Below, one piece after another: positions 1 to 64,000 of a stretch of 64,000 bases of DNA. Under the pieces are notes generated by a model. The model had not been told where the DNA came from. It worked only from the letters and a program-made list of their open reading frames with translations, and made no database searches. Within the stretch, counting starts at the first letter, position 1. Every line of letters begins with the position of its first letter. Source of the stretch: Echinicola jeungdonensis. GTDB taxonomy: Bacteria; Bacteroidota; Bacteroidia; Cytophagales; Cyclobacteriaceae. The position numbers and the translations under genes were made by a program. The stretch lies in contig NZ_JAUFQT010000001.1 in NCBI RefSeq assembly GCF_030409905.1, forward strand, positions 2,397,001-2,461,000, given 5' to 3'.

Positions 1-1172
1 GGCCATTCCCTCCAGTGCCATTAAATACCAACCTTACAGGATCCTCTTTTCCACCAATGCCCAATGGATGTACTTCTACGTTTGGCTTATCATTGGTTAG
101 GGTAGGATCTACCTCAAGCATGTGAGATCCCAAAACAAGGCTGTTGTTTGGATCAAAGTGGTAAGTGTAATCTTCCATAAAGGCATTTCCACCTTCAAGC
201 CCTGAAGCCATTACTTTCATTGCTCTTACCAAAGCAGCTGTTTTCCAGTCACCTTCACCAGCATAACCGAAACCATCAGCCATTAACCTTTGGGTAGCAA
301 TACCCGGCAACTGCTTCATGCCATGGAGGTCTTCGAATGTATTGGAGAAACCTTTGAACCCTCCTTCTACAAGGAAGTGACGCATTCCCAATTCGATTTT
401 GGCTGCATCCAAAAGGGATTGTCTTTTGTCCCCATTAGCATGAAGGTTATCAGAAAGTGTATAGGTGGCTTCATATTCATCGATCAGCTCCTTAAGCTGG
501 GCATCGGTCACCGCATTGATCCTCTCTACCAAGTCACCAACAGCAAATGTGTTTACAGAAAAACCAAAGCGAAGTTCTGCTTCTACTTTGTCCCCGTCTG
601 TTACGGCTACATTTCGCATGTTGTCTCCAAAGCGGGCGATTTTGGCTCCCTGCCAATCATGCCATCCGCTGGCAGCTCTGGCCCAAACATCAATTTGTTG
701 ATGTACCTCAGGATCTTTCCAATGACCTACAACCACCTTCCTGTTGACCTTCATTCTTGCGGCCATAAAACCAAATTCACGGTCACCATGAGCACTTTGG
801 TTCAGGTTCATAAAGTCCATATCAATGGAATTCCATGGGATATCCTGGTTGAACTGGGTGTGAAGGTGAAGCAAAGGCTTTTGCAAGATTTTCAAACCTG
901 TTACCCACATTTTGGCAGGAGAGAAAGTGTGCATCCAAGTGATCACCCCAATACAGTTAGGGGCTTGATTTGCTTCCTGGATTACCGAAGAAATTTCTTC
1001 CGTAGTTTTAACAATCGGCTTAAATACGGTGCTTACTGCAATTTTATCAGAAGCATTTAGCTCCTTGGCAATGATTTGGGAATGTTCGGCTACTTGACGG
1101 AGGGTTTCCTCACCATAAAGGTGCTGGCTCCCCGTGATAAACCAAACCTCGTTTTCTTTTAAATTTTTCATA
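1..1172 (-). CDS. araA: L-arabinose isomerase, partial (C-terminus off the left edge)
   Basis: Read on the minus strand from the ATG at 1172, the frame stays open to the window edge and gives about 390 residues of a family that is normally near 500. The N-terminus carries the AraA signature [10 protein letters not shown], and later stretches such as [16 protein letters not shown] and [10 protein letters not shown] match the regions holding the metal-binding Glu, Glu and His of the active site. The last metal-binding His lies beyond the window. The enzyme converts L-arabinose to L-ribulose in the cytoplasm. It lies 37 bases downstream of the symporter stop and in the same direction, so it is probably the third gene of an araR-symporter-araA operon. 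Confidence 0.95.
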
Positions 1173-1209
1173 TTAATAAAACCTCTAAATTGTTTTCTTT
1201 TTTAGGTAA

Positions 1210-3084
1210 TTACATCCAGAAGAAATAGTACAATAAGCCTACAATCAGGGTAATGCCTGCTGCACCTATATTGAAAGGAGTGGCAGTATTGAATAGGTCT
1301 GGGTCATTATCGAATGATTTAGCATCCGCAGTTTCCATTTTTACATTGGTGTAAAGGATAATTCCTAGCATAAGGAACATGGCTGCGATCATAAAGATGG
1401 ATTCAATGCCCATGTAGGCATAACTATCAAATAATGCAAACCCTAAAACGGTACAAACCACTGCAAGAATGATGAAGAAGTAACTTGCTGCCACTGATTT
1501 TGCAGCATGTTTACCAGACTTGTGTTCCGGATTGGCATAAGTTTTTTTCTCTGCAAAACTGATGATAGAAGCAATGAAGCAAAGAATGATGAAGACATAT
1601 CCCATTCTCAATAAGAATGGCATTTCCGGATAAAAAACTTTAAAGACAATTCCAGCAGGAATGGTGGCAATGGCCGTCCAAAGTGCTGCATTGGCTGTGG
1701 CTTGTCTCCAAAGAAGTCCCATACCAAAAACTACAACAACGCCGGGATAAATATAACCTGTATATTCTTGGATATATTGGAATACCTGGTCGAGTGAAGC
1801 CAATTGAGGTGCCACAATCATGGCAATAACCAGCGCCACAACAGCAACAATACGTCCCGTTTTAACCATTTCATGGTTGTTGGCATTAGGTCTGAAATAT
1901 TGCTTATAAATGTCCATGGTGAAAATGGTGGAGGTACTATTTATCATGGAAGCCAATGAGGAAACAATAGCAGCTGCCAATGCCGCAAATGCCAAACCTC
2001 GAATACCATCAGGGATGAAGTTTTTTAACAACCAAGGGTAAGCTTCATCAGACTTTTGGATAGTTCCAATTTGTTCAACAGGTACATTCAGAAGGGCAGA
2101 AAGTTGCTCTGGAGAATAATTGTTGATCAAAACATAAGCAGCAATACCAGGGATTACCACAATGATAGGCATAAGGATTTTGAGGTATCCAGCGAAGATC
2201 AAACCTTTTTTGGCTTCATTGATACTTTTTGCCGCAAGTCCCTTTTGGATAATGTATTGGTTAAAACCCCAATAACCCAGGTTGGTCAACCACATACCAC
2301 CAAGAATTACTGCCAACCCAGGCAAATCCTGAAAGGCATCCCTTTGGCCGCCGACCCCGTCAGGAACCATGGTTTTGCCTTGTGGCATGATCATAATAAA
2401 GTGGTCTTTGGCTTCTCGGTAAATATTAACCATTCCGGCAATGATTCCGTCCCCCATGCCAACAGCATCCAAAGCCAGGAAAGTGGTGATCAGACCTCCG
2501 GCTACAAGGATGATTACTTGAACTACATCCGTCCAGGCAACAGCTTCCAAGCCACCGTAAATAGAATAAATTCCAGAAAAGACCAGCAACCCGATGATAC
2601 CGTATTGCAGCTCAATTCCCATGATTTTGTCCAAGGCCAATGCGCCAAGGTAACTTACTGAAGTAAGGTTGACAAAGACATATACCAATAACCAAAAGAC
2701 AGCAAAAGCAGTACTTACCCCTTTGTTAAATCGTTCATTCAAAAATTGGGGCATGGTATAAGTCCCATGTTTTAGGAAAATCGGGAGGAAATACTTTGCA
2801 ACAAGAATAAGGGCAATACCAGCTATCCACTCATAAGCTGAAATTCCCAATCCTATGGCAAACCCGGAGCCAGATGTTCCGATAAAATGCTCCGCAGAAA
2901 TGTTGGCGGCAAGCAAGGAAGCCCCAACAGCCCACCATGTCAAAGATTTGTCCGCCAGGAAGTATTCCTGGGCGGTCTTTTCCACGCCTTTTTTAGACCT
3001 GGAAACCCATAAGCCGACTGATACAATCGCCAACCCGTAAAGGATAAAGATAATGTAATCTAACGTAGAAAAACCTGTGGTCAT
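1210..3084 (-). CDS. Sodium/sugar symporter, SSS family (probable arabinose importer)
   Basis: A 624-residue polytopic protein of the solute:sodium symporter family (vSGLT/SglT-like), with an N-terminus reading TTGFSTLDYIIF, the core region SLTWWAVGASLLAANISAE typical of SSS transporters, and about 14 hydrophobic segments. The frame extends upstream to 3144, but the ATG at 3084 gives the usual SSS N-terminus and avoids a polar leader, so it is chosen. Sugar specificity is inferred from position: it lies between a nudix-type arabinose regulator and araA, all in one direction. An imperfect palindrome at 3148-3170 upstream is a candidate operator. Confidence 0.9.
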   Translation of the reverse strand: MTTGFSTLDYIIFILYGLAIVSVGLWVSRSKKGVEKTAQEYFLADKSLTWWAVGASLLAANISAEHFIGTSGSGFAIGLGISAYEWIAGIALILVAKYFLPIFLKHGTYTMPQFLNERFNKGVSTAFAVFWLLVYVFVNLTSVSYLGALALDKIMGIELQYGIIGLLVFSGIYSIYGGLEAVAWTDVVQVIILVAGGLITTFLALDAVGMGDGIIAGMVNIYREAKDHFIMIMPQGKTMVPDGVGGQRDAFQDLPGLAVILGGMWLTNLGYWGFNQYIIQKGLAAKSINEAKKGLIFAGYLKILMPIIVVIPGIAAYVLINNYSPEQLSALLNVPVEQIGTIQKSDEAYPWLLKNFIPDGIRGLAFAALAAAIVSSLASMINSTSTIFTMDIYKQYFRPNANNHEMVKTGRIVAVVALVIAMIVAPQLASLDQVFQYIQEYTGYIYPGVVVVFGMGLLWRQATANAALWTAIATIPAGIVFKVFYPEMPFLLRMGYVFIILCFIASIISFAEKKTYANPEHKSGKHAAKSVAASYFFIILAVVCTVLGFALFDSYAYMGIESIFMIAAMFLMLGIILYTNVKMETADAKSFDNDPDLFNTATPFNIGAAGITLIVGLLYYFFWM

Positions 3085-3147
3085 AATAATATCAAATTGT
3101 GGGTTTATAGTTATGATTTTAAATGCCCAAATACAGGCTATCATAAT

Positions 3148-3170
3148 TTAAGTGTCGTATTTACACCTAA
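3148..3170. promoter_or_regulatory. Imperfect palindrome upstream of the arabinose symporter, candidate AraR operator
   Basis: Arms TTAAGTGT and ACACCTAA (7 of 8 paired) flank a 7-base spacer. The site sits about 65 bases upstream of the symporter start and between it and araR, where a repressor site is expected. That the nudix-type AraR binds here is inference; no second copy was found elsewhere in the operon. Confidence 0.35.
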
Positions 3171-3223
3171 AAATTCAGAAAAAAAAATTATGCGCAAAAA
3201 ATTATTCTTTAAGGCAGATCAAT

Positions 3224-3937
3224 TTATTCTTTTGCTCCTGGCATTTCATTTTTTGGAATAAAATTAAGTACCGTTTGGAAGCCGTCTTTGTACCTGCTTT
3301 CATCCAGGCTGTAATAATAGGCGCCTTTTTTTGAACTTGCTTTATCTTTTTCCTTTTCTTTAACCAACATATTGGTAGAGAGCACCTTCCTGGTGAAATT
3401 ACGCTTGTCGATTTTGGTCTCATACAAGCTTTCATACATGGCTTGAAGGTGGGGGAGAGTGAATTTTTTGGGCAGCAATTCAAATAAAATAGGGTGTAAG
3501 GCTGCTTTATACCTTAATTGGTCTTTGGCCATCTCCACCATTTCTTCATGGTCAAAGATCAAATGTGGCAATTCGTTCATCCTAAACCAGTGTGCATGGA
3601 ATTTATCACTGATTTGTTGTTTGTATTTTTGAATGTCTATCAATGCCACATAGGCTACAGCAACCGTTCTTTCCACTGGGTCCCTGTCAGGCCGGCTAAA
3701 AGTGTGCATTTGTTCCATGTACACCTCTTCCAAACCTGTTAATTTGTACAAAATCCGGTTGGCTGCTTCATCCAATGATTCATTAAATTGTAAAAATCCC
3801 CCCATTAGGCTCCACTTTTCTTTTTCTGGGGCAAAGCCTCTTTGTATCAATAATAATTTATAGTCTGACCCGTCAAATCCAAAAATGATACAGTCAACAG
3901 CGACTAAAATACGGGTTTGGTTAGAATATTGAATCAT
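3224..3937 (-). CDS. araR: Nudix-type transcriptional regulator of arabinose use (AraR/NrtR family)
   Basis: 237 residues: an N-terminal nudix fold (about 1-145) followed by a winged-helix-like C-terminal domain (about 150-225, LPHLQAMYESLYETKIDKRNF). The nudix box starting at G47 keeps E53, R61 and G68, but the catalytic REUxEE core is replaced: I62, K65 and L66 stand where Glu residues belong. Loss of catalysis with retention of the fold is the mark of the NrtR/AraR regulators known from Bacteroides, which sense arabinose. It is the first gene of the minus-strand arabinose operon. A perfect 12-bp palindrome CCGAAATTTCGG at 3949-3960 lies just upstream of its start. Confidence 0.85.
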   Translation of the reverse strand: MIQYSNQTRILVAVDCIIFGFDGSDYKLLLIQRGFAPEKEKWSLMGGFLQFNESLDEAANRILYKLTGLEEVYMEQMHTFSRPDRDPVERTVAVAYVALIDIQKYKQQISDKFHAHWFRMNELPHLIFDHEEMVEMAKDQLRYKAALHPILFELLPKKFTLPHLQAMYESLYETKIDKRNFTRKVLSTNMLVKEKEKDKASSKKGAYYYSLDESRYKDGFQTVLNFIPKNEMPGAKE

Positions 3938-4281
3938 AGTTAGTTTTTCCGAAATTTCGGTTTTGTTTAATGCTATTGGAGCTTAGGTTGATTTTTGAGG
4001 TGTGTAAAATTAACTATTATTTTAATGACTTGTCAAGTTTCCTTCATTTTTGGGGAAATTTACGCTAAGATAATTGATTTGTTGCCAATATGTATCCTGT
4101 GCTTTAGGGGTTAAAATGAAGCAAGGTTTTCTCTTGTAGAGCAAAAACCGGAATACAGATAATTAAGTGACAAGAATACAGAGGGGCTGGGTGTTTTGAA
4201 TTTAGAGTGTTAAATATTGGGGTTACTTTGCAAGTTCAAATCACCTAAAAAAAGGCTTGGAGATGCAAATCCTTAACAACT
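3938..4281. other. Intergenic region upstream of araR, up to the IS21 insertion point
   Basis: 344 bases without a supported gene. It holds the 12-bp palindrome at 3949-3960 close to the araR start and presumably the araR promoter. The last six bases, 4276-4281 (ACAACT), are the left copy of the IS target duplication. Confidence 0.6.
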
Positions 4282-4461
4282 TGGATAATCCGGAGTAAAC
4301 TGACCCCTCCGAATTAGGCAATTATTCAGGTACCAAAGTGGCTTTAAGGGCCAGAATCGCCTGTCATTCCGGCGGATGTTGACCCCCTGAAGAAAAAATT
4401 GAGCTAAATCCGGAGCAAGCTGACCCCTTTGAGGCTTAAATTCCGGAGCAAGTTGACCCCT
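4282..4461. repeat. Left-end multiple terminal repeats of the IS21 element
   Basis: Four related copies of the pattern TCCGGAgnaanyTGACCCCT occur at about 4289-4308, 4368-4388, 4409-4428 and 4442-4461. IS21 elements carry several terminal repeats that act as transposase binding sites. Confidence 0.85.
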
Positions 4462-4518
4462 CTATGGAATGGTTTTGGTTTTTTAGCGGACATTTTCGAA
4501 ACCGCTAAGTATAATCCG

Positions 4519-6096
4519 ATGGCAGGTAAACCAAAACCGATGAGTCAGATCAAGCAGATGATTATTTTACGGCAGCAGGGCAAGGGCATCAAAACCATAG
4601 CCCGCATGCTGGAGATGAGCAAAAACACAGTCAAGAGCTATCTTTTTAAGCTGGACAAGCTGTTGGAAAACAATAAGAAAACAGGGCTTACGACGGAGAA
4701 GCTCCTGTCCATGGAGGTACCTGAGATTGAGAAACAGTTCCTTTCAGGGGACCCTTCTTACAAAGATCCCCGGTACGAACACTTTATCTCCAACCTTGCT
4801 TATTATCAAAAAGAGCTCCAGCGCAAAGGGGTGACCAAAACTCTTTTATGGGAAGAGTACAGGCAGTCCTATCCCGATGGATACGGCCGTAGCCAGTTTT
4901 GCCACCACCTCAACCAACAGGATCTTGCCCGGGCAAAGCCATCCATGGTACTTGAGCATAAGCCTGCAGAGAAGCTGTATATAGACTTTGCAGGCAAGCC
5001 CATCGCCTACATAGACAGGGAAACCGGAGAAGAGGTCCGGTGCCAGCTGTTTGTGGCCTGCCTTCCCTATTCGGATTATGCCTTTGCCATGGCCGTGGCC
5101 TCCCAGACCATCCCGGACTTCCTATATGCCCTAAGCCGTTGTATGGAGCAGTTGGGGGGTGTGCCACAGCTGTTGGTCCCCGATAACCTGAAAGCCGCAG
5201 TGAACAAAGCCGACAAGTATGAGCCAAGTATCAACCAGGCCCTTGAGGATTTTGCCAACCACTACGGCACGGCTGTAGTGCCTGCCAGGGCGAGGAAGCC
5301 GCAGGACAAGGCATTGGTAGAGAACCAGGTAAAGGTCCTTTACTCCCGGGTATATGCCAGGCTCAGGAATATGCAGTTCTTCGATATACACAGTTTAAAC
5401 AGGGCCATTGGCCAAAAGGTAAAAGCCCATAACCAGACCCGGATGCAGCAAAAGCCCTACTGCAGGGAAGAGAAGTTTCTCGCCGATGAGAAGGGCCTGT
5501 TGGGGAAACTCCCCGGGGAACGCTTCGAGCTGAGACACTATGCCCGGCTGACCGTTGCCAAAAACAACCACATCTATCTGGCCCGGGACAACCACTATTT
5601 CAGTGTCCCCTATACACTGATAGGCCAAAGGGTAAAGGTGATCTATACACGGAGTATGCTCTATGTGTTCCATAAAGGGGAACGGGTGGCCATACACAGC
5701 AGAGGCTTCAATCAAGGGAGTTATTCCACGCTCAAAGAACACCTGTGTTCCCAGCACCAGCATTATAGGGACAGAAGTCCTGAATATTACCGCAGCAAAG
5801 CCGCCCAACACTCAAAGGTCTTGTCCAGGTACATCTCCCTGCTGTTTAAACAGGGCAAGATCCCCGAACAGCTTTACAGGACCTGTGACGGGCTGCTCGC
5901 CCTGGGCAGGAAGGTGGATAAGGAGCGACTGGAGAAAGCCTGCAATACAGCCATGGAGTACAAAGTATACTCCTATACCTTTATCAAGAACATGCTGGAA
6001 AACAATATGACAGAAGCTACAGCGGAGCCGTCTGCCAGGGAACTTCCTGAACACGGGAATGTCAGGGGAAAAACATATTATGACCAATATCAATAA
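4519..6096 (+). CDS. istA: IS21 transposase IstA
   Basis: 525 residues with an N-terminal helix-turn-helix (GKGIKTIARMLEMSKNTVKS, about residues 19-38) and an rve-type DDE catalytic core. The likely catalytic residues are D156 (YIDFAG), D222 (VPDNLKA) and E268 (ALVENQV). The frame is open from 4429, but that part lies over the terminal repeats, so the ATG at 4519 (MAGKPKPMSQIK) is chosen. It is followed after 18 bases by istB, the usual arrangement. GC content is higher than in host genes. Confidence 0.95.
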   Translation: MAGKPKPMSQIKQMIILRQQGKGIKTIARMLEMSKNTVKSYLFKLDKLLENNKKTGLTTEKLLSMEVPEIEKQFLSGDPSYKDPRYEHFISNLAYYQKELQRKGVTKTLLWEEYRQSYPDGYGRSQFCHHLNQQDLARAKPSMVLEHKPAEKLYIDFAGKPIAYIDRETGEEVRCQLFVACLPYSDYAFAMAVASQTIPDFLYALSRCMEQLGGVPQLLVPDNLKAAVNKADKYEPSINQALEDFANHYGTAVVPARARKPQDKALVENQVKVLYSRVYARLRNMQFFDIHSLNRAIGQKVKAHNQTRMQQKPYCREEKFLADEKGLLGKLPGERFELRHYARLTVAKNNHIYLARDNHYFSVPYTLIGQRVKVIYTRSMLYVFHKGERVAIHSRGFNQGSYSTLKEHLCSQHQHYRDRSPEYYRSKAAQHSKVLSRYISLLFKQGKIPEQLYRTCDGLLALGRKVDKERLEKACNTAMEYKVYSYTFIKNMLENNMTEATAEPSARELPEHGNVRGKTYYDQYQ

Positions 6097-6114
6097 CTTA
6101 AACTTTAAACAACT

Positions 6115-6837
6115 ATGCCCAATCCGATCGAAACACAACTTATCAAACTCAGGCTCCACGGCATGCACCAAACATGGACAACGCTACAGGAGACCCGTAA
6201 AAACCAAAGCCTCTCCCTTGCCGAAGGACTTGAGCTTATGTTACAGGCAGAAGAACAGGAAAGAGACAACAGGAGGTTTAAAAGACTGGAATCCAACGCA
6301 GGGTTCCGTTACAAAGCTTCACTGGAAGAACTCTCCCTGGACAAAACCAGGGGCCTGGATGATATGCTCCTGGCAACCCTGGCAACCGGGGAATATATAA
6401 CCAATGGGGATGCTGTACTTGTCACGGGGGCTACCGGCTGTGGAAAAAGTTACCTGGCCTCGGCCCTTGGCCACCAGGCCTGTGTGCATGGGAAAAAGGT
6501 CGCTTACTTCAACACCCAAAAGCTCATGATCAAAATCAAGATGGTCAGACTGGACGGCACTGCCATCAGGTTCTTTGATAAACTGGCAAAAACGGACCTG
6601 CTCATCCTCGATGACTTCGGCCTGACAAACCTGGATAAACAGCAACAGATCGATCTTATGGAGCTTATCGAAGACAGGCACGGTAAAAAATCCACTATTA
6701 TTGCAAGTCAGCTCCCTGTCTCAAGCTGGTACGATGTCATAGGTGAGCCGACCATCGCAGATGCCATTCTTGACCGGTTGGTACACGTCTCCTACAGAAT
6801 CGAGCTGAAAGGGGAAAGTCTCAGAAAAAAAATGTAA
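6115..6837 (+). CDS. istB: IS21 helper ATPase IstB
   Basis: 240 residues, the usual IstB length. A Walker A motif GATGCGKS (105-112) and Walker B LLILDDFG (162-169) identify a DnaA/DnaC-like AAA+ ATPase that helps the IstA transposase select and capture target DNA. It starts with ATG 18 bases after the istA stop and is complete. Confidence 0.95.
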   Translation: MPNPIETQLIKLRLHGMHQTWTTLQETRKNQSLSLAEGLELMLQAEEQERDNRRFKRLESNAGFRYKASLEELSLDKTRGLDDMLLATLATGEYITNGDAVLVTGATGCGKSYLASALGHQACVHGKKVAYFNTQKLMIKIKMVRLDGTAIRFFDKLAKTDLLILDDFGLTNLDKQQQIDLMELIEDRHGKKSTIIASQLPVSSWYDVIGEPTIADAILDRLVHVSYRIELKGESLRKKM

Positions 6838-6880
6838 AATTGTCAGGCCATCTGATTATTAAACCAAACCTCTCCTAAAG

Positions 6881-6928
6881 AGGGGTCAATATGCCCGGAA
6901 CAGGGGTCAATATCATCCGGAATATCCA
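6881..6928. repeat. Right-end terminal repeats of the IS21 element
   Basis: Two copies of AGGGGTCAATAT followed by a CCGGA box, at 6881-6899 and 6902-6921, in inverted orientation to the left-end copies. The outer copy runs to the terminal TATCCA at 6928. Confidence 0.85.
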
Positions 6929-7026
6929 ACAACTCCAGTTCGGCCAAGATTCTTTGATAAAAACTGCGGGTTTTGAATCTCAATCCTTATGTTACTTTCT
7001 TATCTCTTAAATTTCAATTCTCACAA

Positions 7027-7422
7027 CTAATATTCATCATTGATCTCCAGCCAATACCCATTAGGATCCTTGAGGTAAATTTGACGAATACCATCAGGCC
7101 TAATATTAATTTTACTTTTTTCCCCAGGCCAATCCTCAAAATGGATGTTTTTTTTATTGAGTTGATATATAAAACCGTCAAGGTTAGTCATACTAAAACA
7201 AAGGTGATTGACCTTATTGATAGTGGGAGTTTGCCATGGGGATTCTTTCTCTATGAGATGTAATTGTCCTTCACCAATACTAAACCAGGCATGTAAACCA
7301 TCCTTAAAAGGTTCGTCGATTTCTTCCAGGCCAATCAAGTTTTGGTAAAATTCTGAACTTGCTTTTAAATCCTTCACATAGACAGCGATGTGATTTATTT
7401 TGGTTGGTTGATGATTGCTCAT
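7027..7422 (-). CDS. VOC (glyoxalase/bleomycin-resistance fold) family protein
   Basis: 131 residues forming one vicinal-oxygen-chelate module pair: INHIAVYVKDL at the start with a possible metal-binding His, a second half beginning near VNHLCFSM, and the closing LKDPNGYWLEI with the usual terminal Glu ligand. Such proteins bind a divalent metal and act on small molecules. The fold is clear but the substrate is not. It is a lone gene whose stop lies about 100 bases from the IS21 right end. Confidence 0.85.
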   Translation of the reverse strand: MSNHQPTKINHIAVYVKDLKASSEFYQNLIGLEEIDEPFKDGLHAWFSIGEGQLHLIEKESPWQTPTINKVNHLCFSMTNLDGFIYQLNKKNIHFEDWPGEKSKINIRPDGIRQIYLKDPNGYWLEINDEY

Positions 7423-7734
7423 TTCTAAATTTTTTTATTTGAAGGAAATTGTTCGCAGGGAAAATATTGAGACCAACAATTTGGATGCCTGAAATAAATC
7501 AATTTGGTATAAAATCAACAGCTTTTTAAATGAAAAAGGTAAAGATTTAATTAAGGCTCATGGGAAATTAATATGTTCAAATTTGTTTTTGTAATCAGTG
7601 GTTGATTTGCCTAGGTACTGATCCCTAAAGTGAGATACTGAAAACAATTCAGGTAAACACCCATTTTTTTATTGGGATTGAATAAAAAATGTGGCGATTG
7701 ATAAGGTGAAATTTTTTAAAAATGAGAAGGAAAT
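7423..7734. other. Intergenic region between ctpA terminator and VOC gene
   Basis: About 310 AT-rich bases. It must contain the promoter of the VOC gene. I see no open frame, repeat or strong structure in it. Confidence 0.5.
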
Positions 7735-7766
7735 AAAAAAGGCGGATCAATCGATCCGCCTTTTTT
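7735..7766. terminator. Bidirectional rho-independent terminator after ctpA
   Basis: An A6 run, a perfect 8-bp stem GGCGGATC/GATCCGCC with AATC loop, and a T6 run. It begins two bases past the ctpA stop and would also stop transcription from the opposite strand. Confidence 0.92.
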
Positions 7767-7767
7767 A

Positions 7768-9453
7768 TTATTCTTGAGTGACTGGAACCTCTTCTTTAAA
7801 AGCGAGTTTTTCTGCCTCATCAAACAGTTTTAGACTTTGTTGGTAAATCTCATTTACATCATTGATGACCTTATAAAATGCATTGTCATCATAAATATTT
7901 CTACCCATATGGGCTTTAATAAGGATCTTTAAATATTCTTTAGACTTGGAATAAGCTTGTTGATCAAACTTAACATTGTTTTTTTTGCCAATTTTGATGA
8001 TTTCATTCAGCATGGCATCAGATACTTCGTAGTCTTGGTAATATTCTTCAAAGTTCATTTTTTCAAACTTCTTCTTGTTGTTGTCCAGGAATTCCATGAT
8101 AAACTCCCTGTGGGTATCACTTCCAAATAGCCTGTTAACATAGGAGCTGGTCATGGAAGTGTCCATGGGCACAAAGTAATCAGGCATGATTCCACCACCA
8201 CCGTAAACGGTTCTTCCTTTGGTGGTTTCAAACTTCAGGCTGTCATTAAATTTGATGCTGTCAGCACTGAAAAACTCACCGTGTTCAAACCTGTTGATCC
8301 AGTCCATATTGTAATCTTCCTCAGCATCTTCCCCATATGGTTTTTGAATAGATCTTCCGGAAGGAGTGTAATACCTGGCTATTGTTAACCTCAGTTCAGC
8401 TCCATCAGTTAAATCAATCGGCATTTGTACAAGACCTTTACCAAATGACCTTCGACCTACAACGAGTGCCCTGTCATTATCCTGAAGGGCTCCGGCCACA
8501 ATTTCTGATGCAGATGCACTTCCCTCATTGATCAATACTACCACGGATCCATCTTCAAATTTGCCAGGTTTGATGGCATATGCTTTTTGATTGTATCGGT
8601 TGACTTTTCCTTTTTGGGAAACAATAAGGGCGTTATCAGCTAAAATTTCATCTGCAATATTAATAGCAGCTCCCATGTAGCCCCCTGGATTACCTTGAAG
8701 ATCAAGTACAAGCTTGCTCATTCCCTTTTCTTTCAATTCTTCCAGAGCTTCTTTAAACTCTTCATAGGTGGTTGCGGCAAATCGGGTGATTTTAATATAG
8801 CCAATATCTTTATTGATCATGTAAGAAGCATTGATGCTGAATTGGGGTATTTTATCCCTTGTAATAGCAAAATCGATAAGCCCTTTGTGGTTTTTTCTTT
8901 TGATAGAAACATTGACCACCGTTCCTTTAGGTCCTCGTAATAAGTCAAAAACATCCCTATTGGTGACACCTGTTCCGGCCACTGTCTCACCATCTACCTT
9001 AATGATTTGGTCACCTGACTGGATTCCCAATTTTTCGGAGGGGCCTCCAGTCAATGGGGCCACTACATAAATGGTGTCCCTCAAAATGCCGAATTCTACT
9101 CCAATGCCATCAAATTCACCATCCAGTTGGGACTGGGCCAACTCTGCATCCTCTGCAGGGATATAGCTAGAATGGGGGTCCAGTTTTTCAAGCATTTTTT
9201 CGATACCATGTTCCACCAGTTCATTGGTGTCCACGCTATCTACATAATCCCGGTTAATGTAGGTGATGATTTCCTGAATTTTATAAATAGCCGATTTCAA
9301 ATCATTATGGTCAGATTTGGGCTCTGCAAAAGTGGCCCCGATCCATATTCCAGCAGAGATAGCCAAAGCAAGGATGATGGGGAGTCTGATTTGGGATTTG
9401 CTGTTTTTTATTCCTTTCGCGCTCTCACGCAATCTATTTTTTTCTTCACTCAC
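7768..9453 (-). CDS. ctpA: Carboxyl-terminal processing protease, S41A family, membrane-anchored
   Basis: 561 residues. A cytoplasmic N-terminus precedes one membrane segment (about 23-43), so the protease faces the periplasm. A PDZ domain spans about 105-190 (GIGVEFGILRD, GPSEKLGIQSGDQI). The S41 catalytic part contains GSASASE with the probable nucleophile S314 and the general-base lysine K339 in FGKGLVQ. About 160 further residues follow, typical of Bacteroidota CtpA. These proteases process or degrade periplasmic and lipoprotein substrates from their C-terminus. The gene stands alone, with a -7 box at 9503-9510 and a terminator directly behind. Confidence 0.95.
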   Translation of the reverse strand: MSEEKNRLRESAKGIKNSKSQIRLPIILALAISAGIWIGATFAEPKSDHNDLKSAIYKIQEIITYINRDYVDSVDTNELVEHGIEKMLEKLDPHSSYIPAEDAELAQSQLDGEFDGIGVEFGILRDTIYVVAPLTGGPSEKLGIQSGDQIIKVDGETVAGTGVTNRDVFDLLRGPKGTVVNVSIKRKNHKGLIDFAITRDKIPQFSINASYMINKDIGYIKITRFAATTYEEFKEALEELKEKGMSKLVLDLQGNPGGYMGAAINIADEILADNALIVSQKGKVNRYNQKAYAIKPGKFEDGSVVVLINEGSASASEIVAGALQDNDRALVVGRRSFGKGLVQMPIDLTDGAELRLTIARYYTPSGRSIQKPYGEDAEEDYNMDWINRFEHGEFFSADSIKFNDSLKFETTKGRTVYGGGGIMPDYFVPMDTSMTSSYVNRLFGSDTHREFIMEFLDNNKKKFEKMNFEEYYQDYEVSDAMLNEIIKIGKKNNVKFDQQAYSKSKEYLKILIKAHMGRNIYDDNAFYKVINDVNEIYQQSLKLFDEAEKLAFKEEVPVTQE

Positions 9454-9502
9454 GATTAGCCTAATTTATTTATCAATTCACAAATTCAATTTGCCACAAA
9501 TT

Positions 9503-9510
9503 CAAATATA
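9503..9510 (-). promoter_or_regulatory. Bacteroidota -7 box TATATTTG, probable ctpA promoter
   Basis: On the minus strand the sequence reads TATATTTG, an exact match to TAnnTTTG, about 50 bases upstream of the ctpA ATG. No clear -33 element was identified. Confidence 0.5.
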
Positions 9511-9601
9511 CAATTTAACATTGTTTTACACTATTTCGTTTTTGTAAACGTAATAAAATCAATTTAGGGGGCTAATCCCCGGAAATTAGCTTAAATTATT
9601 T

Positions 9602-9609
9602 TACTTTTG
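9602..9609 (+). promoter_or_regulatory. Bacteroidota -7 box TACTTTTG in front of the RIC gene
   Basis: TACTTTTG matches TAnnTTTG exactly and ends seven bases before the ATG at 9616. Transcription would then begin at or next to the start codon, implying a leaderless or nearly leaderless mRNA. Confidence 0.45.
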
Positions 9610-9615
9610 TCTAAT

Positions 9616-10374
9616 ATGTCAGAATCAGCTCACTTAAACAAACGGTCTATTGGTGACTTAGTTCGCGAAAACTATGTTTTTGCGGGTGTGTTACACTATT
9701 TTGGCATAAGTTTTTATAGATATGAGCAAAAATCCCTGGCAGAGGTTTGCCAGCAATTCAGGATCAATCCCCAACAGCTGATCCAAGAACTTGAAAACTG
9801 GGCAATGAGAAAAGAGCCCAGTTCTGAAGAGTTTTACCTTAGGCCCATAGAGGTTCTGGTGGCATACCTCAAAAAGAAGCACCATTTTTTTCTTCGCCAT
9901 GAATTACCTTTTTTGTCCAGCATGATTGATGGTATTCCTGCTAATGGGGGCTATGCAGACTTGCTTTCAGATATGAAGTTGGTTTTTCCTCTTTTTGTGG
10001 ATGATTTTATCCATCATATTCATGAAGAGGAAAGTACCCTTTTCAAACGGATAAAAATGTTGCAGGAGGTAGAAAACAACCAATACAGGTTGGATGAGGG
10101 ATTGAAAATTTTGAGCCAACCTTCCATTGTTAATTTGGCTGAAGAACATGAAGTTCATGATGATGAGATGGAAGGAATCCGTAAACTAACCAATGGCTAC
10201 ATGCTAAGTGAAGAAGCTCCAATGGCAATTCAGGTGCTTTACCATGAATTGCAGCATTTTGAAAATGAGCTTGTCATCCACGCCAAAATTGAAAACGATT
10301 TGTTGTTCCCAAAGGCCATTGAACTTGAAAAAGAAGTAAAAAGGAAATTGACCAATAAAATTAGATTGAATTGA
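9616..10374 (+). CDS. RIC/ScdA/YtfE-like di-iron iron-sulfur cluster repair protein, variant N-terminus
   Basis: 252 residues from ATG 9616 (an in-frame TTG at 9607 is less likely). The first 60 residues resemble the ScdA_N/DUF542 domain (SIGDLVRENYVFAGVLHYFGISF), but the usual CCGG after that stretch reads YRYEQ, so the conserved cysteines are gone. The rest is a hemerythrin-like helical bundle with many His and Glu (HHFFLRHE, IHHIHEEES, EEHEVHDDE, ELQHFENE) expected to bind the di-iron centre. Family members repair clusters damaged by nitrosative or oxidative stress, which would suit a nitrate-reducing cell. The stop overlaps the ruvX start. Confidence 0.85.
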   Translation: MSESAHLNKRSIGDLVRENYVFAGVLHYFGISFYRYEQKSLAEVCQQFRINPQQLIQELENWAMRKEPSSEEFYLRPIEVLVAYLKKKHHFFLRHELPFLSSMIDGIPANGGYADLLSDMKLVFPLFVDDFIHHIHEEESTLFKRIKMLQEVENNQYRLDEGLKILSQPSIVNLAEEHEVHDDEMEGIRKLTNGYMLSEEAPMAIQVLYHELQHFENELVIHAKIENDLLFPKAIELEKEVKRKLTNKIRLN

Positions 10375-10787
10375 TGGGAAGGGTTATTGCGATTGATTTG
10401 GGAACCAAAAGAACAGGAATCGCCGTTACAGACATATTAAAAATCACCGCTAATCCGCTTGAAACTATTCATTCCAAGGATTTATTATCCTACTTGGAAG
10501 ATTATTTCCAAAAGGAAGAGGTGGAAACTATCGTCATTGGTCATCCCAAATCCATGGATGGGAAGGACACCAATATGACAAAACCTGCCCTAAAGCTTAA
10601 GAAGGATTTGGAAAAAAAATATGCGGACAAAAAAGTGGTTTTGGTGGATGAGAGGTTTACTTCCAAAATGGCCATGCAAAGCATGATTACCATGGGGAGT
10701 AAAAGGAAAGACAGAAAAGAAAAAGCCGGCAACCTGGACAAAATCAGTGCTGCCATCATATTACAAACCTATTTAGATCAACTATGA
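10374..10787 (+). CDS. ruvX: Putative Holliday junction resolvase / pre-16S rRNA nuclease
   Basis: 137 residues with the YqgF RNase H-like fold: GRVIAIDLGTKRTGIAVTD at the N-terminus with the first catalytic Asp, TIVIGHPKSMDG in the middle, and VDERFTSKMA holding the second acidic residue. YqgF/RuvX is implicated in 16S rRNA 5'-end maturation. The start is ATG 10374, sharing its A with the TGA stop of the RIC gene. The ATG of def overlaps its own stop, so the three genes are translationally linked. Confidence 0.93.
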   Translation: MGRVIAIDLGTKRTGIAVTDILKITANPLETIHSKDLLSYLEDYFQKEEVETIVIGHPKSMDGKDTNMTKPALKLKKDLEKKYADKKVVLVDERFTSKMAMQSMITMGSKRKDRKEKAGNLDKISAAIILQTYLDQL

Positions 10788-11338
10788 TTTATCCGATCGT
10801 TGCATACGGAAATGCCATTTTAAAAAAGGAAGCTGAGGAAATAAAAGAAGGTGAAGCCTTGGAATCCATGATAGCTGATATGTTTGACACTATGGATAAT
10901 GCCAGTGGAGTAGGCCTTGCCGCTCCACAGATCAACAAAGGTGTTCGATTGTTTGTCATTGACAGTAATCTGATGTTGGATGAAGACAATGAGGAAAAGG
11001 GAGTCAGAAGGGCGTTTATCAATCCCATCATTTTGGATGAGTATGGGGACGATTATAGTTTTGAGGAAGGCTGTCTAAGTATTCCAGATGTCAGGGCGGA
11101 AATTACCAGGCCCGAAACCTTGACCATCGAGTACTTTGATGAAAACTGGGAATTAAAGGAAGAGGAATTTTCCGGAATGACCGCCCGGGTTATCCAACAT
11201 GAGTATGACCACCTGGAAGGAATTCTCTTTGTAGATTACCTTAAGGGCCTTCGCAAAAGAATGGTGAAAAGTAAGCTTCTCGATGTGAGCAAAGGCAAAA
11301 TCCCCACGGATTACAGAATGATTTATCCCGTGAAATAA
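10784..11338 (+). CDS. def: Peptide deformylase
   Basis: 184 residues carrying the three deformylase motifs in order: GVGLAAPQ, EEGCLSIP with the metal-binding Cys, and QHEYDHLEG with two metal-binding His and the catalytic Glu. It removes the formyl group from nascent N-terminal methionine. ATGA overlap with ruvX shows co-translation, and a terminator follows 20 bases after the stop. Confidence 0.97.
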   Translation: MIYPIVAYGNAILKKEAEEIKEGEALESMIADMFDTMDNASGVGLAAPQINKGVRLFVIDSNLMLDEDNEEKGVRRAFINPIILDEYGDDYSFEEGCLSIPDVRAEITRPETLTIEYFDENWELKEEEFSGMTARVIQHEYDHLEGILFVDYLKGLRKRMVKSKLLDVSKGKIPTDYRMIYPVK

Positions 11339-11359
11339 TAAATCAAAAAAGAGGTTGAT

Positions 11360-11391
11360 ATGGCAGAGCATTAGGCTTTGCCATTTTTTTT
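11360..11391 (+). terminator. Rho-independent terminator after def
   Basis: ATGGCAGAGC pairs with GGCTTTGCCAT around a short ATTA loop and is followed by T8. It closes the RIC-ruvX-def operon before the nitrilase gene at 11409. Confidence 0.85.
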
Positions 11392-11408
11392 CATTTAAAT
11401 TGATCCTT

Positions 11409-12212
11409 ATGCCTGACAATCTAAAGGTTACTTTAGTACAAACAGATATCTATTGGCAACAGAGGGAAGCTAACCTTGCCATGCTGGAGGAAAAACTTTG
11501 GATGCTGGAGGAGGAAGTGGACCTGATTATCCTCCCCGAAATGTTCCCTACAGGGTTTTCCATGGAAACAGAGAAGTTGGCAGAACCCATGAATTTTACA
11601 ACAACCCGTTGGATGCAACAAATGGCCAAACAAAAACAAGCAGTTATAACAGGGAGCCTGATCATCAAAGAGGATAATAAATTTTTTAATAGATTGCTAT
11701 GGGTGACTCCTGCTGGGGAAGTGAATCATTACGATAAAAGGCATCTTTTTAGAATGGCCCACGAGGATAATTATTTCAACATGGGGCTGGAGAATAACAT
11801 TGTGGAATTAAAAGGATGGAAAATTCTGCCCCAGGTTTGTTACGATCTAAGGTTCCCGGTTTGGTCCAGAAATAAAAGTGATACCGACGGTAATATGGAT
11901 TATGACCTGAGTTTTTTTATTGCCAGCTGGCCTGCAGCCAGGGTGGGAGCCTGGGACATTTTGCTGAAAGCTAGGGCCGTGGAAAATCTCTGCTATACCC
12001 TGGGAGTGAACAGGGTTGGCGAGGATGGGAATAATATCGCTTATTCTGGCCACTCTGCCGCATATGATTTTAAAGGGGAAACCATTGCTACAGCCAAAGA
12101 AAATGAAGAAATGGTTACCGTTGAATTGTCCTTTGAGGCTTTGTCCAGGTACAGGGAAAAGTTCCCAGCATGGAAAGATGCCGATCAATTTACATTAAGG
12201 ACTAAGGATTAA
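11409..12212 (+). CDS. Carbon-nitrogen hydrolase, omega-amidase (YafV/Nit2) type
   Basis: 267 residues from ATG 11409 (MPDNLKVTLVQTD); the upstream extension to 11355 lies inside the terminator and is rejected. The nitrilase-fold catalytic residues are visible: Glu in LPEMFPTGFS, Lys in YDKRHLF and Cys in QVCYDLRFP. The motif PEMFPTGF and the VWSRN stretch are those of omega-amidases, which hydrolyse 2-oxoglutaramate or 2-oxosuccinamate formed by glutamine and asparagine transaminases. Specificity is by family resemblance. Its 3' end overlaps the convergent FG-GAP gene by 18 bases. Confidence 0.88.
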   Translation: MPDNLKVTLVQTDIYWQQREANLAMLEEKLWMLEEEVDLIILPEMFPTGFSMETEKLAEPMNFTTTRWMQQMAKQKQAVITGSLIIKEDNKFFNRLLWVTPAGEVNHYDKRHLFRMAHEDNYFNMGLENNIVELKGWKILPQVCYDLRFPVWSRNKSDTDGNMDYDLSFFIASWPAARVGAWDILLKARAVENLCYTLGVNRVGEDGNNIAYSGHSAAYDFKGETIATAKENEEMVTVELSFEALSRYREKFPAWKDADQFTLRTKD

Positions 12213-14309
12213 TTTTTGGGAGAAGATTTTTCCGTTAGCGGTCCTCAGCTGGATAAAGTAAATGCCATGGGGTAATCCTAAGGTGTCTATTTCTTTGGCT
12301 ATCCCAGCTTCCAATGGGGTGAAAACCAAAAGCACCTGTCCGACTGTGTTGATGACCCTAAACGGCCCATCCATGTTGCTGAGGATTTTTGTGTTTCTCT
12401 TTGTTGGGTTTGGGAATAGATGGAAATTAGTCTCACTATCAAATGGTTGGCTGGAAGAGATGTCTTTAAGGTAAATCAATCCCCCAGCTGTATTGCCCAA
12501 AATTAAATCTGTTTTTCCATCAAAAGCATTTGGAATTGCACTGATCCAGGTATGCCTGCCAAACCTAGTTTCAGTTAATGATTCATCTTTTAATTTCAGG
12601 ATTTGACTTTGTTTGGTAGCATTTGATTGGGTGAAATTGGGGATATAGGAGAGGATACCTTCTTGGTCTACAGCATACAGATTTAGTTGATTTCCTTTTC
12701 TAATCACTTTAACACTTAGATTTCTGCTGGCAGGATTGTCCCTGAAATCCAAATAACTTCTGTCCAAGAGGGTTAATTTCGGGGTTTTTCCGGTTTCAAC
12801 TTGAAAACGGATCAACTCTCCGGTTTGACGGGCCAATAGGAGGTAATGGTTTTCTCCTTCAAGGTAATATTCAAAATGGTCTAGTATGCCCAAGGAAATT
12901 CCAGGGACGGAAATTTCTGTCAAATCATCCAAATTATCTCCGGAAAACCAGAAAAGTTTCCTTTTGGGAGCATGGTCTTCTGTTTCAACCCCTGATAAAA
13001 GGATTCCTTTACCGGGAGAAGGAATTTCAAGATATTGGAGTTCGGTCATATGCAAGGAGGAAAGGCTCAGGTAATCATTTTCCTCTAACTGAAGGCTTGC
13101 CTGGTTGAGATGGAAAAGACTGGCCTGTCCAACCGATTCACCTCCTACCAGATTATTGGTGGTAACGACCAATTCTCCAGTCAGGTGATTACCTTTAAAG
13201 TGTGGCCGACTGTTTTCTCCCAAATCAATCATTTGTTCTTGCAAAAAACGATCGGTGACCTCCTGCCAGGTGCCATTTTGGTTTTCCAGTTGAATAAGAC
13301 TTTTCCGAAAATTAATTCCAGCTGAAATTGTGGTTGATGAAGTGTTGGAGGTGATGATCAGTTGATCCTGAATGCTATGAGCAACGTGATAAATGGGAAA
13401 TTGCGGGAAATGGGCCAACCCTGGCAAGTTGGTATAGAAGGAATTGAAAATAGGAGTTTCATTGGTACCTGCATTGGGTAGAAAATAAAGGATATTGCAT
13501 TCGTCCTGTCCCATGAGGAGATCCAATAAGCCATCTTTGTTAAAGTCTTTCAATAAAATGGAATGGCCTCCGAAGTGTTTTGTGGCCTGATTTTCGCTTT
13601 GGGACAATACTTTATTAATTGGGTCACCATCGCAGGTTTGACCAAAGGAGAAATATCCGCAGCCACAAAATTCAAAATTCCCCCAGCGCACCTTGGAAGG
13701 TGCAAAACCATCAATGTCTGCCTGACCTTTTCTTTCCATGCTGGTGTTTTTGAAATAATCCAGGTAATCACCTTCAGCATAATTGAAAGTCACCAGGTCA
13801 AGATCCCCATCTTCATCAATATCTTGGAGGGCAGGGATGTCCAGGTTATTTGCCTGGATGTTGGAGCCATTTTCCAAAGGCAAAAAATCCTGTGCAACTT
13901 TCCAGATAGGGTGTCCGTTTTCAATTCCGGCATTTTGGTAAGCTTTGATACCGAAGGGGCTGCTTGTAAAAAGATCATTAAGGCCGTCATTATCAAAATC
14001 CTTAAGGATTAGAAAGCCTTGAATATCTTCCGGAAAATAATGGGGCATTTCCGGAAGGTGTTTAAAGCTAGTTCCATCTTTTTCAAAGACCAAAATGTTC
14101 CTGGCATTAATATCCCAAAGCACCCATTCTTTCTTGCCATCCCCATTGGTATCCATTGTCTGAATTTGTGCGGAATTGATTCCACCAACAAAGGGCATGG
14201 AAGGTGCCCTCTTCTCCAATTGAGTTGGGATTTGGCCAAATTCGAAAAATTTTTGGGCATCCACAAAAAAAGGAAAAAGTAGCAGAAAGATTGACAAAAG
14301 TGGTTTCAT
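12195..14309 (-). CDS. Secreted FG-GAP/VCBS-repeat protein with T9SS type A C-terminal domain
   Basis: 704 residues. A signal peptide (MKPLLSIFLLLFPFFVDA) is followed by several Asp-rich calcium-type loops typical of FG-GAP/VCBS beta-propeller blades: DTNGDGKKE, DFDNDGLND, DIDEDGDLD and DFNKDGLLD. The C-terminal ~75 residues (NFHLFPNPTKRNTK to the final QKLILSP) have the form of a type IX secretion sorting domain, so the protein is probably exported across the outer membrane. Its role is unknown. It stands alone and converges on the nitrilase gene. Confidence 0.88.
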   Translation of the reverse strand: MKPLLSIFLLLFPFFVDAQKFFEFGQIPTQLEKRAPSMPFVGGINSAQIQTMDTNGDGKKEWVLWDINARNILVFEKDGTSFKHLPEMPHYFPEDIQGFLILKDFDNDGLNDLFTSSPFGIKAYQNAGIENGHPIWKVAQDFLPLENGSNIQANNLDIPALQDIDEDGDLDLVTFNYAEGDYLDYFKNTSMERKGQADIDGFAPSKVRWGNFEFCGCGYFSFGQTCDGDPINKVLSQSENQATKHFGGHSILLKDFNKDGLLDLLMGQDECNILYFLPNAGTNETPIFNSFYTNLPGLAHFPQFPIYHVAHSIQDQLIITSNTSSTTISAGINFRKSLIQLENQNGTWQEVTDRFLQEQMIDLGENSRPHFKGNHLTGELVVTTNNLVGGESVGQASLFHLNQASLQLEENDYLSLSSLHMTELQYLEIPSPGKGILLSGVETEDHAPKRKLFWFSGDNLDDLTEISVPGISLGILDHFEYYLEGENHYLLLARQTGELIRFQVETGKTPKLTLLDRSYLDFRDNPASRNLSVKVIRKGNQLNLYAVDQEGILSYIPNFTQSNATKQSQILKLKDESLTETRFGRHTWISAIPNAFDGKTDLILGNTAGGLIYLKDISSSQPFDSETNFHLFPNPTKRNTKILSNMDGPFRVINTVGQVLLVFTPLEAGIAKEIDTLGLPHGIYFIQLRTANGKIFSQKLILSP

Positions 14310-14413
14310 AAGGAGAAATTGGGCATATAAAGGTTTGTACTGTAAAATTAACCGTAAGTTCTTGCCAAAAGATGCGTTGTAATGATTTATTTTGGGCTAA
14401 AATTTAAATCATT

Positions 14414-15709
14414 ATGACGAATTTGGAATCCCTTTACCATTCATTTCTCAAATCAAGTGGCGTTTGTACCGATACCCGGAAGATCAGCATAGGGAATTTA
14501 TTTTTTGCCTTAAAAGGCCCAAATTTCAATGCCAATACTTTTGCTTCCCAAGCATTGGAGGAAGGGGCCTTGGCAGTAGTAATTGATGAGAAAAATTATT
14601 TAATAGAAGGGGATGAAAGGTATTTCCTAGTGGATGATGCCCTGGAGGCTTTACAGCAATTGGCTAATTATCACAGGAAAAAACTAGATATTCCTTTTTT
14701 GGCAATTACAGGGAGCAATGGAAAGACCACTACCAAGGAATTGCTCAATGCTATTTTAAGCAAAAAATTCAATACAAAGGCTACTGTAGGAAACCTTAAC
14801 AACCATATTGGAGTTCCTCTTACCCTTTTGTCCATGGATGAGAAAACTGAGTTTGCCATTGTGGAAATGGGAGCCAATAAAATAGGGGATATCCAGGAGC
14901 TTTGTGAAATTGCTGCACCGACTCATGGCCTAATTACCAATATTGGAAGAGCTCATTTAGAGGGATTTGGCAGTTTTGAAGGCGTTTTAAGGGCCAAAAC
15001 AGAACTTTATCATTACCTGATTAGCAAGGGGGGAACCATTTTTGTCAACAGCCAAAATCAAATTTTGGCCAATATGATCAAGCGGATGAATGACCCGGTG
15101 CTATATCCTGCAAAAGGAGATTTTTATCAATGTGAATTTGTGGAAGCCAATCCTTTTGTGAAATTCCGTACCGCAGACGGAAAGGAACATACAACCAATA
15201 TGTTGGGGGCATACAATTTTGATAATATAGCCACTGCTTTAGCCGTAGGTGTTTATTTTGGGGTAGATGAGCCGGTGGCCATACAGTCAGTGAGTCAATA
15301 TGTTCCTGGAAATATGCGCTCCCAACTGATCGAAAAGGGCAGTAATTTAATCATTCTGGATGCTTATAATGCCAATCCAAGCAGTATGGAGCAAGCCATT
15401 AGGACTTTTGGGGAGATGACTGGCAAAAAGCATAAAATGGCCATTTTGGGAGATATGTTTGAGCTGGGAGATTCCGCAGTGGAAGAACACAAAAAATTGG
15501 GAGAATGGGTCAATTCCTACGAAATCGATAAGGTTTGTTTCACTGGGGAGATGGTCCAAAATGCCCTTCTTAAAGCTCCACGAGCACTTTATTTTCCAGA
15601 CCCTTTTAGCCTAAGAAACTGGCTGGCCGACTCCCAACTGGAAGATTACCTTATTTTGATCAAAGGAAGTAGAGGAATGAAGTTGGAAGGCTTGGTGGAT
15701 TATATTTAG
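14414..15709 (+). CDS. murF: UDP-N-acetylmuramoyl-tripeptide--D-alanyl-D-alanine ligase
   Basis: 431 residues, the normal length. The Mur ligase N-terminal domain includes GVCTDTRKISIGNLFFALKG, the central domain has the ATP-binding GSNGKTTTKELL, and the C-terminal domain includes ILDAYNANPSSM, the MurF substrate-binding signature. It adds D-Ala-D-Ala to the peptidoglycan precursor in the cytoplasm. The gene is not in a dcw cluster here but stands alone, as is seen in some Bacteroidota. Confidence 0.95.
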   Translation: MTNLESLYHSFLKSSGVCTDTRKISIGNLFFALKGPNFNANTFASQALEEGALAVVIDEKNYLIEGDERYFLVDDALEALQQLANYHRKKLDIPFLAITGSNGKTTTKELLNAILSKKFNTKATVGNLNNHIGVPLTLLSMDEKTEFAIVEMGANKIGDIQELCEIAAPTHGLITNIGRAHLEGFGSFEGVLRAKTELYHYLISKGGTIFVNSQNQILANMIKRMNDPVLYPAKGDFYQCEFVEANPFVKFRTADGKEHTTNMLGAYNFDNIATALAVGVYFGVDEPVAIQSVSQYVPGNMRSQLIEKGSNLIILDAYNANPSSMEQAIRTFGEMTGKKHKMAILGDMFELGDSAVEEHKKLGEWVNSYEIDKVCFTGEMVQNALLKAPRALYFPDPFSLRNWLADSQLEDYLILIKGSRGMKLEGLVDYI

Positions 15710-15933
15710 GCGTTGGGAAGTTGAAAAGTTTTAAGGTTGTTTATGGGGAGTTCCAAATTTTTACATGTAGTTATAATTATGACTGTTAATTTTTTATAAC
15801 CTAAAAATGGGAGAAATAAATAGCCTCATTTCTGTGGCATATTATTTTTTTGCCTTTATTTAAATAAGATGATCACGCCTTTTGAGTCAATCCATAAAAA
15901 AAGTGAGACAATATTAAAAATTATAAAAGGAAA

Positions 15934-15962
15934 CCGGTGGCTTCGGCTCTGCCCAGCCACCG
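15934..15962. repeat. Palindromic element between murF and moeA (REP-like or terminator)
   Basis: A perfect 9-bp stem CCGGTGGCT/AGCCACCGG encloses a 12-base loop. It is GC-rich in an AT-rich gap between convergent genes and resembles the GGTGGCTTCGrCTC...AGCCACC palindromes scattered through many Bacteroidota genomes, as I recall them. No U-tract follows, so a dispersed repeat is favoured over a simple terminator. Confidence 0.6.
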
Positions 15963-16004
15963 GAACTAATTCTGTCCAGTTACCCCAATTTTCCTTTTTA
16001 ACCA

Positions 16005-17192
16005 TTAACTCATCTCAATTAGCTGAAATTTTTCTCCGGCCTGATTTTCCCCTTCTCTTCTTGGTACCAACAAAAAGGCCTCGGTTTGGGATAAGCTGAA
16101 AAGGTCTCCGGATCCATTGTTTTTGATAGGCATGGCTTCTCCATTTTTCTTGTTGATTTGGACGGGAACAAATTGGGAAATTTTAGGATTCCCTGGCAAT
16201 GATTTCCCTAAAGTGCATACATTAAATTGGAGTTTTTCTCCCAGAGATTGGTGAAGCCATTGTCTGAAATAAAACTGATACCCCACATAGGTAGCTAATG
16301 GGTTGCCGGGAAAGGCAAATACTTTACTGTTCAATTCCTTGTGAAATCCAAACCAAAAGGGTTTTCCTGGCTTTTGGGCTACACGGTGGAAGGATTTTTG
16401 CACCCCCAAATCATCCAAAACTTCTGGGATCATGTCATACTTTCCTTTGGAAACTCCACCACTCAGGAGAAGTACATCGAAATCTTTTAAAAGCCCTTTA
16501 AGTTTATCTTCCAGTTCAGTTTTGTCATCTGTGATATGAAACATTTCCGGCTTTATGCCATCTTTCATCAATCCCGCCCAGAGGGAATAAACATTGGATT
16601 TCCTGATTTGGTGTTCTTGTGGTGTTTCATCTACATTGACCAGTTCATCACCAGTGGAAATGATGGCCACATCGGGCAAATTGGACACTTTTACTGTGAT
16701 TTTCCCCACCGTAGCGAGAACCCCGATATCTGCAGCATTGATCTTTTTACCATTGGCAATGATCTTTTCCCCTTGCCTGGAATCACTTCCCCGGTAATGG
16801 ATATTTCTTTTGGCAATTTTTTCCAAGTTGATTTTGGCTTGGCCATCTTGAATTTCCACCTCTTCATAAGGAATAACCGTATCGGCATTTTTGGGCATGA
16901 TAGCACCGGTCATGACCTCGATACAATGTTTGCGGTTCTCCAAGGTCATTTGGGGAAGGCCAGCAGCTTGAATGCCTTGAATAGGATAGGAGCCAAGTGG
17001 TTGATTTTCCAAATCGCCTAATTGTATAGCTATACCATCCATGGTCACCCGGTCAAAGGGAGGGGCGTCCCGGTCCGTATGAATGTCCTCAGCAAGAAAG
17101 CGCCCCACTGATTCCATTAAAGGCACTTTTTCCTGTCCATAGTTTTGGGAGGATTCTAAAACTTGAGATAAGGCTTCTTGAATATCGATCAT
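16005..17192 (-). CDS. moeA: Molybdopterin molybdenumtransferase
   Basis: 395 residues with the MoeA hallmarks APPFDRVTMDGIAI, VMTGAIMPKNADTVIPYEEV, ISTGDEL and LLSGGVSKGKYD, followed by the C-terminal barrel. MoeA inserts molybdate into adenylylated molybdopterin, giving active Mo cofactor. It is the leftmost Mo-cofactor gene of the island and is separated from the moaD-moeB operon by a 395-base gap, so it probably has its own promoter. Confidence 0.95.
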   Translation of the reverse strand: MIDIQEALSQVLESSQNYGQEKVPLMESVGRFLAEDIHTDRDAPPFDRVTMDGIAIQLGDLENQPLGSYPIQGIQAAGLPQMTLENRKHCIEVMTGAIMPKNADTVIPYEEVEIQDGQAKINLEKIAKRNIHYRGSDSRQGEKIIANGKKINAADIGVLATVGKITVKVSNLPDVAIISTGDELVNVDETPQEHQIRKSNVYSLWAGLMKDGIKPEMFHITDDKTELEDKLKGLLKDFDVLLLSGGVSKGKYDMIPEVLDDLGVQKSFHRVAQKPGKPFWFGFHKELNSKVFAFPGNPLATYVGYQFYFRQWLHQSLGEKLQFNVCTLGKSLPGNPKISQFVPVQINKKNGEAMPIKNNGSGDLFSLSQTEAFLLVPRREGENQAGEKFQLIEMS

Positions 17193-17587
17193 GGTGGTTA
17201 TTTCTTTCTCTTTTTAAATTGTTAGTGATTTTTTCAGTAGCTTAATAGTCTGCCTAATTTATGGCCTACTGACAACTGTACACAGCCGATTTATACTAAA
17301 GACTTGCTCATGTTTCATTTACAGGTAAATAAAAACAGGTCTTTTTATTACTTTAGGTTTTTTCAATGAAGGGATAAAAGTAACTTTTCACTTTCCATTT
17401 ATGAAGGGTTTATAAACTAAAAATGCGGAATTGTAATCATGCACGTATTGAAAATGTTCATTGGATTCACTTTTTCCAAAAATCCACTAATCCGAATAAT
17501 AAGCTTTAGTTCAAGTTGCCAAAGACCCATGAACTATATAACTAATGGGATATTGTTTAAAATTTGCCTAGGATCAAGTTAGGTTAA
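17193..17587. other. Gap between moeA start and moeB end
   Basis: 395 AT-rich bases that must hold the moeA promoter and the end of the moaD-moeB transcript. A single near-match CACGTA at 17442-17447 resembles the TACGTA boxes of the island. I looked for a Mo-cofactor riboswitch-like arrangement and did not find one. Confidence 0.4.
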
Positions 17588-18664
17588 TTAAAGTATCGTC
17601 TCTCTAAGGTGATTAATTCCTCCCTTCAGGTTGTAAAGGTCAAATTGAGGGGATAACTCCTCCAAAATCTGTCCAGCAAGTTGACTCCTTTTTCCTGCCT
17701 GGCAAACCAGGACTACGGGCAATACTGTGTTGATTTCCTGGTGCCGTTTCTCTAATTGGTCTAAGGGTATGTTTTTCCCCTTCTCAAAGGGATCCTGGGA
17801 AGCTTCCTGCATGCTTCTGACATCAATGATTTCTATGGGTTTACCTTCCAAAATCCAATCCTGATAGGTATGTGGGTCTAAGTTTTTTATACCAGGTGAA
17901 TTACAAACAGGTTGCCGATAACTTTCTTTAAGCTGGGTGATCTGGTGATTTTGCGGAAAGTTGGGGACCCCTATTTTGTGGTGGGACTGAGAAAGGATGT
18001 CAATAATCAGTAATTTCCCGCTAAGGGTTTCTCCAATTCCTGTGATGACCTTTACAGCTTCTATGGCTTGATAGGTCCCTATCAAACCCGGAAGCACACC
18101 CAACACCCCGTTTTCATCACAATTGGGAATGGTTTGCGTATTGTTGGATTCTGGAAATAGGCAACGGTAAGTCGGGCCATTTTTATAATTCAAAACACTG
18201 ACCTGACCTTCAAAATTATGAAGTGCTCCATAAATAAATGGTTTGTCCAGGATCACACAAGCATCATTGACCAAATAACGGGTGCCAAAATTATCTGAAG
18301 CGTCTATTATCAAATCATATTTTGAAATAATTTCCAGGGCATTGTCGACTGTCAGAAACTTCCTGTGGTTGATCCAATTAGTCTCTGGGTTTTGTTTTTG
18401 GAGATGGTGGATAAGGGTTTGTGATTTTGGTTGGCCAATATCATTTGGAGTGTATAGGGTTTGTCGGGGAAGATTACTTTCCTCGATGAGGTCCCCATCC
18501 ACCAAGCCAATGGTACCTACGCCAATGCTATTAAGGTACTGGGCGGCAGGGGTGCCCAGGCCACCTGCACCAATGATCAGAACCTTTCCTTGGGCCAGCT
18601 TTTCCTGGCCTTCGTGTCCAAATCCTTTTAGTTTATGGTGTTTTTCGTACCTTCTTGAAGGCAT
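17588..18664 (-). CDS. moeB: MoeB/ThiF-type adenylyltransferase fused to a rhodanese domain
   Basis: 358 residues. The N-terminal E1-like domain (about 1-245) has GAGGLGTPAAQYL for ATP binding, the LVDGDLIEESNLPRQ signature, and YRCLFPE...NCDENGVLGVLPG with the conserved cysteines. The C-terminal domain (about 255-358) is a rhodanese with VCQAGKRS holding the sulfur-carrying Cys. MoeB adenylates the C-terminal glycine of MoaD, and the fused rhodanese may supply the sulfur for the thiocarboxylate, as in MoeZ-type fusions. It is the last gene of the moaD-moaE-moaA-moaC-mobA-moeB run and overlaps mobA by one base. Confidence 0.92.
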   Translation of the reverse strand: MPSRRYEKHHKLKGFGHEGQEKLAQGKVLIIGAGGLGTPAAQYLNSIGVGTIGLVDGDLIEESNLPRQTLYTPNDIGQPKSQTLIHHLQKQNPETNWINHRKFLTVDNALEIISKYDLIIDASDNFGTRYLVNDACVILDKPFIYGALHNFEGQVSVLNYKNGPTYRCLFPESNNTQTIPNCDENGVLGVLPGLIGTYQAIEAVKVITGIGETLSGKLLIIDILSQSHHKIGVPNFPQNHQITQLKESYRQPVCNSPGIKNLDPHTYQDWILEGKPIEIIDVRSMQEASQDPFEKGKNIPLDQLEKRHQEINTVLPVVLVCQAGKRSQLAGQILEELSPQFDLYNLKGGINHLRETIL

Positions 18665-19257
18665 TAGTGAGAAATTCTAGATTTGGCTAATTTATAATCT
18701 TCTGGATAATTGGCATTGAACAATTCCAGGTCATTTTCAGGGAATATCTGCTTGATGTCCTCATTCATCAAAAATTTTCTTGGGCAACTTTTTCCGGTTT
18801 CCCTGATGAATTTTTCTGCGGCTTTTAACCCTTTTTGTTCCCATATGGCGATCAAAGGTTCTGGCATTTCGGATTCTCTGGTAGCATAAACAGTTGCCAA
18901 TTTATTAGGGTCTCTATTTTCCACCAGTTTTTTGATGGTGTCTTCATGGACATGGGGCAAATCAACAGCAACTACCAGCCAGGAGGCCTCTGGATATACG
19001 TGGTGGGCGGAAAGGATACCATTTAGTGGCCCTTTGTACAAAGCATTGTCGGTGATAACATCCAATCCTGACTTGGTAATATGGGTTTGGTCGCCCCGAC
19101 AGCTTACAAAAGTTCTGGGACAAAATTCCCGGATAGTGTGATATAAATAGGTTCTATGGTTGGTCCGGTAATATTGTAATTCACTTTTGTCCTGGCCCAT
19201 TCTACTGCTTTTTCCTCCGGCCAGTACCAATCCATAAAGATTATCTGTTAAATGCAT
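18664..19257 (-). CDS. mobA: Molybdenum cofactor guanylyltransferase
   Basis: 197 residues with the nucleotidyltransferase signature GLVLAGGKSSRMGQDKSEL at the N-terminus and VVAVDLPHV with the metal-binding Asp. MobA adds GMP to Mo-molybdopterin to make the (bis)MGD cofactor used by DMSO-reductase family enzymes such as the nitrate reductase of this island. Its start overlaps moaC by 17 bases and its end overlaps moeB by one. Confidence 0.92.
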   Translation of the reverse strand: MHLTDNLYGLVLAGGKSSRMGQDKSELQYYRTNHRTYLYHTIREFCPRTFVSCRGDQTHITKSGLDVITDNALYKGPLNGILSAHHVYPEASWLVVAVDLPHVHEDTIKKLVENRDPNKLATVYATRESEMPEPLIAIWEQKGLKAAEKFIRETGKSCPRKFLMNEDIKQIFPENDLELFNANYPEDYKLAKSRISH

Positions 19258-19723
19258 TTTTACCTCCTTCTTTTGCCATTAATTTTGTTTCACTAATAAT
19301 TATATCATGGGAAAGTGCCTTACACATGTCGTAAACTGTCAGTGCAGCCACACTTGCAGCCGTTAGGGCTTCCATTTCTACACCTGTCTTGCCTTCACAT
19401 TTAACCCTTGATTCGATTTTCAAATGATTTTCTTCCGGGAAAATGTCAATTTGAATTTTGCTTAAGGGTAAGGGGTGGCATAGTGGTATTAGGTCTGAGG
19501 TTCTCTTGGCCGCCATTGTTCCTGCAATGATGGCTGTCTGTAATATACTTCCCTTGGGACCAAGAAATTGATCGCTACTAAGGGATTGGAAAACTTCTTC
19601 GGGAAACTTGATGACCGATTGGGCAGTGGCGGTTCTTTGGGTGACATTTTTAGCAGAAACGTCCACCATTTTGGCTTTGCCATCCTGGTCCACATGAGAA
19701 AGTTTTTGGCTGGGTTCTTTCAT
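19241..19723 (-). CDS. moaC: Cyclic pyranopterin monophosphate synthase
   Basis: 160 residues with the MoaC motifs DVSAKNVTQRTATA, AAKRTSDLIPLCHPLPL and GVEMEALTAASVAALTVYD. It completes the conversion started by MoaA to cyclic pyranopterin monophosphate. The start overlaps the moaA stop by four bases, so translation is coupled. Confidence 0.96.
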   Translation of the reverse strand: MKEPSQKLSHVDQDGKAKMVDVSAKNVTQRTATAQSVIKFPEEVFQSLSSDQFLGPKGSILQTAIIAGTMAAKRTSDLIPLCHPLPLSKIQIDIFPEENHLKIESRVKCEGKTGVEMEALTAASVAALTVYDMCKALSHDIIISETKLMAKEGGKNAFNR

Positions 19724-20697
19724 CCTCCTATGAGTGTCATGGATTTTTTTGTCAAAGATTGTTGTTCTGCTTCAAACCCGTCTTTAGGACGGGTTTGCAT
19801 GGCTGTTTGAATACCGAATTTTAATCCGTTGGCGTTTTTATAGTTTCCTAACAGGGATTTAAGGTCAATGGTTTCAGCCGAATACAAACATGTTTGCATT
19901 TCTCCTTTGGCAGAAACCCTGACCCGGTTACAGGTCCCGCAAAATGTACGGGAGTAAGAAGCAATTATCCCAAAGGATCCTTTGGCTCCTTTTAACCGGT
20001 AGTTGACAGAGGTGGAGCTCATTGGGGCAGGAAGTCTTTCCAGTTCTGAAAATTCGGATTTGATATGTTCCATTATGGCCACATGATCCCATTTCAGTTC
20101 CTGGAATCCGTCAGATTCACCGTTAAAGGGCATTTCCTCCAAAAAGCGGACCGCAATATTATGATCATGGGCAAAATGGATAAAAGGGATAATATCATCT
20201 ATATTTTTCCTATCCATGACCACACAATTGATTTTGACATTAAAACCCTCATCGATCATTCGATGAATGTTTTCCATGATGGTGTCAAAATAATCTCTTC
20301 TGGTAATATGATTAAACCGGGCTTTGTCCAAGCTGTCTAAGCTGACATTAATACTGGTAATGTTCAGTTTTTTCAACAATGGAATATGCTTCCCGATTAA
20401 CGTGGCATTGGTGGTGATGGAGATTTCTTCCAATCCTGGCAATTCTGCCAACCTTTCAAGAAATGGCATCAGGCCTTTTCTTACAAATGGCTCTCCTCCG
20501 GTAATCCGGATCTTATTGACGCCCATATCCACAAAGGATTTGGCCAATCTCCACATTTCCTCCCAGGTCAACAATTCGTTTTTATGGGCGAAGGCAACAC
20601 CTTCTTCAGGCATGCAATATTGACACCGCAGGTTGCAGTTATCCGTAACGGATAGGCGCAGGTAATTGATTTTTCTTCCGTGGTTGTCGACAAGCAT
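19720..20697 (-). CDS. moaA: GTP 3',8-cyclase, radical SAM
   Basis: 325 residues from the ATG at 20697. The frame is open to 20853, but that extension runs across moaE and is rejected. The N-terminal radical-SAM cluster motif reads CNLRCQYC, and the C-terminal second cluster has FCGTCNRVRVS with a third Cys in QTCLYS. The protein ends in Gly-Gly, the conserved MoaA tail needed for activity. It catalyses the first step of molybdopterin synthesis from GTP. It starts 10 bases after the moaE stop. Confidence 0.96.
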   Translation of the reverse strand: MLVDNHGRKINYLRLSVTDNCNLRCQYCMPEEGVAFAHKNELLTWEEMWRLAKSFVDMGVNKIRITGGEPFVRKGLMPFLERLAELPGLEEISITTNATLIGKHIPLLKKLNITSINVSLDSLDKARFNHITRRDYFDTIMENIHRMIDEGFNVKINCVVMDRKNIDDIIPFIHFAHDHNIAVRFLEEMPFNGESDGFQELKWDHVAIMEHIKSEFSELERLPAPMSSTSVNYRLKGAKGSFGIIASYSRTFCGTCNRVRVSAKGEMQTCLYSAETIDLKSLLGNYKNANGLKFGIQTAMQTRPKDGFEAEQQSLTKKSMTLIGG

Positions 20698-20707
20698 TGC
20701 GTGTATT

Positions 20708-21124
20708 TTACGGGTGAGCGTTGATCCAAGAGCTATGGTCTTGGTAAGTTTCTTTTTTCCAAATGGGAACAACCTCTTTGAGCCTGTCGATAAGATACCG
20801 AGAGGCTTGAAATGCTGCGTCCCTATGGGCTGAGGATGCACCGACAAAAACAACAGGGTCGGTGATTTTTTTCATCCCTACTGCATGGATAAGGACGACC
20901 TTGTTTAGAGGCCATTTGGATCCGGCCTCCTGGGCCAATTCTTCTAATTTTAAAATGGCCATTTTTTCATAAGCTTCAAAAAAAAGGTTGCTTACCTCTT
21001 TTTCATTGTTAAGGTCTCTTACCGTACCGATAAAAGTACAAATTCCCCCGCTTTTTGGGTCTATCAAATTCTCATATCCTTCCTGAATGTTGATTTCGGG
21101 GGTGATGGCAATATGGCTTTCCAT
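20708..21124 (-). CDS. moaE: Molybdopterin synthase catalytic subunit
   Basis: 138 residues with GGICTFIGTVRDLN, FEAYEKMAILKLEEL, VVLIHAVGMKKITDP and VFVGASSAHRDAAFQA, then the conserved PIWKKE lysine motif. MoaE with MoaD inserts the dithiolene sulfurs. It lies 11 bases after moaD in the same direction. Confidence 0.96.
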   Translation of the reverse strand: MESHIAITPEINIQEGYENLIDPKSGGICTFIGTVRDLNNEKEVSNLFFEAYEKMAILKLEELAQEAGSKWPLNKVVLIHAVGMKKITDPVVFVGASSAHRDAAFQASRYLIDRLKEVVPIWKKETYQDHSSWINAHP

Positions 21125-21135
21125 GCTATTGTTTT

Positions 21136-21375
21136 TTAACCTCCGCTTACTGGAGGAATCAATGCTACTTCGTCGTGTTTATTGACAATGGTTTCTTCAC
21201 TGGCATAAAACAAATTTACTGAAATGGCCAAAGAGGGCAGGTTGATCAGATCCGGGTACTTTTGGTAAAGCAGGCTTTTAAGATCCTTGACCTTTACAAA
21301 TGTTTCTTCCATAGGAAATTCAATTTGAGAAGCTCCTGTGATGTCTTTGGCAATTCCGAAAGCGTTAATCTTCAT
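21136..21375 (-). CDS. moaD: Molybdopterin synthase sulfur carrier subunit
   Basis: 79 residues, ubiquitin-like, ending in VALIPPVSGG: the C-terminal Gly-Gly is adenylated by MoeB and then thiocarboxylated. It is the first gene of the Mo-cofactor operon. Its upstream region (21376-21616) carries the clearest TACGTA array in the window. Confidence 0.94.
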   Translation of the reverse strand: MKINAFGIAKDITGASQIEFPMEETFVKVKDLKSLLYQKYPDLINLPSLAISVNLFYASEETIVNKHDEVALIPPVSGG

Positions 21376-21478
21376 AATCGCTATTTGATTAAATTGTCAA
21401 TATTTCTTTCTATTGAGAAAAGCTTTATTAAACAGGCTATTCTCAACACTTGCGCAAGGTATAAAAAATAATGCAAAA

Positions 21479-21520
21479 TACGTATAAATACGTATTTTGT
21501 TTACGTAGGAGTTTTGCGTA
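21479..21520. promoter_or_regulatory. TACGTA array upstream of moaD
   Basis: Exact TACGTA at 21479-21484, 21489-21494 and 21502-21507, and a one-mismatch copy TGCGTA at 21515-21520. Spacings are 10, 13 and 13 bases. The array lies about 105-145 bases upstream of the moaD ATG, where an activator site could be. Binding by the neighbouring NarL-like regulator is proposed, not shown. Confidence 0.55.
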
Positions 21521-21616
21521 ATCATGAAATATTAACCTTGGCTCGCAAGATAGCAAATATAAGATGAACTCACAATTACGCCTTTGTAAGGTGTTGTTGT
21601 AAAGTTGATTTGCTTT

Positions 21617-22297
21617 TTAAGCGCTTTCTATGTGTTGTTTTAGTCCAGGCTCATCCTCCAGTTTTTTGAGCAATTCCACCACATTGTTCACTTTTAGTTT
21701 TTTCATGATATTAAAACGGTGGGTTTCTATGGTTCTTATGCTTTTACCCAATTGTTCTGCGATTTCTTTGTTACCAATTCCATCAGCAATCATCTTGAGA
21801 ATTTGCTTTTCCCTTTTGGTAATATCGTACTCATTAATCGCACTTATTTTTTGGGTGACCTTTCTGTCTCTTACATTAAGGTAGCTATTGACAAGTACCT
21901 GACTAATATCTCCACTGAAATATTTGCCTCCATGGTGAATGGCTCTGATTGCTTTCATAAACTCTTCCTTGCTAGTGTCCTTTAGGAGATAACCTGATGC
22001 TCCACTTTCTATGGATTGCAAAATATAATCCTCGTCATCATGCATGGAAAGGATAAGTGCTTTGGTGGAAGAGTCATTGCTGGTTAATTTTTTTGTGGCG
22101 TCAAGGCCATTCATCACCGGCATCCGAATATCAATTATCAATAAGTCTGGTTTTAATTTTTTGACTACCTCAAGGGCCTCTTCACCATTGGAAGCTTCAC
22201 CAATGACTTTTACCTCTCCTTCATTTTCCAGAAGGTTTTTGATCCCACTTCTGACCACCAAGTGGTCATCTGCTAATACTACTGTTATTTTTTCCAT
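21617..22297 (-). CDS. NarL/FixJ-family response regulator
   Basis: 226 residues: a receiver domain (about 1-120) with the acidic pair D10/D11, phospho-acceptor D56 in LIIDIRMPVMNG and K109-like Lys in LLKDTSKEE, followed by a LuxR-type helix-turn-helix (TKREKQILKMIADGIGNKEI, then QLGKSIRTIETHRFNIMKKL). It follows the kinase gene by 19 bases and is its obvious partner. Set inside nitrate and Mo-cofactor genes, it probably controls them. The TACGTA boxes share the TAC/GTA ends of known NarL heptamers. Confidence 0.92.
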   Translation of the reverse strand: MEKITVVLADDHLVVRSGIKNLLENEGEVKVIGEASNGEEALEVVKKLKPDLLIIDIRMPVMNGLDATKKLTSNDSSTKALILSMHDDEDYILQSIESGASGYLLKDTSKEEFMKAIRAIHHGGKYFSGDISQVLVNSYLNVRDRKVTQKISAINEYDITKREKQILKMIADGIGNKEIAEQLGKSIRTIETHRFNIMKKLKVNNVVELLKKLEDEPGLKQHIESA

Positions 22298-22316
22298 GGT
22301 TTAATTTTTAATTAAC

Positions 22317-24134
22317 TTAATCTAAAGGAAGGTTGATACCTATGGTTGTACCCTTTCCTTTTTCTGAAGTAATGGTACATTGGCCGTTGATGAAGTTGGC
22401 CCTTTCACGGATATTGAACAACCCATGGCCTGAGGCTGATAAATGGCCCTTTTCCTCCAGTTTTTTCATGTCAAATCCTTTCCCATTATCTTTGATTTCT
22501 ACATTGAGAAACTGTGAATTATGGGATAGCGTGATCTTGACTTCTTCTGCCTCTGCGTATTTGATTGCATTGTTTACAGCTTCCTGACAGATCCGGTAAA
22601 GGTTGTTTTCGACCTTTCCCTCCAACCTGGATAAAAATCCAGTTTGGTTTTCGAAGGTGACCTTCAAATCCGACAGCTTGGTGATTTCCCGGCAAAATTT
22701 GTTTAATACGGGGACAATTCCATAATCAGACAAGGCGCTTGGCGTCAGGTTAAATGAAATCCTTCTGACTTCCTTGATAACATTTTTAAGTAAATCCCGG
22801 GTAGTCTTGAGCTTTTCTTTTTCAAATTCCGAGTTTACTGAGTGTATGCCCTCCAGGTTGAATTTCATGGCGGAAAGGAGTTGGCCTATTCCATCATGCA
22901 TGTCCCGGGAAATCCTTTTTCTTTCTTCTTCCTGCCCTTCCAGGATCAGTGCGGAGCGGAATTGCTGCTCTTTTACCTTTTGCTCTATCCTTTCCCTGTT
23001 GATTTCTTGAGAAATGGCTTCTGCTTCTTTTTTCTCTGTTTCATCAGTGCTGATGATCATAAGGGTTTCAGCTTTGCCAAAGTCATTCATGGTTGGGATA
23101 ATGTTCATTTTAAGCCAAACAAAATCCCCCATGGCGTTTACCAGCTTTATCTCCCCACTCCAGGATCGACCGCTTAATACCATCTCTTTTATATTTTCCA
23201 GGTATTCAGGGTTATAACCTTGATCCTGAAGCCAGGTGAATAGGTTTTTGGGTTTGTCCTCTTCAAATTCCATCAATTGAGAAAACTGATCAGAGAAATG
23301 AATGAAATTCCCCTTTGCATTGCATTTGGCATATACGGTGACATCATCCACCGCTACATCTACCTCCAGTAAATCCTGGTAAGCCTGTTCTAAGGAACTG
23401 TAAAGTGCACTGAGTTCCAAAGTCATTTTTTTTGACTTTTGTTCGGATTGTAAAAGTTTTTTGAAAGTTTTCCGAATGGTCTTGGCAGAGGGGATAAAGA
23501 TAAAGAATATCTCAAAAAGGATTACCCCTAGGGATAAGACCAATAGGAAAAGCTCAATGCTCCTTAAGTTCATGACTTTGGACTTGGCCTCATTGTCATA
23601 CTGAAAAACAATCAAATCCATCCCAGAAAGGAATTCCTGTTGGTGATCAATAATCTGACGGATATCTTTACGCAAACTATCCGTTGGAATATTTATATTG
23701 TTTTTTAGTTTTTTAATAATAGCCTGCGCAGCCTGGACCATTTGATTGTGGTCATTTTCTATTTCAGAAAACAGAAGATTGATCTTTTTACTGTTTCTTC
23801 CGTTTATGCCCAATTCTAGGTTCCCTTCCTGTAGCCCCTGATGGGTTACTTGCCAATTTTCCAAGGAAGTTTCCAGTTCGTCCAGGTATTGTTCTCTTTT
23901 TTCGGTATTGGTGGAATCACCCAAAAGGAGTGCGCATTTACTTATGCGTTGGCTAAGCATCCTTTGCCTTCCGGACAGATTGACCACCCGTGAATCATTT
24001 TTTTGTTCACTGATAAATTTTTGAACCAAAATTTGACTGATGATAATGCTGGTAGCTATGGCGCAAAGGGCTACCATATAGTACCTGCCCAATTTTTCAA
24101 ATTTTGGTTTTTCCGTAAGGGATGAGTTTTCCAT
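22317..24134 (-). CDS. NarX-like sensor histidine kinase with PilJ/NarX sensor, PAS and HisKA_3 domains
   Basis: 605 residues. Membrane helices at about 18-38 and 193-215 flank a periplasmic helical domain that begins with VVNLSGRQRMLSQRISK (50-66), the PilJ/NarX-type motif like the P-box region that binds nitrate/nitrite in NarX. A PAS-like domain (about 255-370) and a HisKA_3 region follow, with H413 in SRDMHDGIGQLL, then a HATPase_c domain ending ...GKGTTIGINLPLD. Nitrate or nitrite is the expected ligand, from motif and context. It forms an operon with the response regulator. Confidence 0.9.
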   Translation of the reverse strand: MENSSLTEKPKFEKLGRYYMVALCAIATSIIISQILVQKFISEQKNDSRVVNLSGRQRMLSQRISKCALLLGDSTNTEKREQYLDELETSLENWQVTHQGLQEGNLELGINGRNSKKINLLFSEIENDHNQMVQAAQAIIKKLKNNINIPTDSLRKDIRQIIDHQQEFLSGMDLIVFQYDNEAKSKVMNLRSIELFLLVLSLGVILFEIFFIFIPSAKTIRKTFKKLLQSEQKSKKMTLELSALYSSLEQAYQDLLEVDVAVDDVTVYAKCNAKGNFIHFSDQFSQLMEFEEDKPKNLFTWLQDQGYNPEYLENIKEMVLSGRSWSGEIKLVNAMGDFVWLKMNIIPTMNDFGKAETLMIISTDETEKKEAEAISQEINRERIEQKVKEQQFRSALILEGQEEERKRISRDMHDGIGQLLSAMKFNLEGIHSVNSEFEKEKLKTTRDLLKNVIKEVRRISFNLTPSALSDYGIVPVLNKFCREITKLSDLKVTFENQTGFLSRLEGKVENNLYRICQEAVNNAIKYAEAEEVKITLSHNSQFLNVEIKDNGKGFDMKKLEEKGHLSASGHGLFNIRERANFINGQCTITSEKGKGTTIGINLPLD

Positions 24135-24670
24135 AATGCTATTGCAAGACTTTAAAATTACGTAAAAACACTTAAAAAGTTAAGCGCCTTAGCGGATTCT
24201 TTGAAGGTCTAGCGGCTTCTTTGGTATTCCCTATCCCAAAAATATTCAGGGATTTAGGGGTGAAAGTTGATTTCTAGGCCAAATATAAGTGAAGTAATTT
24301 ATATGAATGGTTCCTTTAATGGCTTTTTGGATGATTTTGTGAAACTGGTAAGTATAAATAAAATATTTACGTAAAGGGGGGATATTTTTTTGTACCAACA
24401 TTATTGTAAAACCTTCCGGTTTTTAAGGGTTGGGGTAGGATTCAATTTTTATTCAATGAATACTTTAAGATCAAAAGGGAAAAAAGTTAAACTTTTTGAT
24501 CTGATGAAGGATGTTGTTGGAAAAGGTAAAATGTTGATTGGTTAATAGTTGGTAGTCAACGGTTACACAATCAATTGTAAGTTGGCTTTCATTAGTAATT
24601 CAATATTTTACTAAACAATATTGAATATTGTTTCATAGTCTTTAGGTAATGGCTGGGAGGAGGGAAAATA
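24135..24670. promoter_or_regulatory. Kinase promoter region with two TACGTA boxes and a direct repeat
   Basis: 536 bases with no gene. TACGTA occurs at 24159-24164, 25 bases ahead of the kinase ATG, and at 24368-24373. A 13-base direct repeat AGCGGmTTCTTTG lies at 24191-24203 and 24211-24223, one mismatch and exactly 20 bases apart. These suggest regulation of the two-component operon, possibly autoregulation. Confidence 0.4.
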
Positions 24671-24702
24671 AAAAAGCAGGGTCCATCAACCAAACCCTGC
24701 TT
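24671..24702 (-). terminator. Terminator of the nirBD operon
   Basis: A 9-bp stem AAGCAGGGT/ACCCTGCTT with an 11-base loop, followed on the minus strand by a U-rich tract. It lies 40 bases after the nirD stop. Confidence 0.85.
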
Positions 24703-24741
24703 AGTGAGAAAAATAGGTCTACTAGCTAATTGTTCCATAAA

Positions 24742-25125
24742 TTAATCCTCAAAACCAACATACACGTAGCCGTCTTCTATCTTAATAGGATAGGTGGCTA
24801 TATCGCATGTGTCGCCGCTGAGGTTCTTCCCCGTTTTAAGGGAGAAGGTCTTCTTGTGGAAAGGACAAGCCACTTTGGGTTCCTGCTCTTCCCCTTCTGA
24901 TCCGATCATTCCTCTGGAGAGGCTCATCTGCATTTTATGAGGGCAAAGGTTTTGGCATGCATACCATTCATTCCTTCTGGTGAAGTTAAAAACGGCAATC
25001 TGTAGGTCTTTATATTTGATGCATGCACCCCCATTTTCAGGGAAGGCACTTACCGGGGCTGCCTTATACCACGTTTTAACTTTGGACGAATCCGCTGTTT
25101 TATATTTTTCCAATTCAGATATCAT
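24742..25125 (-). CDS. nirD: Assimilatory nitrite reductase small subunit, Rieske type
   Basis: 127 residues with a Rieske [2Fe-2S] fold. Both ligand pairs are present: C61-x-H63 in LCPHK and C87-x2-H90 in CPFHKK. Some NirD proteins have lost these ligands, so here a real cluster is likely. It follows nirB by 52 bases in the same direction and completes the NADH-dependent nitrite reductase. Confidence 0.93.
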   Translation of the reverse strand: MISELEKYKTADSSKVKTWYKAAPVSAFPENGGACIKYKDLQIAVFNFTRRNEWYACQNLCPHKMQMSLSRGMIGSEGEEQEPKVACPFHKKTFSLKTGKNLSGDTCDIATYPIKIEDGYVYVGFED

Positions 25126-25177
25126 ATTTTTCTAAATTAAAGGTCACTTGTAAATGTTGAATAGGTTATTGGGTAGC

Positions 25178-27673
25178 TTAGCCCCAGGAAGCAGGGATTT
25201 TTTGTCCCCTCATTTCCTGCCAATCTAAGTTGGGATCTTCCTCATCAGAGTTGACAAAGTGTTTGAATTTTGCTCTCAGTTCAGGGTTGTTCACTACTTC
25301 CTTCCATTCACAAGCGTATGTCTGGATCATGAACTCCATTTCTTTTTCCAGTTCTTCCCCAATGCCCAAACTGTCATTAACTACAACATCTCTCAGGTAA
25401 TCCATACCACCTTCCAATTTGTTCAGCCAAGTAGCTGTTCTGGTAAGTGGTTCGGCAGTCCTGATGTAGAACATCAAGAATCTATCTATGTATTTAAGGC
25501 AAGTTTCTGTATCTACATCGTTGATAAGCAACTGAGCATGTTGTGGTTTAGATCCTCCGTTTCCACATACATAAAGGTTCCAGCCTTTTTCTGTGGCGAT
25601 GATACCAAAGTCCTTACTTTGGGCCTCGGCACATTCCCTGATACATCCTGATACAGCACCTTTTATTTTGTGCGGGGAACGTAAACCTCGATATCTTTCT
25701 TCCACCTGGATAGCAAAGGATACAGAGTCCTGAACCCCATATCGGCACCATGTGGAACCTACACAACTCTTGATTGTTCTAAGGGATTTACCGTAAGCAT
25801 GTCCACTTTCAAATCCGGCATTGATCAATTCTTCCCAAATGTCAGGAAGCTGATCCACACGGGCACCGAATAAGTCAATTCGCTGACCACCGGTGATTTT
25901 GGAGTACAGGCCGTATTTCTTGGCAACCTCCCCAAGTACGATTAATTTATCTGGAGTGATTTCTCCTCCTGGTACCCTTGGTACTACAGAGTAAGTTCCT
26001 CCTTTTTGGATATTGGCCAGGTACCTGTCGTTGGTGTCCTGGATGGTATCTTGTTTGGTAATCAATTCGTTCCAAGTGGAAGCGAGGATGGAAGCGACTG
26101 CGGGTTTACACACCTCGCAGCCGTCCCCTTTACCAAACTGATCTAAGAGTTCATCGTAAGATTTGATCTTTTTGACTTTTACGATATCCAAAAGTTCTTG
26201 TCTGGAATAGTCAAAGTGATCACAAATAACGTTTTTGACTTGTTTACCCATGGACTTCAGCTGATGCTTCAGCAGGTCATTGACCATGGGAACACATCCT
26301 CCACAACCGGTACCGGCTTTGGTGCAGGATTTGATCTCGTCCATTTTGGTTACCCCATCATTTTCGATGATGGAGCAAATATCTCCTTTGGTGACATTTT
26401 CACAAGAACAAACCTGGGCTTCATTAGGAAGACTTTCCACTCCGGCACCTGCGGATTCTTTTCCTCCTCTGGCTCCGAGAATCAAATCTTCCGGTTCAGG
26501 AGGTAATGGCATTTTGTTTTGGGCCATTTGCCACAACATGCTGTATTCCGTAGCATCTCCTACTAAAATCCCGCCCAGCAATCTCTTTCCGTCAAGGGAA
26601 ACGTTTATTCTTTTATATAAACCACTGTTTTTGTTTTCATAAACAATGGGCTTGGAAGGCTCTACCTCTCCAAATGGATCTCCAAAACTTCCTACATCCA
26701 CACCGATTAATTTTAGTTTGGTGGACATGTCAAAGCCAAGGAATGGTTTTACTTCCTCTTCAACCAATTGATTGACTACCTGAGTGGCCATTTCATAGCC
26801 TGGAGCAACCAATCCGTAAATCATATTTTGGTAAGATGCTACCTCACCGATAGCATAAATATCCTCATCTTCGGTTTGCAAAAACTCATTCACAATGACA
26901 CCGCCCCTGGGAGCTGTTGGCAATCCACAATCTTTTGCCAACTCATCGCGGGGTTTGATACCCGCAGAAATTACCAGCATATCTACAGGTAATTCCGAAT
27001 CATCTGCAAATTTCAACCCGGTCATTTCTCCATCGCCTTGAATTAACTGGGTGTTTTTACTTAGGTGAATGGAAATTCCCAAGTCTTCCAACTTGGATTT
27101 TAGAATAGAAGCTCCTGCATCATCCAATTGACGTGGCATCAATCTGGGTGCAAATTCGATCACGTGGGCCTCCAATCCCATGTCCATAACAGCTTTGGCT
27201 GCTTCAAGTCCTAAAAGTCCGCCCCCTATGACTGCAGCAGATGTTGCCTTTTTGCCGTAATCTATAATAGCATCCAGGTCTTCCAAGGTCCTGTAAACAA
27301 ACACACCTTTTTTCTCCACCCCTTCAATTGGCGGAACAAATGCGCCAGAACCTGTAGCCAATACTAACTTATCATAAGAAACTTCCTCTCCAGTATGACT
27401 GATCACCTTCTTCTTGTCTCGGTCTATTTTGACAACCAGTTCATTTGTGCGCAAGTCAATTTTATTTTCTTTGTACCATTCTACAGGAGCCATAATGAGG
27501 TCGTCTGCAGTTGATCCAGAGAAATAAGCACTCAAATGAACCCTGTCATAGGCTGGCCATGGCTCCTCACCAAAGACAGTGACATCAAAGTCACTTCCCG
27601 CTTCGGAAACCCTAAGTTTTTCACAAAACTTATAGCCTACCATTCCATTTCCGATTACTACTACCTTTGTCAT
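25178..27673 (-). CDS. nirB: Assimilatory nitrite reductase [NAD(P)H] large subunit
   Basis: 831 residues. Order: FAD/NAD-binding oxidoreductase (about 1-300, VVIGNGMVGYKF, AAVIGGGLLGLEAA), NirB-type [2Fe-2S] region (CSCENVTKGD and CGGCVP), a second short BFD-like segment with CEVC, then the sulfite/nitrite-reductase ferredoxin-like domain and the siroheme/4Fe-4S domain with CVGSTWC (Cx5C) and CIREC (Cx3C). It reduces nitrite to ammonium with six electrons. It is divergent from cobA, sharing a 160-base promoter region with TACGTA boxes. Confidence 0.97.
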   Translation of the reverse strand: MTKVVVIGNGMVGYKFCEKLRVSEAGSDFDVTVFGEEPWPAYDRVHLSAYFSGSTADDLIMAPVEWYKENKIDLRTNELVVKIDRDKKKVISHTGEEVSYDKLVLATGSGAFVPPIEGVEKKGVFVYRTLEDLDAIIDYGKKATSAAVIGGGLLGLEAAKAVMDMGLEAHVIEFAPRLMPRQLDDAGASILKSKLEDLGISIHLSKNTQLIQGDGEMTGLKFADDSELPVDMLVISAGIKPRDELAKDCGLPTAPRGGVIVNEFLQTEDEDIYAIGEVASYQNMIYGLVAPGYEMATQVVNQLVEEEVKPFLGFDMSTKLKLIGVDVGSFGDPFGEVEPSKPIVYENKNSGLYKRINVSLDGKRLLGGILVGDATEYSMLWQMAQNKMPLPPEPEDLILGARGGKESAGAGVESLPNEAQVCSCENVTKGDICSIIENDGVTKMDEIKSCTKAGTGCGGCVPMVNDLLKHQLKSMGKQVKNVICDHFDYSRQELLDIVKVKKIKSYDELLDQFGKGDGCEVCKPAVASILASTWNELITKQDTIQDTNDRYLANIQKGGTYSVVPRVPGGEITPDKLIVLGEVAKKYGLYSKITGGQRIDLFGARVDQLPDIWEELINAGFESGHAYGKSLRTIKSCVGSTWCRYGVQDSVSFAIQVEERYRGLRSPHKIKGAVSGCIRECAEAQSKDFGIIATEKGWNLYVCGNGGSKPQHAQLLINDVDTETCLKYIDRFLMFYIRTAEPLTRTATWLNKLEGGMDYLRDVVVNDSLGIGEELEKEMEFMIQTYACEWKEVVNNPELRAKFKHFVNSDEEDPNLDWQEMRGQKIPASWG

Positions 27674-27773
27674 ACTATATAAGTTTAAATGATTGGGTCA
27701 TTTATTATTTCTAAGTAATTAAGCTTGCTTGCTAGCCTAATTCAGATGCTAAGATAGAAATTATTTTTTATAA

Positions 27774-27801
27774 TACGTAAAAATACGTAAAAAAATACTT
27801 A
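27774..27801. promoter_or_regulatory. TACGTA pair in the nirB/cobA divergent promoter
   Basis: Exact TACGTA at 27774-27779 and 27784-27789, 10 bases apart, followed by the one-mismatch copy TACTTA at 27796-27801. The pair stands about 11-26 bases upstream of a cobA -7 box and about 100 bases from the nirB ATG, so one site set could serve both genes. Confidence 0.55.
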
Positions 27802-27807
27802 AATTTG
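27800..27807 (+). promoter_or_regulatory. -7 box TAAATTTG, probable cobA promoter
   Basis: Exact match to the Bacteroidota TAnnTTTG element, 27 bases upstream of the cobA ATG. No good -33 element lies upstream; the TACGTA pair occupies that place, which fits an activator-dependent promoter. Confidence 0.5.
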
Positions 27808-27833
27808 TTTTAACAATTAAGTAATAAAGGCAT

Positions 27834-28607
27834 ATGAAGACTGTAATTCCTCAACTTTCACTCGTAGGTGCAGGACCGGGAGATCCCGATTTAATCACCT
27901 TAAAAGCCATTAAAGTCCTTAAAAAGGCAGATGTGGTTTTATATGATGCCCTAGCCAATGAAGCTTTTCTGGAATACGTACCGGACACAGCATTAAAAAT
28001 ATTTGTTGGTAAAAGGGCTGGACTTCACTATAGGCAGCAAAGGGAGATCAATCGGATGATCGTCAATTATGCTAAAACTTGTGGGAATGTTGTGAGGCTT
28101 AAAGGGGGAGACCCTTATGTATTTGGTAGAGGGCATGAAGAATTAGAATATGCTGCAAAGCATGGTGTGCCTACTGATTATGTGCCCGGCATCAGTAGTG
28201 CCATGGCTGTACCTGGATTAAGCGGTATACCATTGACTAAGAGGGGAGTAAATGAAAGTTTTTGGGTGGTTACCGGTACCTTAAAGGATCATTCTACCGC
28301 GCAGGACTTATTTTATGCTGCTCAGTCTTCTGCCACGGTCATAATATTAATGGGAGTGAAAAAGCTTCCTGAAATCGTTTCCCTTTTTAAACAGTATAGA
28401 GGGAATGAAGAGGATATTTCCCTGATTCAGAATGGAAGTAAGGAAAATGAACGTTCCATTACAGGGAAACTGAAAGACATAATGGAAATCCAGAAAAAAG
28501 AAAAAATTTCAGCTCCTGCCATCATTGTTATCGGGAAAGTGGTTGGGGAGAAAAAAGACTATTTGAAAAATCTCCTTGGACAAGACTCCCTTGTGGTAAC
28601 CAAATAG
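27834..28607 (+). CDS. cobA: Uroporphyrinogen-III C-methyltransferase
   Basis: 257 residues with the SUMT signatures LVGAGPGDPDLITLKA, VRLKGGDPYVFGRG and VPGISSAMAVPGLSGIPLT. It methylates uroporphyrinogen III to precorrin-2, the precursor of siroheme, which NirB needs. It lacks a CysG-type dehydrogenase/chelatase domain, so that step is encoded elsewhere. It is transcribed away from nirB and ends before a strong terminator. Confidence 0.96.
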   Translation: MKTVIPQLSLVGAGPGDPDLITLKAIKVLKKADVVLYDALANEAFLEYVPDTALKIFVGKRAGLHYRQQREINRMIVNYAKTCGNVVRLKGGDPYVFGRGHEELEYAAKHGVPTDYVPGISSAMAVPGLSGIPLTKRGVNESFWVVTGTLKDHSTAQDLFYAAQSSATVIILMGVKKLPEIVSLFKQYRGNEEDISLIQNGSKENERSITGKLKDIMEIQKKEKISAPAIIVIGKVVGEKKDYLKNLLGQDSLVVTK

Positions 28608-28684
28608 GAAGGTGTCAATAAAATTAGGTTGATGTTGCCAGATGAGAAAAAATATATTTTTTCATTTTGGTTTAACTAAAATAG

Positions 28685-28712
28685 CCCCGCCAATTGGTGG
28701 GGTTGTTTTTTT
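28685..28712 (+). terminator. Rho-independent terminator after cobA
   Basis: CCCCGCC/GGTGGGG stem with AATT loop and one G-T pair, followed by a T-rich tract. Confidence 0.88.
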
Positions 28713-29249
28713 GGTGGGTGATTTTTTTTATGAAGTAAACTGGAAAGAGATTTTGGGTAGTTGGAGCTACATGTATTGATAATCGGTTTCCCTTTTTAGG
28801 CTTTGGCTATCCATTTTCGGTGGTATAACCGAGGTAAGATAAAAGAATAAAGAAGGGAAAATCCGTATGATCATTCGACTTTCCTAATTCAACGACCCAT
28901 TTGTCGAAAATTAGGTCTGTCAGTTTCATGGTTTGAAAAAAATTACCAGCCCTTTTCTTAAAAAAAATCAATATCCTGAATATTAGCTAACTAAGCCTTG
29001 TGGTTATTTAAATGGTAATAATGACTTTTAAAGAAAGGTTGTTCCTGAAAAGTTTCTTGGTTAATGTTTAAGTGCTAATGGTCTTTTCATAATAACAGTT
29101 GGAGCTTTATTCTTTCAGCCTTGGCGTTTGTCCAAAAATGCCTAATTGGTTTAACTTAATCCATCAAATTCTCATTTCAAAACTGATTTTATCCTTTTAT
29201 CTGTGGGGAATTAGCTTTATTTTAATTTTTAAACAGAATTAACCTGAAA
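28713..29249. other. Gap upstream of the DUF4202 gene
   Basis: About 540 AT-rich bases. No open frame, TACGTA box or strong hairpin was seen. It presumably contains the promoter of the gene at 29250. Confidence 0.4.
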
Positions 29250-29843
29250 ATGAATAATAGTAAATTTGAAAAAACCATAGAGGAGTTTGATAAAATCAAT
29301 TCAGAAGATCCTCATTTGGAAATGATCAACGGCTCTGAGGTTCCCAAAGAGTTAGTATACGGACACAGAATGAGTGGTATGTTGCAAAAATTTAGTCCAA
29401 ATGCTTCTGAGCCACTTAGGTTGGCTGCAAGGTGTCAACATATTAAACGCTGGGAAATCCCAAGGGAAGAATATCCTATGGACCGGAAGGGTTATTTGAT
29501 GTGGCGTACTAAACTTAAGAAGTTTCATGGGGAGCTGGCCAGTTCTATTATGAAAAAACATGGCTATGATGATGATACCATCAAGAAGGTTGATGATCTA
29601 CTTAATAAAAGACGGTTAAAAACCGATGAGGATGTCCAGACTTTGGAGGATGTGATTTGTCTGGTTTTTTTGAAATATTATTTTGATGATTTTATTGCTA
29701 AACATAGACAAGAGGAGGGAAAGTTGGTGGATATTGTTCAAAAAACCTGGAGGAAAATGTCTGAAGATGGCCATAAGGCAGCTCTAAATATGGAGTATTC
29801 TGAAGAGGCATTGGATATTGTAAAAAAAGCATTGGAGGGGTGA
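29250..29843 (+). CDS. DUF4202 family protein
   Basis: 197 residues, soluble and helical. The stretch LVYGHRMSGML followed by RLAARCQHIKRW, and a later EDVICLVFLKYYFDDF, match the DUF4202 family, which has an HD-domain-like arrangement of His residues and is often found beside nitrate or nitrite assimilation genes. No function is established to my knowledge. Its place between nirB/cobA and the narK operon supports a role in nitrogen assimilation. Confidence 0.8.
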   Translation: MNNSKFEKTIEEFDKINSEDPHLEMINGSEVPKELVYGHRMSGMLQKFSPNASEPLRLAARCQHIKRWEIPREEYPMDRKGYLMWRTKLKKFHGELASSIMKKHGYDDDTIKKVDDLLNKRRLKTDEDVQTLEDVICLVFLKYYFDDFIAKHRQEEGKLVDIVQKTWRKMSEDGHKAALNMEYSEEALDIVKKALEG

Positions 29844-30080
29844 GAAATTAGAAGTTTGAGTCTGATCCTGGTGTCATTATATACAGGCACCGGTTTTTTT
29901 ATTCCTCAATTCAAAAATGTGGGTATTGTGCTCAACTATCTAATGCTTCGATTTTTGGCCAGACAAATCACCATATTTATTCCCTCTTTTTTAAAAATCC
30001 ATTAATCTTTTTACTTAATAGCCACAGCACCTACTGGGCTACTATCTATTGCAGCCATATCAACTAATTCCGATTATAAA

Positions 30081-30110
30081 TAAAACGGGGGGATGATCCT
30101 TCATCCCCCC
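30081..30110 (-). terminator. Terminator of the narK-nitrate reductase operon
   Basis: A perfect 10-bp stem GGGGGGATGA/TCATCCCCCC with TCCT loop. On the minus strand it is followed by GTTTTATTT. It lies 24 bases past the last gene of the operon. Confidence 0.88.
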
Positions 30111-30133
30111 TTGGTTGGTTAGGGTTTAGGTGG

Positions 30134-30523
30134 TTAGCATTTTTGGTAATCTTCCATAGAATGGGGATTAGGAAAATTATCCCTTTCATCCTCATCAGGC
30201 CTTTTATGCAGGCACTGAAAGTCTTTTTCAATCAAAATAATGCTTTCATGGTTCGTACTTTCTTTTTGAACATGTCTTAAAGAAACTTCATCGGTAGTAG
30301 CCCATTTAGTGGACATAGGTGCAGGGACTTTTACGAGGATTTCATTATCCTTAATGTTTGCCCCAATGCAGTCGACGTCTTTTTCAGGGACAAGGCTATA
30401 ACGTAAGACCTCTTTTTCGCCAAGTTGGAGAGTCTGGTGAACGGCCTCTTCTTTGGCTATTTTTTCCACTTCAGTTTGGGTAAGCCTTAACCTGATGGAA
30501 TTATTGTTGATTCTTAATTTCAT
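30134..30523 (-). CDS. Small conserved protein of the nitrate operon (DUF7009-like)
   Basis: 129 residues starting MKLRINNNSIRLRLTQTEVEKI, a start I associate with a small uncharacterised family in Bacteroidota. The middle (VLRYSLVPEK, NEILVKVPAP) looks beta-rich; the tail has the sequence FQCLHKRPDEDERDNFPNPH with conserved-looking Cys and acidic residues. There is no signal peptide or membrane helix. It is the last gene before the operon terminator, 33 bases after the rubredoxin fusion, so it is probably connected with nitrate reductase function or assembly. Family name is from memory. Confidence 0.7.
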   Translation of the reverse strand: MKLRINNNSIRLRLTQTEVEKIAKEEAVHQTLQLGEKEVLRYSLVPEKDVDCIGANIKDNEILVKVPAPMSTKWATTDEVSLRHVQKESTNHESIILIEKDFQCLHKRPDEDERDNFPNPHSMEDYQKC

Positions 30524-30556
30524 AGGATACTTTTAGTTTACCTCTTTAACTGATAA

Positions 30557-31981
30557 TTAAATTAGTTTAAATGCGGATTTAGGGCTTTCACAAACCGGAC
30601 AATTGTAATCTTCGGGTAACTTCAAAAACGAAGTGCCTGCTGCTATTTCCGATTCCGGATCCCCGTACTTTTCGTCATATACTGTCAAACAGCTTGAACA
30701 CTGGTATTTCCTATGTTGCTTTTTGGGAGTACCCTCTACCGTATCCACAGGATCAGAAGTTTTTCTTACCTCCAATTGATCATAATATTTATAGCTCAAT
30801 TCTATTAATAAGGGTGGCAAAGTTTCTTTCGGAACATTTTTAGCGTAATAGAAATATTCAGAAAGGTTTGGGTTAAAATCTTTGCTGTATAGAATATTAA
30901 AGGTGTCAGGGTCATTCGGCTTTTCCTTTTTGGTTTTTTCAATGGCCACAGAAGTAAACAGGGCCATGTGTTTTGTTTTCACTGAAAAGCTTAAACCGTA
31001 AGTACTGATATCTTGCTTATCAAGGGCCCTTACCAGATAATTTTTAATTTCAAGGGCTTCCTCATCCAATACAGGAAGGTGCCAATTGAGCTCCAAAGAA
31101 CTGTGCCGGATATTGATACCGTATTTTCCCAGCAATTTTTCCCAACTCAAACGGTCTTTTTCTGCAATGCCTTTTACAATGATTGATTTCCAAGGTGTAA
31201 GGCATATTTTACCAATGTTGGTGTCCAGGCATAACTGGCAAAGGGCTTTTAGGAAGTTGATGGTAAACTTGTTATTCCTCCAATATAGTCCCAACCAATA
31301 TTTTCCTCCAACAACCCTGTTCATTCCTTCATAATAAGGTGTGGTGGCTTCAGGATAATCCAATTCCTGTTCCACAGGTTGGGTGTTGGGGGTAGTTATT
31401 TCCTTGGCCTTTTGATAGATCTCAGGGTATTTGAGTTCACTTTTGACCGGGTTGATTTCCTCAATGGCCCTGGCAACCCTGGCCAAATCATAACCATAAA
31501 TCAAATCCGGTGCACACCATGGTTTGACATCAATTTCAGAAAACCGGAGATAGAGGTACCAATAATTGTCATGGGATGAAGCCACGAAATTGATGTTTCC
31601 GGTAAATAGGGGTACCAAGCTTTGAACCGGGTCGGTAATATTGATTTTAAGTTTTGGCTTATAATCAAAGGTGTCCAGGATGTAGTGATAATTATGAGAA
31701 GCCAGCCAATGGGTGGTAGGCATTACATCCAGGGCAGGATAGGAAGATACTACGTTTTGGAATTCCTCTCCATCAGTATCATACTCTGTGTCTATGGCCT
31801 TAAATGTGGTGGCCAAAGTTTCAAGGTTTTTGTTTTTCAAAGGAAAGAGTACGTCCTGTCTTGAACCCAAGTGTATATAACTGGTGCCTAATTCATTGGC
31901 TGTATGTATCATTTTGAGAAAATCCCCGGGGGAAATAATCCCTCCCCGGACAAATACCCTGACGAGATCTGCTTTTTGCAT
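30557..31981 (-). CDS. Sulfite/nitrite-reductase-like protein fused to rubredoxin, without siroheme cysteines
   Basis: 474 residues. The N-terminal ~400 residues look like the ferredoxin-like half-repeats of sulfite/nitrite reductases (VRVFVRGGIISPGDFLKM, GSRQDVLFPLK, LTPWKSIIVKGI). However, no Cx5C...Cx3C pair for the 4Fe-4S/siroheme centre exists; the few cysteines are scattered. Residues 425-474 form a rubredoxin: C428-x2-C431 and C461-x2-C464 around a GDPESEIAAGTSF core. A catalytic nitrite reductase is therefore unlikely; an electron carrier or docking subunit for the fused nitrate reductase encoded just upstream is the better guess. It lies 177 bases after that gene in one operon. Confidence 0.8.
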   Translation of the reverse strand: MQKADLVRVFVRGGIISPGDFLKMIHTANELGTSYIHLGSRQDVLFPLKNKNLETLATTFKAIDTEYDTDGEEFQNVVSSYPALDVMPTTHWLASHNYHYILDTFDYKPKLKINITDPVQSLVPLFTGNINFVASSHDNYWYLYLRFSEIDVKPWCAPDLIYGYDLARVARAIEEINPVKSELKYPEIYQKAKEITTPNTQPVEQELDYPEATTPYYEGMNRVVGGKYWLGLYWRNNKFTINFLKALCQLCLDTNIGKICLTPWKSIIVKGIAEKDRLSWEKLLGKYGINIRHSSLELNWHLPVLDEEALEIKNYLVRALDKQDISTYGLSFSVKTKHMALFTSVAIEKTKKEKPNDPDTFNILYSKDFNPNLSEYFYYAKNVPKETLPPLLIELSYKYYDQLEVRKTSDPVDTVEGTPKKQHRKYQCSSCLTVYDEKYGDPESEIAAGTSFLKLPEDYNCPVCESPKSAFKLI

Positions 31982-32023
31982 GTTTATTTACCTTTTGTTC
32001 CAAATACCGGAATTTAATTTCTG

Positions 32024-32052
32024 GTTATTACAGCCCCAAAGGCTGTAATAAC
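32024..32052. repeat. Intercistronic 12-bp hairpin between nitrate reductase and the rubredoxin fusion
   Basis: GTTATTACAGCC pairs perfectly with GGCTGTAATAAC around a CCAAA loop. No U-tract follows on the minus strand, so it is not a classical terminator. It could stabilise or process the mRNA and so set the ratio of the two proteins. Confidence 0.6.
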
Positions 32053-32158
32053 GGTGGGGCAGTACAGTAAATTTATTAGATTTTTTTTAATTCCAGCTCG
32101 AAACTTAATGCACCTTATTTTAATCTAATTAATCAAATCGAAAAGGCCAAACTGCCCA

Positions 32159-35100
32159 TTAGGCATCCACCAAAGCACTAAGCTCATCATCCAGGATGCC
32201 TTTGACTTCTGGTTTGCAGCTTCCGCATCCAAGTCCGGCCCCAGTTTGTTGACAGAGCTGACGGAATTCCTGACATCCGGATTGGATGGCTTTAGTGATA
32301 TTTCCTTTACCGACATTTCCGCATGAACAAACCATTTCTCCAATCATTTCTTCTTTATTGGAATTGCCTCTTAACAATTCTTGACGTTTTTTGGAAAGTT
32401 CGGTTTTTTCTTCAATGAGTTCTTTAAATTCCGCAAATTCGGTTTTATCCCCCATAAGGATGGCTCCTACTAATCGGTCTTTGTAAACGATACATTTTTT
32501 ATAGTATGTTTGAGCGGTATCGATCAGTAATATTTCCTCATATCCCTCTCCATTGGCTGGTTTTTCTGGAATACCCATGGAGCAAAGGTCCAGGTCGGAG
32601 AATTTAAGGATATTCATTGGAATAGATCCCTTATATAGGCTCAATAAGTCTCCAGTGATAAATCTGGCCGCATTGTCTGCTTGGGCTTCTGCAGCTGCTG
32701 TAATGCCATTGAGTTTCCCTTTATGTTCAGCAATTTCCCCCATGGCAAAGATGGATGGGTCACTGGTTTGCAGGTAATCATTGACTTTAATTCCTCTTCC
32801 GCAATCCAGACCTGTTGATTTCGCCAATTCTACGTTTGGCCTTGTTCCAATTGCGTATACAACCGCATTGCATGGGATGGACTGGCCACTTTTCAGGCTG
32901 GCTGTTATCTTTTTCTGATCTCCCTGGGCTTCCAAGTGGGAAACCTGGTTGTTCATAAAGAGCTGAACTCCCATTTCCTCGATTTTTTCCCGGAGCAAGG
33001 AACTTGCCATAGGATCCAACTGACGTTCCATCAATCTTGAGCCAAGCTGGATGATAGTGACGTCAATATTGATTTCCCGAAGGGCTGCTGCCAATTCAAG
33101 GCCGAGCAAACCTCCTCCTACAATCACTACATGGCCCTTATAGTCCATGTATTCCTTCAGTTCATCAGCATTTTGCCTGTTTCTCATGGTGAAAACACCT
33201 GGCAAATGCATAGGTACATCGCCTGGAACAAAAGCCCGGCTACCGGTTGCGAGGATCAAGGTATCATAGTGGTGTACCCTTCCTTTTTCATCGGTTACAG
33301 ACTTATTGGACCTGTCAATAGATTCAATTCCATTTTCAACATATAAGTTAATGTTGAGTTTTTCCATTTCACTGGAGGACTTGAATTTTTGCAAATCTTC
33401 CCAAGTCCTATGTTTGTTTACATAATCCGGAAGTAATACCCTGTTGTAAAAGGGATATTTTTCTTTGGAGAATACATGGATTTCATCCTCCTTGTTAAAT
33501 TCCCTGTAGGTATTAATAAAGCGGTAAGCAGCCGCCCCAGCTCCTACAATGACTATTCTTTGTTTTGGCTTTTTGTAAAGGGAAACTTGTACAGCGGAGT
33601 ATTTGAAATCCGGCTGTTTGGAAACGGGGTCGATGGCGTTTCCTGTAATATTATTGGCCCGGGCAAAGTCATTTTTTAAGATTTTTCCCCAGTGCATGGG
33701 AAGGAATACCACTCCTTTTTTGATCTTGTCGGTGACTTGTGCGTGGACACGGACCTCTCCCCGGTTACCATTAACCAGAACTGTGTCTCCATCATTAATG
33801 CCTCTTTCTGCAGCATCTTCAGGATGAATTTCAAGGAAGGGAGAAGGGATATGTTTGTTCAATTTACTCACTTTTCCCGTACGGGTCATCGTATGCCATT
33901 GATCCCTAATCCTTCCTGTAGTCAGGATCAATGGTAGAACCCCTGTAGGAAGCTCGGTTTTGTTTTTCGGACCTGCAGCTAATATTTGTGCACGCTGGTT
34001 TGGCGTGTAGAATTTTTTATCCGTAAACAGCCTTGGTGTTCCTCCTTTTGACTTATCGACAAATGGCCACTGAACAGTTCCATTTTCTTTTAAAAAGTCA
34101 TAATCCAACCCTGAAATGTCAATATTGGTCCCTTTGGTCATTCGGCAATATTCCGCATAGACCTCACCCATGTTTTTATAGTCAAAACCTGGGAAGCCCA
34201 TTTTTTGGGCAAACCTGAGTAAGATTTCTGCATCAGGGAGAGCCTCTCCAGGAGCATCGGTGAATTTGTTGAGGTAACTGATTCTCCTTTCGGAATTGGT
34301 CATGGTACCCTCTTTTTCACCCCATCCTGCTGCCGGCAAAACCAAATCCGCATAAGGGATGGCCTCTGCCTTGTTGGAGATTTCTTGAACGACCACAAAT
34401 TTGGCCTTCTTAAGGGCTGCTTCAACCTTTCTGGCATCCGGCATGCTGACCAATGGATTGGTACAGATAATCCATAGGGCTTTGATGCTTCCATCTTCCA
34501 AGCCTTCGAAAATCTGCGTTGCGGTTTTACCTGGTTGGGCGGGGATCTCATCAACCCCCCAGAAGTCAGCAACCTCTTTTCTGTGCTCGGGATTGGCTAA
34601 GTTCCTGTGTGAGGCTAACAAAGTAGCCATTCCCCCCACTTCACGGCCACCCATTGCATTGGGTTGTCCTGTTAGGGAGAAGGGTCCGGAACCCGGCTTG
34701 CCGATATGTCCTGTGATCAAATTCAGGTCTATTAGGGCCAGGTTTTTATTGACCCCCTCAGCACTTTGGTTCAAGCCCATAGCCCATAGGGATAGGAAAC
34801 CTTTGGCATCTCCAATATAACTGGCTGCTTTTTTGATATCTGAAACCGGGACTCCACAAATAATGGAGGCTTCCTCCAGTGAAGTTCCCATGGCTATTTC
34901 CTTGTAGGCTTCGAAACCATCAGTATGTTTTTCAATGAAATCAAGGTCAATGTCACCTTGTTCTATCAAACACCTTCCAATGGCCAGGTACAAGGTTTCG
35001 TCTGTGCCTGGATTGATCTGTAAATGTAAATCTGCAAGAGAGCAGGTTTGGGTAACCCTTGGGTCCACCACGATAATTTTGGTGTCAGGGTTAGCTTCTT

Positions 35101-35680
35101 TGTGACTTTCCACCCTTCTCCAGAGGATAGGGTGACACCAGGCTGGGTTAGCACCAGTAACTAAAAAGCAGTCTGCCAGTTCAATGTCTTCATAAGCAAT
35201 GGGGACACTGTCCTCGCCTAGGGTTTTCACATATCCCATTACTGCAGAGCTCATGCAAAGCCTGGAGTTGGTGTCTATATTATTGGTTTTAAGGAAACCT
35301 TTGGCCAGTTTGTTGACCAGGTAATATTCTTCGGTCAAACACTGGCCGGAGACATAAAAGGCAACTGATTCGGGTCCATGTTTTTTGATAATGGATTTGA
35401 ATACAGCTCCTGCCCGGTTTATTGCAGTATCCCAGTCCACTTTTTCAAGGGGATGGGATTTTCCCCATCTCATTTGTGGATGGAGTAGCCGGTCAGACTT
35501 GTCTTCCACCACGTAGTGCAGGTTCATGCCTTTGGAGCATAACATTCCCTTGTTGACAGGATGGTCTGGGTCTCCTTCAACGGACACCTTACCTTTTTGA
35601 TCCTTTTGGACTATGATACCGCATCCTACACCACAGTAAGAACAAGTACTTTTATACCTTTCTGCCTTTGCCATTGACAT
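32159..35680 (-). CDS. nasA: Assimilatory nitrate reductase fused to a NirB-like NAD(P)H reductase module
   Basis: 1173 residues, far longer than a usual ~700-900-residue NasA. The N-terminal [4Fe-4S] motif is C13-x2-C16-x3-C20...C48, followed by the molybdopterin oxidoreductase domain and the dinucleotide-binding domain (to about 690). From about 705 (RIVIVGAGAAAYRFI) a FAD/NAD-dependent oxidoreductase like the NirB N-terminus begins, with a second Rossmann motif VVIVGGGLLGLELAA. The last ~60 residues are a BFD-type [2Fe-2S] domain (VCSCGNVGKGN, LGCGSC). Nitrate reduction and electron entry are thus in one chain, in the cytoplasm. It follows narK by 25 bases. Confidence 0.94.
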   Translation of the reverse strand: MSMAKAERYKSTCSYCGVGCGIIVQKDQKGKVSVEGDPDHPVNKGMLCSKGMNLHYVVEDKSDRLLHPQMRWGKSHPLEKVDWDTAINRAGAVFKSIIKKHGPESVAFYVSGQCLTEEYYLVNKLAKGFLKTNNIDTNSRLCMSSAVMGYVKTLGEDSVPIAYEDIELADCFLVTGANPAWCHPILWRRVESHKEANPDTKIIVVDPRVTQTCSLADLHLQINPGTDETLYLAIGRCLIEQGDIDLDFIEKHTDGFEAYKEIAMGTSLEEASIICGVPVSDIKKAASYIGDAKGFLSLWAMGLNQSAEGVNKNLALIDLNLITGHIGKPGSGPFSLTGQPNAMGGREVGGMATLLASHRNLANPEHRKEVADFWGVDEIPAQPGKTATQIFEGLEDGSIKALWIICTNPLVSMPDARKVEAALKKAKFVVVQEISNKAEAIPYADLVLPAAGWGEKEGTMTNSERRISYLNKFTDAPGEALPDAEILLRFAQKMGFPGFDYKNMGEVYAEYCRMTKGTNIDISGLDYDFLKENGTVQWPFVDKSKGGTPRLFTDKKFYTPNQRAQILAAGPKNKTELPTGVLPLILTTGRIRDQWHTMTRTGKVSKLNKHIPSPFLEIHPEDAAERGINDGDTVLVNGNRGEVRVHAQVTDKIKKGVVFLPMHWGKILKNDFARANNITGNAIDPVSKQPDFKYSAVQVSLYKKPKQRIVIVGAGAAAYRFINTYREFNKEDEIHVFSKEKYPFYNRVLLPDYVNKHRTWEDLQKFKSSSEMEKLNINLYVENGIESIDRSNKSVTDEKGRVHHYDTLILATGSRAFVPGDVPMHLPGVFTMRNRQNADELKEYMDYKGHVVIVGGGLLGLELAAALREINIDVTIIQLGSRLMERQLDPMASSLLREKIEEMGVQLFMNNQVSHLEAQGDQKKITASLKSGQSIPCNAVVYAIGTRPNVELAKSTGLDCGRGIKVNDYLQTSDPSIFAMGEIAEHKGKLNGITAAAEAQADNAARFITGDLLSLYKGSIPMNILKFSDLDLCSMGIPEKPANGEGYEEILLIDTAQTYYKKCIVYKDRLVGAILMGDKTEFAEFKELIEEKTELSKKRQELLRGNSNKEEMIGEMVCSCGNVGKGNITKAIQSGCQEFRQLCQQTGAGLGCGSCKPEVKGILDDELSALVDA

Positions 35681-35705
35681 ATGATAGATGGATTTGATTT
35701 AAATT

Positions 35706-37061
35706 TTAACTATTTACTAATTCAGGCTGAAGTTTTTTTTCAGCCAGAGACTCTTCCAGCTCTTCTTTTGCTGATTTCTCATCCTGTTCAGAGAACCTGA
35801 TAAGAAGAGTCGTTGAACTAATTGCCACAACGGCAATGCCTAATGCACATAGGGATTCTCCATAGGTAACGCCTTCCATTTTGAATAAAAAGCCGGCCAT
35901 AACCGCACCTGCATTACCTCCGGCACCTACGATTCCGGATATGATTCCAATAGCTTTTTTATTTACAAATGGGACCACGGAATATGTTGCGCCTTCTGCC
36001 ATTTGGACAAAAAGACTGAATACGATCATGGTTCCTATAGCAATTGGTAAAAGGGTCATTTGGGAGAAAAGGATAAGGGCAAACCCTTCAATCAAAACTA
36101 CAACTCCCAAGAATCCTACCCGGCCTTTGAGACCCCATTTGATGCCCGAACGGTCTCCGAAAAAACCTCCAAGAGAACGGGCAAATAAGTTCATGCCCCC
36201 AAACAAACCTGCAATTAAACCTGCAGTTTTAAGGTCCAACTTGAAGAAATCGTGATAATATATGGCTGCAATATTGTTGATGGTAAGTTCGATTCCAAAG
36301 CTGGCTCCATAAACAAGAAATAGGCACCAAACTCTTTTGTCAGTCACCGCAGCTTTAAGGGCTCCTTTGCCATCAGATTTTTTCTTTTTCTTATATTCAA
36401 GGTCCTTTTTGCTCAATTCATCAATATTTCCTTCAGGGAAATCTGTAGTGTAATGGTAGTAGAGAAACCCCGTGATGATCATGGCAATTCCTGGAACAAC
36501 CATGGCGTATCTCCAAGCTTCCGCTTCCAAAAAGCCAAAAGAAATAAATAAGGCAAATATCAATGGCATGACCATTTGGGTAACCCCTCCTCCCAGGTTG
36601 CCCCAGCCTGCGGAAGTGGCATTGGCCGTTCCGACTATATTAGGGGCAAACATGACAGAAGTGTGGTACTGGGTAATCACAAAAGATGATCCGATCATTC
36701 CAATGATCAAGCGGAAGAGCAGGAACGTCTCATAGCTGTCACTCATTCCAATGAACATCACAGGAAAGGATCCTAGGATTAATAGGTATGTATAGGTAAT
36801 TCTTGGTCCAATTCTATCAACCAGCCAACCAATTCCCAGTCTGGCCAAAACGGTTATTGACACAGAAGCAATGATAATGTTTCCTATCTGGGATTTGGTC
36901 AATTCAAGCTCTTCCCGGACCACAGCCATCAATGGCGCAATTCCAAACCAGCCAAAGAAGCACAAAAAGAAGGCAAACCATGACAAATGGAAAGCCCGCA
37001 TTTGTGGGGACTTAAAGTCCAGTAGGTTAATTGAAGTGGCTTTTTTAGTTGTTGAATTCAT
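35706..37061 (-). CDS. narK: Nitrate/nitrite transporter, NarK family (MFS)
   Basis: 451 residues with 12 predicted membrane helices. The nitrate signature regions are recognisable: AGWGNLGGGVTQMVMP and the second, GIISGIVGAGGNAGAVMAGF. RLGIGWLVDRIGPR is the MFS loop motif. It imports nitrate (and may exchange nitrite). It is the first clearly functional gene of the operon narK-nasA-rubredoxin fusion-small protein. Confidence 0.95.
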   Translation of the reverse strand: MNSTTKKATSINLLDFKSPQMRAFHLSWFAFFLCFFGWFGIAPLMAVVREELELTKSQIGNIIIASVSITVLARLGIGWLVDRIGPRITYTYLLILGSFPVMFIGMSDSYETFLLFRLIIGMIGSSFVITQYHTSVMFAPNIVGTANATSAGWGNLGGGVTQMVMPLIFALFISFGFLEAEAWRYAMVVPGIAMIITGFLYYHYTTDFPEGNIDELSKKDLEYKKKKKSDGKGALKAAVTDKRVWCLFLVYGASFGIELTINNIAAIYYHDFFKLDLKTAGLIAGLFGGMNLFARSLGGFFGDRSGIKWGLKGRVGFLGVVVLIEGFALILFSQMTLLPIAIGTMIVFSLFVQMAEGATYSVVPFVNKKAIGIISGIVGAGGNAGAVMAGFLFKMEGVTYGESLCALGIAVVAISSTTLLIRFSEQDEKSAKEELEESLAEKKLQPELVNS

Positions 37062-37110
37062 GTGTGTAAAGCTTAAATTGAAGGGAAACCTTTTTGATTC
37101 GTTTCTGGGT

Positions 37111-37602
37111 TTATTTTGCAGTCAAAAAGCTTGGGACTGGAGCCAATATGACCCCAGCCCAGCTTTTTTCAGCAGAAGCTTTGGTTGTTGGTTTTTCTTT
37201 GGTTACTGGGTGTTTGAAATTGACTTTTATAGGCTGGCCATAACTGATGATTTGATCAAATAGCCTGAGTAATTTATTGATAGAAATCAGGGGGGAAGCT
37301 ATCAAGGCCGAGAAATTCCCCACCAAAAGCTCCCTCTTCTTTTGGCTTTTATTTTCATCGGCCGAGATTAGCTCGCCTGATTTTAATTTGTAATTATTGA
37401 TTTTGGGGCATTTGAAAAGAGAATTATACTCCAAGTGAAATTTAATCTTCGATTCATAAATTTCCCCGGAATGCTCCATTGGGTCACATGAACAGCCATT
37501 GTCCAATAAACCCCGAATTGCTGCTGTTTTGACCTTAAAAAGGTCAAAACCCAATAGGGAATTTTGAAAGGTTAATGCTGTATTACGTAAAATTACGGTC
37601 AT
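37111..37602 (-). CDS. Unrecognised ORF upstream of narK
   Basis: 163 codons without a stop in AT-rich DNA, ATG at 37602. I do not recognise the product. It contains CSCDP and FKCPK cysteines, no signal peptide, and a basic C-terminus. It could be a real small protein of the operon, a broken gene, or a chance frame across the narK promoter region. A TACGTA box falls inside codons 5-7, which speaks against this start or against the whole gene. Confidence 0.3.
   Translation of the reverse strand: MTVILRNTALTFQNSLLGFDLFKVKTAAIRGLLDNGCSCDPMEHSGEIYESKIKFHLEYNSLFKCPKINNYKLKSGELISADENKSQKKRELLVGNFSALIASPLISINKLLRLFDQIISYGQPIKVNFKHPVTKEKPTTKASAEKSWAGVILAPVPSFLTAK
37584..37599. promoter_or_regulatory. 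TACGTA box plus half site upstream of narK
   Basis: Exact TACGTA at 37584-37589 and a related TACGGT at 37594-37599, again 10 bases apart. It belongs to the same motif family as the sites before moaD and nirB. Confidence 0.45.
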
Positions 37603-37816
37603 TTACTGTAGTTTTGAAAACCCAATAGGTCCAGATTTCAGGGAATGGATTCCTTTGTTGTTAAAAGGTGAATGGAGCATAGGAAAAACATGGTTGAACG
37701 CTATTCCTCTTACTTTTTCATGTCTATCCTATGCCCATAATCCTGAAGGGTTAGATTTCGCACTTCCCTGTTTGTAACCGCTAATATATGAAATGATTTT
37801 CAATAATAAGTAAAAA

Positions 37817-37855
37817 TACGTAATTAAATTTACGTAGTTTTTAATAGATTACGTA
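37817..37855. promoter_or_regulatory. TACGTA triple upstream of the narK operon and the DUF2461 gene
   Basis: Exact TACGTA at 37817-37822, 37831-37836 and 37850-37855, with spacings of 14 and 19 bases. The 354-base gap 37603-37956 separates divergent transcripts. The narK operon is the more likely target, since the rightward gene has no link to nitrate. Confidence 0.5.
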
Positions 37856-37956
37856 ATCGAACGGGTTTTTAGGGGTGGGTTTTAGGCGGTAATTTTCTTT
37901 TTTTTGCCAAAAGGATCAAAATTAGTTTTAATTTTAACCAGGCTCAAAATATTGAA

Positions 37957-38643
37957 ATGGGTATGATGAAAAATGTTTTAAAATTTTTGGAAGAATTGGC
38001 TGAAAACAATTCAAAGGAGTGGATGGATGCTCATAGGGATTGGTACCAAAATGCAAGGAGTGAATTTTTAGAGCTGGTTGAGGCTTTATTAATAGAAATG
38101 GTAAAATTAGAGCCTGGTCTTGAACCTTTAAAGGCAAAGGATTGTGTTTTTCGGCAAAACCGGGATATTAGATTTTCTTCCAATAAAGCCCCTTATAAAA
38201 TTAATATGGCAGCTTTATTTGCGGTAGAAGGGAAAAAATCAAACATGCCGGGGTATTATCTGCATATTCAGCCCGGGGAAAGTTTTTTGGCCGGGGGGAT
38301 TTGGATGCCCCCACCAGAGGTTTTGAAAAAAATCAGGCAGGAAATTGACTATTCGGGAGAAGAAATGCTAAGGATAATAAATGAGCCCAGTATCCATAAG
38401 CGGTTTGGGGAAATACAGGGTGAACGGCTTAAAACTTCACCCAGAGATTATAATGCTGATCATCCTTATATTGATTTGCTCAGGTTGAAAAGCTTTATTT
38501 TTACCCATACTTTAAGTGATAAGGATATAACCTCTCAAGGTTTAATAGGGAAAATCATCGATGATTTCATGCTATTGAAGCCTTTTCAGGATTTTTTGGT
38601 CAAGGCCGTGGAGGATGTGGAAACCGGGGAAGGGTTATTATAG
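37957..38643 (+). CDS. DUF2461 (TIGR02453) family protein
   Basis: 228 residues. The family hallmarks are present: a start reading LKFLEELAENNSKEWMDAHR, the motif VFRQNRDIRFSSNKAPYK and GIWMPPPEVLKKIRQEID. The family is widespread and has no known function. ATG 37957 is used; ATGs at 37963 and 37966 are possible. It converges on the HAD gene with a 6-base overlap. Confidence 0.88.
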   Translation: MGMMKNVLKFLEELAENNSKEWMDAHRDWYQNARSEFLELVEALLIEMVKLEPGLEPLKAKDCVFRQNRDIRFSSNKAPYKINMAALFAVEGKKSNMPGYYLHIQPGESFLAGGIWMPPPEVLKKIRQEIDYSGEEMLRIINEPSIHKRFGEIQGERLKTSPRDYNADHPYIDLLRLKSFIFTHTLSDKDITSQGLIGKIIDDFMLLKPFQDFLVKAVEDVETGEGLL

Positions 38644-39456
38644 GCAATATTTCTCAATCATTTGAGCCACTCCGTCTTCGGTGTTTTTGGCTGTGATTTC
38701 CTTTGCTGCTGCTTTTACTTCATCTCTTGCATTACCCACAGCAATGCCCAGACCAACGGATTGGAGCATGTCGATATCGTTGTAATTATCCCCAAATGCC
38801 ATCACTTCGTCAAGGGAAATGTCAAACTTTTTGCTTAAAAGGAGCTCTAAGGCACTTGCCTTTGAAATCGCTTTGGGGGCAATTTCGATATAAGTATCCT
38901 TTGAGCGATAGAGGTGGAGGTCTTCTTGATTGGTTTTTGATAAGGAGTTGAATAAATGATCAATTTCCTCAGCAGGCCCCATGCACATTACTTTATGGGG
39001 ACTAGCGTTTCGGGATGTCCAGTCCTGCTTAACCGCTTCCCAGCGTTTAATAGTCGGGGTTACTTTGGTGCTGGTAATTTCCCTTTGAGTCCAATGGTCA
39101 TCCTGAGGGGCATACCATTCATCTTCGTGGTAAAGACTAATATGAATCGAGGAACCCTCAGCCAATTGGCTGATTTGACTGCAGATGTCAATGGGGATTT
39201 TTACGGTGTCCAGGATTTCAGCCCCATTTGAATCAAAATGAAGAATATAACCGCCATTGTAACAGATTAATGGATTATCCAGCCTTTGCATGTCCTCCTG
39301 CAAATGCCTCATGGCACTTGGCATTCTGGAAGAAGCAAGTATGAAAGGGAAGTCAGCGGGGAGATTTTTGATGGCATTGAGGGTTCTGTCAGAAAGTTCC
39401 CTGTTCTTGTTCAATAAGGTGCCGTCGATGTCCGTACAAATGGCTTTGATGTTCAT
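38638..39456 (-). CDS. Cof-type HAD-IIB family hydrolase
   Basis: 272 residues from ATG 39456 (MNIKAICTDIDGTLLN); the frame continues upstream to 39507 but would overlap the next gene. The HAD motifs are DIDGTL with the nucleophile and acid Asp, SS in LASSRM, a Lys in ISKAS, and GDNYNDIDML. The Cof cap lies between motifs II and III. Such enzymes dephosphorylate sugar phosphates, nucleotides or pyridoxal phosphate; the substrate cannot be told. It follows a small membrane protein gene by 4 bases. Confidence 0.9.
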   Translation of the reverse strand: MNIKAICTDIDGTLLNKNRELSDRTLNAIKNLPADFPFILASSRMPSAMRHLQEDMQRLDNPLICYNGGYILHFDSNGAEILDTVKIPIDICSQISQLAEGSSIHISLYHEDEWYAPQDDHWTQREITSTKVTPTIKRWEAVKQDWTSRNASPHKVMCMGPAEEIDHLFNSLSKTNQEDLHLYRSKDTYIEIAPKAISKASALELLLSKKFDISLDEVMAFGDNYNDIDMLQSVGLGIAVGNARDEVKAAAKEITAKNTEDGVAQMIEKYCL

Positions 39457-39460
39457 AGTT

Positions 39461-39730
39461 TTAATGGGGTCTTGAAAAGAAAGGAGGTCCAAAGGTACTA
39501 ATTCCAATGATCCCTACAAAAAGGACAGCTAACATGAAAAACAAAACATACAGAATAAGGCAAGCTTTTGCATAGTTAGACTTACTCTCGGGGATGGTCT
39601 TATCCAATGCCCAAACCACCAAAAAAATAAATCCGATGATGGGTATGGAGGTAACAATGATCGTGATTACCCAGTCTCCTATGGAAACACTTTTTAGTTG
39701 TGGTTGATAGGGTGCGTTGAATTGATTCAT
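39461..39730 (-). CDS. Small two-helix membrane protein
   Basis: 89 residues with two strong membrane segments (about 19-44 and 57-80) separated by a short polar loop containing DKTIPESKSNYAK. There is no recognised catalytic motif. It lies four bases before the HAD hydrolase start, so the two are co-transcribed. Function unknown. Confidence 0.65.
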   Translation of the reverse strand: MNQFNAPYQPQLKSVSIGDWVITIIVTSIPIIGFIFLVVWALDKTIPESKSNYAKACLILYVLFFMLAVLFVGIIGISTFGPPFFSRPH

Positions 39731-39786
39731 GAAAATTGGGTTATTAGGTTGTATTTTAAGAGGGATTGTTTCGAGCTATTTGTTGA

Positions 39787-40209
39787 TTATTCTTCAACTA
39801 ATGAGGGGACTTCAAACTTGTACTGGCTTTTGTAAATGATTTTTTCTGATTGAGAGTTTCCTGTTTTGATGATAAAAACTATTATCTCATCATAGTCTTC
39901 AGTATCGGAGCCCAGGATAAAAGCTTTTGCACATTGCCTGGCAATATTGGCCTCATTTTCGTATAAAGATGGTAATTTTCCATTGTATAATTTTAGATTA
40001 ATGGTGCTTACCCCATGGGCTAGGTCTTTATTTATATTTGCTTCCACTCTGCCGAACTGGCCTATTGAACGGGCATCTTCTACCCCTTTAAATGTGCTGG
40101 AAAAATAAGAGACAATTTGAAAAACCTTTTCGGGATTACAACTGCAGGAGGAAATTACCCCAGTAATCAATATCAGAGTTATTAGACATGATGATCTGAA
40201 TTTTTTCAT
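39787..40209 (-). CDS. Putative lipoprotein, unknown function
   Basis: 140 residues from ATG 40209 (MKKFRSSCLITLILITGV). The hydrophobic signal ends in ISSCSC, which provides a lipobox cysteine. The mature part has short beta-like stretches (STINLKLYNG) and EIIVFIIKTG. An upstream ATG at 40230 is possible but would move the signal inward. No family is recognised. Confidence 0.65.
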   Translation of the reverse strand: MKKFRSSCLITLILITGVISSCSCNPEKVFQIVSYFSSTFKGVEDARSIGQFGRVEANINKDLAHGVSTINLKLYNGKLPSLYENEANIARQCAKAFILGSDTEDYDEIIVFIIKTGNSQSEKIIYKSQYKFEVPSLVEE

Positions 40210-40778
40210 ACAAAGAAGTTTACTGTCCATTTAAGAATGGATTTAATAAGAGTAATGTCATTTGGGGTTTGAAAATAACTTAATCAAAAAAAATGATTGA
40301 GAAATCATACTTAATTCACCTAAAATAGAGAGGATTAATAAGATATGGAAAATATTTTGAGGTTTTTGAAAAATTAATGATCCCAGTTCGATTTAGGAAA
40401 ACATCCCTCCTCATTCGCTGAAGGCGGAGGGGGAACCTGCCTCAGTAGGATGCCAAGCCCTTTTAATAATATTTCATAATGGCAAATGTGCAGCCTGATA
40501 GGACAAAGGCTATAGCGGTCTTATCTACAAAATTTTAATACTAAGGTCAATCCAAAAAGTGTCTTCAAAAAATGGCAACTTAAAAAATAAGGTTTAATGG
40601 GTTCTGATTGGATAGAATTTGAATTGATGAGTAACTGCTTTATAACTAGGGTTTTGAGGGGGTGAGTTAAAGGGCTAAAATTGGAAAGAAAGATTTGTTT
40701 TTTGTTGATTTTATGAAATTAAGGCCTATGTCTTAAATTAATGGACAAGCTTTTATAAATTCGTTTATAAATTTTAAA
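40210..40778. other. Long gap upstream of the FUSC gene
   Basis: 569 bases. A GC-richer island at about 40404-40450 contains CCCTCC...GGAGGG inverted arms (6 bp) and differs from the AT-rich surroundings; it may be a remnant repeat. I see no gene. Confidence 0.4.
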
Positions 40779-42914
40779 ATGACTTTTCTTAAATCATCTG
40801 AAATAAAAAGTTTTCTACTGGGGCAATATTTTGCTGATGGGGTAAAAATCACCCTAGGGGTGCTATTGCCTGCCTTGGTTTTTTCATTTTTCGATGAATT
40901 CAAAACCGGCCTTATTATTTCTTTAGGGGCATTTTTTGTCAGTATTTCGGATACTTCAGGCCCTATTTCTCACAGAAGGGCAGGGATGTTGGTGGCCTGT
41001 GTAAGCGTCTTTGTCAGTGCCCTGGTTACGGGATTTGCCAATGAAAATACCATAATTCTGGGAGTTGTTATTGCTTTTTTCTGTTTTGTCTTTGCCATGT
41101 ATACTTCCTACGGAAACCGGGCGGCTTCCGTGGGGACTGCAGCTTTATTGGCAATGGCCATTTCAATTGACCAGCATAAAACATCCGGGGATAATTGGTG
41201 GTACGCGCTCTGTGTTTTAGCAGGAGGGGTTTGGTATACGGCATTAAGTCTTTCCCTAATGGAAATTCGTCCATTTAGGGTGGCCCAGCAGGCTCTAGGG
41301 GAATGTATCCTGCATATAGCTCATTATATCCGGTTGAAGGGGAATTTCTTTCTGGAAAAAGTGGAGGTGCCTTCCAACTTTCAAAAATTATCTAAACAGC
41401 AGGTTAAGGTAAATGAACATCAGCAAAACGTAAGGGAAATGCTTTTTAAGGCACGGGTAAAGGTTGGTGAATCCGTCCGGTCCGGAAGGGTATTGATAAT
41501 GGTTTTCGTAGATTCTCTTGATATTTTTGAGCAATCTATGTCCGTTCATTATGATTATAATGAGTTAAGAAGAATGTATGGCCTTTATAAGGTGCTTGAT
41601 CATTTTGGTCAGGCCATAATTATGGTTGCTGATGAAATGTCAAACCTTGGGCATGCCCTGAATAATAACGAAGAACCCAAAAGAAAATATCCAATAAGCA
41701 AAACCCTCAAAGGACTCAAAGAGGAAATTGATACCTTGGCACAAAAGGGGGAGAGGGTGTTGATGCTGAGAAAAATTTATGTCAATCTAAAAAGTATCAG
41801 CAAGAGGGTTAACAATATGTTCCATATTTTTCAGCAGGAGGAGGTGGTCTTCCTTTCCAGGGATAAGGAGGAAAGTCTTCCCAAATTTGTTTCCCATCAG
41901 GATTTTGACCCTAAGGTGTTGAAAAATAATTTCACCTTCCAATCATCAGTCCTTCGCCATGCCCTTAGGTTATCTTTGACCTGTTTGGTGGGCTATTTGA
42001 TTTCTCTTCAACTTACATTGGGGCAACATTCCTATTGGGTGGTCCTAACAATTGTGGTCATTCTAAGACCAGGCTTTAGTATCACCAAGAAAAGGAATAT
42101 GGAGCGGATCATCGGTACCGCAATTGGAGGAACTACAGGGGTGTTGATTTTATGGTGGGTTGAAGATGTGACGGTCCGGTTTTTTATCATGGTGGTATTT
42201 ATGGTGTTGGCCTATTCCTTTTGGAGGATAAGGTATGTGGTTGGGGTAGTTTTTATGACGCCATTTATTTTTATCCTCTATGGGTTCATTTACCCAGAGG
42301 CCAATTTTATGATTGCAAGGGAAAGGATTTTGGATACGTTTTTAGGATCTGGTTTGGCATTTTTGGCCAGTCATTACCTTTTTCCTATTTGGGAGTCTAG
42401 AGGAGTTCATGTATTGATGGGTAATGTCCTTAAGGCCAACCTGGAATATCTCCAACAATTAATTTGCCGATTTGATCCGGGTGCTTTTGATGAAATAGCC
42501 TACCGGCTTTCCAGGAAAAAGCTCCATTTGGAAACAGCTAATTTGGCGGCTGCCTTCCAACGCATGCTGGAAGAGCCCAAGGGTAAACAAAAAAACAAAG
42601 AAGCCATGCACCAGTTTATGGTCCTCAGTCATATGCTGGCCTCTTACCTTTCCACTTTGTCCACCAATCTGGATCGGTCTGAATTGGTGCTTTCCACCCA
42701 AGACCAAATTATTATGATCAAACGCTCCCGAAACCATCTACAGAAAGCTATTAAGAAACTTAATGGCCAAAAATTCCGTGTAAAATTTCCTGCTTTGGGA
42801 AAAGATGATCTATTAAAACCAGCAAAAGACCAAGAAGAAGACCTGCTTAGTGAACAACTTTATCTAATCCAAAAGACCTGTGCGGATTTAGAGAAAGTGA
42901 GTGGGGAGGTTTAA
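40779..42914 (+). CDS. FUSC family membrane protein (YccS-like)
   Basis: 711 residues built of two membrane blocks, each of about five or six helices (about 20-160 and 400-530), each followed by a soluble helical region. This is the duplicated architecture of FUSC/YccS/aromatic-acid exporters. The second block contains LTLGQHSYWVVLTIVVILRPG, a family hallmark. Substrates are probably aromatic or amphipathic organic acids, by family analogy. A degenerate copy of its C-terminal codons lies 700 bases downstream. Confidence 0.88.
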   Translation: MTFLKSSEIKSFLLGQYFADGVKITLGVLLPALVFSFFDEFKTGLIISLGAFFVSISDTSGPISHRRAGMLVACVSVFVSALVTGFANENTIILGVVIAFFCFVFAMYTSYGNRAASVGTAALLAMAISIDQHKTSGDNWWYALCVLAGGVWYTALSLSLMEIRPFRVAQQALGECILHIAHYIRLKGNFFLEKVEVPSNFQKLSKQQVKVNEHQQNVREMLFKARVKVGESVRSGRVLIMVFVDSLDIFEQSMSVHYDYNELRRMYGLYKVLDHFGQAIIMVADEMSNLGHALNNNEEPKRKYPISKTLKGLKEEIDTLAQKGERVLMLRKIYVNLKSISKRVNNMFHIFQQEEVVFLSRDKEESLPKFVSHQDFDPKVLKNNFTFQSSVLRHALRLSLTCLVGYLISLQLTLGQHSYWVVLTIVVILRPGFSITKKRNMERIIGTAIGGTTGVLILWWVEDVTVRFFIMVVFMVLAYSFWRIRYVVGVVFMTPFIFILYGFIYPEANFMIARERILDTFLGSGLAFLASHYLFPIWESRGVHVLMGNVLKANLEYLQQLICRFDPGAFDEIAYRLSRKKLHLETANLAAAFQRMLEEPKGKQKNKEAMHQFMVLSHMLASYLSTLSTNLDRSELVLSTQDQIIMIKRSRNHLQKAIKKLNGQKFRVKFPALGKDDLLKPAKDQEEDLLSEQLYLIQKTCADLEKVSGEV

Positions 42915-43266
42915 TTGGAATGTAAGCTGATGTATTATTAATTTTATTTGAGTGGGTTAATTTAAAATTCTATTGAAAAAAAGGTTTAAGTTCCAAACTT
43001 CACCATCACGAGGGTTTACAGTCAGGGGTTGAACAGGTTAAAAACATGGCTAAAATTTAATTTTTTAAAACCATTTTCTCGCCCGTTCGTAATTATTATA
43101 CTGATTTAACAGGTTAAAACCTATTATGATCATGTTTTTGATGTATAAATGGACAGAATTACAAACACATTCTCCTCCTGAATTTTTAGTTTACGGTTCT
43201 TTTATATAGAGTATAAGTCACTCTCGATTTAATATTTCTTTGTTGTAGTAATTAAAACCAGTAATT
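42915..43266. other. Gap between FUSC gene and a small ORF, with a short hairpin
   Basis: 352 bases. AAGTT/AACTT arms at 42988-43000 around CCA form a small hairpin, similar to the one at 43716-43730. Otherwise only AT-rich sequence and presumably the promoter of the ORF at 43267. Confidence 0.4.
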
Positions 43267-43524
43267 ATGAAAACATCCTATTTTGATTATTACAAATTGA
43301 TTTTGGAAAAGGTGCGTTTTGATAAGAGGCTGTGGGAGAAGGAGTATAAGAAAGCACTCAGATTATTAAACAAGAACGAAGCGAAAGAATTGAGGGAATG
43401 GGTAAACCAAGAGTGTTTTGCAACCAGTAATGTTTTGAATAACAATAGGTACAAACTTCCTCAAATGAGAAGACCATTAGAAGACCAAAAGCGAAGAGAA
43501 CAGAAAGAAAAAGCCATCCTTTAA
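43267..43524 (+). CDS. Small basic helical protein, unknown function
   Basis: 85 residues, strongly charged (KALRLLNKNEAKELREWVNQ; RRPLEDQKRREQKEKAIL), no signal or membrane helix. It has its own terminator, whose loop contains the stop codon. The compact unit of gene plus terminator suggests real expression. It sits between the FUSC gene and a degenerate FUSC fragment. Confidence 0.6.
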   Translation: MKTSYFDYYKLILEKVRFDKRLWEKEYKKALRLLNKNEAKELREWVNQECFATSNVLNNNRYKLPQMRRPLEDQKRREQKEKAIL

Positions 43525-43541
43525 TCCGGATGGTTTTTTTT
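43514..43541 (+). terminator. Terminator overlapping the stop codon of the small ORF
   Basis: CCATCC/GGATGG stem with an 8-base loop, then T8. The TAA stop at 43522-43524 is in the loop, so the last codons form the ascending arm. Confidence 0.82.
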
Positions 43542-43604
43542 GCTTTTAATAATCCAGTATTATGATTCTTGATCTAGAGGTCGAATGGTGATTCCCAGGA
43601 AGTA

Positions 43605-43664
43605 TACCTGCTCAGCGAAGAACTGTACCTTATTCAATTGACCTGTGCGGATTTAGAGAGAGTG
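43605..43664 (+). pseudogene. Remnant of the FUSC gene 3' end
   Basis: In frame this reads LLSEELYLIQLTCADLERV, against LLSEQLYLIQKTCADLEKV at the true FUSC C-terminus: 16 of 19 residues identical. There is no start and no upstream coding match, so it is a fragment left by a duplication or recombination. A short hairpin with similar flanks follows both copies. Confidence 0.8.
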
Positions 43665-43715
43665 TGGTGTTGTAAATTGAGATGGTCAATTTCAAATTGA
43701 AATAATAAAAGGGAT

Positions 43716-43730
43716 GAAGTTGCAAACTTC
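43716..43730. repeat. Short palindrome GAAGTT-GCA-AACTTC
   Basis: A perfect 6-bp stem with a 3-base loop, followed by ACC. The related element at 42988-43000, also followed by CACC, lies at the matching place behind the intact FUSC gene. Confidence 0.5.
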
Positions 43731-43808
43731 ACCTAGCTCCTAAATTAATTTGTGGAAAAAATCTAAACCGAGTTTGTTTTAGGGGCCTTATTCTTGGTTT
43801 TGTACTCT

Positions 43809-43856
43809 AGGTGTAGTCTGCGACTACACCTTTCTATCTTGGGAATTTGTAATTCC
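43809..43856. repeat. Double hairpin, REP-like element
   Basis: AGGTGTAGTC/GACTACACCT (10 bp, loop TGC) is followed after ten bases by GGAATT/AATTCC (6 bp, loop TGT). Two hairpins with three-base loops close together resemble the paired REP units mobilised by REP-associated tyrosine transposases. No such transposase is in this window. Confidence 0.6.
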
Positions 43857-43917
43857 ACTTTCCAAAAATGAAATGGCTGCAAAACAAAAATGGCCTGTCT
43901 TTCGACAAGCCTTTTAG

Positions 43918-43990
43918 TGGAGAATATCGGATTCGAACCGATGACCTCTACACTGCCAGTGTAGCGCTCTAGCCAACTGAGCTAATCCCC
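43918..43990 (-). tRNA. tRNA-Ala (anticodon GGC)
   Basis: On the minus strand: acceptor GGGGATT..., D-stem GCTC/GAGC, anticodon stem CTACA/TGTAG around loop CTGGCAG (anticodon GGC), T-arm ATCGG-TTCGAAT-CCGAT and 3' strand ATTCTCC with discriminator A. The G3:U70 pair, the alanine identity element, is present. CCA is not encoded. The D-stem begins at nucleotide 9 instead of 10, so the acceptor/connector is one base short and leaves a U-U mismatch at 6:67. Confidence 0.88.
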
Positions 43991-44075
43991 GATGGTTGGT
44001 TTTTTAAGCCTCGTTTTTCCTGAACGAGAGCGCAAATATAGAAATTGGTTTTTTTCAATGCAAGAGAAAATCTGA

Positions 44076-44696
44076 TTAATCAGTAGAATAATTTACTCTT
44101 GTCAGGATACTGCGTCCCAGCGTTACCTCATCGGTGTATTCCAACTCTCCTCCGATCGGAATTCCCCGGGCAATTGTGCTTACTTTGATGCCTCTTTCCT
44201 TAAGTTTTCTCGAAATAAAAAATGAAGTGGTATCTCCTTCCATAGTGGAGGGCAATGCTAAAATGACCTCTTGTACTTGTCCCTCAGTAGAAGGCTGGTC
44301 AATTCTTTGTAATAGGGAATCGATTTTTAATTCTTCCGGGCCTACTCCTTGGATAGGGGAGATCACTCCGCCCAAAACATGGTAAAGCCCATTGTACTGG
44401 GAGGTGTTTTCAATAGCCAAAACGTCAGGAATGTCTTCTACCACACATATCAAACCTTTGTCCCTGTGGACGCCTTTGCAAATGGGGCAAATGTCATCGT
44501 CGGAGATGTTATGGCATAATTTACAAAAGCGGGTTTCTGTCCTGAGCTTGGTCATGGCCTGGGTCAGGCTTTCGGTCACCATTTCAGGTTGTTTTAAAAG
44601 ATGCAGGGCAAGCCTTAAAGCGGTTTTCTTGCCAATACCGGGTAACCTGCTGATCTCCTGGACCGCCTCTTCGATTAATTTTGAAGGAAAATTCAA
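44076..44696 (-). CDS. recR: Recombination mediator protein RecR
   Basis: 206 residues. The frame opens at an ATG at 44738 inside clpS, but the family N-terminus (NFPSKLIEEAVQEI) begins at a TTG codon at 44696, 13 bases past the clpS stop, and this start is preferred. The protein has the helix-hairpin-helix LPGIGKKTALRLALHL, the zinc finger C-x2-C...C-x2-C (CKLCHN, CPICKG) and a Toprim domain with VVEDIPDVLAIE. It acts with RecO and RecF in loading RecA on gapped DNA. Confidence 0.93.
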   Translation of the reverse strand: MNFPSKLIEEAVQEISRLPGIGKKTALRLALHLLKQPEMVTESLTQAMTKLRTETRFCKLCHNISDDDICPICKGVHRDKGLICVVEDIPDVLAIENTSQYNGLYHVLGGVISPIQGVGPEELKIDSLLQRIDQPSTEGQVQEVILALPSTMEGDTTSFFISRKLKERGIKVSTIARGIPIGGELEYTDEVTLGRSILTRVNYSTD

Positions 44697-44709
44697 CGGA
44701 AGGTAATTT

Positions 44710-45003
44710 TTAGACGATGGCTGCCTGAATGCCTGCATCCAGAATGGATTGGCACATAGGCTTCAACTGGTTTTCACTGCCTTTTTTGACCGCGCATTTA
44801 CCCCTGTAATGGATGATTAAAGTGCATTGTTCGGCCTGTTCCTGACTGTGTTTGCAAACCTTGATCAGAATCTTGGTGACATGCTCGAAAGTATTGACGT
44901 CGTCATTAAACACCACCAAATCATGCTCTTCCGTATCTACCAGGTTTTCCAGTAAGATCTCAATTTCCTCTTCTGCAGTATGTTCTAATGGTTGCATATT
45001 CAT
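44710..45003 (-). CDS. clpS: ClpS adaptor protein
   Basis: 97 residues with the ClpS core VVFNDDVNTFEHVTKIL and the closing HYRGKCAVKKGS region. It delivers N-degron substrates to the ClpAP/ClpCP protease. The ATG lies four bases behind a TAnnTTTG box read on the minus strand, and recR follows 13 bases after the stop. Confidence 0.93.
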   Translation of the reverse strand: MNMQPLEHTAEEEIEILLENLVDTEEHDLVVFNDDVNTFEHVTKILIKVCKHSQEQAEQCTLIIHYRGKCAVKKGSENQLKPMCQSILDAGIQAAIV

Positions 45004-45007
45004 TTTG

Positions 45008-45015
45008 CAAAGTTA
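45008..45015 (-). promoter_or_regulatory. -7 box TAACTTTG directly before clpS
   Basis: An exact TAnnTTTG match ends four bases upstream of the clpS ATG at 45003. If used, the transcript would be leaderless or nearly so. A proper -33 element was not found at the usual distance. Confidence 0.4.
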
Positions 45016-45056
45016 AAGAATAATAGACAAATTAGCACCCTTTATCTTTTAACTCC

Positions 45057-46521
45057 ATGGATTCAAAGTTAGTAATTGTTGTTATAACGTCCTATTTTCT
45101 GTTGTTGTTCCTAATCTCCTGGTTAACAACCCGTAAAATTTCAAAAGAAACTTTTTTTTACCGGCGATCGCCAATCTCCATGGTTTTTGGTGGCTTTTGG
45201 TATGATAGGAGCATCACTATCTGGTGTGACTTTTATTTCCGTGCCAGGTGAGGTTGGAAATACCAATTTTCATTATTTCCAGGTGGTTCTGGGGTATACT
45301 TTAGGCTACCTGTTTATAGGAAAAGTACTCTTGCCACTTTACTACCGCTTAAATCTGGTGTCCATTTATACCTACATGGAAAGTCGGTTTGGTTTTTGGT
45401 CTTACAAGACCGGAGCCTTTTTCTTTTTGTTATCAAGAACATTGGGGTCTTCTATACGGGTGTTTTTGGTAGCCAGTGTCTTGCAATTGATACTATTTGA
45501 CCAATGGGGGGTTCCTTTTTGGATTTCGGTACTGGTAACGGTATCCTTGATCTGGCTGTATACCCATCGCGGGGGAATCAAAACGGTTGTGTGGACTGAT
45601 ACTTTGCAGACTCTCTTTATGCTTTTGGCGGTGGGTACCAGCATTTATTTGATTTCCCAAGACCTAGGAATTGATGGCTTTCAGGATTTGTGGACAAAGG
45701 TAAGAGCAACGCCACAATCCAAAATTTTTAATTGGAACTGGCAGTCAAGCACCAATTTTTTCAAGCAATTTGCTTCAGGGGCTTTTATTACCATCGTAAT
45801 GACGGGACTTGATCAGGATATGATGCAGAAAAACCTTACCTGCAAAAGCATTGGTGACGCTCAGAAAAATATGTTTTGGTTTACCATCATCCTGGTTGTC
45901 GTCAACCTGTTCTTCCTTATGTTGGGGACTTTACTTTATATGTATGCAAATGCAAATGCTATTGCTCTTCCAGAGCGTTCAGACGATTTGTACCCCTTAT
46001 TGGCCACACAGCATTTCAGTGTTTTTGCCGGAATAGTTTTTGTCTTGGGGATAATTGCAGCCGCCTATTCCAGTGCAGACTCAGCTTTAACCGCATTGAC
46101 GACCTCTTTTTGTTATGACTTTTTGGGAATCGAAAAAAAATATGATGGAGATAGGCAGTATTCGATCCGGAAAAAGGTTCACCTTTCTTTCACCGCTTTG
46201 ATGTTTTTAGTGGTATTGGCATTTTGGTGGATTAATGATCAAAGTGTAATCACCGCTGTATTCATTATTGCAGGCTATACGTATGGCCCTTTATTAGGCC
46301 TGTACGCATTTGGTTTATTTACCAACTACCAAATAAAGGATAAAGTAGTGCCTTACATTTCTGTTTTGGCACCCTTAATTGCCTATATCATTAGCAAAAA
46401 CTCTGAAGAATGGTTCTGGGGTTACCGTTTTGGATTTGAAATATTGATCCTAAATGGCCTGTTGATGTTTTTGGGATTGTGCTGCTTTCGGGTGAGAAAG
46501 CATAAAAGGAGAAATTATTAA
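45057..46521 (+). pseudogene. Sodium:solute symporter (SSS family) gene with a +1 frameshift in a T8 tract
   Basis: The first 33 codons from ATG 45057 (SKLVIVVITSYFLLLFLISW) and the frame reaching 46521 (starting within VAFGMIGASLSGVTFISVPG) are two parts of one SSS transporter. They are offset by one base at the T8 run 45152-45159. With seven Ts the text reads ETFFTGDRQSPWFLVAFGMIG, the expected family sequence, and the product would be about 487 residues. The lesion is real, phase-variable or a sequencing error. The substrate is unknown. The gene diverges from clpS and meets the regulator gene at its end. Confidence 0.88.
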
Positions 46522-46883
46522 ATTTCCCCTTTTTCAATCATTGCATTCATTTTTTTTAACCTTTTTAACTGGTTTTCCAAGGTTTCCAAGGTGCCGTCAA
46601 GGGTGATTAGCACAGAAAGATTTTTTTCGACATTGGGTGTGGATTCCGTGGAATTATTGATGGAAGGTGCACCTTTGATCAGGTCTTGTACTTCAACCTC
46701 ATACAAGGTAGAAAGTTTGATTGCGTCATCCATTTTTAGGTTTGAACGTCCTTGTTCATAACGCGAATAAGCCGTATAATCTTTTTTGCCAAGGTAATCA
46801 GCTATGTACTCCTGAGTGAACCCTCTGAGGACCCTGTATTTCCTTAGATTTTCGGCAATGTGTCTTTTTAATTCTCTTTCCAT
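46518..46883 (-). CDS. XRE-family helix-turn-helix regulator
   Basis: 121 residues. The N-terminal helix-turn-helix is LRKYRVLRGFTQEYIADYLG with YSRYEQGRSNLKMDDAIKL as recognition region. The C-terminal ~50 residues include a leucine-rich helix (LETLENQLKRLKKMNAMIEK) that may be for dimerisation. It overlaps the convergent symporter gene by four bases. Target unknown. Confidence 0.85.
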   Translation of the reverse strand: MERELKRHIAENLRKYRVLRGFTQEYIADYLGKKDYTAYSRYEQGRSNLKMDDAIKLSTLYEVEVQDLIKGAPSINNSTESTPNVEKNLSVLITLDGTLETLENQLKRLKKMNAMIEKGEI

Positions 46884-47090
46884 ATGTAGGTGTTTTATTC
46901 AAATCGAAATACTGCTTGCAAAAAGCGTACACATTTTTCTTGATTTTTTTAATAGAACCAAAAACACGTATTTTGAGTTCGTTAAAATTACTTGATTGGT
47001 AATAAAGTCATAATTTTAGTAGGTATAATTTCATGGAATAGATGGTACTAGCTATTTAGGATGAGGGAAAATGGTGTAAAATTTTACTTT

Positions 47091-47429
47091 TTATAGACAA
47101 AGTTCCTCACTTGGGTCCCAGAAAATAGCCTCAAAATCCACAACTTTGTCATTAATGACCCTTACCCCTTCATTTTCTAAAAGTTTTTGCATTTTTTGGG
47201 GTGACTCAAAATGATTTTTTCCTGTTAAGAGCCCAAGTCTGTTGACTACCCTATGTGCTGGGACATTGGGAACTGTATGAGAAGCGTTCATGGCATAACC
47301 AACAGTGCGAGCCCCCGATTTGGCACCAAGGTAGGCAGCTACCGCTCCATAAGTACTTACTCTTCCCTTGGGGATCAATCGGACCACCTGATAAACCAAA
47401 TTAAAGAAATTGTTTTTTTTAATTGTCAC
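47091..47429 (-). CDS. Alkyltransferase-like (ATL) protein
   Basis: 112 residues of the MGMT C-terminal DNA-binding domain (VYQVVRLIPKGRVSTYGAVA). The active-site PCHR motif reads PAHR here: A58 replaces the methyl-accepting cysteine. This is the defining trait of ATL proteins, which bind O6-alkylguanine tightly and hand it to nucleotide excision repair without repairing it themselves. It overlaps the upstream MscS gene end by 11 bases. Confidence 0.9.
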   Translation of the reverse strand: MTIKKNNFFNLVYQVVRLIPKGRVSTYGAVAAYLGAKSGARTVGYAMNASHTVPNVPAHRVVNRLGLLTGKNHFESPQKMQKLLENEGVRVINDKVVDFEAIFWDPSEELCL

Positions 47430-48297
47430 AGGCTATTTCAATAATGGTTTGGTTAATGATTCTTTTGATTTCTTTTTCCTTGTCTCTCTTGGGGCTGCTC
47501 AATAAAAATTGAAATTTAAATTTGACGCCCTCCTTTTGGATGGCCATTGTCTTTAAATTTATGGAGTTCTTATTGATATAGGTATCAAAGGAATTTAATG
47601 TTTCTCTTAATCTGGATTCAATTTGGTTGACTTCAAGGGATTTAGTGATTTTCATTTCAAACTCAAACGTGAGTTTTTTGATATTTTGTTTGGAGTGGTT
47701 AAGGATTTGAGAGGTTAATACCGAGCTGTTGGGAATCATGACAATGTCTGAGTCTTCATTGATCAAGACCATATTAAGCAAGGTGACATCAATTACTTTG
47801 CCCTGGTGGTCTCCTATTTTGACGATGTCACCCAGGGAAAGTTGATCAGAGAACATGATGATCAGGCCATTGATCATATTGGTGATGTAATCTTTCGATA
47901 ATAAGGCAATAGCAGCGGCCACAATAGTAATACTGGTGAAAAACTCCAAAGGTTTGATTCCAAAAAGGAACATCATGGATATGGTTAGGATGGCTACATT
48001 CAGAATCCCTGCGATCCGGTTGATTCCAAGTACGAAATTACTTTGAAGGGGATCCTGGCCCTTTTTTCTCAGATAAAAATGGACAGAAAGAATTCTTCCC
48101 AATGAAACCAAGATATTCCCGCCCAGCATAAAGGTGAGGGCTTTTAGGAAGTTGTCAAATAATGGAAAAATAGGAAGAAGTTCGTCAAGTATTCTGTCAT
48201 AACGCCAATACAGTACAAAGTAAAATAACACCTTCAGGAGGAAAATCCAGCTTTTTCTGGTTTCCTTCAGGCGGATTTTTGTTTTTTCGTTAACCAT
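47419..48297 (-). CDS. Small-conductance mechanosensitive channel, MscS family
   Basis: 292 residues from ATG 48297 (VNEKTKIRLKETRKSW); the further upstream frame has no ATG. There are about four membrane helices, the last being the pore helix (FFTSITIVAAAIALLSKDYITN), then the beta domain GDIVKIGDHQGKVIDVTLLNMVLI and a mixed alpha/beta C-terminal domain. It releases solutes on hypo-osmotic shock. It is translationally coupled to the ATL gene. Confidence 0.9.
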   Translation of the reverse strand: MVNEKTKIRLKETRKSWIFLLKVLFYFVLYWRYDRILDELLPIFPLFDNFLKALTFMLGGNILVSLGRILSVHFYLRKKGQDPLQSNFVLGINRIAGILNVAILTISMMFLFGIKPLEFFTSITIVAAAIALLSKDYITNMINGLIIMFSDQLSLGDIVKIGDHQGKVIDVTLLNMVLINEDSDIVMIPNSSVLTSQILNHSKQNIKKLTFEFEMKITKSLEVNQIESRLRETLNSFDTYINKNSINLKTMAIQKEGVKFKFQFLLSSPKRDKEKEIKRIINQTIIEIACDN

Positions 48298-48385
48298 ATG
48301 GATTTCGGAAATTAATCTTAATTTTAAGATTATAGTTTTTGTACCAATAGTAATCAAAAATAGCTAACATAACAATTTTAGGAAT

Positions 48386-49063
48386 ATGAATAGAAATATC
48401 ATCATCACAGGTGCTGCGGGAAATTTGGGTCGATCTGTAGTGGAAAAGTTTAAAAGAGAGGGATTTAAAGTAATTGCCACCATTGCTCCGGGGAGTAGTG
48501 ATGAGCTGGAGGAAGCCGATGATGTCTATGAGCTGGATGTGACAGATGAGGAAGCTGTAATAGGCTTTGCTAAAGAGTTTGCATTGCAATATGGTGAGCT
48601 AGAGGCAGTGGCCATGTTGGTAGGTGGCTTTGGTATGGGCGATCTAAACCAAACCTCGAAAGAAGATGTGGAAGGAATGTTCCAATTAAATTTTTATAGT
48701 GCTTATAATATGACAAAAGCCTTTTTACCGGTGTTTAAAAAGGCAAATAAGGGGACTTTTTTGTATGTGGGAGCACGTCCAGCCCTGCAGCCCGCCGATG
48801 GTAAATCAGTTGTGGCATACGCTTTGAGTAAAGGTTTAGTGATTAGCCTGGCAGACATCGTGGCTGAGGAAATTAAGTCCACCAACATTCGCTCCCATGT
48901 GTTTGTGCCCAGTATCATTGATACTCCTCCAAACAGGGAAGCCATGGCGGACCAGGATTTTTCCAAATGGGTAAGTCCTGTTGAGATTGCTGAAGCCATG
49001 CATTATGCTGCCACTAGTCCTTCATTAAAGAATACAACCTTTAAATTATATGGAGGTGTATGA
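48386..49063 (+). CDS. Short-chain dehydrogenase/reductase
   Basis: 225 residues with a Rossmann start NRNIIITGAAGNLGRSVV (GxxGxxG-like), D-rich ELDVTD, and catalytic YALSK (Tyr-x3-Lys). The asparagine of LNFYSAYNMTKAF and short length place it near the dihydropteridine-reductase-like SDRs. Substrate unknown. The stop overlaps a possible upstream ATG of the next gene. Confidence 0.88.
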   Translation: MNRNIIITGAAGNLGRSVVEKFKREGFKVIATIAPGSSDELEEADDVYELDVTDEEAVIGFAKEFALQYGELEAVAMLVGGFGMGDLNQTSKEDVEGMFQLNFYSAYNMTKAFLPVFKKANKGTFLYVGARPALQPADGKSVVAYALSKGLVISLADIVAEEIKSTNIRSHVFVPSIIDTPPNREAMADQDFSKWVSPVEIAEAMHYAATSPSLKNTTFKLYGGV

Positions 49064-49083
49064 TCATAAAACCAAGATCAAAG

Positions 49084-49806
49084 ATGAAAAAACAATTTGC
49101 AATTTTGCTGGGCTTGGCCTTGATGGTCTTCTCAGCAGGTGCTTTGGCCCAGACCAGCAAAGATTCAAGGGAGCTTTCCTCCTTCAGAGCCGTTAAAGTG
49201 GCCAATTCCATTGAAGCTGAATTGGTCAAGGGGACCAGGAACCACATCGAAATTACGGCTTCGGGAGTAGATGTGGGGGATGTAGAGACCGAGGTCAAAA
49301 AACAACAATTAATTGTGGGACTTTCACATGGAAATTTTGGCTCCAATACCGTAAAAGTGACCATTACTTATGTGGATATAGAAGAAGTGGAAGCTTTGAC
49401 CGGTGCTAAAGTTTTTGTGAAAAATGTTATTGAAAATAAATCAGTAACATTAAGAGCTTATACAAATTCCTATCTGGAAGCTAAAGTCCGTGCAGCCAAG
49501 TTGGACCTTGAAACCAGTACAAACGGGAAAATTTTTATAGAGGGAAAAGCGGAGGATTTGATTTTGGAGGCTTTTACCAAATCTGAAATTAGTGGACCGG
49601 ACTTGATAGTGGAAAATGCCCAGGTAAGAACCAATACTGCAGCTAATTCTACCATTACGGTGAATAATTCTATCAAAGGTTCCGCGGCAACTGCCGGAAA
49701 GGTTTGGTTTCATGGTGAACCCAAGTTGGTCGACGTGAAAAGTAACACCGGAGGGGAAATCTCCCATATGAAAAGAGCTGAAAAAGAAAGTTCCAAAGAT
49801 AATTGA
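49084..49806 (+). CDS. Secreted GIN-domain (DUF2807) protein
   Basis: 240 residues from ATG 49084; the ATG at 49060 would place eight polar residues before the signal peptide (MKKQFAILLGLALMVFSAGALAQ is 23 residues, here given as its start MKKQFAILLG and end AGALAQ)... The mature part is a right-handed beta-helix of the head-GIN type: FRAVKVANSIEAELVKG, VEALTGAKVFV, and later SNTGGEI. Such proteins are common and uncharacterised in Bacteroidota, probably exposed on or near the outer membrane. A terminator follows. Confidence 0.85.
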   Translation: MKKQFAILLGLALMVFSAGALAQTSKDSRELSSFRAVKVANSIEAELVKGTRNHIEITASGVDVGDVETEVKKQQLIVGLSHGNFGSNTVKVTITYVDIEEVEALTGAKVFVKNVIENKSVTLRAYTNSYLEAKVRAAKLDLETSTNGKIFIEGKAEDLILEAFTKSEISGPDLIVENAQVRTNTAANSTITVNNSIKGSAATAGKVWFHGEPKLVDVKSNTGGEISHMKRAEKESSKDN

Positions 49807-49868
49807 TGCCTGGGCAATTCTGTTACAGGTATTGAAAAGTGATTTTAGAGACCTGCAGAGCTGTAAGG

Positions 49869-49903
49869 GGCGGCGTTGATGTTTATCAATCCCGCCTTTT
49901 TTT
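49869..49903 (+). terminator. Terminator after the GIN-domain gene
   Basis: GGCGGCGTTGAT pairs with ATCAATCCCGCC (a two-base internal mismatch) around GTTT, followed by T7. Confidence 0.85.
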
Positions 49904-49952
49904 CTGGAACTTTATGAGATGGGATTGTTCCACTTTAGCCCTTCGCTAAAGT

Positions 49953-50162
49953 TTATTTCTTGTTAATTCCCCGGTTTTTTCTTTTTCGAATAGCGACGCT
50001 ACCAATGATGATCAGTTCCAGAAGGATAAAAGTTAGGGTAAATATCAATTGGCTTTTGTCTGAGGAAATGGATCCTTTGAAAAGAATGAATAAAAGAAAA
50101 ATGGCAATGCCTCCAATAAATCCTGCTTTAATAGTCATGCTCAAAGAAACAAAAAATGACAT
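49953..50162 (-). CDS. Small two-helix membrane protein
   Basis: 69 residues from ATG 50162: two membrane segments (about 10-29 and 38-58) and a basic tail RKRKNRGINKK. The frame can be extended to an ATG at 50315, but that part runs through the divergent GreA-like gene. Unknown function; may form a divergent pair with the gene at 50220. Confidence 0.55.
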   Translation of the reverse strand: MSFFVSLSMTIKAGFIGGIAIFLLFILFKGSISSDKSQLIFTLTFILLELIIIGSVAIRKRKNRGINKK

Positions 50163-50219
50163 TTGCCCCAAAGGATTTTTTATTTTCCCTTTCTTTGCAA
50201 CCTTACCCGTTGATATAGT

Positions 50220-50681
50220 ATGACTACGATACCGCTTCCAAAATACAAGATCCACCAGGCACTGGTCCATTTGATCCAAGAAAAAATTGAGGAGGCCCAA
50301 TTGCAGATCAACCATTTGAAAAATGCCGCAGCAGAGGACACAAAAAGCAGTGCTGGAGATAAATATGAAACGGGTAGAGAAATGGTCCAGCAGGAAATAA
50401 CCAAAACAGAAAAGCTTTTGCAGGATTATAAAACTCAGCGGGAAATGGTAAAAAGCCTACCATTAAAAAATAATTCTGAGACAGTTAGAAAAGGATGTGT
50501 TGTCCACACCCAAAAACTTATTTTTTATGTTTCTGTAAGTTTCGGGAAATTCTTGGTAGAAGGGCAGGAGATATTTGCAATGTCAGAAAAAGCGCCTTTA
50601 ACCCAAAAAATGATGGGAAAAAGCTCAGGGGACCAAATCAGTTTCAATGGAATGGAATATAAATTGGAAGCAGTCTACTAA
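50220..50681 (+). CDS. GreA/GreB-like small protein
   Basis: 153 residues: an N-terminal coiled coil (about 10-75, EKIEEAQLQINHLKNAAAED) followed by a small beta domain (GCVVHTQKLIFYVSVSFGKF). The shape resembles transcript-cleavage factors of the GreA family, and such proteins in Bacteroidota are often mislabelled as 3-oxoacyl-ACP synthase. The acidic tip residues of GreA are not clearly conserved. Function uncertain. Confidence 0.7.
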   Translation: MTTIPLPKYKIHQALVHLIQEKIEEAQLQINHLKNAAAEDTKSSAGDKYETGREMVQQEITKTEKLLQDYKTQREMVKSLPLKNNSETVRKGCVVHTQKLIFYVSVSFGKFLVEGQEIFAMSEKAPLTQKMMGKSSGDQISFNGMEYKLEAVY

Positions 50682-51251
50682 ATAGGGGGGAGTAGGGAAG
50701 TGAAAATTTTGGAAGACCATCCCGGAATGTTTATTATTAACCACGCATTTCAGTTTTTTGGAATATTTGCCACTTTGAAAAACAGTGGGGAAAAGCTCTT
50801 GCTGTAATTAACGGCCAGCCGATTAACAGGCTATTCATTAAAGTGAAGCGCTAAAAGTTCCAGATAGGTGGTTAGTTTGGAAATGGAACCAAAAGCTGAA
50901 AGATAAAGGCCAAGTAAATTTTTAAAGAAGGGCAAATAAAGAAGGGGAATTGCGGTTTGGCACTGGAGGGATTGATTTTCGGTGGTGCTCGTCCCCATTC
51001 ATTTTTCTTTTGCAAGAAAATGTTCGCCCTGGCAAATCGAGGTGATGTTTATTCCAGGGAAAATAAAAAATTTTTCTAAAGAGCTTATTGAAAGTATATT
51101 ATGTTTTATAGAGATTGTGATTTTTCCGATATAAAATGAGAATTCATTCTGTAAAATTTGTGATATTTGAAAATTGTAATTAGAATTGTCGCTCAAATAA
51201 AAAATGATGTTAAACACAGCCCTAATAAATATCACCCCCATTATTGCTGAA
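50682..51251. other. Long gap upstream of the thr leader
   Basis: 570 AT-rich bases. A GTG-initiated frame at 50701 gives 35 codons but has no other support. The thr operon promoter must lie near its right end. No strong structure seen. Confidence 0.4.
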
Positions 51252-51329
51252 ATGATTCAGAAGGTTGACTGTGTCTTTTTTACTACTGCCAAATCCGGTA
51301 CATTTTTTACTACCACCATTACGGGGTAA
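51252..51329 (+). CDS. Threonine-rich leader peptide of the thr operon (ThrL-like)
   Basis: ATG at 51252 starts 25 codons ending with TAA at 51327-51329. The peptide reads MIQKVDCVFFTTAKSGTF then FTTTITG; seven of 25 residues are threonine, five of them in the last nine residues, and one Ile stands among them. It lies 89 bases before thrA. This is the expected pattern for a ribosome-mediated attenuator, closely like E. coli ThrL in its TTTIT core. Hairpins ATTAC/GTAAT (51318-51330), ACGGG/CCCGT (51321-51335) and GGTCC/GGACC (51365-51379) overlap or follow its end. No U-tract is seen. Confidence 0.75.
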   Translation: MIQKVDCVFFTTAKSGTFFTTTITG

Positions 51330-51418
51330 TCCCGTTTGTATCTATTATATTGCCGCCATTAATCGGTCCGGGCTGGACCAAATTTCCAATAGAAAGTTAT
51401 TAAAACGTATTCATTTTT

Positions 51419-53866
51419 ATGAAAATTATAAAATTCGGAGGATCATCCATCTCTAGCATTGAAAATATTGAAAAGGTGTTTTCCATTATAGAGGAAAAAG
51501 CTGAAAAGGAAGACTTTGCACTTGTCTTTTCCGCCTTTGGAGGAGTCACTGAACAATTACTTCAATGTGCCTCTATCGCACAACAAAGTGAAGAGAGCTA
51601 TAATGCCATCCTGCAGGAATTGGAAAAAAGGCATATGGCTATAGTGAAAAAGCTTGTGCCAGTGCAGCAGCAGTCCACTGCATTGACCTTTGTAAAAGTA
51701 AGGTTCAATGAGTTGGGAGACCTTTTCCACGGGATTTATTTGATAAAAGAATGCTCTGACAGAACCATGGATTATGTCCTGAGCTTTGGAGAACGATTGG
51801 CTACTTTTATCCTGACGGCAGGTTTGAGGGCCAGGGGTAAGGAAGCGGTTTACCTTGATGCCAGGGATGTTGTGAAAACTGATGACCGCTTTGGGCATGC
51901 TCGTGTGGATTTCAAAACCACTGATGCCCTTATCAATGATTATTTTGCTTCCCACCCAGGTCTTAAAGTGATTACCGGATTTATCGGTTCCACCTCCAAA
52001 GGAGAAACCACCACTGTAGGAAGAAGTGGTTCTGATTATACTGCAGCCATTTTTGCTTCTGCTTTGGATGCCGAAGGCTTGGAAATTTGGACTGATGTTT
52101 CTGGAGTAATGACCGCTGATCCAAAATTGGTTTACGCTGCCTTCACTATTCCACATTTGAGTTATAGTGAGGCCATGGAACTTTCCCATTTTGGAGCCAA
52201 AGTGGTTTTCCCGGCCACCATGCAGCCGGCCATGAAAAAAGATATTCCTATTGTAATAAAAAATACCTTTGCTCCAGATGAGGAAGGGACTTTGATCAGC
52301 AACGATTCCGGGAATGGAAAAATGATCAAGGGAATTTCCTCCATGGGAAATATATCCCTATTAAACATCCAAGGTGCAGGCTTGGTAGAAGTGATCGGAG
52401 TAAGCCGAAGGGTGTTTGGGGCTTTGGCAGATGCAGAGATCAATGTGATCCTGATCAGTCAGGCTTCTTCAGAGCACAGCATTTGCGTAGCCATCCAATC
52501 CAAGGATGGTGCTAAAGCCAAGGCGATCATTGAGCAGGAGTTCTATTATGAGATTAAGAACGGGGATATGGATGAAGTGGTGATTTTTCCTGAAATGGCT
52601 GTGATTGCCGTGGTAGGTGAAAACATGCAACACAATCCAGGGGCCAGCGGCCGTATGTTCCAAGCTTTGGGCAGAAATAATGTCAATGTGACTGCCATTG
52701 CCCAAGGTAGTTCTGAGTTGAATATTTCTGCGGTTATCTCCCAATCTGATCTGCAAAAAGCGCTGAATGCTTTGCATGAGGCTTTCTTCCTATCCGATTA
52801 CAAGGTACTTCACGTATTCTTGGTAGGGGTTGGATTGATTGGAAAAGCCTTGATCAAGATGATTGCAAGCCAGCAGAAAAAACTTCAGGAGGAAAATATG
52901 CTGGACATTCAAATCCATGGTATGGCCAATTCAAGATACATGAAATTCCATGAAGATGGATTTGACCTGAATACAGTTGCTCCCCCTGATGAAAATGATA
53001 TTCCTATGGATATGGACAAGTTTATCGACACCATGTCAGGAATGAATTTTTCCAATTCCGTATTGGTGGATTGTACTGCCAGCCAGGATGTTTCTGATGT
53101 ATATGAAAGAATCCTGGATGCCAAAGTGGGAATCGTTACGCCTAACAAAAAGGCCAATTCGGGTCCATTGGATACCTATAAAAAACTTAAAAAGCTGGCT
53201 GGTCAACGCGGCGTTAGGTTCTTTTATGAAACCAATGTGGCTGCAGGCTTGCCGGTGATCAATACCCTTCAGGACTTGGTATTGAGTGGTGACCATATCC
53301 ACAGCATTGAAGCTGTACTTAGTGGTTCAATGAATTATATATTCAGCGAACTTGAAAAAGGAATTCCTTTCAGCGAAGTTGTAGCCCAAGCCAAGGAAAA
53401 AGGCTATACAGAACCTGATCCACGTGATGACCTTAGTGGTATGGATGTGGCAAGGAAAATTTTGATCCTGGGAAGAGATGCTGGTCAGGACCTCCATTTT
53501 GAAGATGTAGAAGTTCAAAGTATGGTGCCTGAGGACTGTCAGGATGCTTCCTCTGTGGAGGAGTTTATGGAAAAATTAAAAGCTCATGATGGCCATTTCC
53601 AAAAATTATTGGAAGAGGCCAATAATGAGGGGAAGAAGTTGAGATTTATGGCTACCCTTGAGAATGGGAAGGCCAAAGTTGGCTTGAATGCTCTGGACAG
53701 TGAGCATCCATTCTATACATTGAAAGGAAGTGATAATATGATCTTGTTTACTACCGAACGATATAATGATTACCCCATGATCGTGCGTGGACCTGGAGCT
53801 GGAGCCGATGTGACTGCTGCAGGGGTCTTTGCCGATATAATTAGACTAGGGAATTACTCAAGATGA
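51419..53866 (+). CDS. thrA: Bifunctional aspartokinase / homoserine dehydrogenase
   Basis: 815 residues, close to the 820 of E. coli ThrA. The aspartokinase domain begins with KIIKFGGSSISS and contains TTVGRSGSDYTAA; two ACT-type regulatory segments follow (about 315-460); the homoserine dehydrogenase domain starts near VFLVGVGLIGKALIKMI. It carries out the first and third steps from aspartate towards threonine. It is the first gene after the Thr-rich leader, and overlaps thrB by four bases. Confidence 0.97.
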   Translation: MKIIKFGGSSISSIENIEKVFSIIEEKAEKEDFALVFSAFGGVTEQLLQCASIAQQSEESYNAILQELEKRHMAIVKKLVPVQQQSTALTFVKVRFNELGDLFHGIYLIKECSDRTMDYVLSFGERLATFILTAGLRARGKEAVYLDARDVVKTDDRFGHARVDFKTTDALINDYFASHPGLKVITGFIGSTSKGETTTVGRSGSDYTAAIFASALDAEGLEIWTDVSGVMTADPKLVYAAFTIPHLSYSEAMELSHFGAKVVFPATMQPAMKKDIPIVIKNTFAPDEEGTLISNDSGNGKMIKGISSMGNISLLNIQGAGLVEVIGVSRRVFGALADAEINVILISQASSEHSICVAIQSKDGAKAKAIIEQEFYYEIKNGDMDEVVIFPEMAVIAVVGENMQHNPGASGRMFQALGRNNVNVTAIAQGSSELNISAVISQSDLQKALNALHEAFFLSDYKVLHVFLVGVGLIGKALIKMIASQQKKLQEENMLDIQIHGMANSRYMKFHEDGFDLNTVAPPDENDIPMDMDKFIDTMSGMNFSNSVLVDCTASQDVSDVYERILDAKVGIVTPNKKANSGPLDTYKKLKKLAGQRGVRFFYETNVAAGLPVINTLQDLVLSGDHIHSIEAVLSGSMNYIFSELEKGIPFSEVVAQAKEKGYTEPDPRDDLSGMDVARKILILGRDAGQDLHFEDVEVQSMVPEDCQDASSVEEFMEKLKAHDGHFQKLLEEANNEGKKLRFMATLENGKAKVGLNALDSEHPFYTLKGSDNMILFTTERYNDYPMIVRGPGAGADVTAAGVFADIIRLGNYSR

Positions 53867-54798
53867 AAAAAGTAACCGCTTTTGCACCGGCTACCGTAGC
53901 CAATGTGTCCTGTGGTTTTGATATCCTGGGCTTTGCTGTTGAGGAATTGGGTGACAGGGTAACTGTTACCTTTTCCGAGGAGCCCGGCCTTAAAGTAACC
54001 AAAATAGAAGGAGACCAAGGTAGGCTTCCCTATGATGTGGATAAAAACACTTGTAGTGTAGCTGTTAAAGCTATGCTGGAAAAATTAGATTTCCAGGGTG
54101 GAATTGAGATTCATTTGACCAAAGGGTTGCCATTGGGAAGTGGAATGGGCTCCAGTGCCGCAAGTTCTGTGGCCGCTTTAGAGGCAACCAATCGGCTTTT
54201 GGGAAATCCTTTGGATAAAAAAGATTTATTGCCTTTTGCTATGATTGCCGAGGGTGTGGCCTGTGGAGCCCCTCATGCAGATAATGTAGCTCCATCCCTT
54301 TTAGGAGGGTTCGTTTTAGTCAGAAGTTATGATCCGCTGGATGTGACCAAGCTTCATGTCCCGAATGGCTTGTATTGCACCTTGGTACATCCACATTTTG
54401 AACTGAATACAGCGGATTCCAGGAGTGTTCTCCGGCAGCAAGTGCCTTTAAAGGATGCCATCATCCAATCCGGAAATATTGCAGGATTGGTTGCGGGTCT
54501 TTTTCAGGAAGATATGGGTTTGATCAGCCGTTCTCTACAAGATGTGATTGCAGAACCGTCCAGAGCAGTTTTGATCCCTGGATATGAAGAAATCAAAGAA
54601 GCCATTAAGGAAGCAGGGGCATTAGGTTGTGGCATTTCAGGTTCTGGACCTACTACCTTTATATTGTCTCCCAGCAGGGAAATTGCCCATAAAGTAAGTG
54701 ATATAAGTCAGGAAGTATTTAATAAAATGGGCTTAGAGGTAGATTTATATGTTTCTGCGGTTAACATCCGTGGAGCCTATGTTATCAATGAAGAATAA
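53863..54798 (+). CDS. thrB: Homoserine kinase
   Basis: 311 residues of the GHMP kinase family with the ATP-binding GLPLGSGMGSSAASS motif and the C-terminal GCGISGSGPTTFI. It phosphorylates homoserine. The ATGA overlap with thrA and the 2-base gap to thrC show a tight operon. Confidence 0.96.
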   Translation: MKKVTAFAPATVANVSCGFDILGFAVEELGDRVTVTFSEEPGLKVTKIEGDQGRLPYDVDKNTCSVAVKAMLEKLDFQGGIEIHLTKGLPLGSGMGSSAASSVAALEATNRLLGNPLDKKDLLPFAMIAEGVACGAPHADNVAPSLLGGFVLVRSYDPLDVTKLHVPNGLYCTLVHPHFELNTADSRSVLRQQVPLKDAIIQSGNIAGLVAGLFQEDMGLISRSLQDVIAEPSRAVLIPGYEEIKEAIKEAGALGCGISGSGPTTFILSPSREIAHKVSDISQEVFNKMGLEVDLYVSAVNIRGAYVINEE

Positions 54799-54800
54799 TC

Positions 54801-56093
54801 ATGAAGTTTTACAGTACCAATAATTCGGGACATCAAGTTGATCTCAGGGAAGCGGTTATCAAAGGATTAGCTCCGGACCAAGGGCTTTATATGCCCTGCA
54901 GCATTCCAAGAATGCCTAAGGATTTTTTTGAAAAATTGCCTTCTCTTTCATTTCAGGAAATTGGATATGAAGTAATTGGAAACATATTTTCTGAGGACCT
55001 TAGTAAGGATCAAATTAAAGACTTGGTGGACCATACTTTGACCTTTGATGCACCCTTGGTAAAAGTGGAGGAAAAGGTTTACAGCTTGGAATTATTCCAT
55101 GGTCCAACTTTGGCTTTTAAAGATTTTGGAGCAAGGTTTTGTTCCAAGCTGATGAGCCTTTTGGTCGAAGACCAGAAAATTAAAGTTTTGGTGGCAACTT
55201 CCGGAGACACTGGGAGTGCTGTTGCTAACGGTTTTTATAAAGTGCCCGGAGTGGAAGTGGTAATACTTTACCCTTCCGGAAAAGTGAGTGTTCTCCAGGA
55301 AAAACAGTTTACTACCTTGGGTGAAAATGTAACTGCCTTGGAGGTGGATGGAGTATTTGATGATTGCCAGCGCATGGTTAAGGAGGCTTTTTTGGATAAA
55401 GAGCTTAATGAGCAAATGCTGTTGACCTCTGCGAATTCCATAAATATTGCCAGATGGATTCCCCAATGCCTGTATTATTTCTATGCCTTTTCGCGGCTGC
55501 CCAAAACAACAGATAAATTGGCGGTAGCAGTTCCAAGTGGTAATTTTGGAAATATTGCTGCGGGGATTCTTGCTGAGAGAATGGGCTTGCCTATTGATAC
55601 ATTTGTTGCAGCCACCAATATCAATAAAGTGGTGCCAGACTATCTTGGTGGAGCGACCTTTAGGGCAAGACCTTCCTTGCAAACCATCAGTAACAGTATG
55701 GATGTGGGTAACCCATCCAATTTTTACAGGCTCTTGGCCTTGTACGGGAATGATGAAGAAGAATTGAAGGCCAAAGTGAAAGGTTATTTCTATGATGATG
55801 GAACCACCCGTGGGGCGATGAAGAAGGTAAAAAAGGAAACTGGATATATCATGGATCCTCATGGTGCAGTGGCTTACTTAGGATTGAAAGAGTTTTTGGA
55901 AGACCATGAAGGGTATACAGGCATATTTCTGGAAACTGCCCACCCTGGTAAGTTCAACAATGTGGTAGAGGAAACTTTGGATATTCAATTGCCTTTGCCG
56001 GAGAGGTTGGAAACTTTCCTCCATGGAACCAAAAAGACTGAACCTCTAAAAAATGATTTTAGGGCTTTCAAAGAATATTTAAAAAGCCACTAA
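54801..56093 (+). CDS. thrC: Threonine synthase
   Basis: 430 residues, a PLP-dependent enzyme of fold type II. The PLP lysine is in GPTLAFKDFGARF and the phosphate loop is PSGNFGNI. It converts O-phosphohomoserine to threonine. It is the last gene of thrABC, and a strong terminator follows three bases after the stop. Confidence 0.97.
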   Translation: MKFYSTNNSGHQVDLREAVIKGLAPDQGLYMPCSIPRMPKDFFEKLPSLSFQEIGYEVIGNIFSEDLSKDQIKDLVDHTLTFDAPLVKVEEKVYSLELFHGPTLAFKDFGARFCSKLMSLLVEDQKIKVLVATSGDTGSAVANGFYKVPGVEVVILYPSGKVSVLQEKQFTTLGENVTALEVDGVFDDCQRMVKEAFLDKELNEQMLLTSANSINIARWIPQCLYYFYAFSRLPKTTDKLAVAVPSGNFGNIAAGILAERMGLPIDTFVAATNINKVVPDYLGGATFRARPSLQTISNSMDVGNPSNFYRLLALYGNDEEELKAKVKGYFYDDGTTRGAMKKVKKETGYIMDPHGAVAYLGLKEFLEDHEGYTGIFLETAHPGKFNNVVEETLDIQLPLPERLETFLHGTKKTEPLKNDFRAFKEYLKSH

Positions 56094-56095
56094 AA

Positions 56096-56131
56096 ACAAA
56101 ACCCAGCTTAATGGCTGGGTTTTGTTTTTTT
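56096..56131. terminator. Bidirectional terminator between thrC and the M56 gene
   Basis: A perfect 12-bp stem ACAAAACCCAGC/GCTGGGTTTTGT with a TTAATG loop, T6 on the plus side and an A-rich tract on the other. It serves the two convergent transcripts. Confidence 0.92.
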
Positions 56132-56144
56132 AGATGATTTTAAC

Positions 56145-57913
56145 TTAGTTGTTGGAATCTCCATTCTCTTTAGGGAAATTCTTTATTTTCCAAGCTTTCA
56201 TTTTTTCTTGGTATTCTTTGAGTTTGGGCTCATTTTCTTTTTCCCAGGCCTTCATTTTTTTCTCGAATTCCTTCATTTTTGGACCATAGGTTTCCTCCCA
56301 CTCAATTTGCTTTCCTTCCATATCCTTACTCCAAACTTTCATTTTTACTTCCCATTCCTTGATGGTGGAAGCATGCTGTTTTTCCCATATTTCCATTTTA
56401 TTCTCAAAGGCTTTGGACTTGGCTTCCATTTCCCCTTCCAATTGCTCAAACTTGGCCTGGGGTTCAGCTTTCCTTTTTAAGTTTTGAGGAGTGTAATCTT
56501 GGAAAAGCTGAGCTATTTCCACTGAAAAATTGCTGAGGTTCAAGGCTTCATCTGCAATGTCAAGATCCATATTCAACATAGGGGAGACAAATTCAATCAC
56601 TTCCAATGGTGGAATAACAGGCATAGGTGAAATATCTAAGTCTATGGCAGGAAGGTGTGAAAGCTCTAAAAGGGGCATAGGCTCACCTTCAACAGATGGA
56701 GGGTTTTTCTCTATCTTATTGGGTTTGGAAGGAGGGATAGTGTCAGAAGGATAGTTCCTCGGGTAATTAAGTTCATAAACAGCCTCTATTTCCTCTTCTG
56801 TGACAGCTGTGGGTGGTGTTTGGGCCGGGACAGGTGGAGTTGCTTTCAATGATTTTTCAATAAGGGTATTTTTTTCTTTTGAAGGTATGGCTCCCATGAA
56901 CAGGATAGCACTAAGAACCAAAAAAATATGATTGTAAGGGTAATTAAAGGGGATGGGCTCTCTTTAGGGGTTCGGAAGCCCAGTAACCTTTTTATTCTAT
57001 TTAAAGTTGGTTGGGGCCCATGGGTTGCCAAAGAAATATCAGGGGCATTAGCATTGTTTATTTCTGCAATTGTAGCCAAACCATGAGCCATATGGGAAGG
57101 AGAAAAACCCAGCTTCAGAACAGTATCATCGAAGGCATTTTCTCTTTCTTTTCGGACCATATCATTAATCCACCAAAAGCAAGGATGAAAAAAGAAAAAT
57201 ACCTCCATACAAGATTGTAAAATATTAACCAGATAATCATACCTTTTTATATGGGCCAGTTCATGGGCAATTATGGCCTCCAACTGTTTGGGGGAGATTT
57301 GAATGAGAAGGCTGCACGGTATTAAGATAATTGGTTTTAAAATCCCATAGGTTATGGGTACATGGATGATTTGGCTTTCCAAAATGCTTAGTTTGCGGTG
57401 AATGCCCAAAGATGTTTTCAAACCTTCTGTCTTTTTTTGCAAATCTGCAGGAAAAGGAATTCCATGTTTTTGATCTAAACTTTGAATGGCCACTATACTT
57501 CCAAAGAGCCTGATAAAGAAGAATAGAGAACCCATTAACCAAAAATTGGTTAATAAAGGAAATAAAGGTTCTATATAATAGAATTCTAGGTTGTTTTGAG
57601 AAGGAGACGCTGGTGGGGTGGGGGTGAAATTATGTGGAACTAATTGATGAACCAAAGCTTCCCCGGGTGTGGTCACCTCGGTGGGGTCTTGTTGGTCCAT
57701 GTAATGCTGGAAGGTAAAACCCGTGGTAATAATAATTACCATCAATGCAATCAGGCCTGCCATATACCGAAATTGCGAGGATCTTGCGGAAGCCCACCTG
57801 ATTACCAGCCAAAGTGCAAGGCTGATAAGCACAATTTGCCATATTGAATGTACCAATGTCCAGCCTATGGCATGAATGTATTTCTCTGAGATGAGGGAAT
57901 TAAGAAGGTCCAT
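56145..57913 (-). pseudogene. BlaR1-like M56 peptidase gene with a frameshift in an A7/T7 tract
   Basis: From ATG 57913 the frame codes for four membrane helices and a zinc-metallopeptidase site H217-E-x2-H221 (AHELAHIKRYDYLVN). It ends out of frame at 56846. The second frame, to 56145, continues the same protein: inserting one T in the seven-base run 56920-56926 joins IIFFL to VLSAILFMGAIPS, giving the expected fourth helix and about 589 residues. The C-terminal part is a Pro-rich stretch then a Trp-containing charged coiled coil (KMKAWEKENEPKLKEYQEK). BlaR1-type proteins sense a signal and cleave BlaI. It is either a real lesion or a sequence error. Confidence 0.85.
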
Positions 57914-57915
57914 GA

Positions 57916-58287
57916 TTATTGGTTTTCCAATTTTTTGAGCAATTCACGTATTTCTTTGATTTCTTCCTTGGAAGGATTGCTCTGACCCAATGCCCGCATG
58001 ATGAGCTTTTTAGCAGAGCCTCCGAATGCCATTGCGGTAAAATTGTTCAACAAAGAGTTTTGGACTTCCTTTTCCGAAATGGCAGGCATATATATATGAC
58101 CTCTTCCGTGTTCCTTTCTGTTTAAAAGTTTTTTACCATGCATGATCTGCATGATTTTTAAAGTGGTGGTATAGCCGGTATCTTTTTTTTTTGCTATTTG
58201 TTCATGCACTTCCCGTACAGTGGCTACTTCTTTTTTCCATAAGATGTTTAGAATTTCCAGTTCACTATCAGTGGGCTTGTAAGCCAT
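57916..58287 (-). CDS. BlaI/MecI-family transcriptional repressor
   Basis: 123 residues. The winged helix is PTDSELEILNILWKKEVATV and TGYTTTLKIMQIMHGKKLL, followed by a C-terminal dimerisation helix. It precedes the M56 gene by two bases, the standard sensor-repressor pair. Two palindromic sites just upstream of its ATG would allow autoregulation. No beta-lactamase gene is present here, so the regulated function is unknown. Confidence 0.93.
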   Translation of the reverse strand: MAYKPTDSELEILNILWKKEVATVREVHEQIAKKKDTGYTTTLKIMQIMHGKKLLNRKEHGRGHIYMPAISEKEVQNSLLNNFTAMAFGGSAKKLIMRALGQSNPSKEEIKEIRELLKKLENQ

Positions 58288-58294
58288 GAGATTG

Positions 58295-58337
58295 TACGAT
58301 TTGTTTCGTAATAAAACTATATGATTTAAATCGTATA
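58295..58337. promoter_or_regulatory. Two BlaI-like operator palindromes
   Basis: TACGA-N6-TCGTA at 58295-58310 is a perfect inverted repeat. TATATGATTT/AAATCGTATA at 58318-58337 is a 20-bp palindrome with one mismatch. Both share the core TACGATTT, and both lie within 50 bases upstream of the repressor ATG, where a BlaI dimer is expected. Confidence 0.7.
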
Positions 58338-58499
58338 TAAAATCTTATTAGAGGAGGAAGACTTAATTTTGTAGTAAAAAAAGTACCTTTTAGAATAAAA
58401 AAAAGGAACTTTTTAGGTATATTAATAGTTGTATATACATATAAATAAAGAATTGGATTGTTAAAGGATAAAGATTTACTTGGTTGAGAAAGAGCCTTT

Positions 58500-58602
58500 T
58501 AAAGCATCTCAAAAGATGTGTGAAAGGGATGCAGATCGTCCAACTCAAAGGAGTGGGGAAAGCTGTTTAATTGCCCAAAAGGCCAGAATATTCTGGCCTT
58601 TT
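58500..58602 (+). ncRNA. Candidate structured RNA ended by a strong terminator
   Basis: No gene fits between the repressor and the NRDE gene. The stretch has CATCT/AGATG (58505-58518), CCAACTC/GAGTGGG (58540-58557, one mismatch), and then the perfect 26-base palindrome AAAAGGCCAGAATATTCTGG and CCTTTT at 58577-58602, followed by a T-rich tract. It could be a small RNA or a 5' regulatory leader of the NRDE gene, whose ATG is 17 bases on. No known class was recognised. Confidence 0.4.
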
Positions 58603-58618
58603 CTTTATTTTTATGGTG

Positions 58619-59404
58619 ATGTGTTTAATTACATTTAATTGGAAGGGGTTCCCGGGATATAAATTAATATTGGTTGCTAACCGGGATGAATTTTTTGAAA
58701 GACCTACTCAGGGCTTGCATCAATGGCCTGCGGGTTTTTTTGCGGGTAAAGACCTGAAAAATGGTGGGACTTGGATGGGCTTTCATCCTTCGGGCCGGTT
58801 TGCGGCGATTACAAATTTCCGGGATTTGGATCATTTAAAATCCAACCCAATAAGCAGGGGAAATTTGGTCAAGGATTTTTTGGAGAAAGAAGTTGATCCT
58901 CTTGCTTACCTAAAGGAAGTAGAAAAATTTCAGGACAGATTTGATGGTTTTAATTTACTGGTGGGCTCTGGTGAGCATCTGTTTTATATGTCCAATTATA
59001 AAAAGGGAATAGAAGAAGTCAAGCCGGGGATTCATGGACTTAGCAATGCTCTTTTGGATGACCCTTGGCCAAAAGTGAAAAAAGCAAAATCCGATCTGGC
59101 TCATATTTCCAGTAAGGGGGAGTTCACTTTAAATCAACTTATGGCTATTCACCAGTCAGAGAAAAAAGAACCTTTTGAATTATTACCCTATACAGGGATT
59201 CCCAAAGAAATGGAACAGGCGCTTTCTGCCCGGTTTATTCGTTATGGTGGGGAATATGGAACGGTGAATATTTCTGTCCTTTGTTGGAAAGAAAATGGTG
59301 AAGTGATTCTTTTGGAAAAAAATACCCGGCCAGATGCTCCTGAAAATGCTTTCCAGCAAGTGGAATTAAAAGTAGGACAAGCCATTGGAAATTACCGGGG
59401 ATAG
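58619..59404 (+). CDS. NRDE (DUF833/TANGO2-like) family protein
   Basis: 261 residues. The start MCLITFNWKG at 58619 puts Cys at position 2, the conserved NRDE-family feature of an Ntn-hydrolase-like nucleophile. ATGs at 58571 and 58613 would hide it. LVANRDEFFERPT is the signature NRDE motif, and KNGGTWMGFHPSGRFAAITNFR follows. The family is related to animal TANGO2; a role in heme handling has been proposed there. Function in bacteria is unclear. Confidence 0.88.
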   Translation: MCLITFNWKGFPGYKLILVANRDEFFERPTQGLHQWPAGFFAGKDLKNGGTWMGFHPSGRFAAITNFRDLDHLKSNPISRGNLVKDFLEKEVDPLAYLKEVEKFQDRFDGFNLLVGSGEHLFYMSNYKKGIEEVKPGIHGLSNALLDDPWPKVKKAKSDLAHISSKGEFTLNQLMAIHQSEKKEPFELLPYTGIPKEMEQALSARFIRYGGEYGTVNISVLCWKENGEVILLEKNTRPDAPENAFQQVELKVGQAIGNYRG

Positions 59405-59530
59405 TTAGTGAAAAAAGAATCAATTGGCATTTAATTTTTAAATTTGCCATTCAAATTGATGGTCGTCCCCAGAAATCACAATTTATCGCCTTTTGGCGAA
59501 CTCAAATAATGGAAAACTGTTCTATACAAT

Positions 59531-60511
59531 ATGAAAAAAGTAGATGTACTGATTGTTGGAGCCGGCCCCATAGGTTTGGCTTGTGGTATTGAAGCCGAAA
59601 AATATAATTTGGACTATGTAATCCTTGAAAAAGGAACCTTGGCCAATTCCATATTTAATTATCCGGTTAACATGACATTTTTTTCCACTTCAGATAAATT
59701 GGAGTTAGGCGGGATTCCGTTTATGTCCATTAATAGAAGGCCCACCCGTCCGGAAGCTTTGGAGTATTACAGAAGGGTAACTGACCATTACCAGTTAAAA
59801 GTGAAGCTTTACGAGGAGGTTAAAAAACTTCAAAAAGAAGGGGACTATTTTGTGGTGAAATCCTCTAAAGAGACCTATCTGGCTGAAAAGGTAATTCTTT
59901 CTACTGGATTTTATGACCTTGCTAATAAAATGAATGTACCCGGTGAAGATCTGGATAAAGTTACTCATTATTATAAGGAACCGTGGCCATATATTGGTCA
60001 AAAAGTGATTGTGGTCGGTGGAGGAAATTCAGCGGTTGATGTTGCCCTTGAAGTATGGAGAAAAGGTGCAGAGGTGACCATGGTGATGATGAATGAATCC
60101 GTGGACAGGAACGTCAAGTATTGGGTATTGCCGGATATTGAAAACAGGATAAAGGAAGGTTCTATTAAGGCTTACTTTAACACAAAAATAAAGGAGATCC
60201 GGGAAAATGAAGTGGTTTTGGATACCGGAAAAGGAGAGGAAACCGTTCCCAATGATTTTGTGCTGGCCATGACTGGATATCAGCCTAATTATGAATTGCT
60301 GGACCAGTTGGGCGTACATCTAACTTTGGATGAAAAAAGGAGGCCCTGTTTTGATTCCAACAGTCAAGAGTCCAATATCCCTGGTTTGTATTTGGCCGGT
60401 GTGGTTTGCGGTGGTTTAAATACCCGGGAATATTTCATAGAAAACACCATTATTCATGCCCATGCCATATTTGAGGATATCATGACCAAAAGAAGTCCAA
60501 TTTCTAAATAA
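59531..60511 (+). CDS. YpdA-family flavoprotein (putative bacillithiol-disulfide reductase)
   Basis: 326 residues. VDVLIVGAGPIGLACGIEAE is the FAD-binding motif, VIVVGGGNSAVDVALE the NAD(P) motif, and YLAGVVCGGLNTREYFIEN is the YpdA-type C-terminus. There is no CxxC redox pair as in thioredoxin reductase. It keeps a low-molecular-weight thiol reduced, in organisms making bacillithiol. It converges on the kinase gene with a 17-base gap. Confidence 0.87.
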   Translation: MKKVDVLIVGAGPIGLACGIEAEKYNLDYVILEKGTLANSIFNYPVNMTFFSTSDKLELGGIPFMSINRRPTRPEALEYYRRVTDHYQLKVKLYEEVKKLQKEGDYFVVKSSKETYLAEKVILSTGFYDLANKMNVPGEDLDKVTHYYKEPWPYIGQKVIVVGGGNSAVDVALEVWRKGAEVTMVMMNESVDRNVKYWVLPDIENRIKEGSIKAYFNTKIKEIRENEVVLDTGKGEETVPNDFVLAMTGYQPNYELLDQLGVHLTLDEKRRPCFDSNSQESNIPGLYLAGVVCGGLNTREYFIENTIIHAHAIFEDIMTKRSPISK

Positions 60512-60528
60512 CAAAGGGCAGTTTAACA

Positions 60529-61833
60529 TTAATGAGGAAGGGTAAGGGTAAAAGTGGTGCCTTTCCCTTCTTCGCTTTCAACTGATAATTGGGCTCCTAT
60601 TTTTTTTGAGTTTTCTTTGCAAAGGGACAACCCCAAGCCAGTTCCTTTTTCCCTTTGAGTTCCATAGGTGGTCTTAATATCCATTTCAAAAAGGGTATTA
60701 ATCTTTTCCCGTGATATCCCTATTCCGGAATCTTCCACCATTACAGATACATGCTGGGTAGTCTCTTTGACTAGAAATTTAATGCATCCACCTGATTTTG
60801 TGAACTTAATGGCATTTTGAATCAGGTTTCTAAGGATAAGGGAAAACCTGTCAACATCAGTTTTGATAATAGGGTTATCTTCATAGTCAATTATAAAATG
60901 GATGCCTTTTTGTTTGGCCAAAGTGTGGTAAACACTCAAAAAACTTTTACAAATATCAGCCACATGATTTTCAGTAAAGCTGACCTCCCGGTTTTGCAGC
61001 TCAAAGGTGGCCCAATCCAATATATTGTCCAGCATTTTTTGGGTATTGTTGGTCATGGTATAGAGCTCCTCTTGGGCCATTTTCATTTCCTCTTCATTCA
61101 AATCTTTGTTTTTGATCAGTTTAAGTATTTGCGTAATGGAAAGTAAAGGGTTTTTTAGGTCATGGGAAATCAGGGCTATTATTTTGTCCTTTTGATCATT
61201 ACTTTTTTTTAAGGCATAATTGGCTTCTCCCAATGCCCTGCTTTTGGTTTCAGTTTTCTTTTTCTGAATTAAATAGGACTTTTTAAGGGTGACAATGATG
61301 GCAAAAATTCCAACCAAACATGTTAAATAACTTAATTCATGGTCAATGAATTTAATATCAGGGTTGTCATAGGTGGCAGGGATGATCTGAGGATAATAGT
61401 TGTCAATATAAAATAAAATGCTAAAAAACAGGAAATTATATAATATCCAGAAGTGGTAATTTTTTTTGTGAGACAATGCCATGATGATGATATGGATCAT
61501 CATGAAAATGTATAAACTCGGTCCCTCAATACCGTCATTTAAATAAAAATTGATGGCCAAAATCGGGTAGCTCAAGGTACTAAAGATCAAAAAGCCTAGT
61601 TTGTAATGCCCCTTAAACCTTCCCAAATAATAAACCCCGCCCTGAGCTAGTGTAGCACCTATAACAATCCATCCTAACATTAATTGACCTAAGTAATACA
61701 TGTTAAACAAAGCCATGCTGGCCAAATAAAAAATGACAATAATAGAGATGGAATTGAATATTTTGCTTTTTACATTATAGTTAAAATTATCAATCGTTAG
61801 AAAATTCCAGGTGTTTCTTATTAAATCAATCAA
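60529..61833 (-). CDS. Membrane histidine kinase without a linked regulator
   Basis: 434 residues: about six N-terminal membrane helices (25-190), a coiled linker, HisKA with phospho-acceptor His in ALISHDLKNPLLSI, and HATPase_c with NLIQNAIKFTKSGG, VEDSGIGI and GTGLGLSLCKENSKK. The membrane part resembles 7TM-like sensors with no large periplasmic domain. No response-regulator gene is nearby, so it is an orphan. Confidence 0.9.
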   Translation of the reverse strand: MIDLIRNTWNFLTIDNFNYNVKSKIFNSISIIVIFYLASMALFNMYYLGQLMLGWIVIGATLAQGGVYYLGRFKGHYKLGFLIFSTLSYPILAINFYLNDGIEGPSLYIFMMIHIIIMALSHKKNYHFWILYNFLFFSILFYIDNYYPQIIPATYDNPDIKFIDHELSYLTCLVGIFAIIVTLKKSYLIQKKKTETKSRALGEANYALKKSNDQKDKIIALISHDLKNPLLSITQILKLIKNKDLNEEEMKMAQEELYTMTNNTQKMLDNILDWATFELQNREVSFTENHVADICKSFLSVYHTLAKQKGIHFIIDYEDNPIIKTDVDRFSLILRNLIQNAIKFTKSGGCIKFLVKETTQHVSVMVEDSGIGISREKINTLFEMDIKTTYGTQREKGTGLGLSLCKENSKKIGAQLSVESEEGKGTTFTLTLPH

Positions 61834-62088
61834 AATGGTAAAAATTGAAATTAGATAATGGATAAACTTCTAAAGAGGTAATCGATTCAAAAGGTTTTAA
61901 GAATAAAAGTACTATTATTTGTTGGGTTATTCCAAAAAATGTAATTAATAAAAAGTCTTTCAGATTGGAAAAAAAATAGTTTGTCTATTTTTGATCCTCA
62001 AAAGAATTAAAATCAGAATGGGTTTCCAATTCCTTTTTCCCAAATTGAAAAAGAAGCCTTTTCCTGAAAATAGATTTTAGGTAAGAGG

Positions 62089-63720
62089 TTATGGTACAAA
62101 TATGTCTATAAACTGAAATTTTTTTCCATCAAAGAGCCCTTTGTCACTTAACTTTAAATCAGGGATTACCAATAGTGCCATGAAGCTCAAGGTCATGTAA
62201 GGTGAAGCAAGGCCGGATCCCATTTCTTTGGCTATTTGATCTATTGCGGTATATTCTTTTGCTACCCAATAACCGTCCTCATTGGACATAATTCCTCCAA
62301 TGGGAAGGGGTAAAATCTTCTCCTTTCCAGGGTTTACAGCTGAAATCCCCCCTTTTGCTTTAATTATTAAATTGACTGCTTTTGCAATGGAGGCATCATC
62401 AACTCCCACAGCAATGATATTATGGGAATCATGTCCTACTGAACTGGCAATGGCGCCTTCCCTCAAACCAAAATTCTTGATAAAAGCAATAGAGGGTGAG
62501 GAGTTTTTATAACGGTTGACTACTGTGATCTTTAAAATATCTTCTTCTAAGTTTGGGGTAGCCATCCCATTTTTGATGCAAATATTTCCCTGGATTTCCG
62601 GGGTGATCAATTGCCCATCAAGAGCTTCGATTATCCTGATCTTGGCCTGCTTTCCATGGAGCTGAAAATCTTTTTCGGATTTTAAGCTTGTGTTAAAGTT
62701 ATTGATCAATGGAATTTTTACAGGTTTGATATGGGATTTTCCCCTTTCTGCTACCTTGTTACCATTAATAAAAGTTTGGATCATGGGGAAATCCTCCAGG
62801 TTTTCCACAACAATGAAATCTGCCCAGTCCCCTGTTTTTAATTGACCAACATCAAGCGAATAATGATTAATTGGGTTTAGGCAGGCAGCTTGCAGTACAT
62901 CATACAGGTTTTTTCCTTTTTTTATAGCCCTGATGACAAGCTGATTGATATGCCCTTCCGCTAAATTATCCGGATGTTTGTCATCAGAACAAAATAAGAT
63001 TTGATCGGCATGGTCATCTATTAGGTCGATTAGGGCATCAAAATTTTTGGCTGCACTCCCCTCGCGGATTGCGATTTTCATTCCATGTTTTAACTTGTCC
63101 ATTGCCTCCTCCTGTGTAAAGCATTCATGGTCGGTGCTAATGCCAGCCTCAATGTATTTTTTTGCCATTTCTCCCTTTAATCCAGGAGCATGGCCATCCA
63201 CTGGTTTTCCATGTTTTTGGGCCACGGCAATTTTTTCCATGACCTCCGGATCCCTGTCCACCGTTCCCGGCCAATTCATCATTTCCGCCAAGTATTTTAT
63301 TTCTTTCCTGGCTAAAAGATCATCGATGTCCTGAGCAGTGATTTCTCCTCCTGCCGTTTCAAAAGGGGTGGCGGGTACGCATGAGGGAGCCCCAAAATAA
63401 AATTTGAAATTGACCTGTGCTCTGTTTTGGATCATAAAGTCCACTCCTTTTTTTCCACAAACATTGGCAATTTCATGGGGGTCGGAAACGGTTGCCACCG
63501 TACCATGCGTAACCGCCAATCGGGAAAATTCTGAGGGGACAAGCATAGATGATTCCACATGAACATGGGCATCGATAAAGCCTGGTAAGATATAATGGCC
63601 TGGAGCAGCATCAACTTTTTTGATAGATGCAATTTTTTCATTTTCTACCTGGATGGTAGCAGGATAAATTTTACGTTGGGGAATATCAACAAATTGTCCG
63701 CTAATGGAGAAGGAAGCCAT
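62089..63720 (-). CDS. ade: Adenine deaminase
   Basis: 543 residues of the amidohydrolase superfamily. The metal motif is IDAHVHVESSML; VSDPHEIANVCG and DGHAPGL are characteristic of the Ade family; HECFTQEEA and FCSDDKHPDNLAEGH carry later ligands. The C-terminal domain has SVGHDSHNIIAVG. It deaminates adenine to hypoxanthine. A -7 box lies 26 bases upstream. Confidence 0.95.
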   Translation of the reverse strand: MASFSISGQFVDIPQRKIYPATIQVENEKIASIKKVDAAPGHYILPGFIDAHVHVESSMLVPSEFSRLAVTHGTVATVSDPHEIANVCGKKGVDFMIQNRAQVNFKFYFGAPSCVPATPFETAGGEITAQDIDDLLARKEIKYLAEMMNWPGTVDRDPEVMEKIAVAQKHGKPVDGHAPGLKGEMAKKYIEAGISTDHECFTQEEAMDKLKHGMKIAIREGSAAKNFDALIDLIDDHADQILFCSDDKHPDNLAEGHINQLVIRAIKKGKNLYDVLQAACLNPINHYSLDVGQLKTGDWADFIVVENLEDFPMIQTFINGNKVAERGKSHIKPVKIPLINNFNTSLKSEKDFQLHGKQAKIRIIEALDGQLITPEIQGNICIKNGMATPNLEEDILKITVVNRYKNSSPSIAFIKNFGLREGAIASSVGHDSHNIIAVGVDDASIAKAVNLIIKAKGGISAVNPGKEKILPLPIGGIMSNEDGYWVAKEYTAIDQIAKEMGSGLASPYMTLSFMALLVIPDLKLSDKGLFDGKKFQFIDIFVP

Positions 63721-63745
63721 AAGAAAATTATTGATTTAAAGTATT

Positions 63746-63753
63746 CAAATATA
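63746..63753 (-). promoter_or_regulatory. -7 box TATATTTG, probable ade promoter
   Basis: Exact TAnnTTTG match on the minus strand, 25 bases upstream of the ade ATG. Position and match are both good. Confidence 0.5.
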
Positions 63754-63912
63754 AAGGATTATTGGGAATAGGAAAGGGATGATTAAGGAGGAAAATACTT
63801 ATTGAAATGTGGAAATTGGGAAAAGGTGGAATAAAATACTTGCTGAAAATAATAATTTTCCTTTTTCAACTGCCTCAGTTGGAACAAGTTCTAATAATCG
63901 ATATAAATCCCT

Positions 63913-63920
63913 TATATTTG
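63913..63920 (+). promoter_or_regulatory. -7 box TATATTTG, probable cmk promoter
   Basis: Exact TAnnTTTG match 36 bases upstream of the cmk ATG. Confidence 0.45.
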
Positions 63921-63956
63921 CCTTAATTTGAATAGTCACCACCGTAAATTTTTAGG

Positions 63957-64000
63957 ATGAGGAAAATTGTAATCGCCATTGATGGTTATTCTGGTTGCGG
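63957..64000 (+). CDS. cmk: Cytidylate kinase, partial (N-terminus only)
   Basis: Fourteen codons from the ATG at 63957 read MRKIVIAIDGYSGC and then Gly, the start of the P-loop of CMP kinase, which continues as GKS in the family. The rest lies beyond the window. The Gly-Tyr-Ser-Gly-Cys-Gly loop is typical of Bacteroidota Cmk. Confidence 0.75.
   Translation, partial: MRKIVIAIDGYSGC

Follow-up and report, generated by a model that had tools for sequence, protein, structure and literature searches.

TACGTA box pairs at nitrate and molybdenum-cofactor promoters of Echinicola jeungdonensis as the candidate operator of a local NarL-type regulator

Which protein reads the TACGTA boxes that recur at the promoters of a nitrate/molybdenum-cofactor island in Echinicola jeungdonensis? 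The window, a 64-kb stretch of DNA analyzed as a whole, encodes a NarL-type regulator at 21617, to which a sequence-only reading had assigned these boxes. An exact-match scan of the window recovered all the TACGTA boxes it had listed, and TGCGTA at 21515 and TACTTA at 27796 have the sequences it gave; the single copy in a symporter gene is also present, at 46278 instead of 46275. With a probability of roughly 0.87, as judged from the sequence comparisons below, the boxes are half-sites of a candidate operator of the local PilJ-PAS kinase/NarL-type regulator pair.

Table 1. Genes, candidate operators and boxes of the island, by position in the window
Feature	Position	Strand	Remark
moaE, moaA, moaC, mobA, moeB	after moaD, down to 17588		
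moaD (ThiS family, 79 aa, Gly-Gly end)	21136..21375	-	name from family and position
Candidate operator TACGTATAAATACGTA	21479..21494	.	upstream of the moaD-moaE-moaA-moaC-mobA-moeB run
Third TACGTA of the moaD array	21502..21507	.	outside the genus-conserved pair
NarL-type response regulator (REC + GerE), proposed binder	21617..22297	-	recognition helix RTIETHRFN (E191, T192)
Sensor kinase (PilJ + PAS_9 + HisKA_3 + HATPase)	22317..24134	-	P-box-like VVNLSGRQRMLSQRI
Degenerate candidate operator TACGTAAAAACACTTA	24159..24174	.	directly upstream of the kinase-regulator genes
Single TACGTA	24368..24373	.	between nirD and kinase; no 10-bp partner
nirD, nitrite reductase small subunit	24742..25125	-	
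nirB, nitrite reductase large subunit	25178..27673	-	
Candidate operator TACGTAAAAATACGTA	27774..27789	.	divergent nirB/cobA promoter
TACTTA, weaker half-site	27796..27801	.	overlaps TAAATTTG (27800-27807)
cobA, uroporphyrinogen-III C-methyltransferase (siroheme)	27834..28607	+	
NasC-like nitrate reductase fused to NirB-type FAD/NADH half	32159..35680	-	matches below the models' cut-offs
narK-family nitrate/nitrite transporter	35706..37061	-	305.6 bits, cut-off 311.7
ORF163 (163 aa)	37111-37602		longest start taken
Operator-like TACGTAAAATTACGGT	37584..37599	.	at the 5' end of ORF163, which precedes narK
Candidate operator TAAGTAAAAATACGTA	37807..37822	.	between ORF163/narK and DUF2461; relaxed-operator scan match (G000:C1:2434807)
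TACGTA of the 37807 array	37831..37836	.	exact match
TACGTA of the 37807 array	37850..37855	.	exact match

A Pfam scan of the proposed binder gave PF00072 and PF00196 above cut-off, corresponding to a receiver and a LuxR-type (GerE) domain, and its best solved relative is E. coli NarL. The kinase scored above cut-off for PF13675, PF07730 and PF02518, with the P-box-like segment read from its sequence, and fits the PAS-containing class of Bacteroidetes nitrate sensors described in the consulted parts of PMC8199190.

TACGTA is a rare hexamer in this genome of 4,534,283 bp, where exact matching counted 161 copies, compared to 948 of the reversed control hexamer. The window holds 13 copies against 2.42 expected from shuffles, a number reached in none of 100 shuffles, and against 2.27 expected per 64 kb at the genome's own rate (Poisson 8.5e-7). 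For the interval 21479-37855 the corresponding figures are 12 copies against 0.58 expected (1.8e-12), but the 64-kb P value is the fair one, because this interval had been picked by the sequence-only reading. Two TACGTA copies lie 2-16 bases apart at only seven places in the genome, five of them inside the island; the reversed control, whose single copies are about six times as frequent, is found with this separation at five places genome-wide. The exact arrangement TACGTA-N4-TACGTA occurs at four places, two of them in the 21479-37855 island. The clustering is thus confirmed. The sequence-only reading had named an equal density of paired boxes in other DNA as the outcome that would speak against it, and the genome does not show this.

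The boxes pair up into an inverted repeat of 16 bp, TAMGTA-N4-TACKTA, which we take as the candidate site of the regulator. Among 91 de-duplicated loci, TACGTA pairs numbered 97 at 10 bp and clustered again at 20-25, 30-34, 41-45 and 52-56 bp, compared to 5 pairs in total up to 60 bp for the control. TACTTA partners at a gap of four bases turn their TAC inward in 86 cases and outward in 4, and inward-TAC pairs amount to 279 at this gap versus 25-67 at any other gap between 0 and 11. The inner GTA/TAC is the most constrained part of the pair, and weaker copies carry an outer A instead of C (TAAGTA). The 91 loci were retained from 103 listed ET loci once near-duplicates had been removed; omitted before that count were L226 (4.3 kb, 0 boxes), L254 (helix QVHRFN, 0 boxes), and L191 and L193 (helix EVHRFN, 8 and 10 boxes, no nitrate genes found), and loci L257-L280 lie outside the examined set.

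This geometry refines the picture of the island itself. Of the spacings previously noted, the 10-bp one (gap of four) is the relevant one, the 13-, 14- and 19-bp steps belonging to looser members of the arrays; at moaD, a fourth and weak box is possibly represented by TGCGTA at 21515. Two half-sites missing from that description, CACTTA at 24169 and TAAGTA at 37807, complete operators; the former lies in the degenerate copy before the kinase, where autoregulation of the kinase-regulator genes is possible. The boxes described as lying before narK are found within ORF163, at its 5' end (37584), and between ORF163 and the DUF2461 gene (37817-37855); given the position of this ORF, they therefore stand before an ORF163-narK-nasC run. 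At moaD and nirB, a TAnCTT element lies about 17 bp downstream of the box pair. The peak at this distance comprises 23 of 399 pair directions, with 17 from the same genus and 4 from Cyclobacterium, so that the activator position draws weak support from outside the family. TAnnTTTG, the consensus of Bacteroidetes promoters, peaks 8 and 10 bp from the pair, unlike TAnCTT. At cobA, the -7 element would be the octamer overlapped by the weaker half-site.

Conservation extends the observation beyond a single genome. The exact pair is present upstream of moaD and at the nirB/cobA promoter in 10/10 same-genus genomes each, in line with the expectation that orthologous moaD and nirB promoters of related genomes would carry pairs; TACGTA also precedes the kinase in 10/10, with TAAGTG four bases off in the promoters inspected. 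Moreover, box presence tracks the identity of the response regulator, which supports the earlier assignment to the regulator at 21617: TACGTA occurs in 22/22 nirB promoters of genomes with the box-linked regulator type versus 0/36 of the others. This 58-genome set derives from 62 genomes with NirB, for which 58 neighbourhoods were fetched; G040 and G046 were already available, G000 is the genome of the window, and G122 was dropped, its contig being without a nirB start. Membership of the ET group among these genomes follows the recognition helices as read. G166, whose helix was unread, is filed with the A-N-Q-R group, and nine genomes in which nirB is not accompanied by a regulator of these groups are pooled, G082 among them, which encodes an EVHRAR-helix regulator elsewhere; since no promoter outside the ET group carries TACGTA, this filing leaves 0/36, and 0/38 below, unchanged.

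Adding the genus, the family and a choice of 17 loci, class-level or named, gave a tree set in which TACGTA is present in 50/50 nirB promoters from genomes whose regulator has an E-[TVA]-H-R recognition helix versus 0/38 others. Among class-level or named loci L188-L256 with a readable promoter the count is 41/41, partly from the same genomes, three loci having been dropped because the gene start lay outside the sequence. At the level of genomes, exact pairs occur in 21/23 with a helix read as the E-[TVA]-H-R type versus 30/133 others (Fisher 3.3e-10), with 44 and 36 pairs in total against 11 and 21 for the reversed control. In Indibacter alkaliphilus (L210), whose regulator is 68% identical, the 16.7-kb locus has 1 exact box. 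One class-level regulator, L194 (helix ETHRRN), contradicts the literal prediction, with no boxes and no nitrate genes found in its 7.7-kb locus. Essentially a single split separates the E-T from the D-N helix type in the regulator tree, and the match between helix and box therefore represents few evolutionary events; in the NirB tree, box status requires three changes, two of them forced.

Sister regulators offer a further comparison, in which the helices were matched by alignment. For the D-N-H-R clade TACTCA ranks first among the hexamers and is likewise arranged as an inverted pair at 10 bp, so the half-site changes between regulator sub-clades and the geometry is kept. The A-N-Q-R type has GTACTA/TAGTAC as top hexamer in 10/10 promoters, part of it near the start codon, and the pair-geometry analysis resolved no dyad there; in D-N regulator loci outside the order no nitrate genes were found. 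According to the Pfam scan, the box-linked kinases, our own included, contain PilJ in 8/8 (G051 and G068 below cut-off) and PAS in 7/8 (G188 below cut-off, G154 none), and the box-free ones PilJ in 6/6 (G097 below cut-off) and PAS in 0/6. A non-PilJ kinase in the box-free genomes was rejected accordingly; earlier local alignments had covered the C-terminal half. Because kinase architecture shifts with helix type, the roles of the two are inseparable. On balance we favour, with some reserve, a divergence in operator specificity between two sister clades of nitrate regulators in the Bacteroidota: E-[TVA]-H-R regulators, mostly with a PilJ-PAS kinase, would read TACGTA and D-N-H-R regulators, with PilJ but without PAS, TACTCA; both would also recognize TACTTA, with the inverted GTA-N4-TAC arrangement unchanged, and nirB promoters would have swapped boxes as the regulator type changed, in a natural two-residue specificity code.

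The island had been regarded as one regulon, which is supported, yet the predicted regulon reaches past it. A genome scan with the relaxed operator returned seven places versus five for the reversed control, a modest excess; two of the seven, both outside the island, lie on either side of an FNR-like gene, and the second of them stands at the head of an operon for a nitrate ABC transporter. In the same genus, 8/8 orthologues of the FNR-like gene have at least one TACGTA upstream, and 8/8 an operator-like site downstream. Besides the regulator itself, the FNR-like factor is the only transcription factor found next to a box pair, and its behaviour is that of a target.

It could instead be the binder. 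The boxes would then be operators of this Crp/Fnr-family regulator (G000:C1:1712259), whose own promoter has an exact pair: the inverted repeats bound by Fnr likewise have a 4-bp gap, a geometry that the boxes suit, and in 19/19 examined orthologues of at least 58% identity TACGTA occurs once or twice upstream, as the exact pair in 12. However, the protein is not present wherever the sites are. G002 and G004 gave no match at E <= 1e-30, with their moaD and nirB pairs intact; 12/22 box-bearing genomes outside the genus yielded no orthologue of at least 58% identity, and the different half-site that accompanies sister NarL-type regulators of another helix would be left unexplained. The Fnr-like factor, not found in many box-bearing genomes, was rejected as the binder, and we hold this reading to be improbable.

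The association with the two-component genes is itself one of co-occurrence, and another, unrecognised regulator common to these genomes might bind the boxes and merely travel with those genes. Such a protein would have to account for the nirB genes of G051, G107, G119 and G068, which keep their boxes though they lie ~17-30 kb from the regulator gene or on another contig, for a half-site that varies by regulator sub-clade under constant geometry, and for the box upstream of the kinase-regulator genes themselves; we give it little chance of being right. Chance accumulation of an AT-rich palindrome in AT-rich intergenic DNA, for which the mostly intergenic boxes, AT-rich outside their CG core, might speak, is contradicted by the shuffles, spacing, orientation and cross-genome tests, and by the rarity of TACGTA relative to its control; we consider it next to negligible.

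For the NarL-type regulator as binder, we propose that the membrane kinase, a PilJ-type nitrate sensor with PAS, phosphorylates the regulator, a dimer of which would bind TAMGTA-N4-TACKTA with one recognition helix per half-site on the same DNA face; extra boxes at whole helical turns would align further dimers. The pair ~17 bp upstream of TAnCTT at moaD and nirB would overlap the -33 region in the manner of class-II activator sites, and from this position nitrate most likely activates these genes. Nitrate would thereby turn on Mo-cofactor synthesis, nitrite and nitrate reduction, uptake, siroheme synthesis, the FNR-like gene and the nitrate ABC transporter. The computations establish the boxes with their spacing, orientation, conservation and link to this regulator clade; nitrate as the signal, direct binding and activation as the sign of regulation are what we infer here.

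Similar to the E. coli NarX-NarL/NarQ-NarP systems, in which the sensors are PilJ-type kinases with HisKA_3, a kinase of this build is paired here with a NarL-type regulator; it differs in the PAS domain of the kinase and in its assimilatory targets, and the aligned recognition helix has E-T instead of the K-V (K188/V189) of NarL. TACGTA-N4-TACGTA equals the NarL 7-2-7 operator in its 16-bp length and outer TAC/GTA, as in the engineered narG site TACCCCTAAAGGGGTA, a 16-bp inverted repeat with outer TAC...GTA (excerpt of PMC4549865), and activator sites lie directly upstream of the -35 element according to part of PMC7419079. The likeness to TAC/GTA-ended heptamers, on which the sequence-only reading had drawn, thus holds for the outer bases, but the inner sequence differs: the half-sites TACGTA and TACTTA do not follow the E. 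coli heptamer TACYYMT (excerpt of PMC4886647). The inverted repeat with a 4-bp gap is shared with Crp/Fnr-type operators such as that of HcpR, wyTTGACnnnnGTCAArw (excerpt of PMC1274295), which differs in half-site sequence, and in many box-bearing genomes the Fnr-like gene that accompanies the boxes was not found. Searches of an open-access library gave no description of these boxes. Among the Bacteroidetes narHK/narRR systems of PMC8199190, as far as its consulted parts go, the PAS-containing class clusters with Indibacter alkaliphilus and the PAS-less one corresponds to the sister kinases of box-free genomes; these parts describe kinases and gene neighbourhoods, and neither the word promoter nor an operator was found in them. 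To these nitrate-sensing kinases, treated there as kinases and gene order, the present analysis adds a concrete candidate operator and a predicted regulon, which opens nitrate control across a large phylum to direct tests, and the contrast between TACGTA and TACTCA provides a compact case of NarL-type regulators changing DNA specificity.

TACGTA boxes were proposed to cluster in the nitrate/Mo-cofactor island, and the counts bear this out. The window contains 13 copies compared to 2.42 expected from shuffles, 12 of them inside the interval 21479..37855. The box is rare in this genome (4.53 Mb, 13 contigs), since it occurs 161 times versus 948 for its reversed control ATGCAT; as TACGTA is the recognition site of SnaBI, avoidance of that site could contribute to the rarity. 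Two copies lie 2–16 bases apart at seven genome places, five of which are in the island, whereas ATGCAT does so at five places despite being the commoner single box. TACGTA-N4-TACGTA, the exact pair with four bases between the boxes, occurs at four places, against 0.006 predicted under independence. The island regulator, the proposed binder, has its closest named relatives in Echinicola and Cyclobacterium (78–86% identity).

Features of the island and of places with candidate operators elsewhere in the genome (G000, own genome; C1, contig; L, fetched locus; positions without prefix, window numbering)
Feature	Position	Remark
Window	G000:C1:2397001-2461000	
NarL-type regulator	21617..22297 (-)	recognition helix RTIETHRFN
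PilJ-PAS kinase	22317..24134 (-)	
Island Mo-cofactor genes		moeB to ThiS-family moaD
Further island genes		kinase/regulator pair, nirD, nirB, cobA, narK
Nitrite/sulfite-reductase ferredoxin-like half domain and rubredoxin domain in one protein	within 30557-35680	adjoins nitrate reductase
NasC-like nitrate reductase fused to NirB-type FAD/NADH half	within 30557-35680	
Fnr-like gene (cNMP_binding + HTH_Crp_2)	G000:C1:1712259-1712975 (L147:8260-8976)	one operator before, one after
Site upstream of aconitase gene	G000:C1:3164466	relaxed operator
Site near amtB and BBP2 porin	G000:C1:1010498 (L146:7499)	relaxed operator

The orthologous moaD and nirB promoters carry exact pairs in all 10 same-genus genomes fetched (L038-L047), one 5' of moaD and a second between nirB and cobA. 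At least one TACGTA also lies upstream of the kinase gene in 10/10, and a degenerate copy, TAAGTG, accompanies it at a distance of four bases. A box is also found at the 5' end of a 163-residue ORF (37111-37602), which has no family match and no match in related same-genus loci, and may be a false ORF in the narK leader.

Boxes go together with the recognition helix of the regulator. NirB is present in 62 of the 156 genomes sampled within the order, and the 350 nt upstream of nirB were scored in the 58 genomes whose neighbourhoods were fetched. At least two TACGTA precede nirB in 22/22 genomes with an E-[TVA]-H-R helix, compared to any TACGTA in 0/36 of the others (Fisher 1.8e-16, with related rows). 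When the set was enlarged by genomes of the genus and the family, plus 17 selected loci (class-level or named), boxes were present in 50/50 versus 0/38, the rows again being related. Among all loci in L188-L256 whose nirB promoter could be read (likewise related, and sharing some genomes with the earlier sets), 41/41 have at least one box and 38/41 at least two; three loci lacking the nirB start were excluded. On the NirB tree, box status requires three changes versus a shuffled mean of 28.6, two of them forced by well-supported branches. The NirBs of G051, G107, G119 and G068 fall among the box-free ones, yet their regulators are of the E-T type; these regulators lie 17–30 kb from nirB on the same contig in G051, G107 and G068; in G119 the regulator sits on a different contig. 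The E-T and D-N helix types occupy opposite sides of essentially one split in the tree of the regulators.

A prediction set down beforehand was applied to 14 loci outside the order. Five E-[TVA]-H-R-F loci contain 8–12 TACGTA in 17.6–19.9 kb, and the remaining nine 0–5 in 7.7–19.9 kb. One of these nine, L194 (helix ETHRRN), contradicts the literal wording of the prediction; no nitrate genes were found in this locus. Orthologue loci of Flavobacteriaceae and Sphingobacteriaceae carry boxes too, with 8–16 TACGTA per locus in Maribacter (seven loci), 10 and 10 in Olivibacter, 7 in Parapedobacter and 3 in Mangrovimonas. Two class-level genomes with helix EVHRFN (L191 and L193) have 8 and 10 TACGTA near the regulator, and no recognised nitrate genes were found in either locus.

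The geometry of the boxes was analyzed in 91 loci left after de-duplication, which span 1.60 Mb and contain 823 TACGTA and 442 ATGCAT. Two TACGTA lie 10 bp apart 97 times, with further maxima at 20–25, 30–34, 41–45 and 52–56 bp, corresponding to whole helical turns, versus five control pairs in total up to 60 bp. The non-palindromic TACTTA partners fix the orientation of the half-sites, with TAC pointing inward in 86 cases and outward in 4. Pairs of the form TNNGTA-N-TACNNA number 279 at gap 4 versus 25–67 at any other gap between 0 and 11; the half-sites at gap 4 are mostly TACGTA (314) and TACTTA (125). From this spacing, inward orientation and half-site usage, the predicted operator is TAMGTA-N4-TACKTA.

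The box-free sister regulators have the helix RTVDNHRA, and the kinases scanned beside them possess PilJ, with no PAS found. TACTCA is the top hexamer in their 19 nirB promoters, present within 300 nt in 15/19 (2.1 expected) and within 350 nt in 17/19; in the 58-genome set it occurs in 16/17 sister-group members versus 9/41 others. TACT[CT]A pairs in sister loci favor the inward arrangement with a 10-bp step (14, versus at most 3 for any other), as do TACTCA-only pairs (5 versus at most 2). Across 24 sister loci, TNNGTA-N-TACNNA pairs number 26 at gap 4 versus 3–14 at other gaps, with TACTCA (19) and TACTTA (13) as half-sites. The residues differing between helix types align with K-V of the NarL recognition helix; on these comparisons, the match of helix type and half-site is a correlation over few events. 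Regulators of a third type, with helix NTVANQRAS, have GTACTA/TAGTAC as the top hexamer in their nirB promoters (G140, G065, G092, G159, G172, G104, G150, G191 and G128).

A TAnCTT element lies ~17 bases downstream of the pairs at moaD and nirB. Among 399 pair directions from the 91 loci, its distance peaks at 17 with 23 matches, every other distance having at most 2. Boxes at moaD and nirB would thus occupy a class-II activator position, valid mainly within the family because the peak comes mostly from this genus (17 of 23) and Cyclobacterium (4). The canonical TAnnTTTG peaks at 8 bases (11 matches) and at 10 (15 matches), spread over 25 loci, the window's own cobA side included.

The island was also taken to be one regulon, and the predicted regulon reaches beyond it. 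The relaxed operator occurs at seven genome places (reversed control, five): three in the island, two flanking the Fnr-like gene, one before the aconitase gene and one near amtB and the BBP2 porin. The second operator at the Fnr-like gene heads a nitrate ABC-transporter operon, encoding an Alginate_exp-family protein, an NMT1-like protein, a permease that matches a nitrate permease model below cut-off, and an ATPase that passes the NCBIfam nitrate-transporter model; this gene order was read in the own genome only. The Fnr-like gene is probably a regulon member, and its product, with an N-terminal CxxCxxxxC cluster, may serve as a sensor of oxygen or NO at a lower level. Among its orthologues with 58% identity or more, 19/19 have boxes and 12/19 an exact pair, compared to boxes in 0/7 of the more distant ones examined; the operator-like 3' site recurs in 9/9 genus loci, own included. 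Before aconitase, TAAGTR-N4-TACTTA is present in 11/11 genus genomes and 0/7 outside, a conservation that counts for less because the flanking sequence is conserved too. Together with the exact TACGTA pairs before aconitase B genes of other box-bearing genomes (L173-L176), these sites hint that nitrate is tied to the supply of 2-oxoglutarate. The 16-mer at the amtB site, TACGTACTTTTACGTA, is identical, on either strand, to pairs in G104, G142, G172 and G191, three of which have a box-free nirB and one no NirB match.

Another 20 regions from box-bearing relatives (L168-L187) were chosen for their exact pairs, of which 19 are intergenic. They precede narK (L170, L184), formate/nitrite transporter and globin genes, aconitase B (L173-L176) and an isocitrate-dehydrogenase-family gene (L183). 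The pairs of L180-L182 directly follow nasC, before an aldehyde dehydrogenase or nitrite/sulfite-reductase-like gene. Other neighbors have no evident nitrogen link, among them genes for a V-type ATPase subunit and 6-phosphogluconate dehydrogenase and a Sua5-like gene.

Altogether, the sequence-only reading of the boxes as candidate operator of the local regulator is right in what was observed and very probably right in essence. NarL sites are described as inverted heptamers 2 bp apart (PMC7419079, PMC4549865) with the consensus TACYYMT (PMC4886647), and PMC8199190 classes Bacteroidetes nitrate-sensing kinases into those with and without PAS. No description of TACGTA boxes was found in the open-access literature searched. 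Compared to these known systems, the sequence, geometry and orientation of the putative operator, its spread across the phylum and the contrast with the sister regulator appear to be new.
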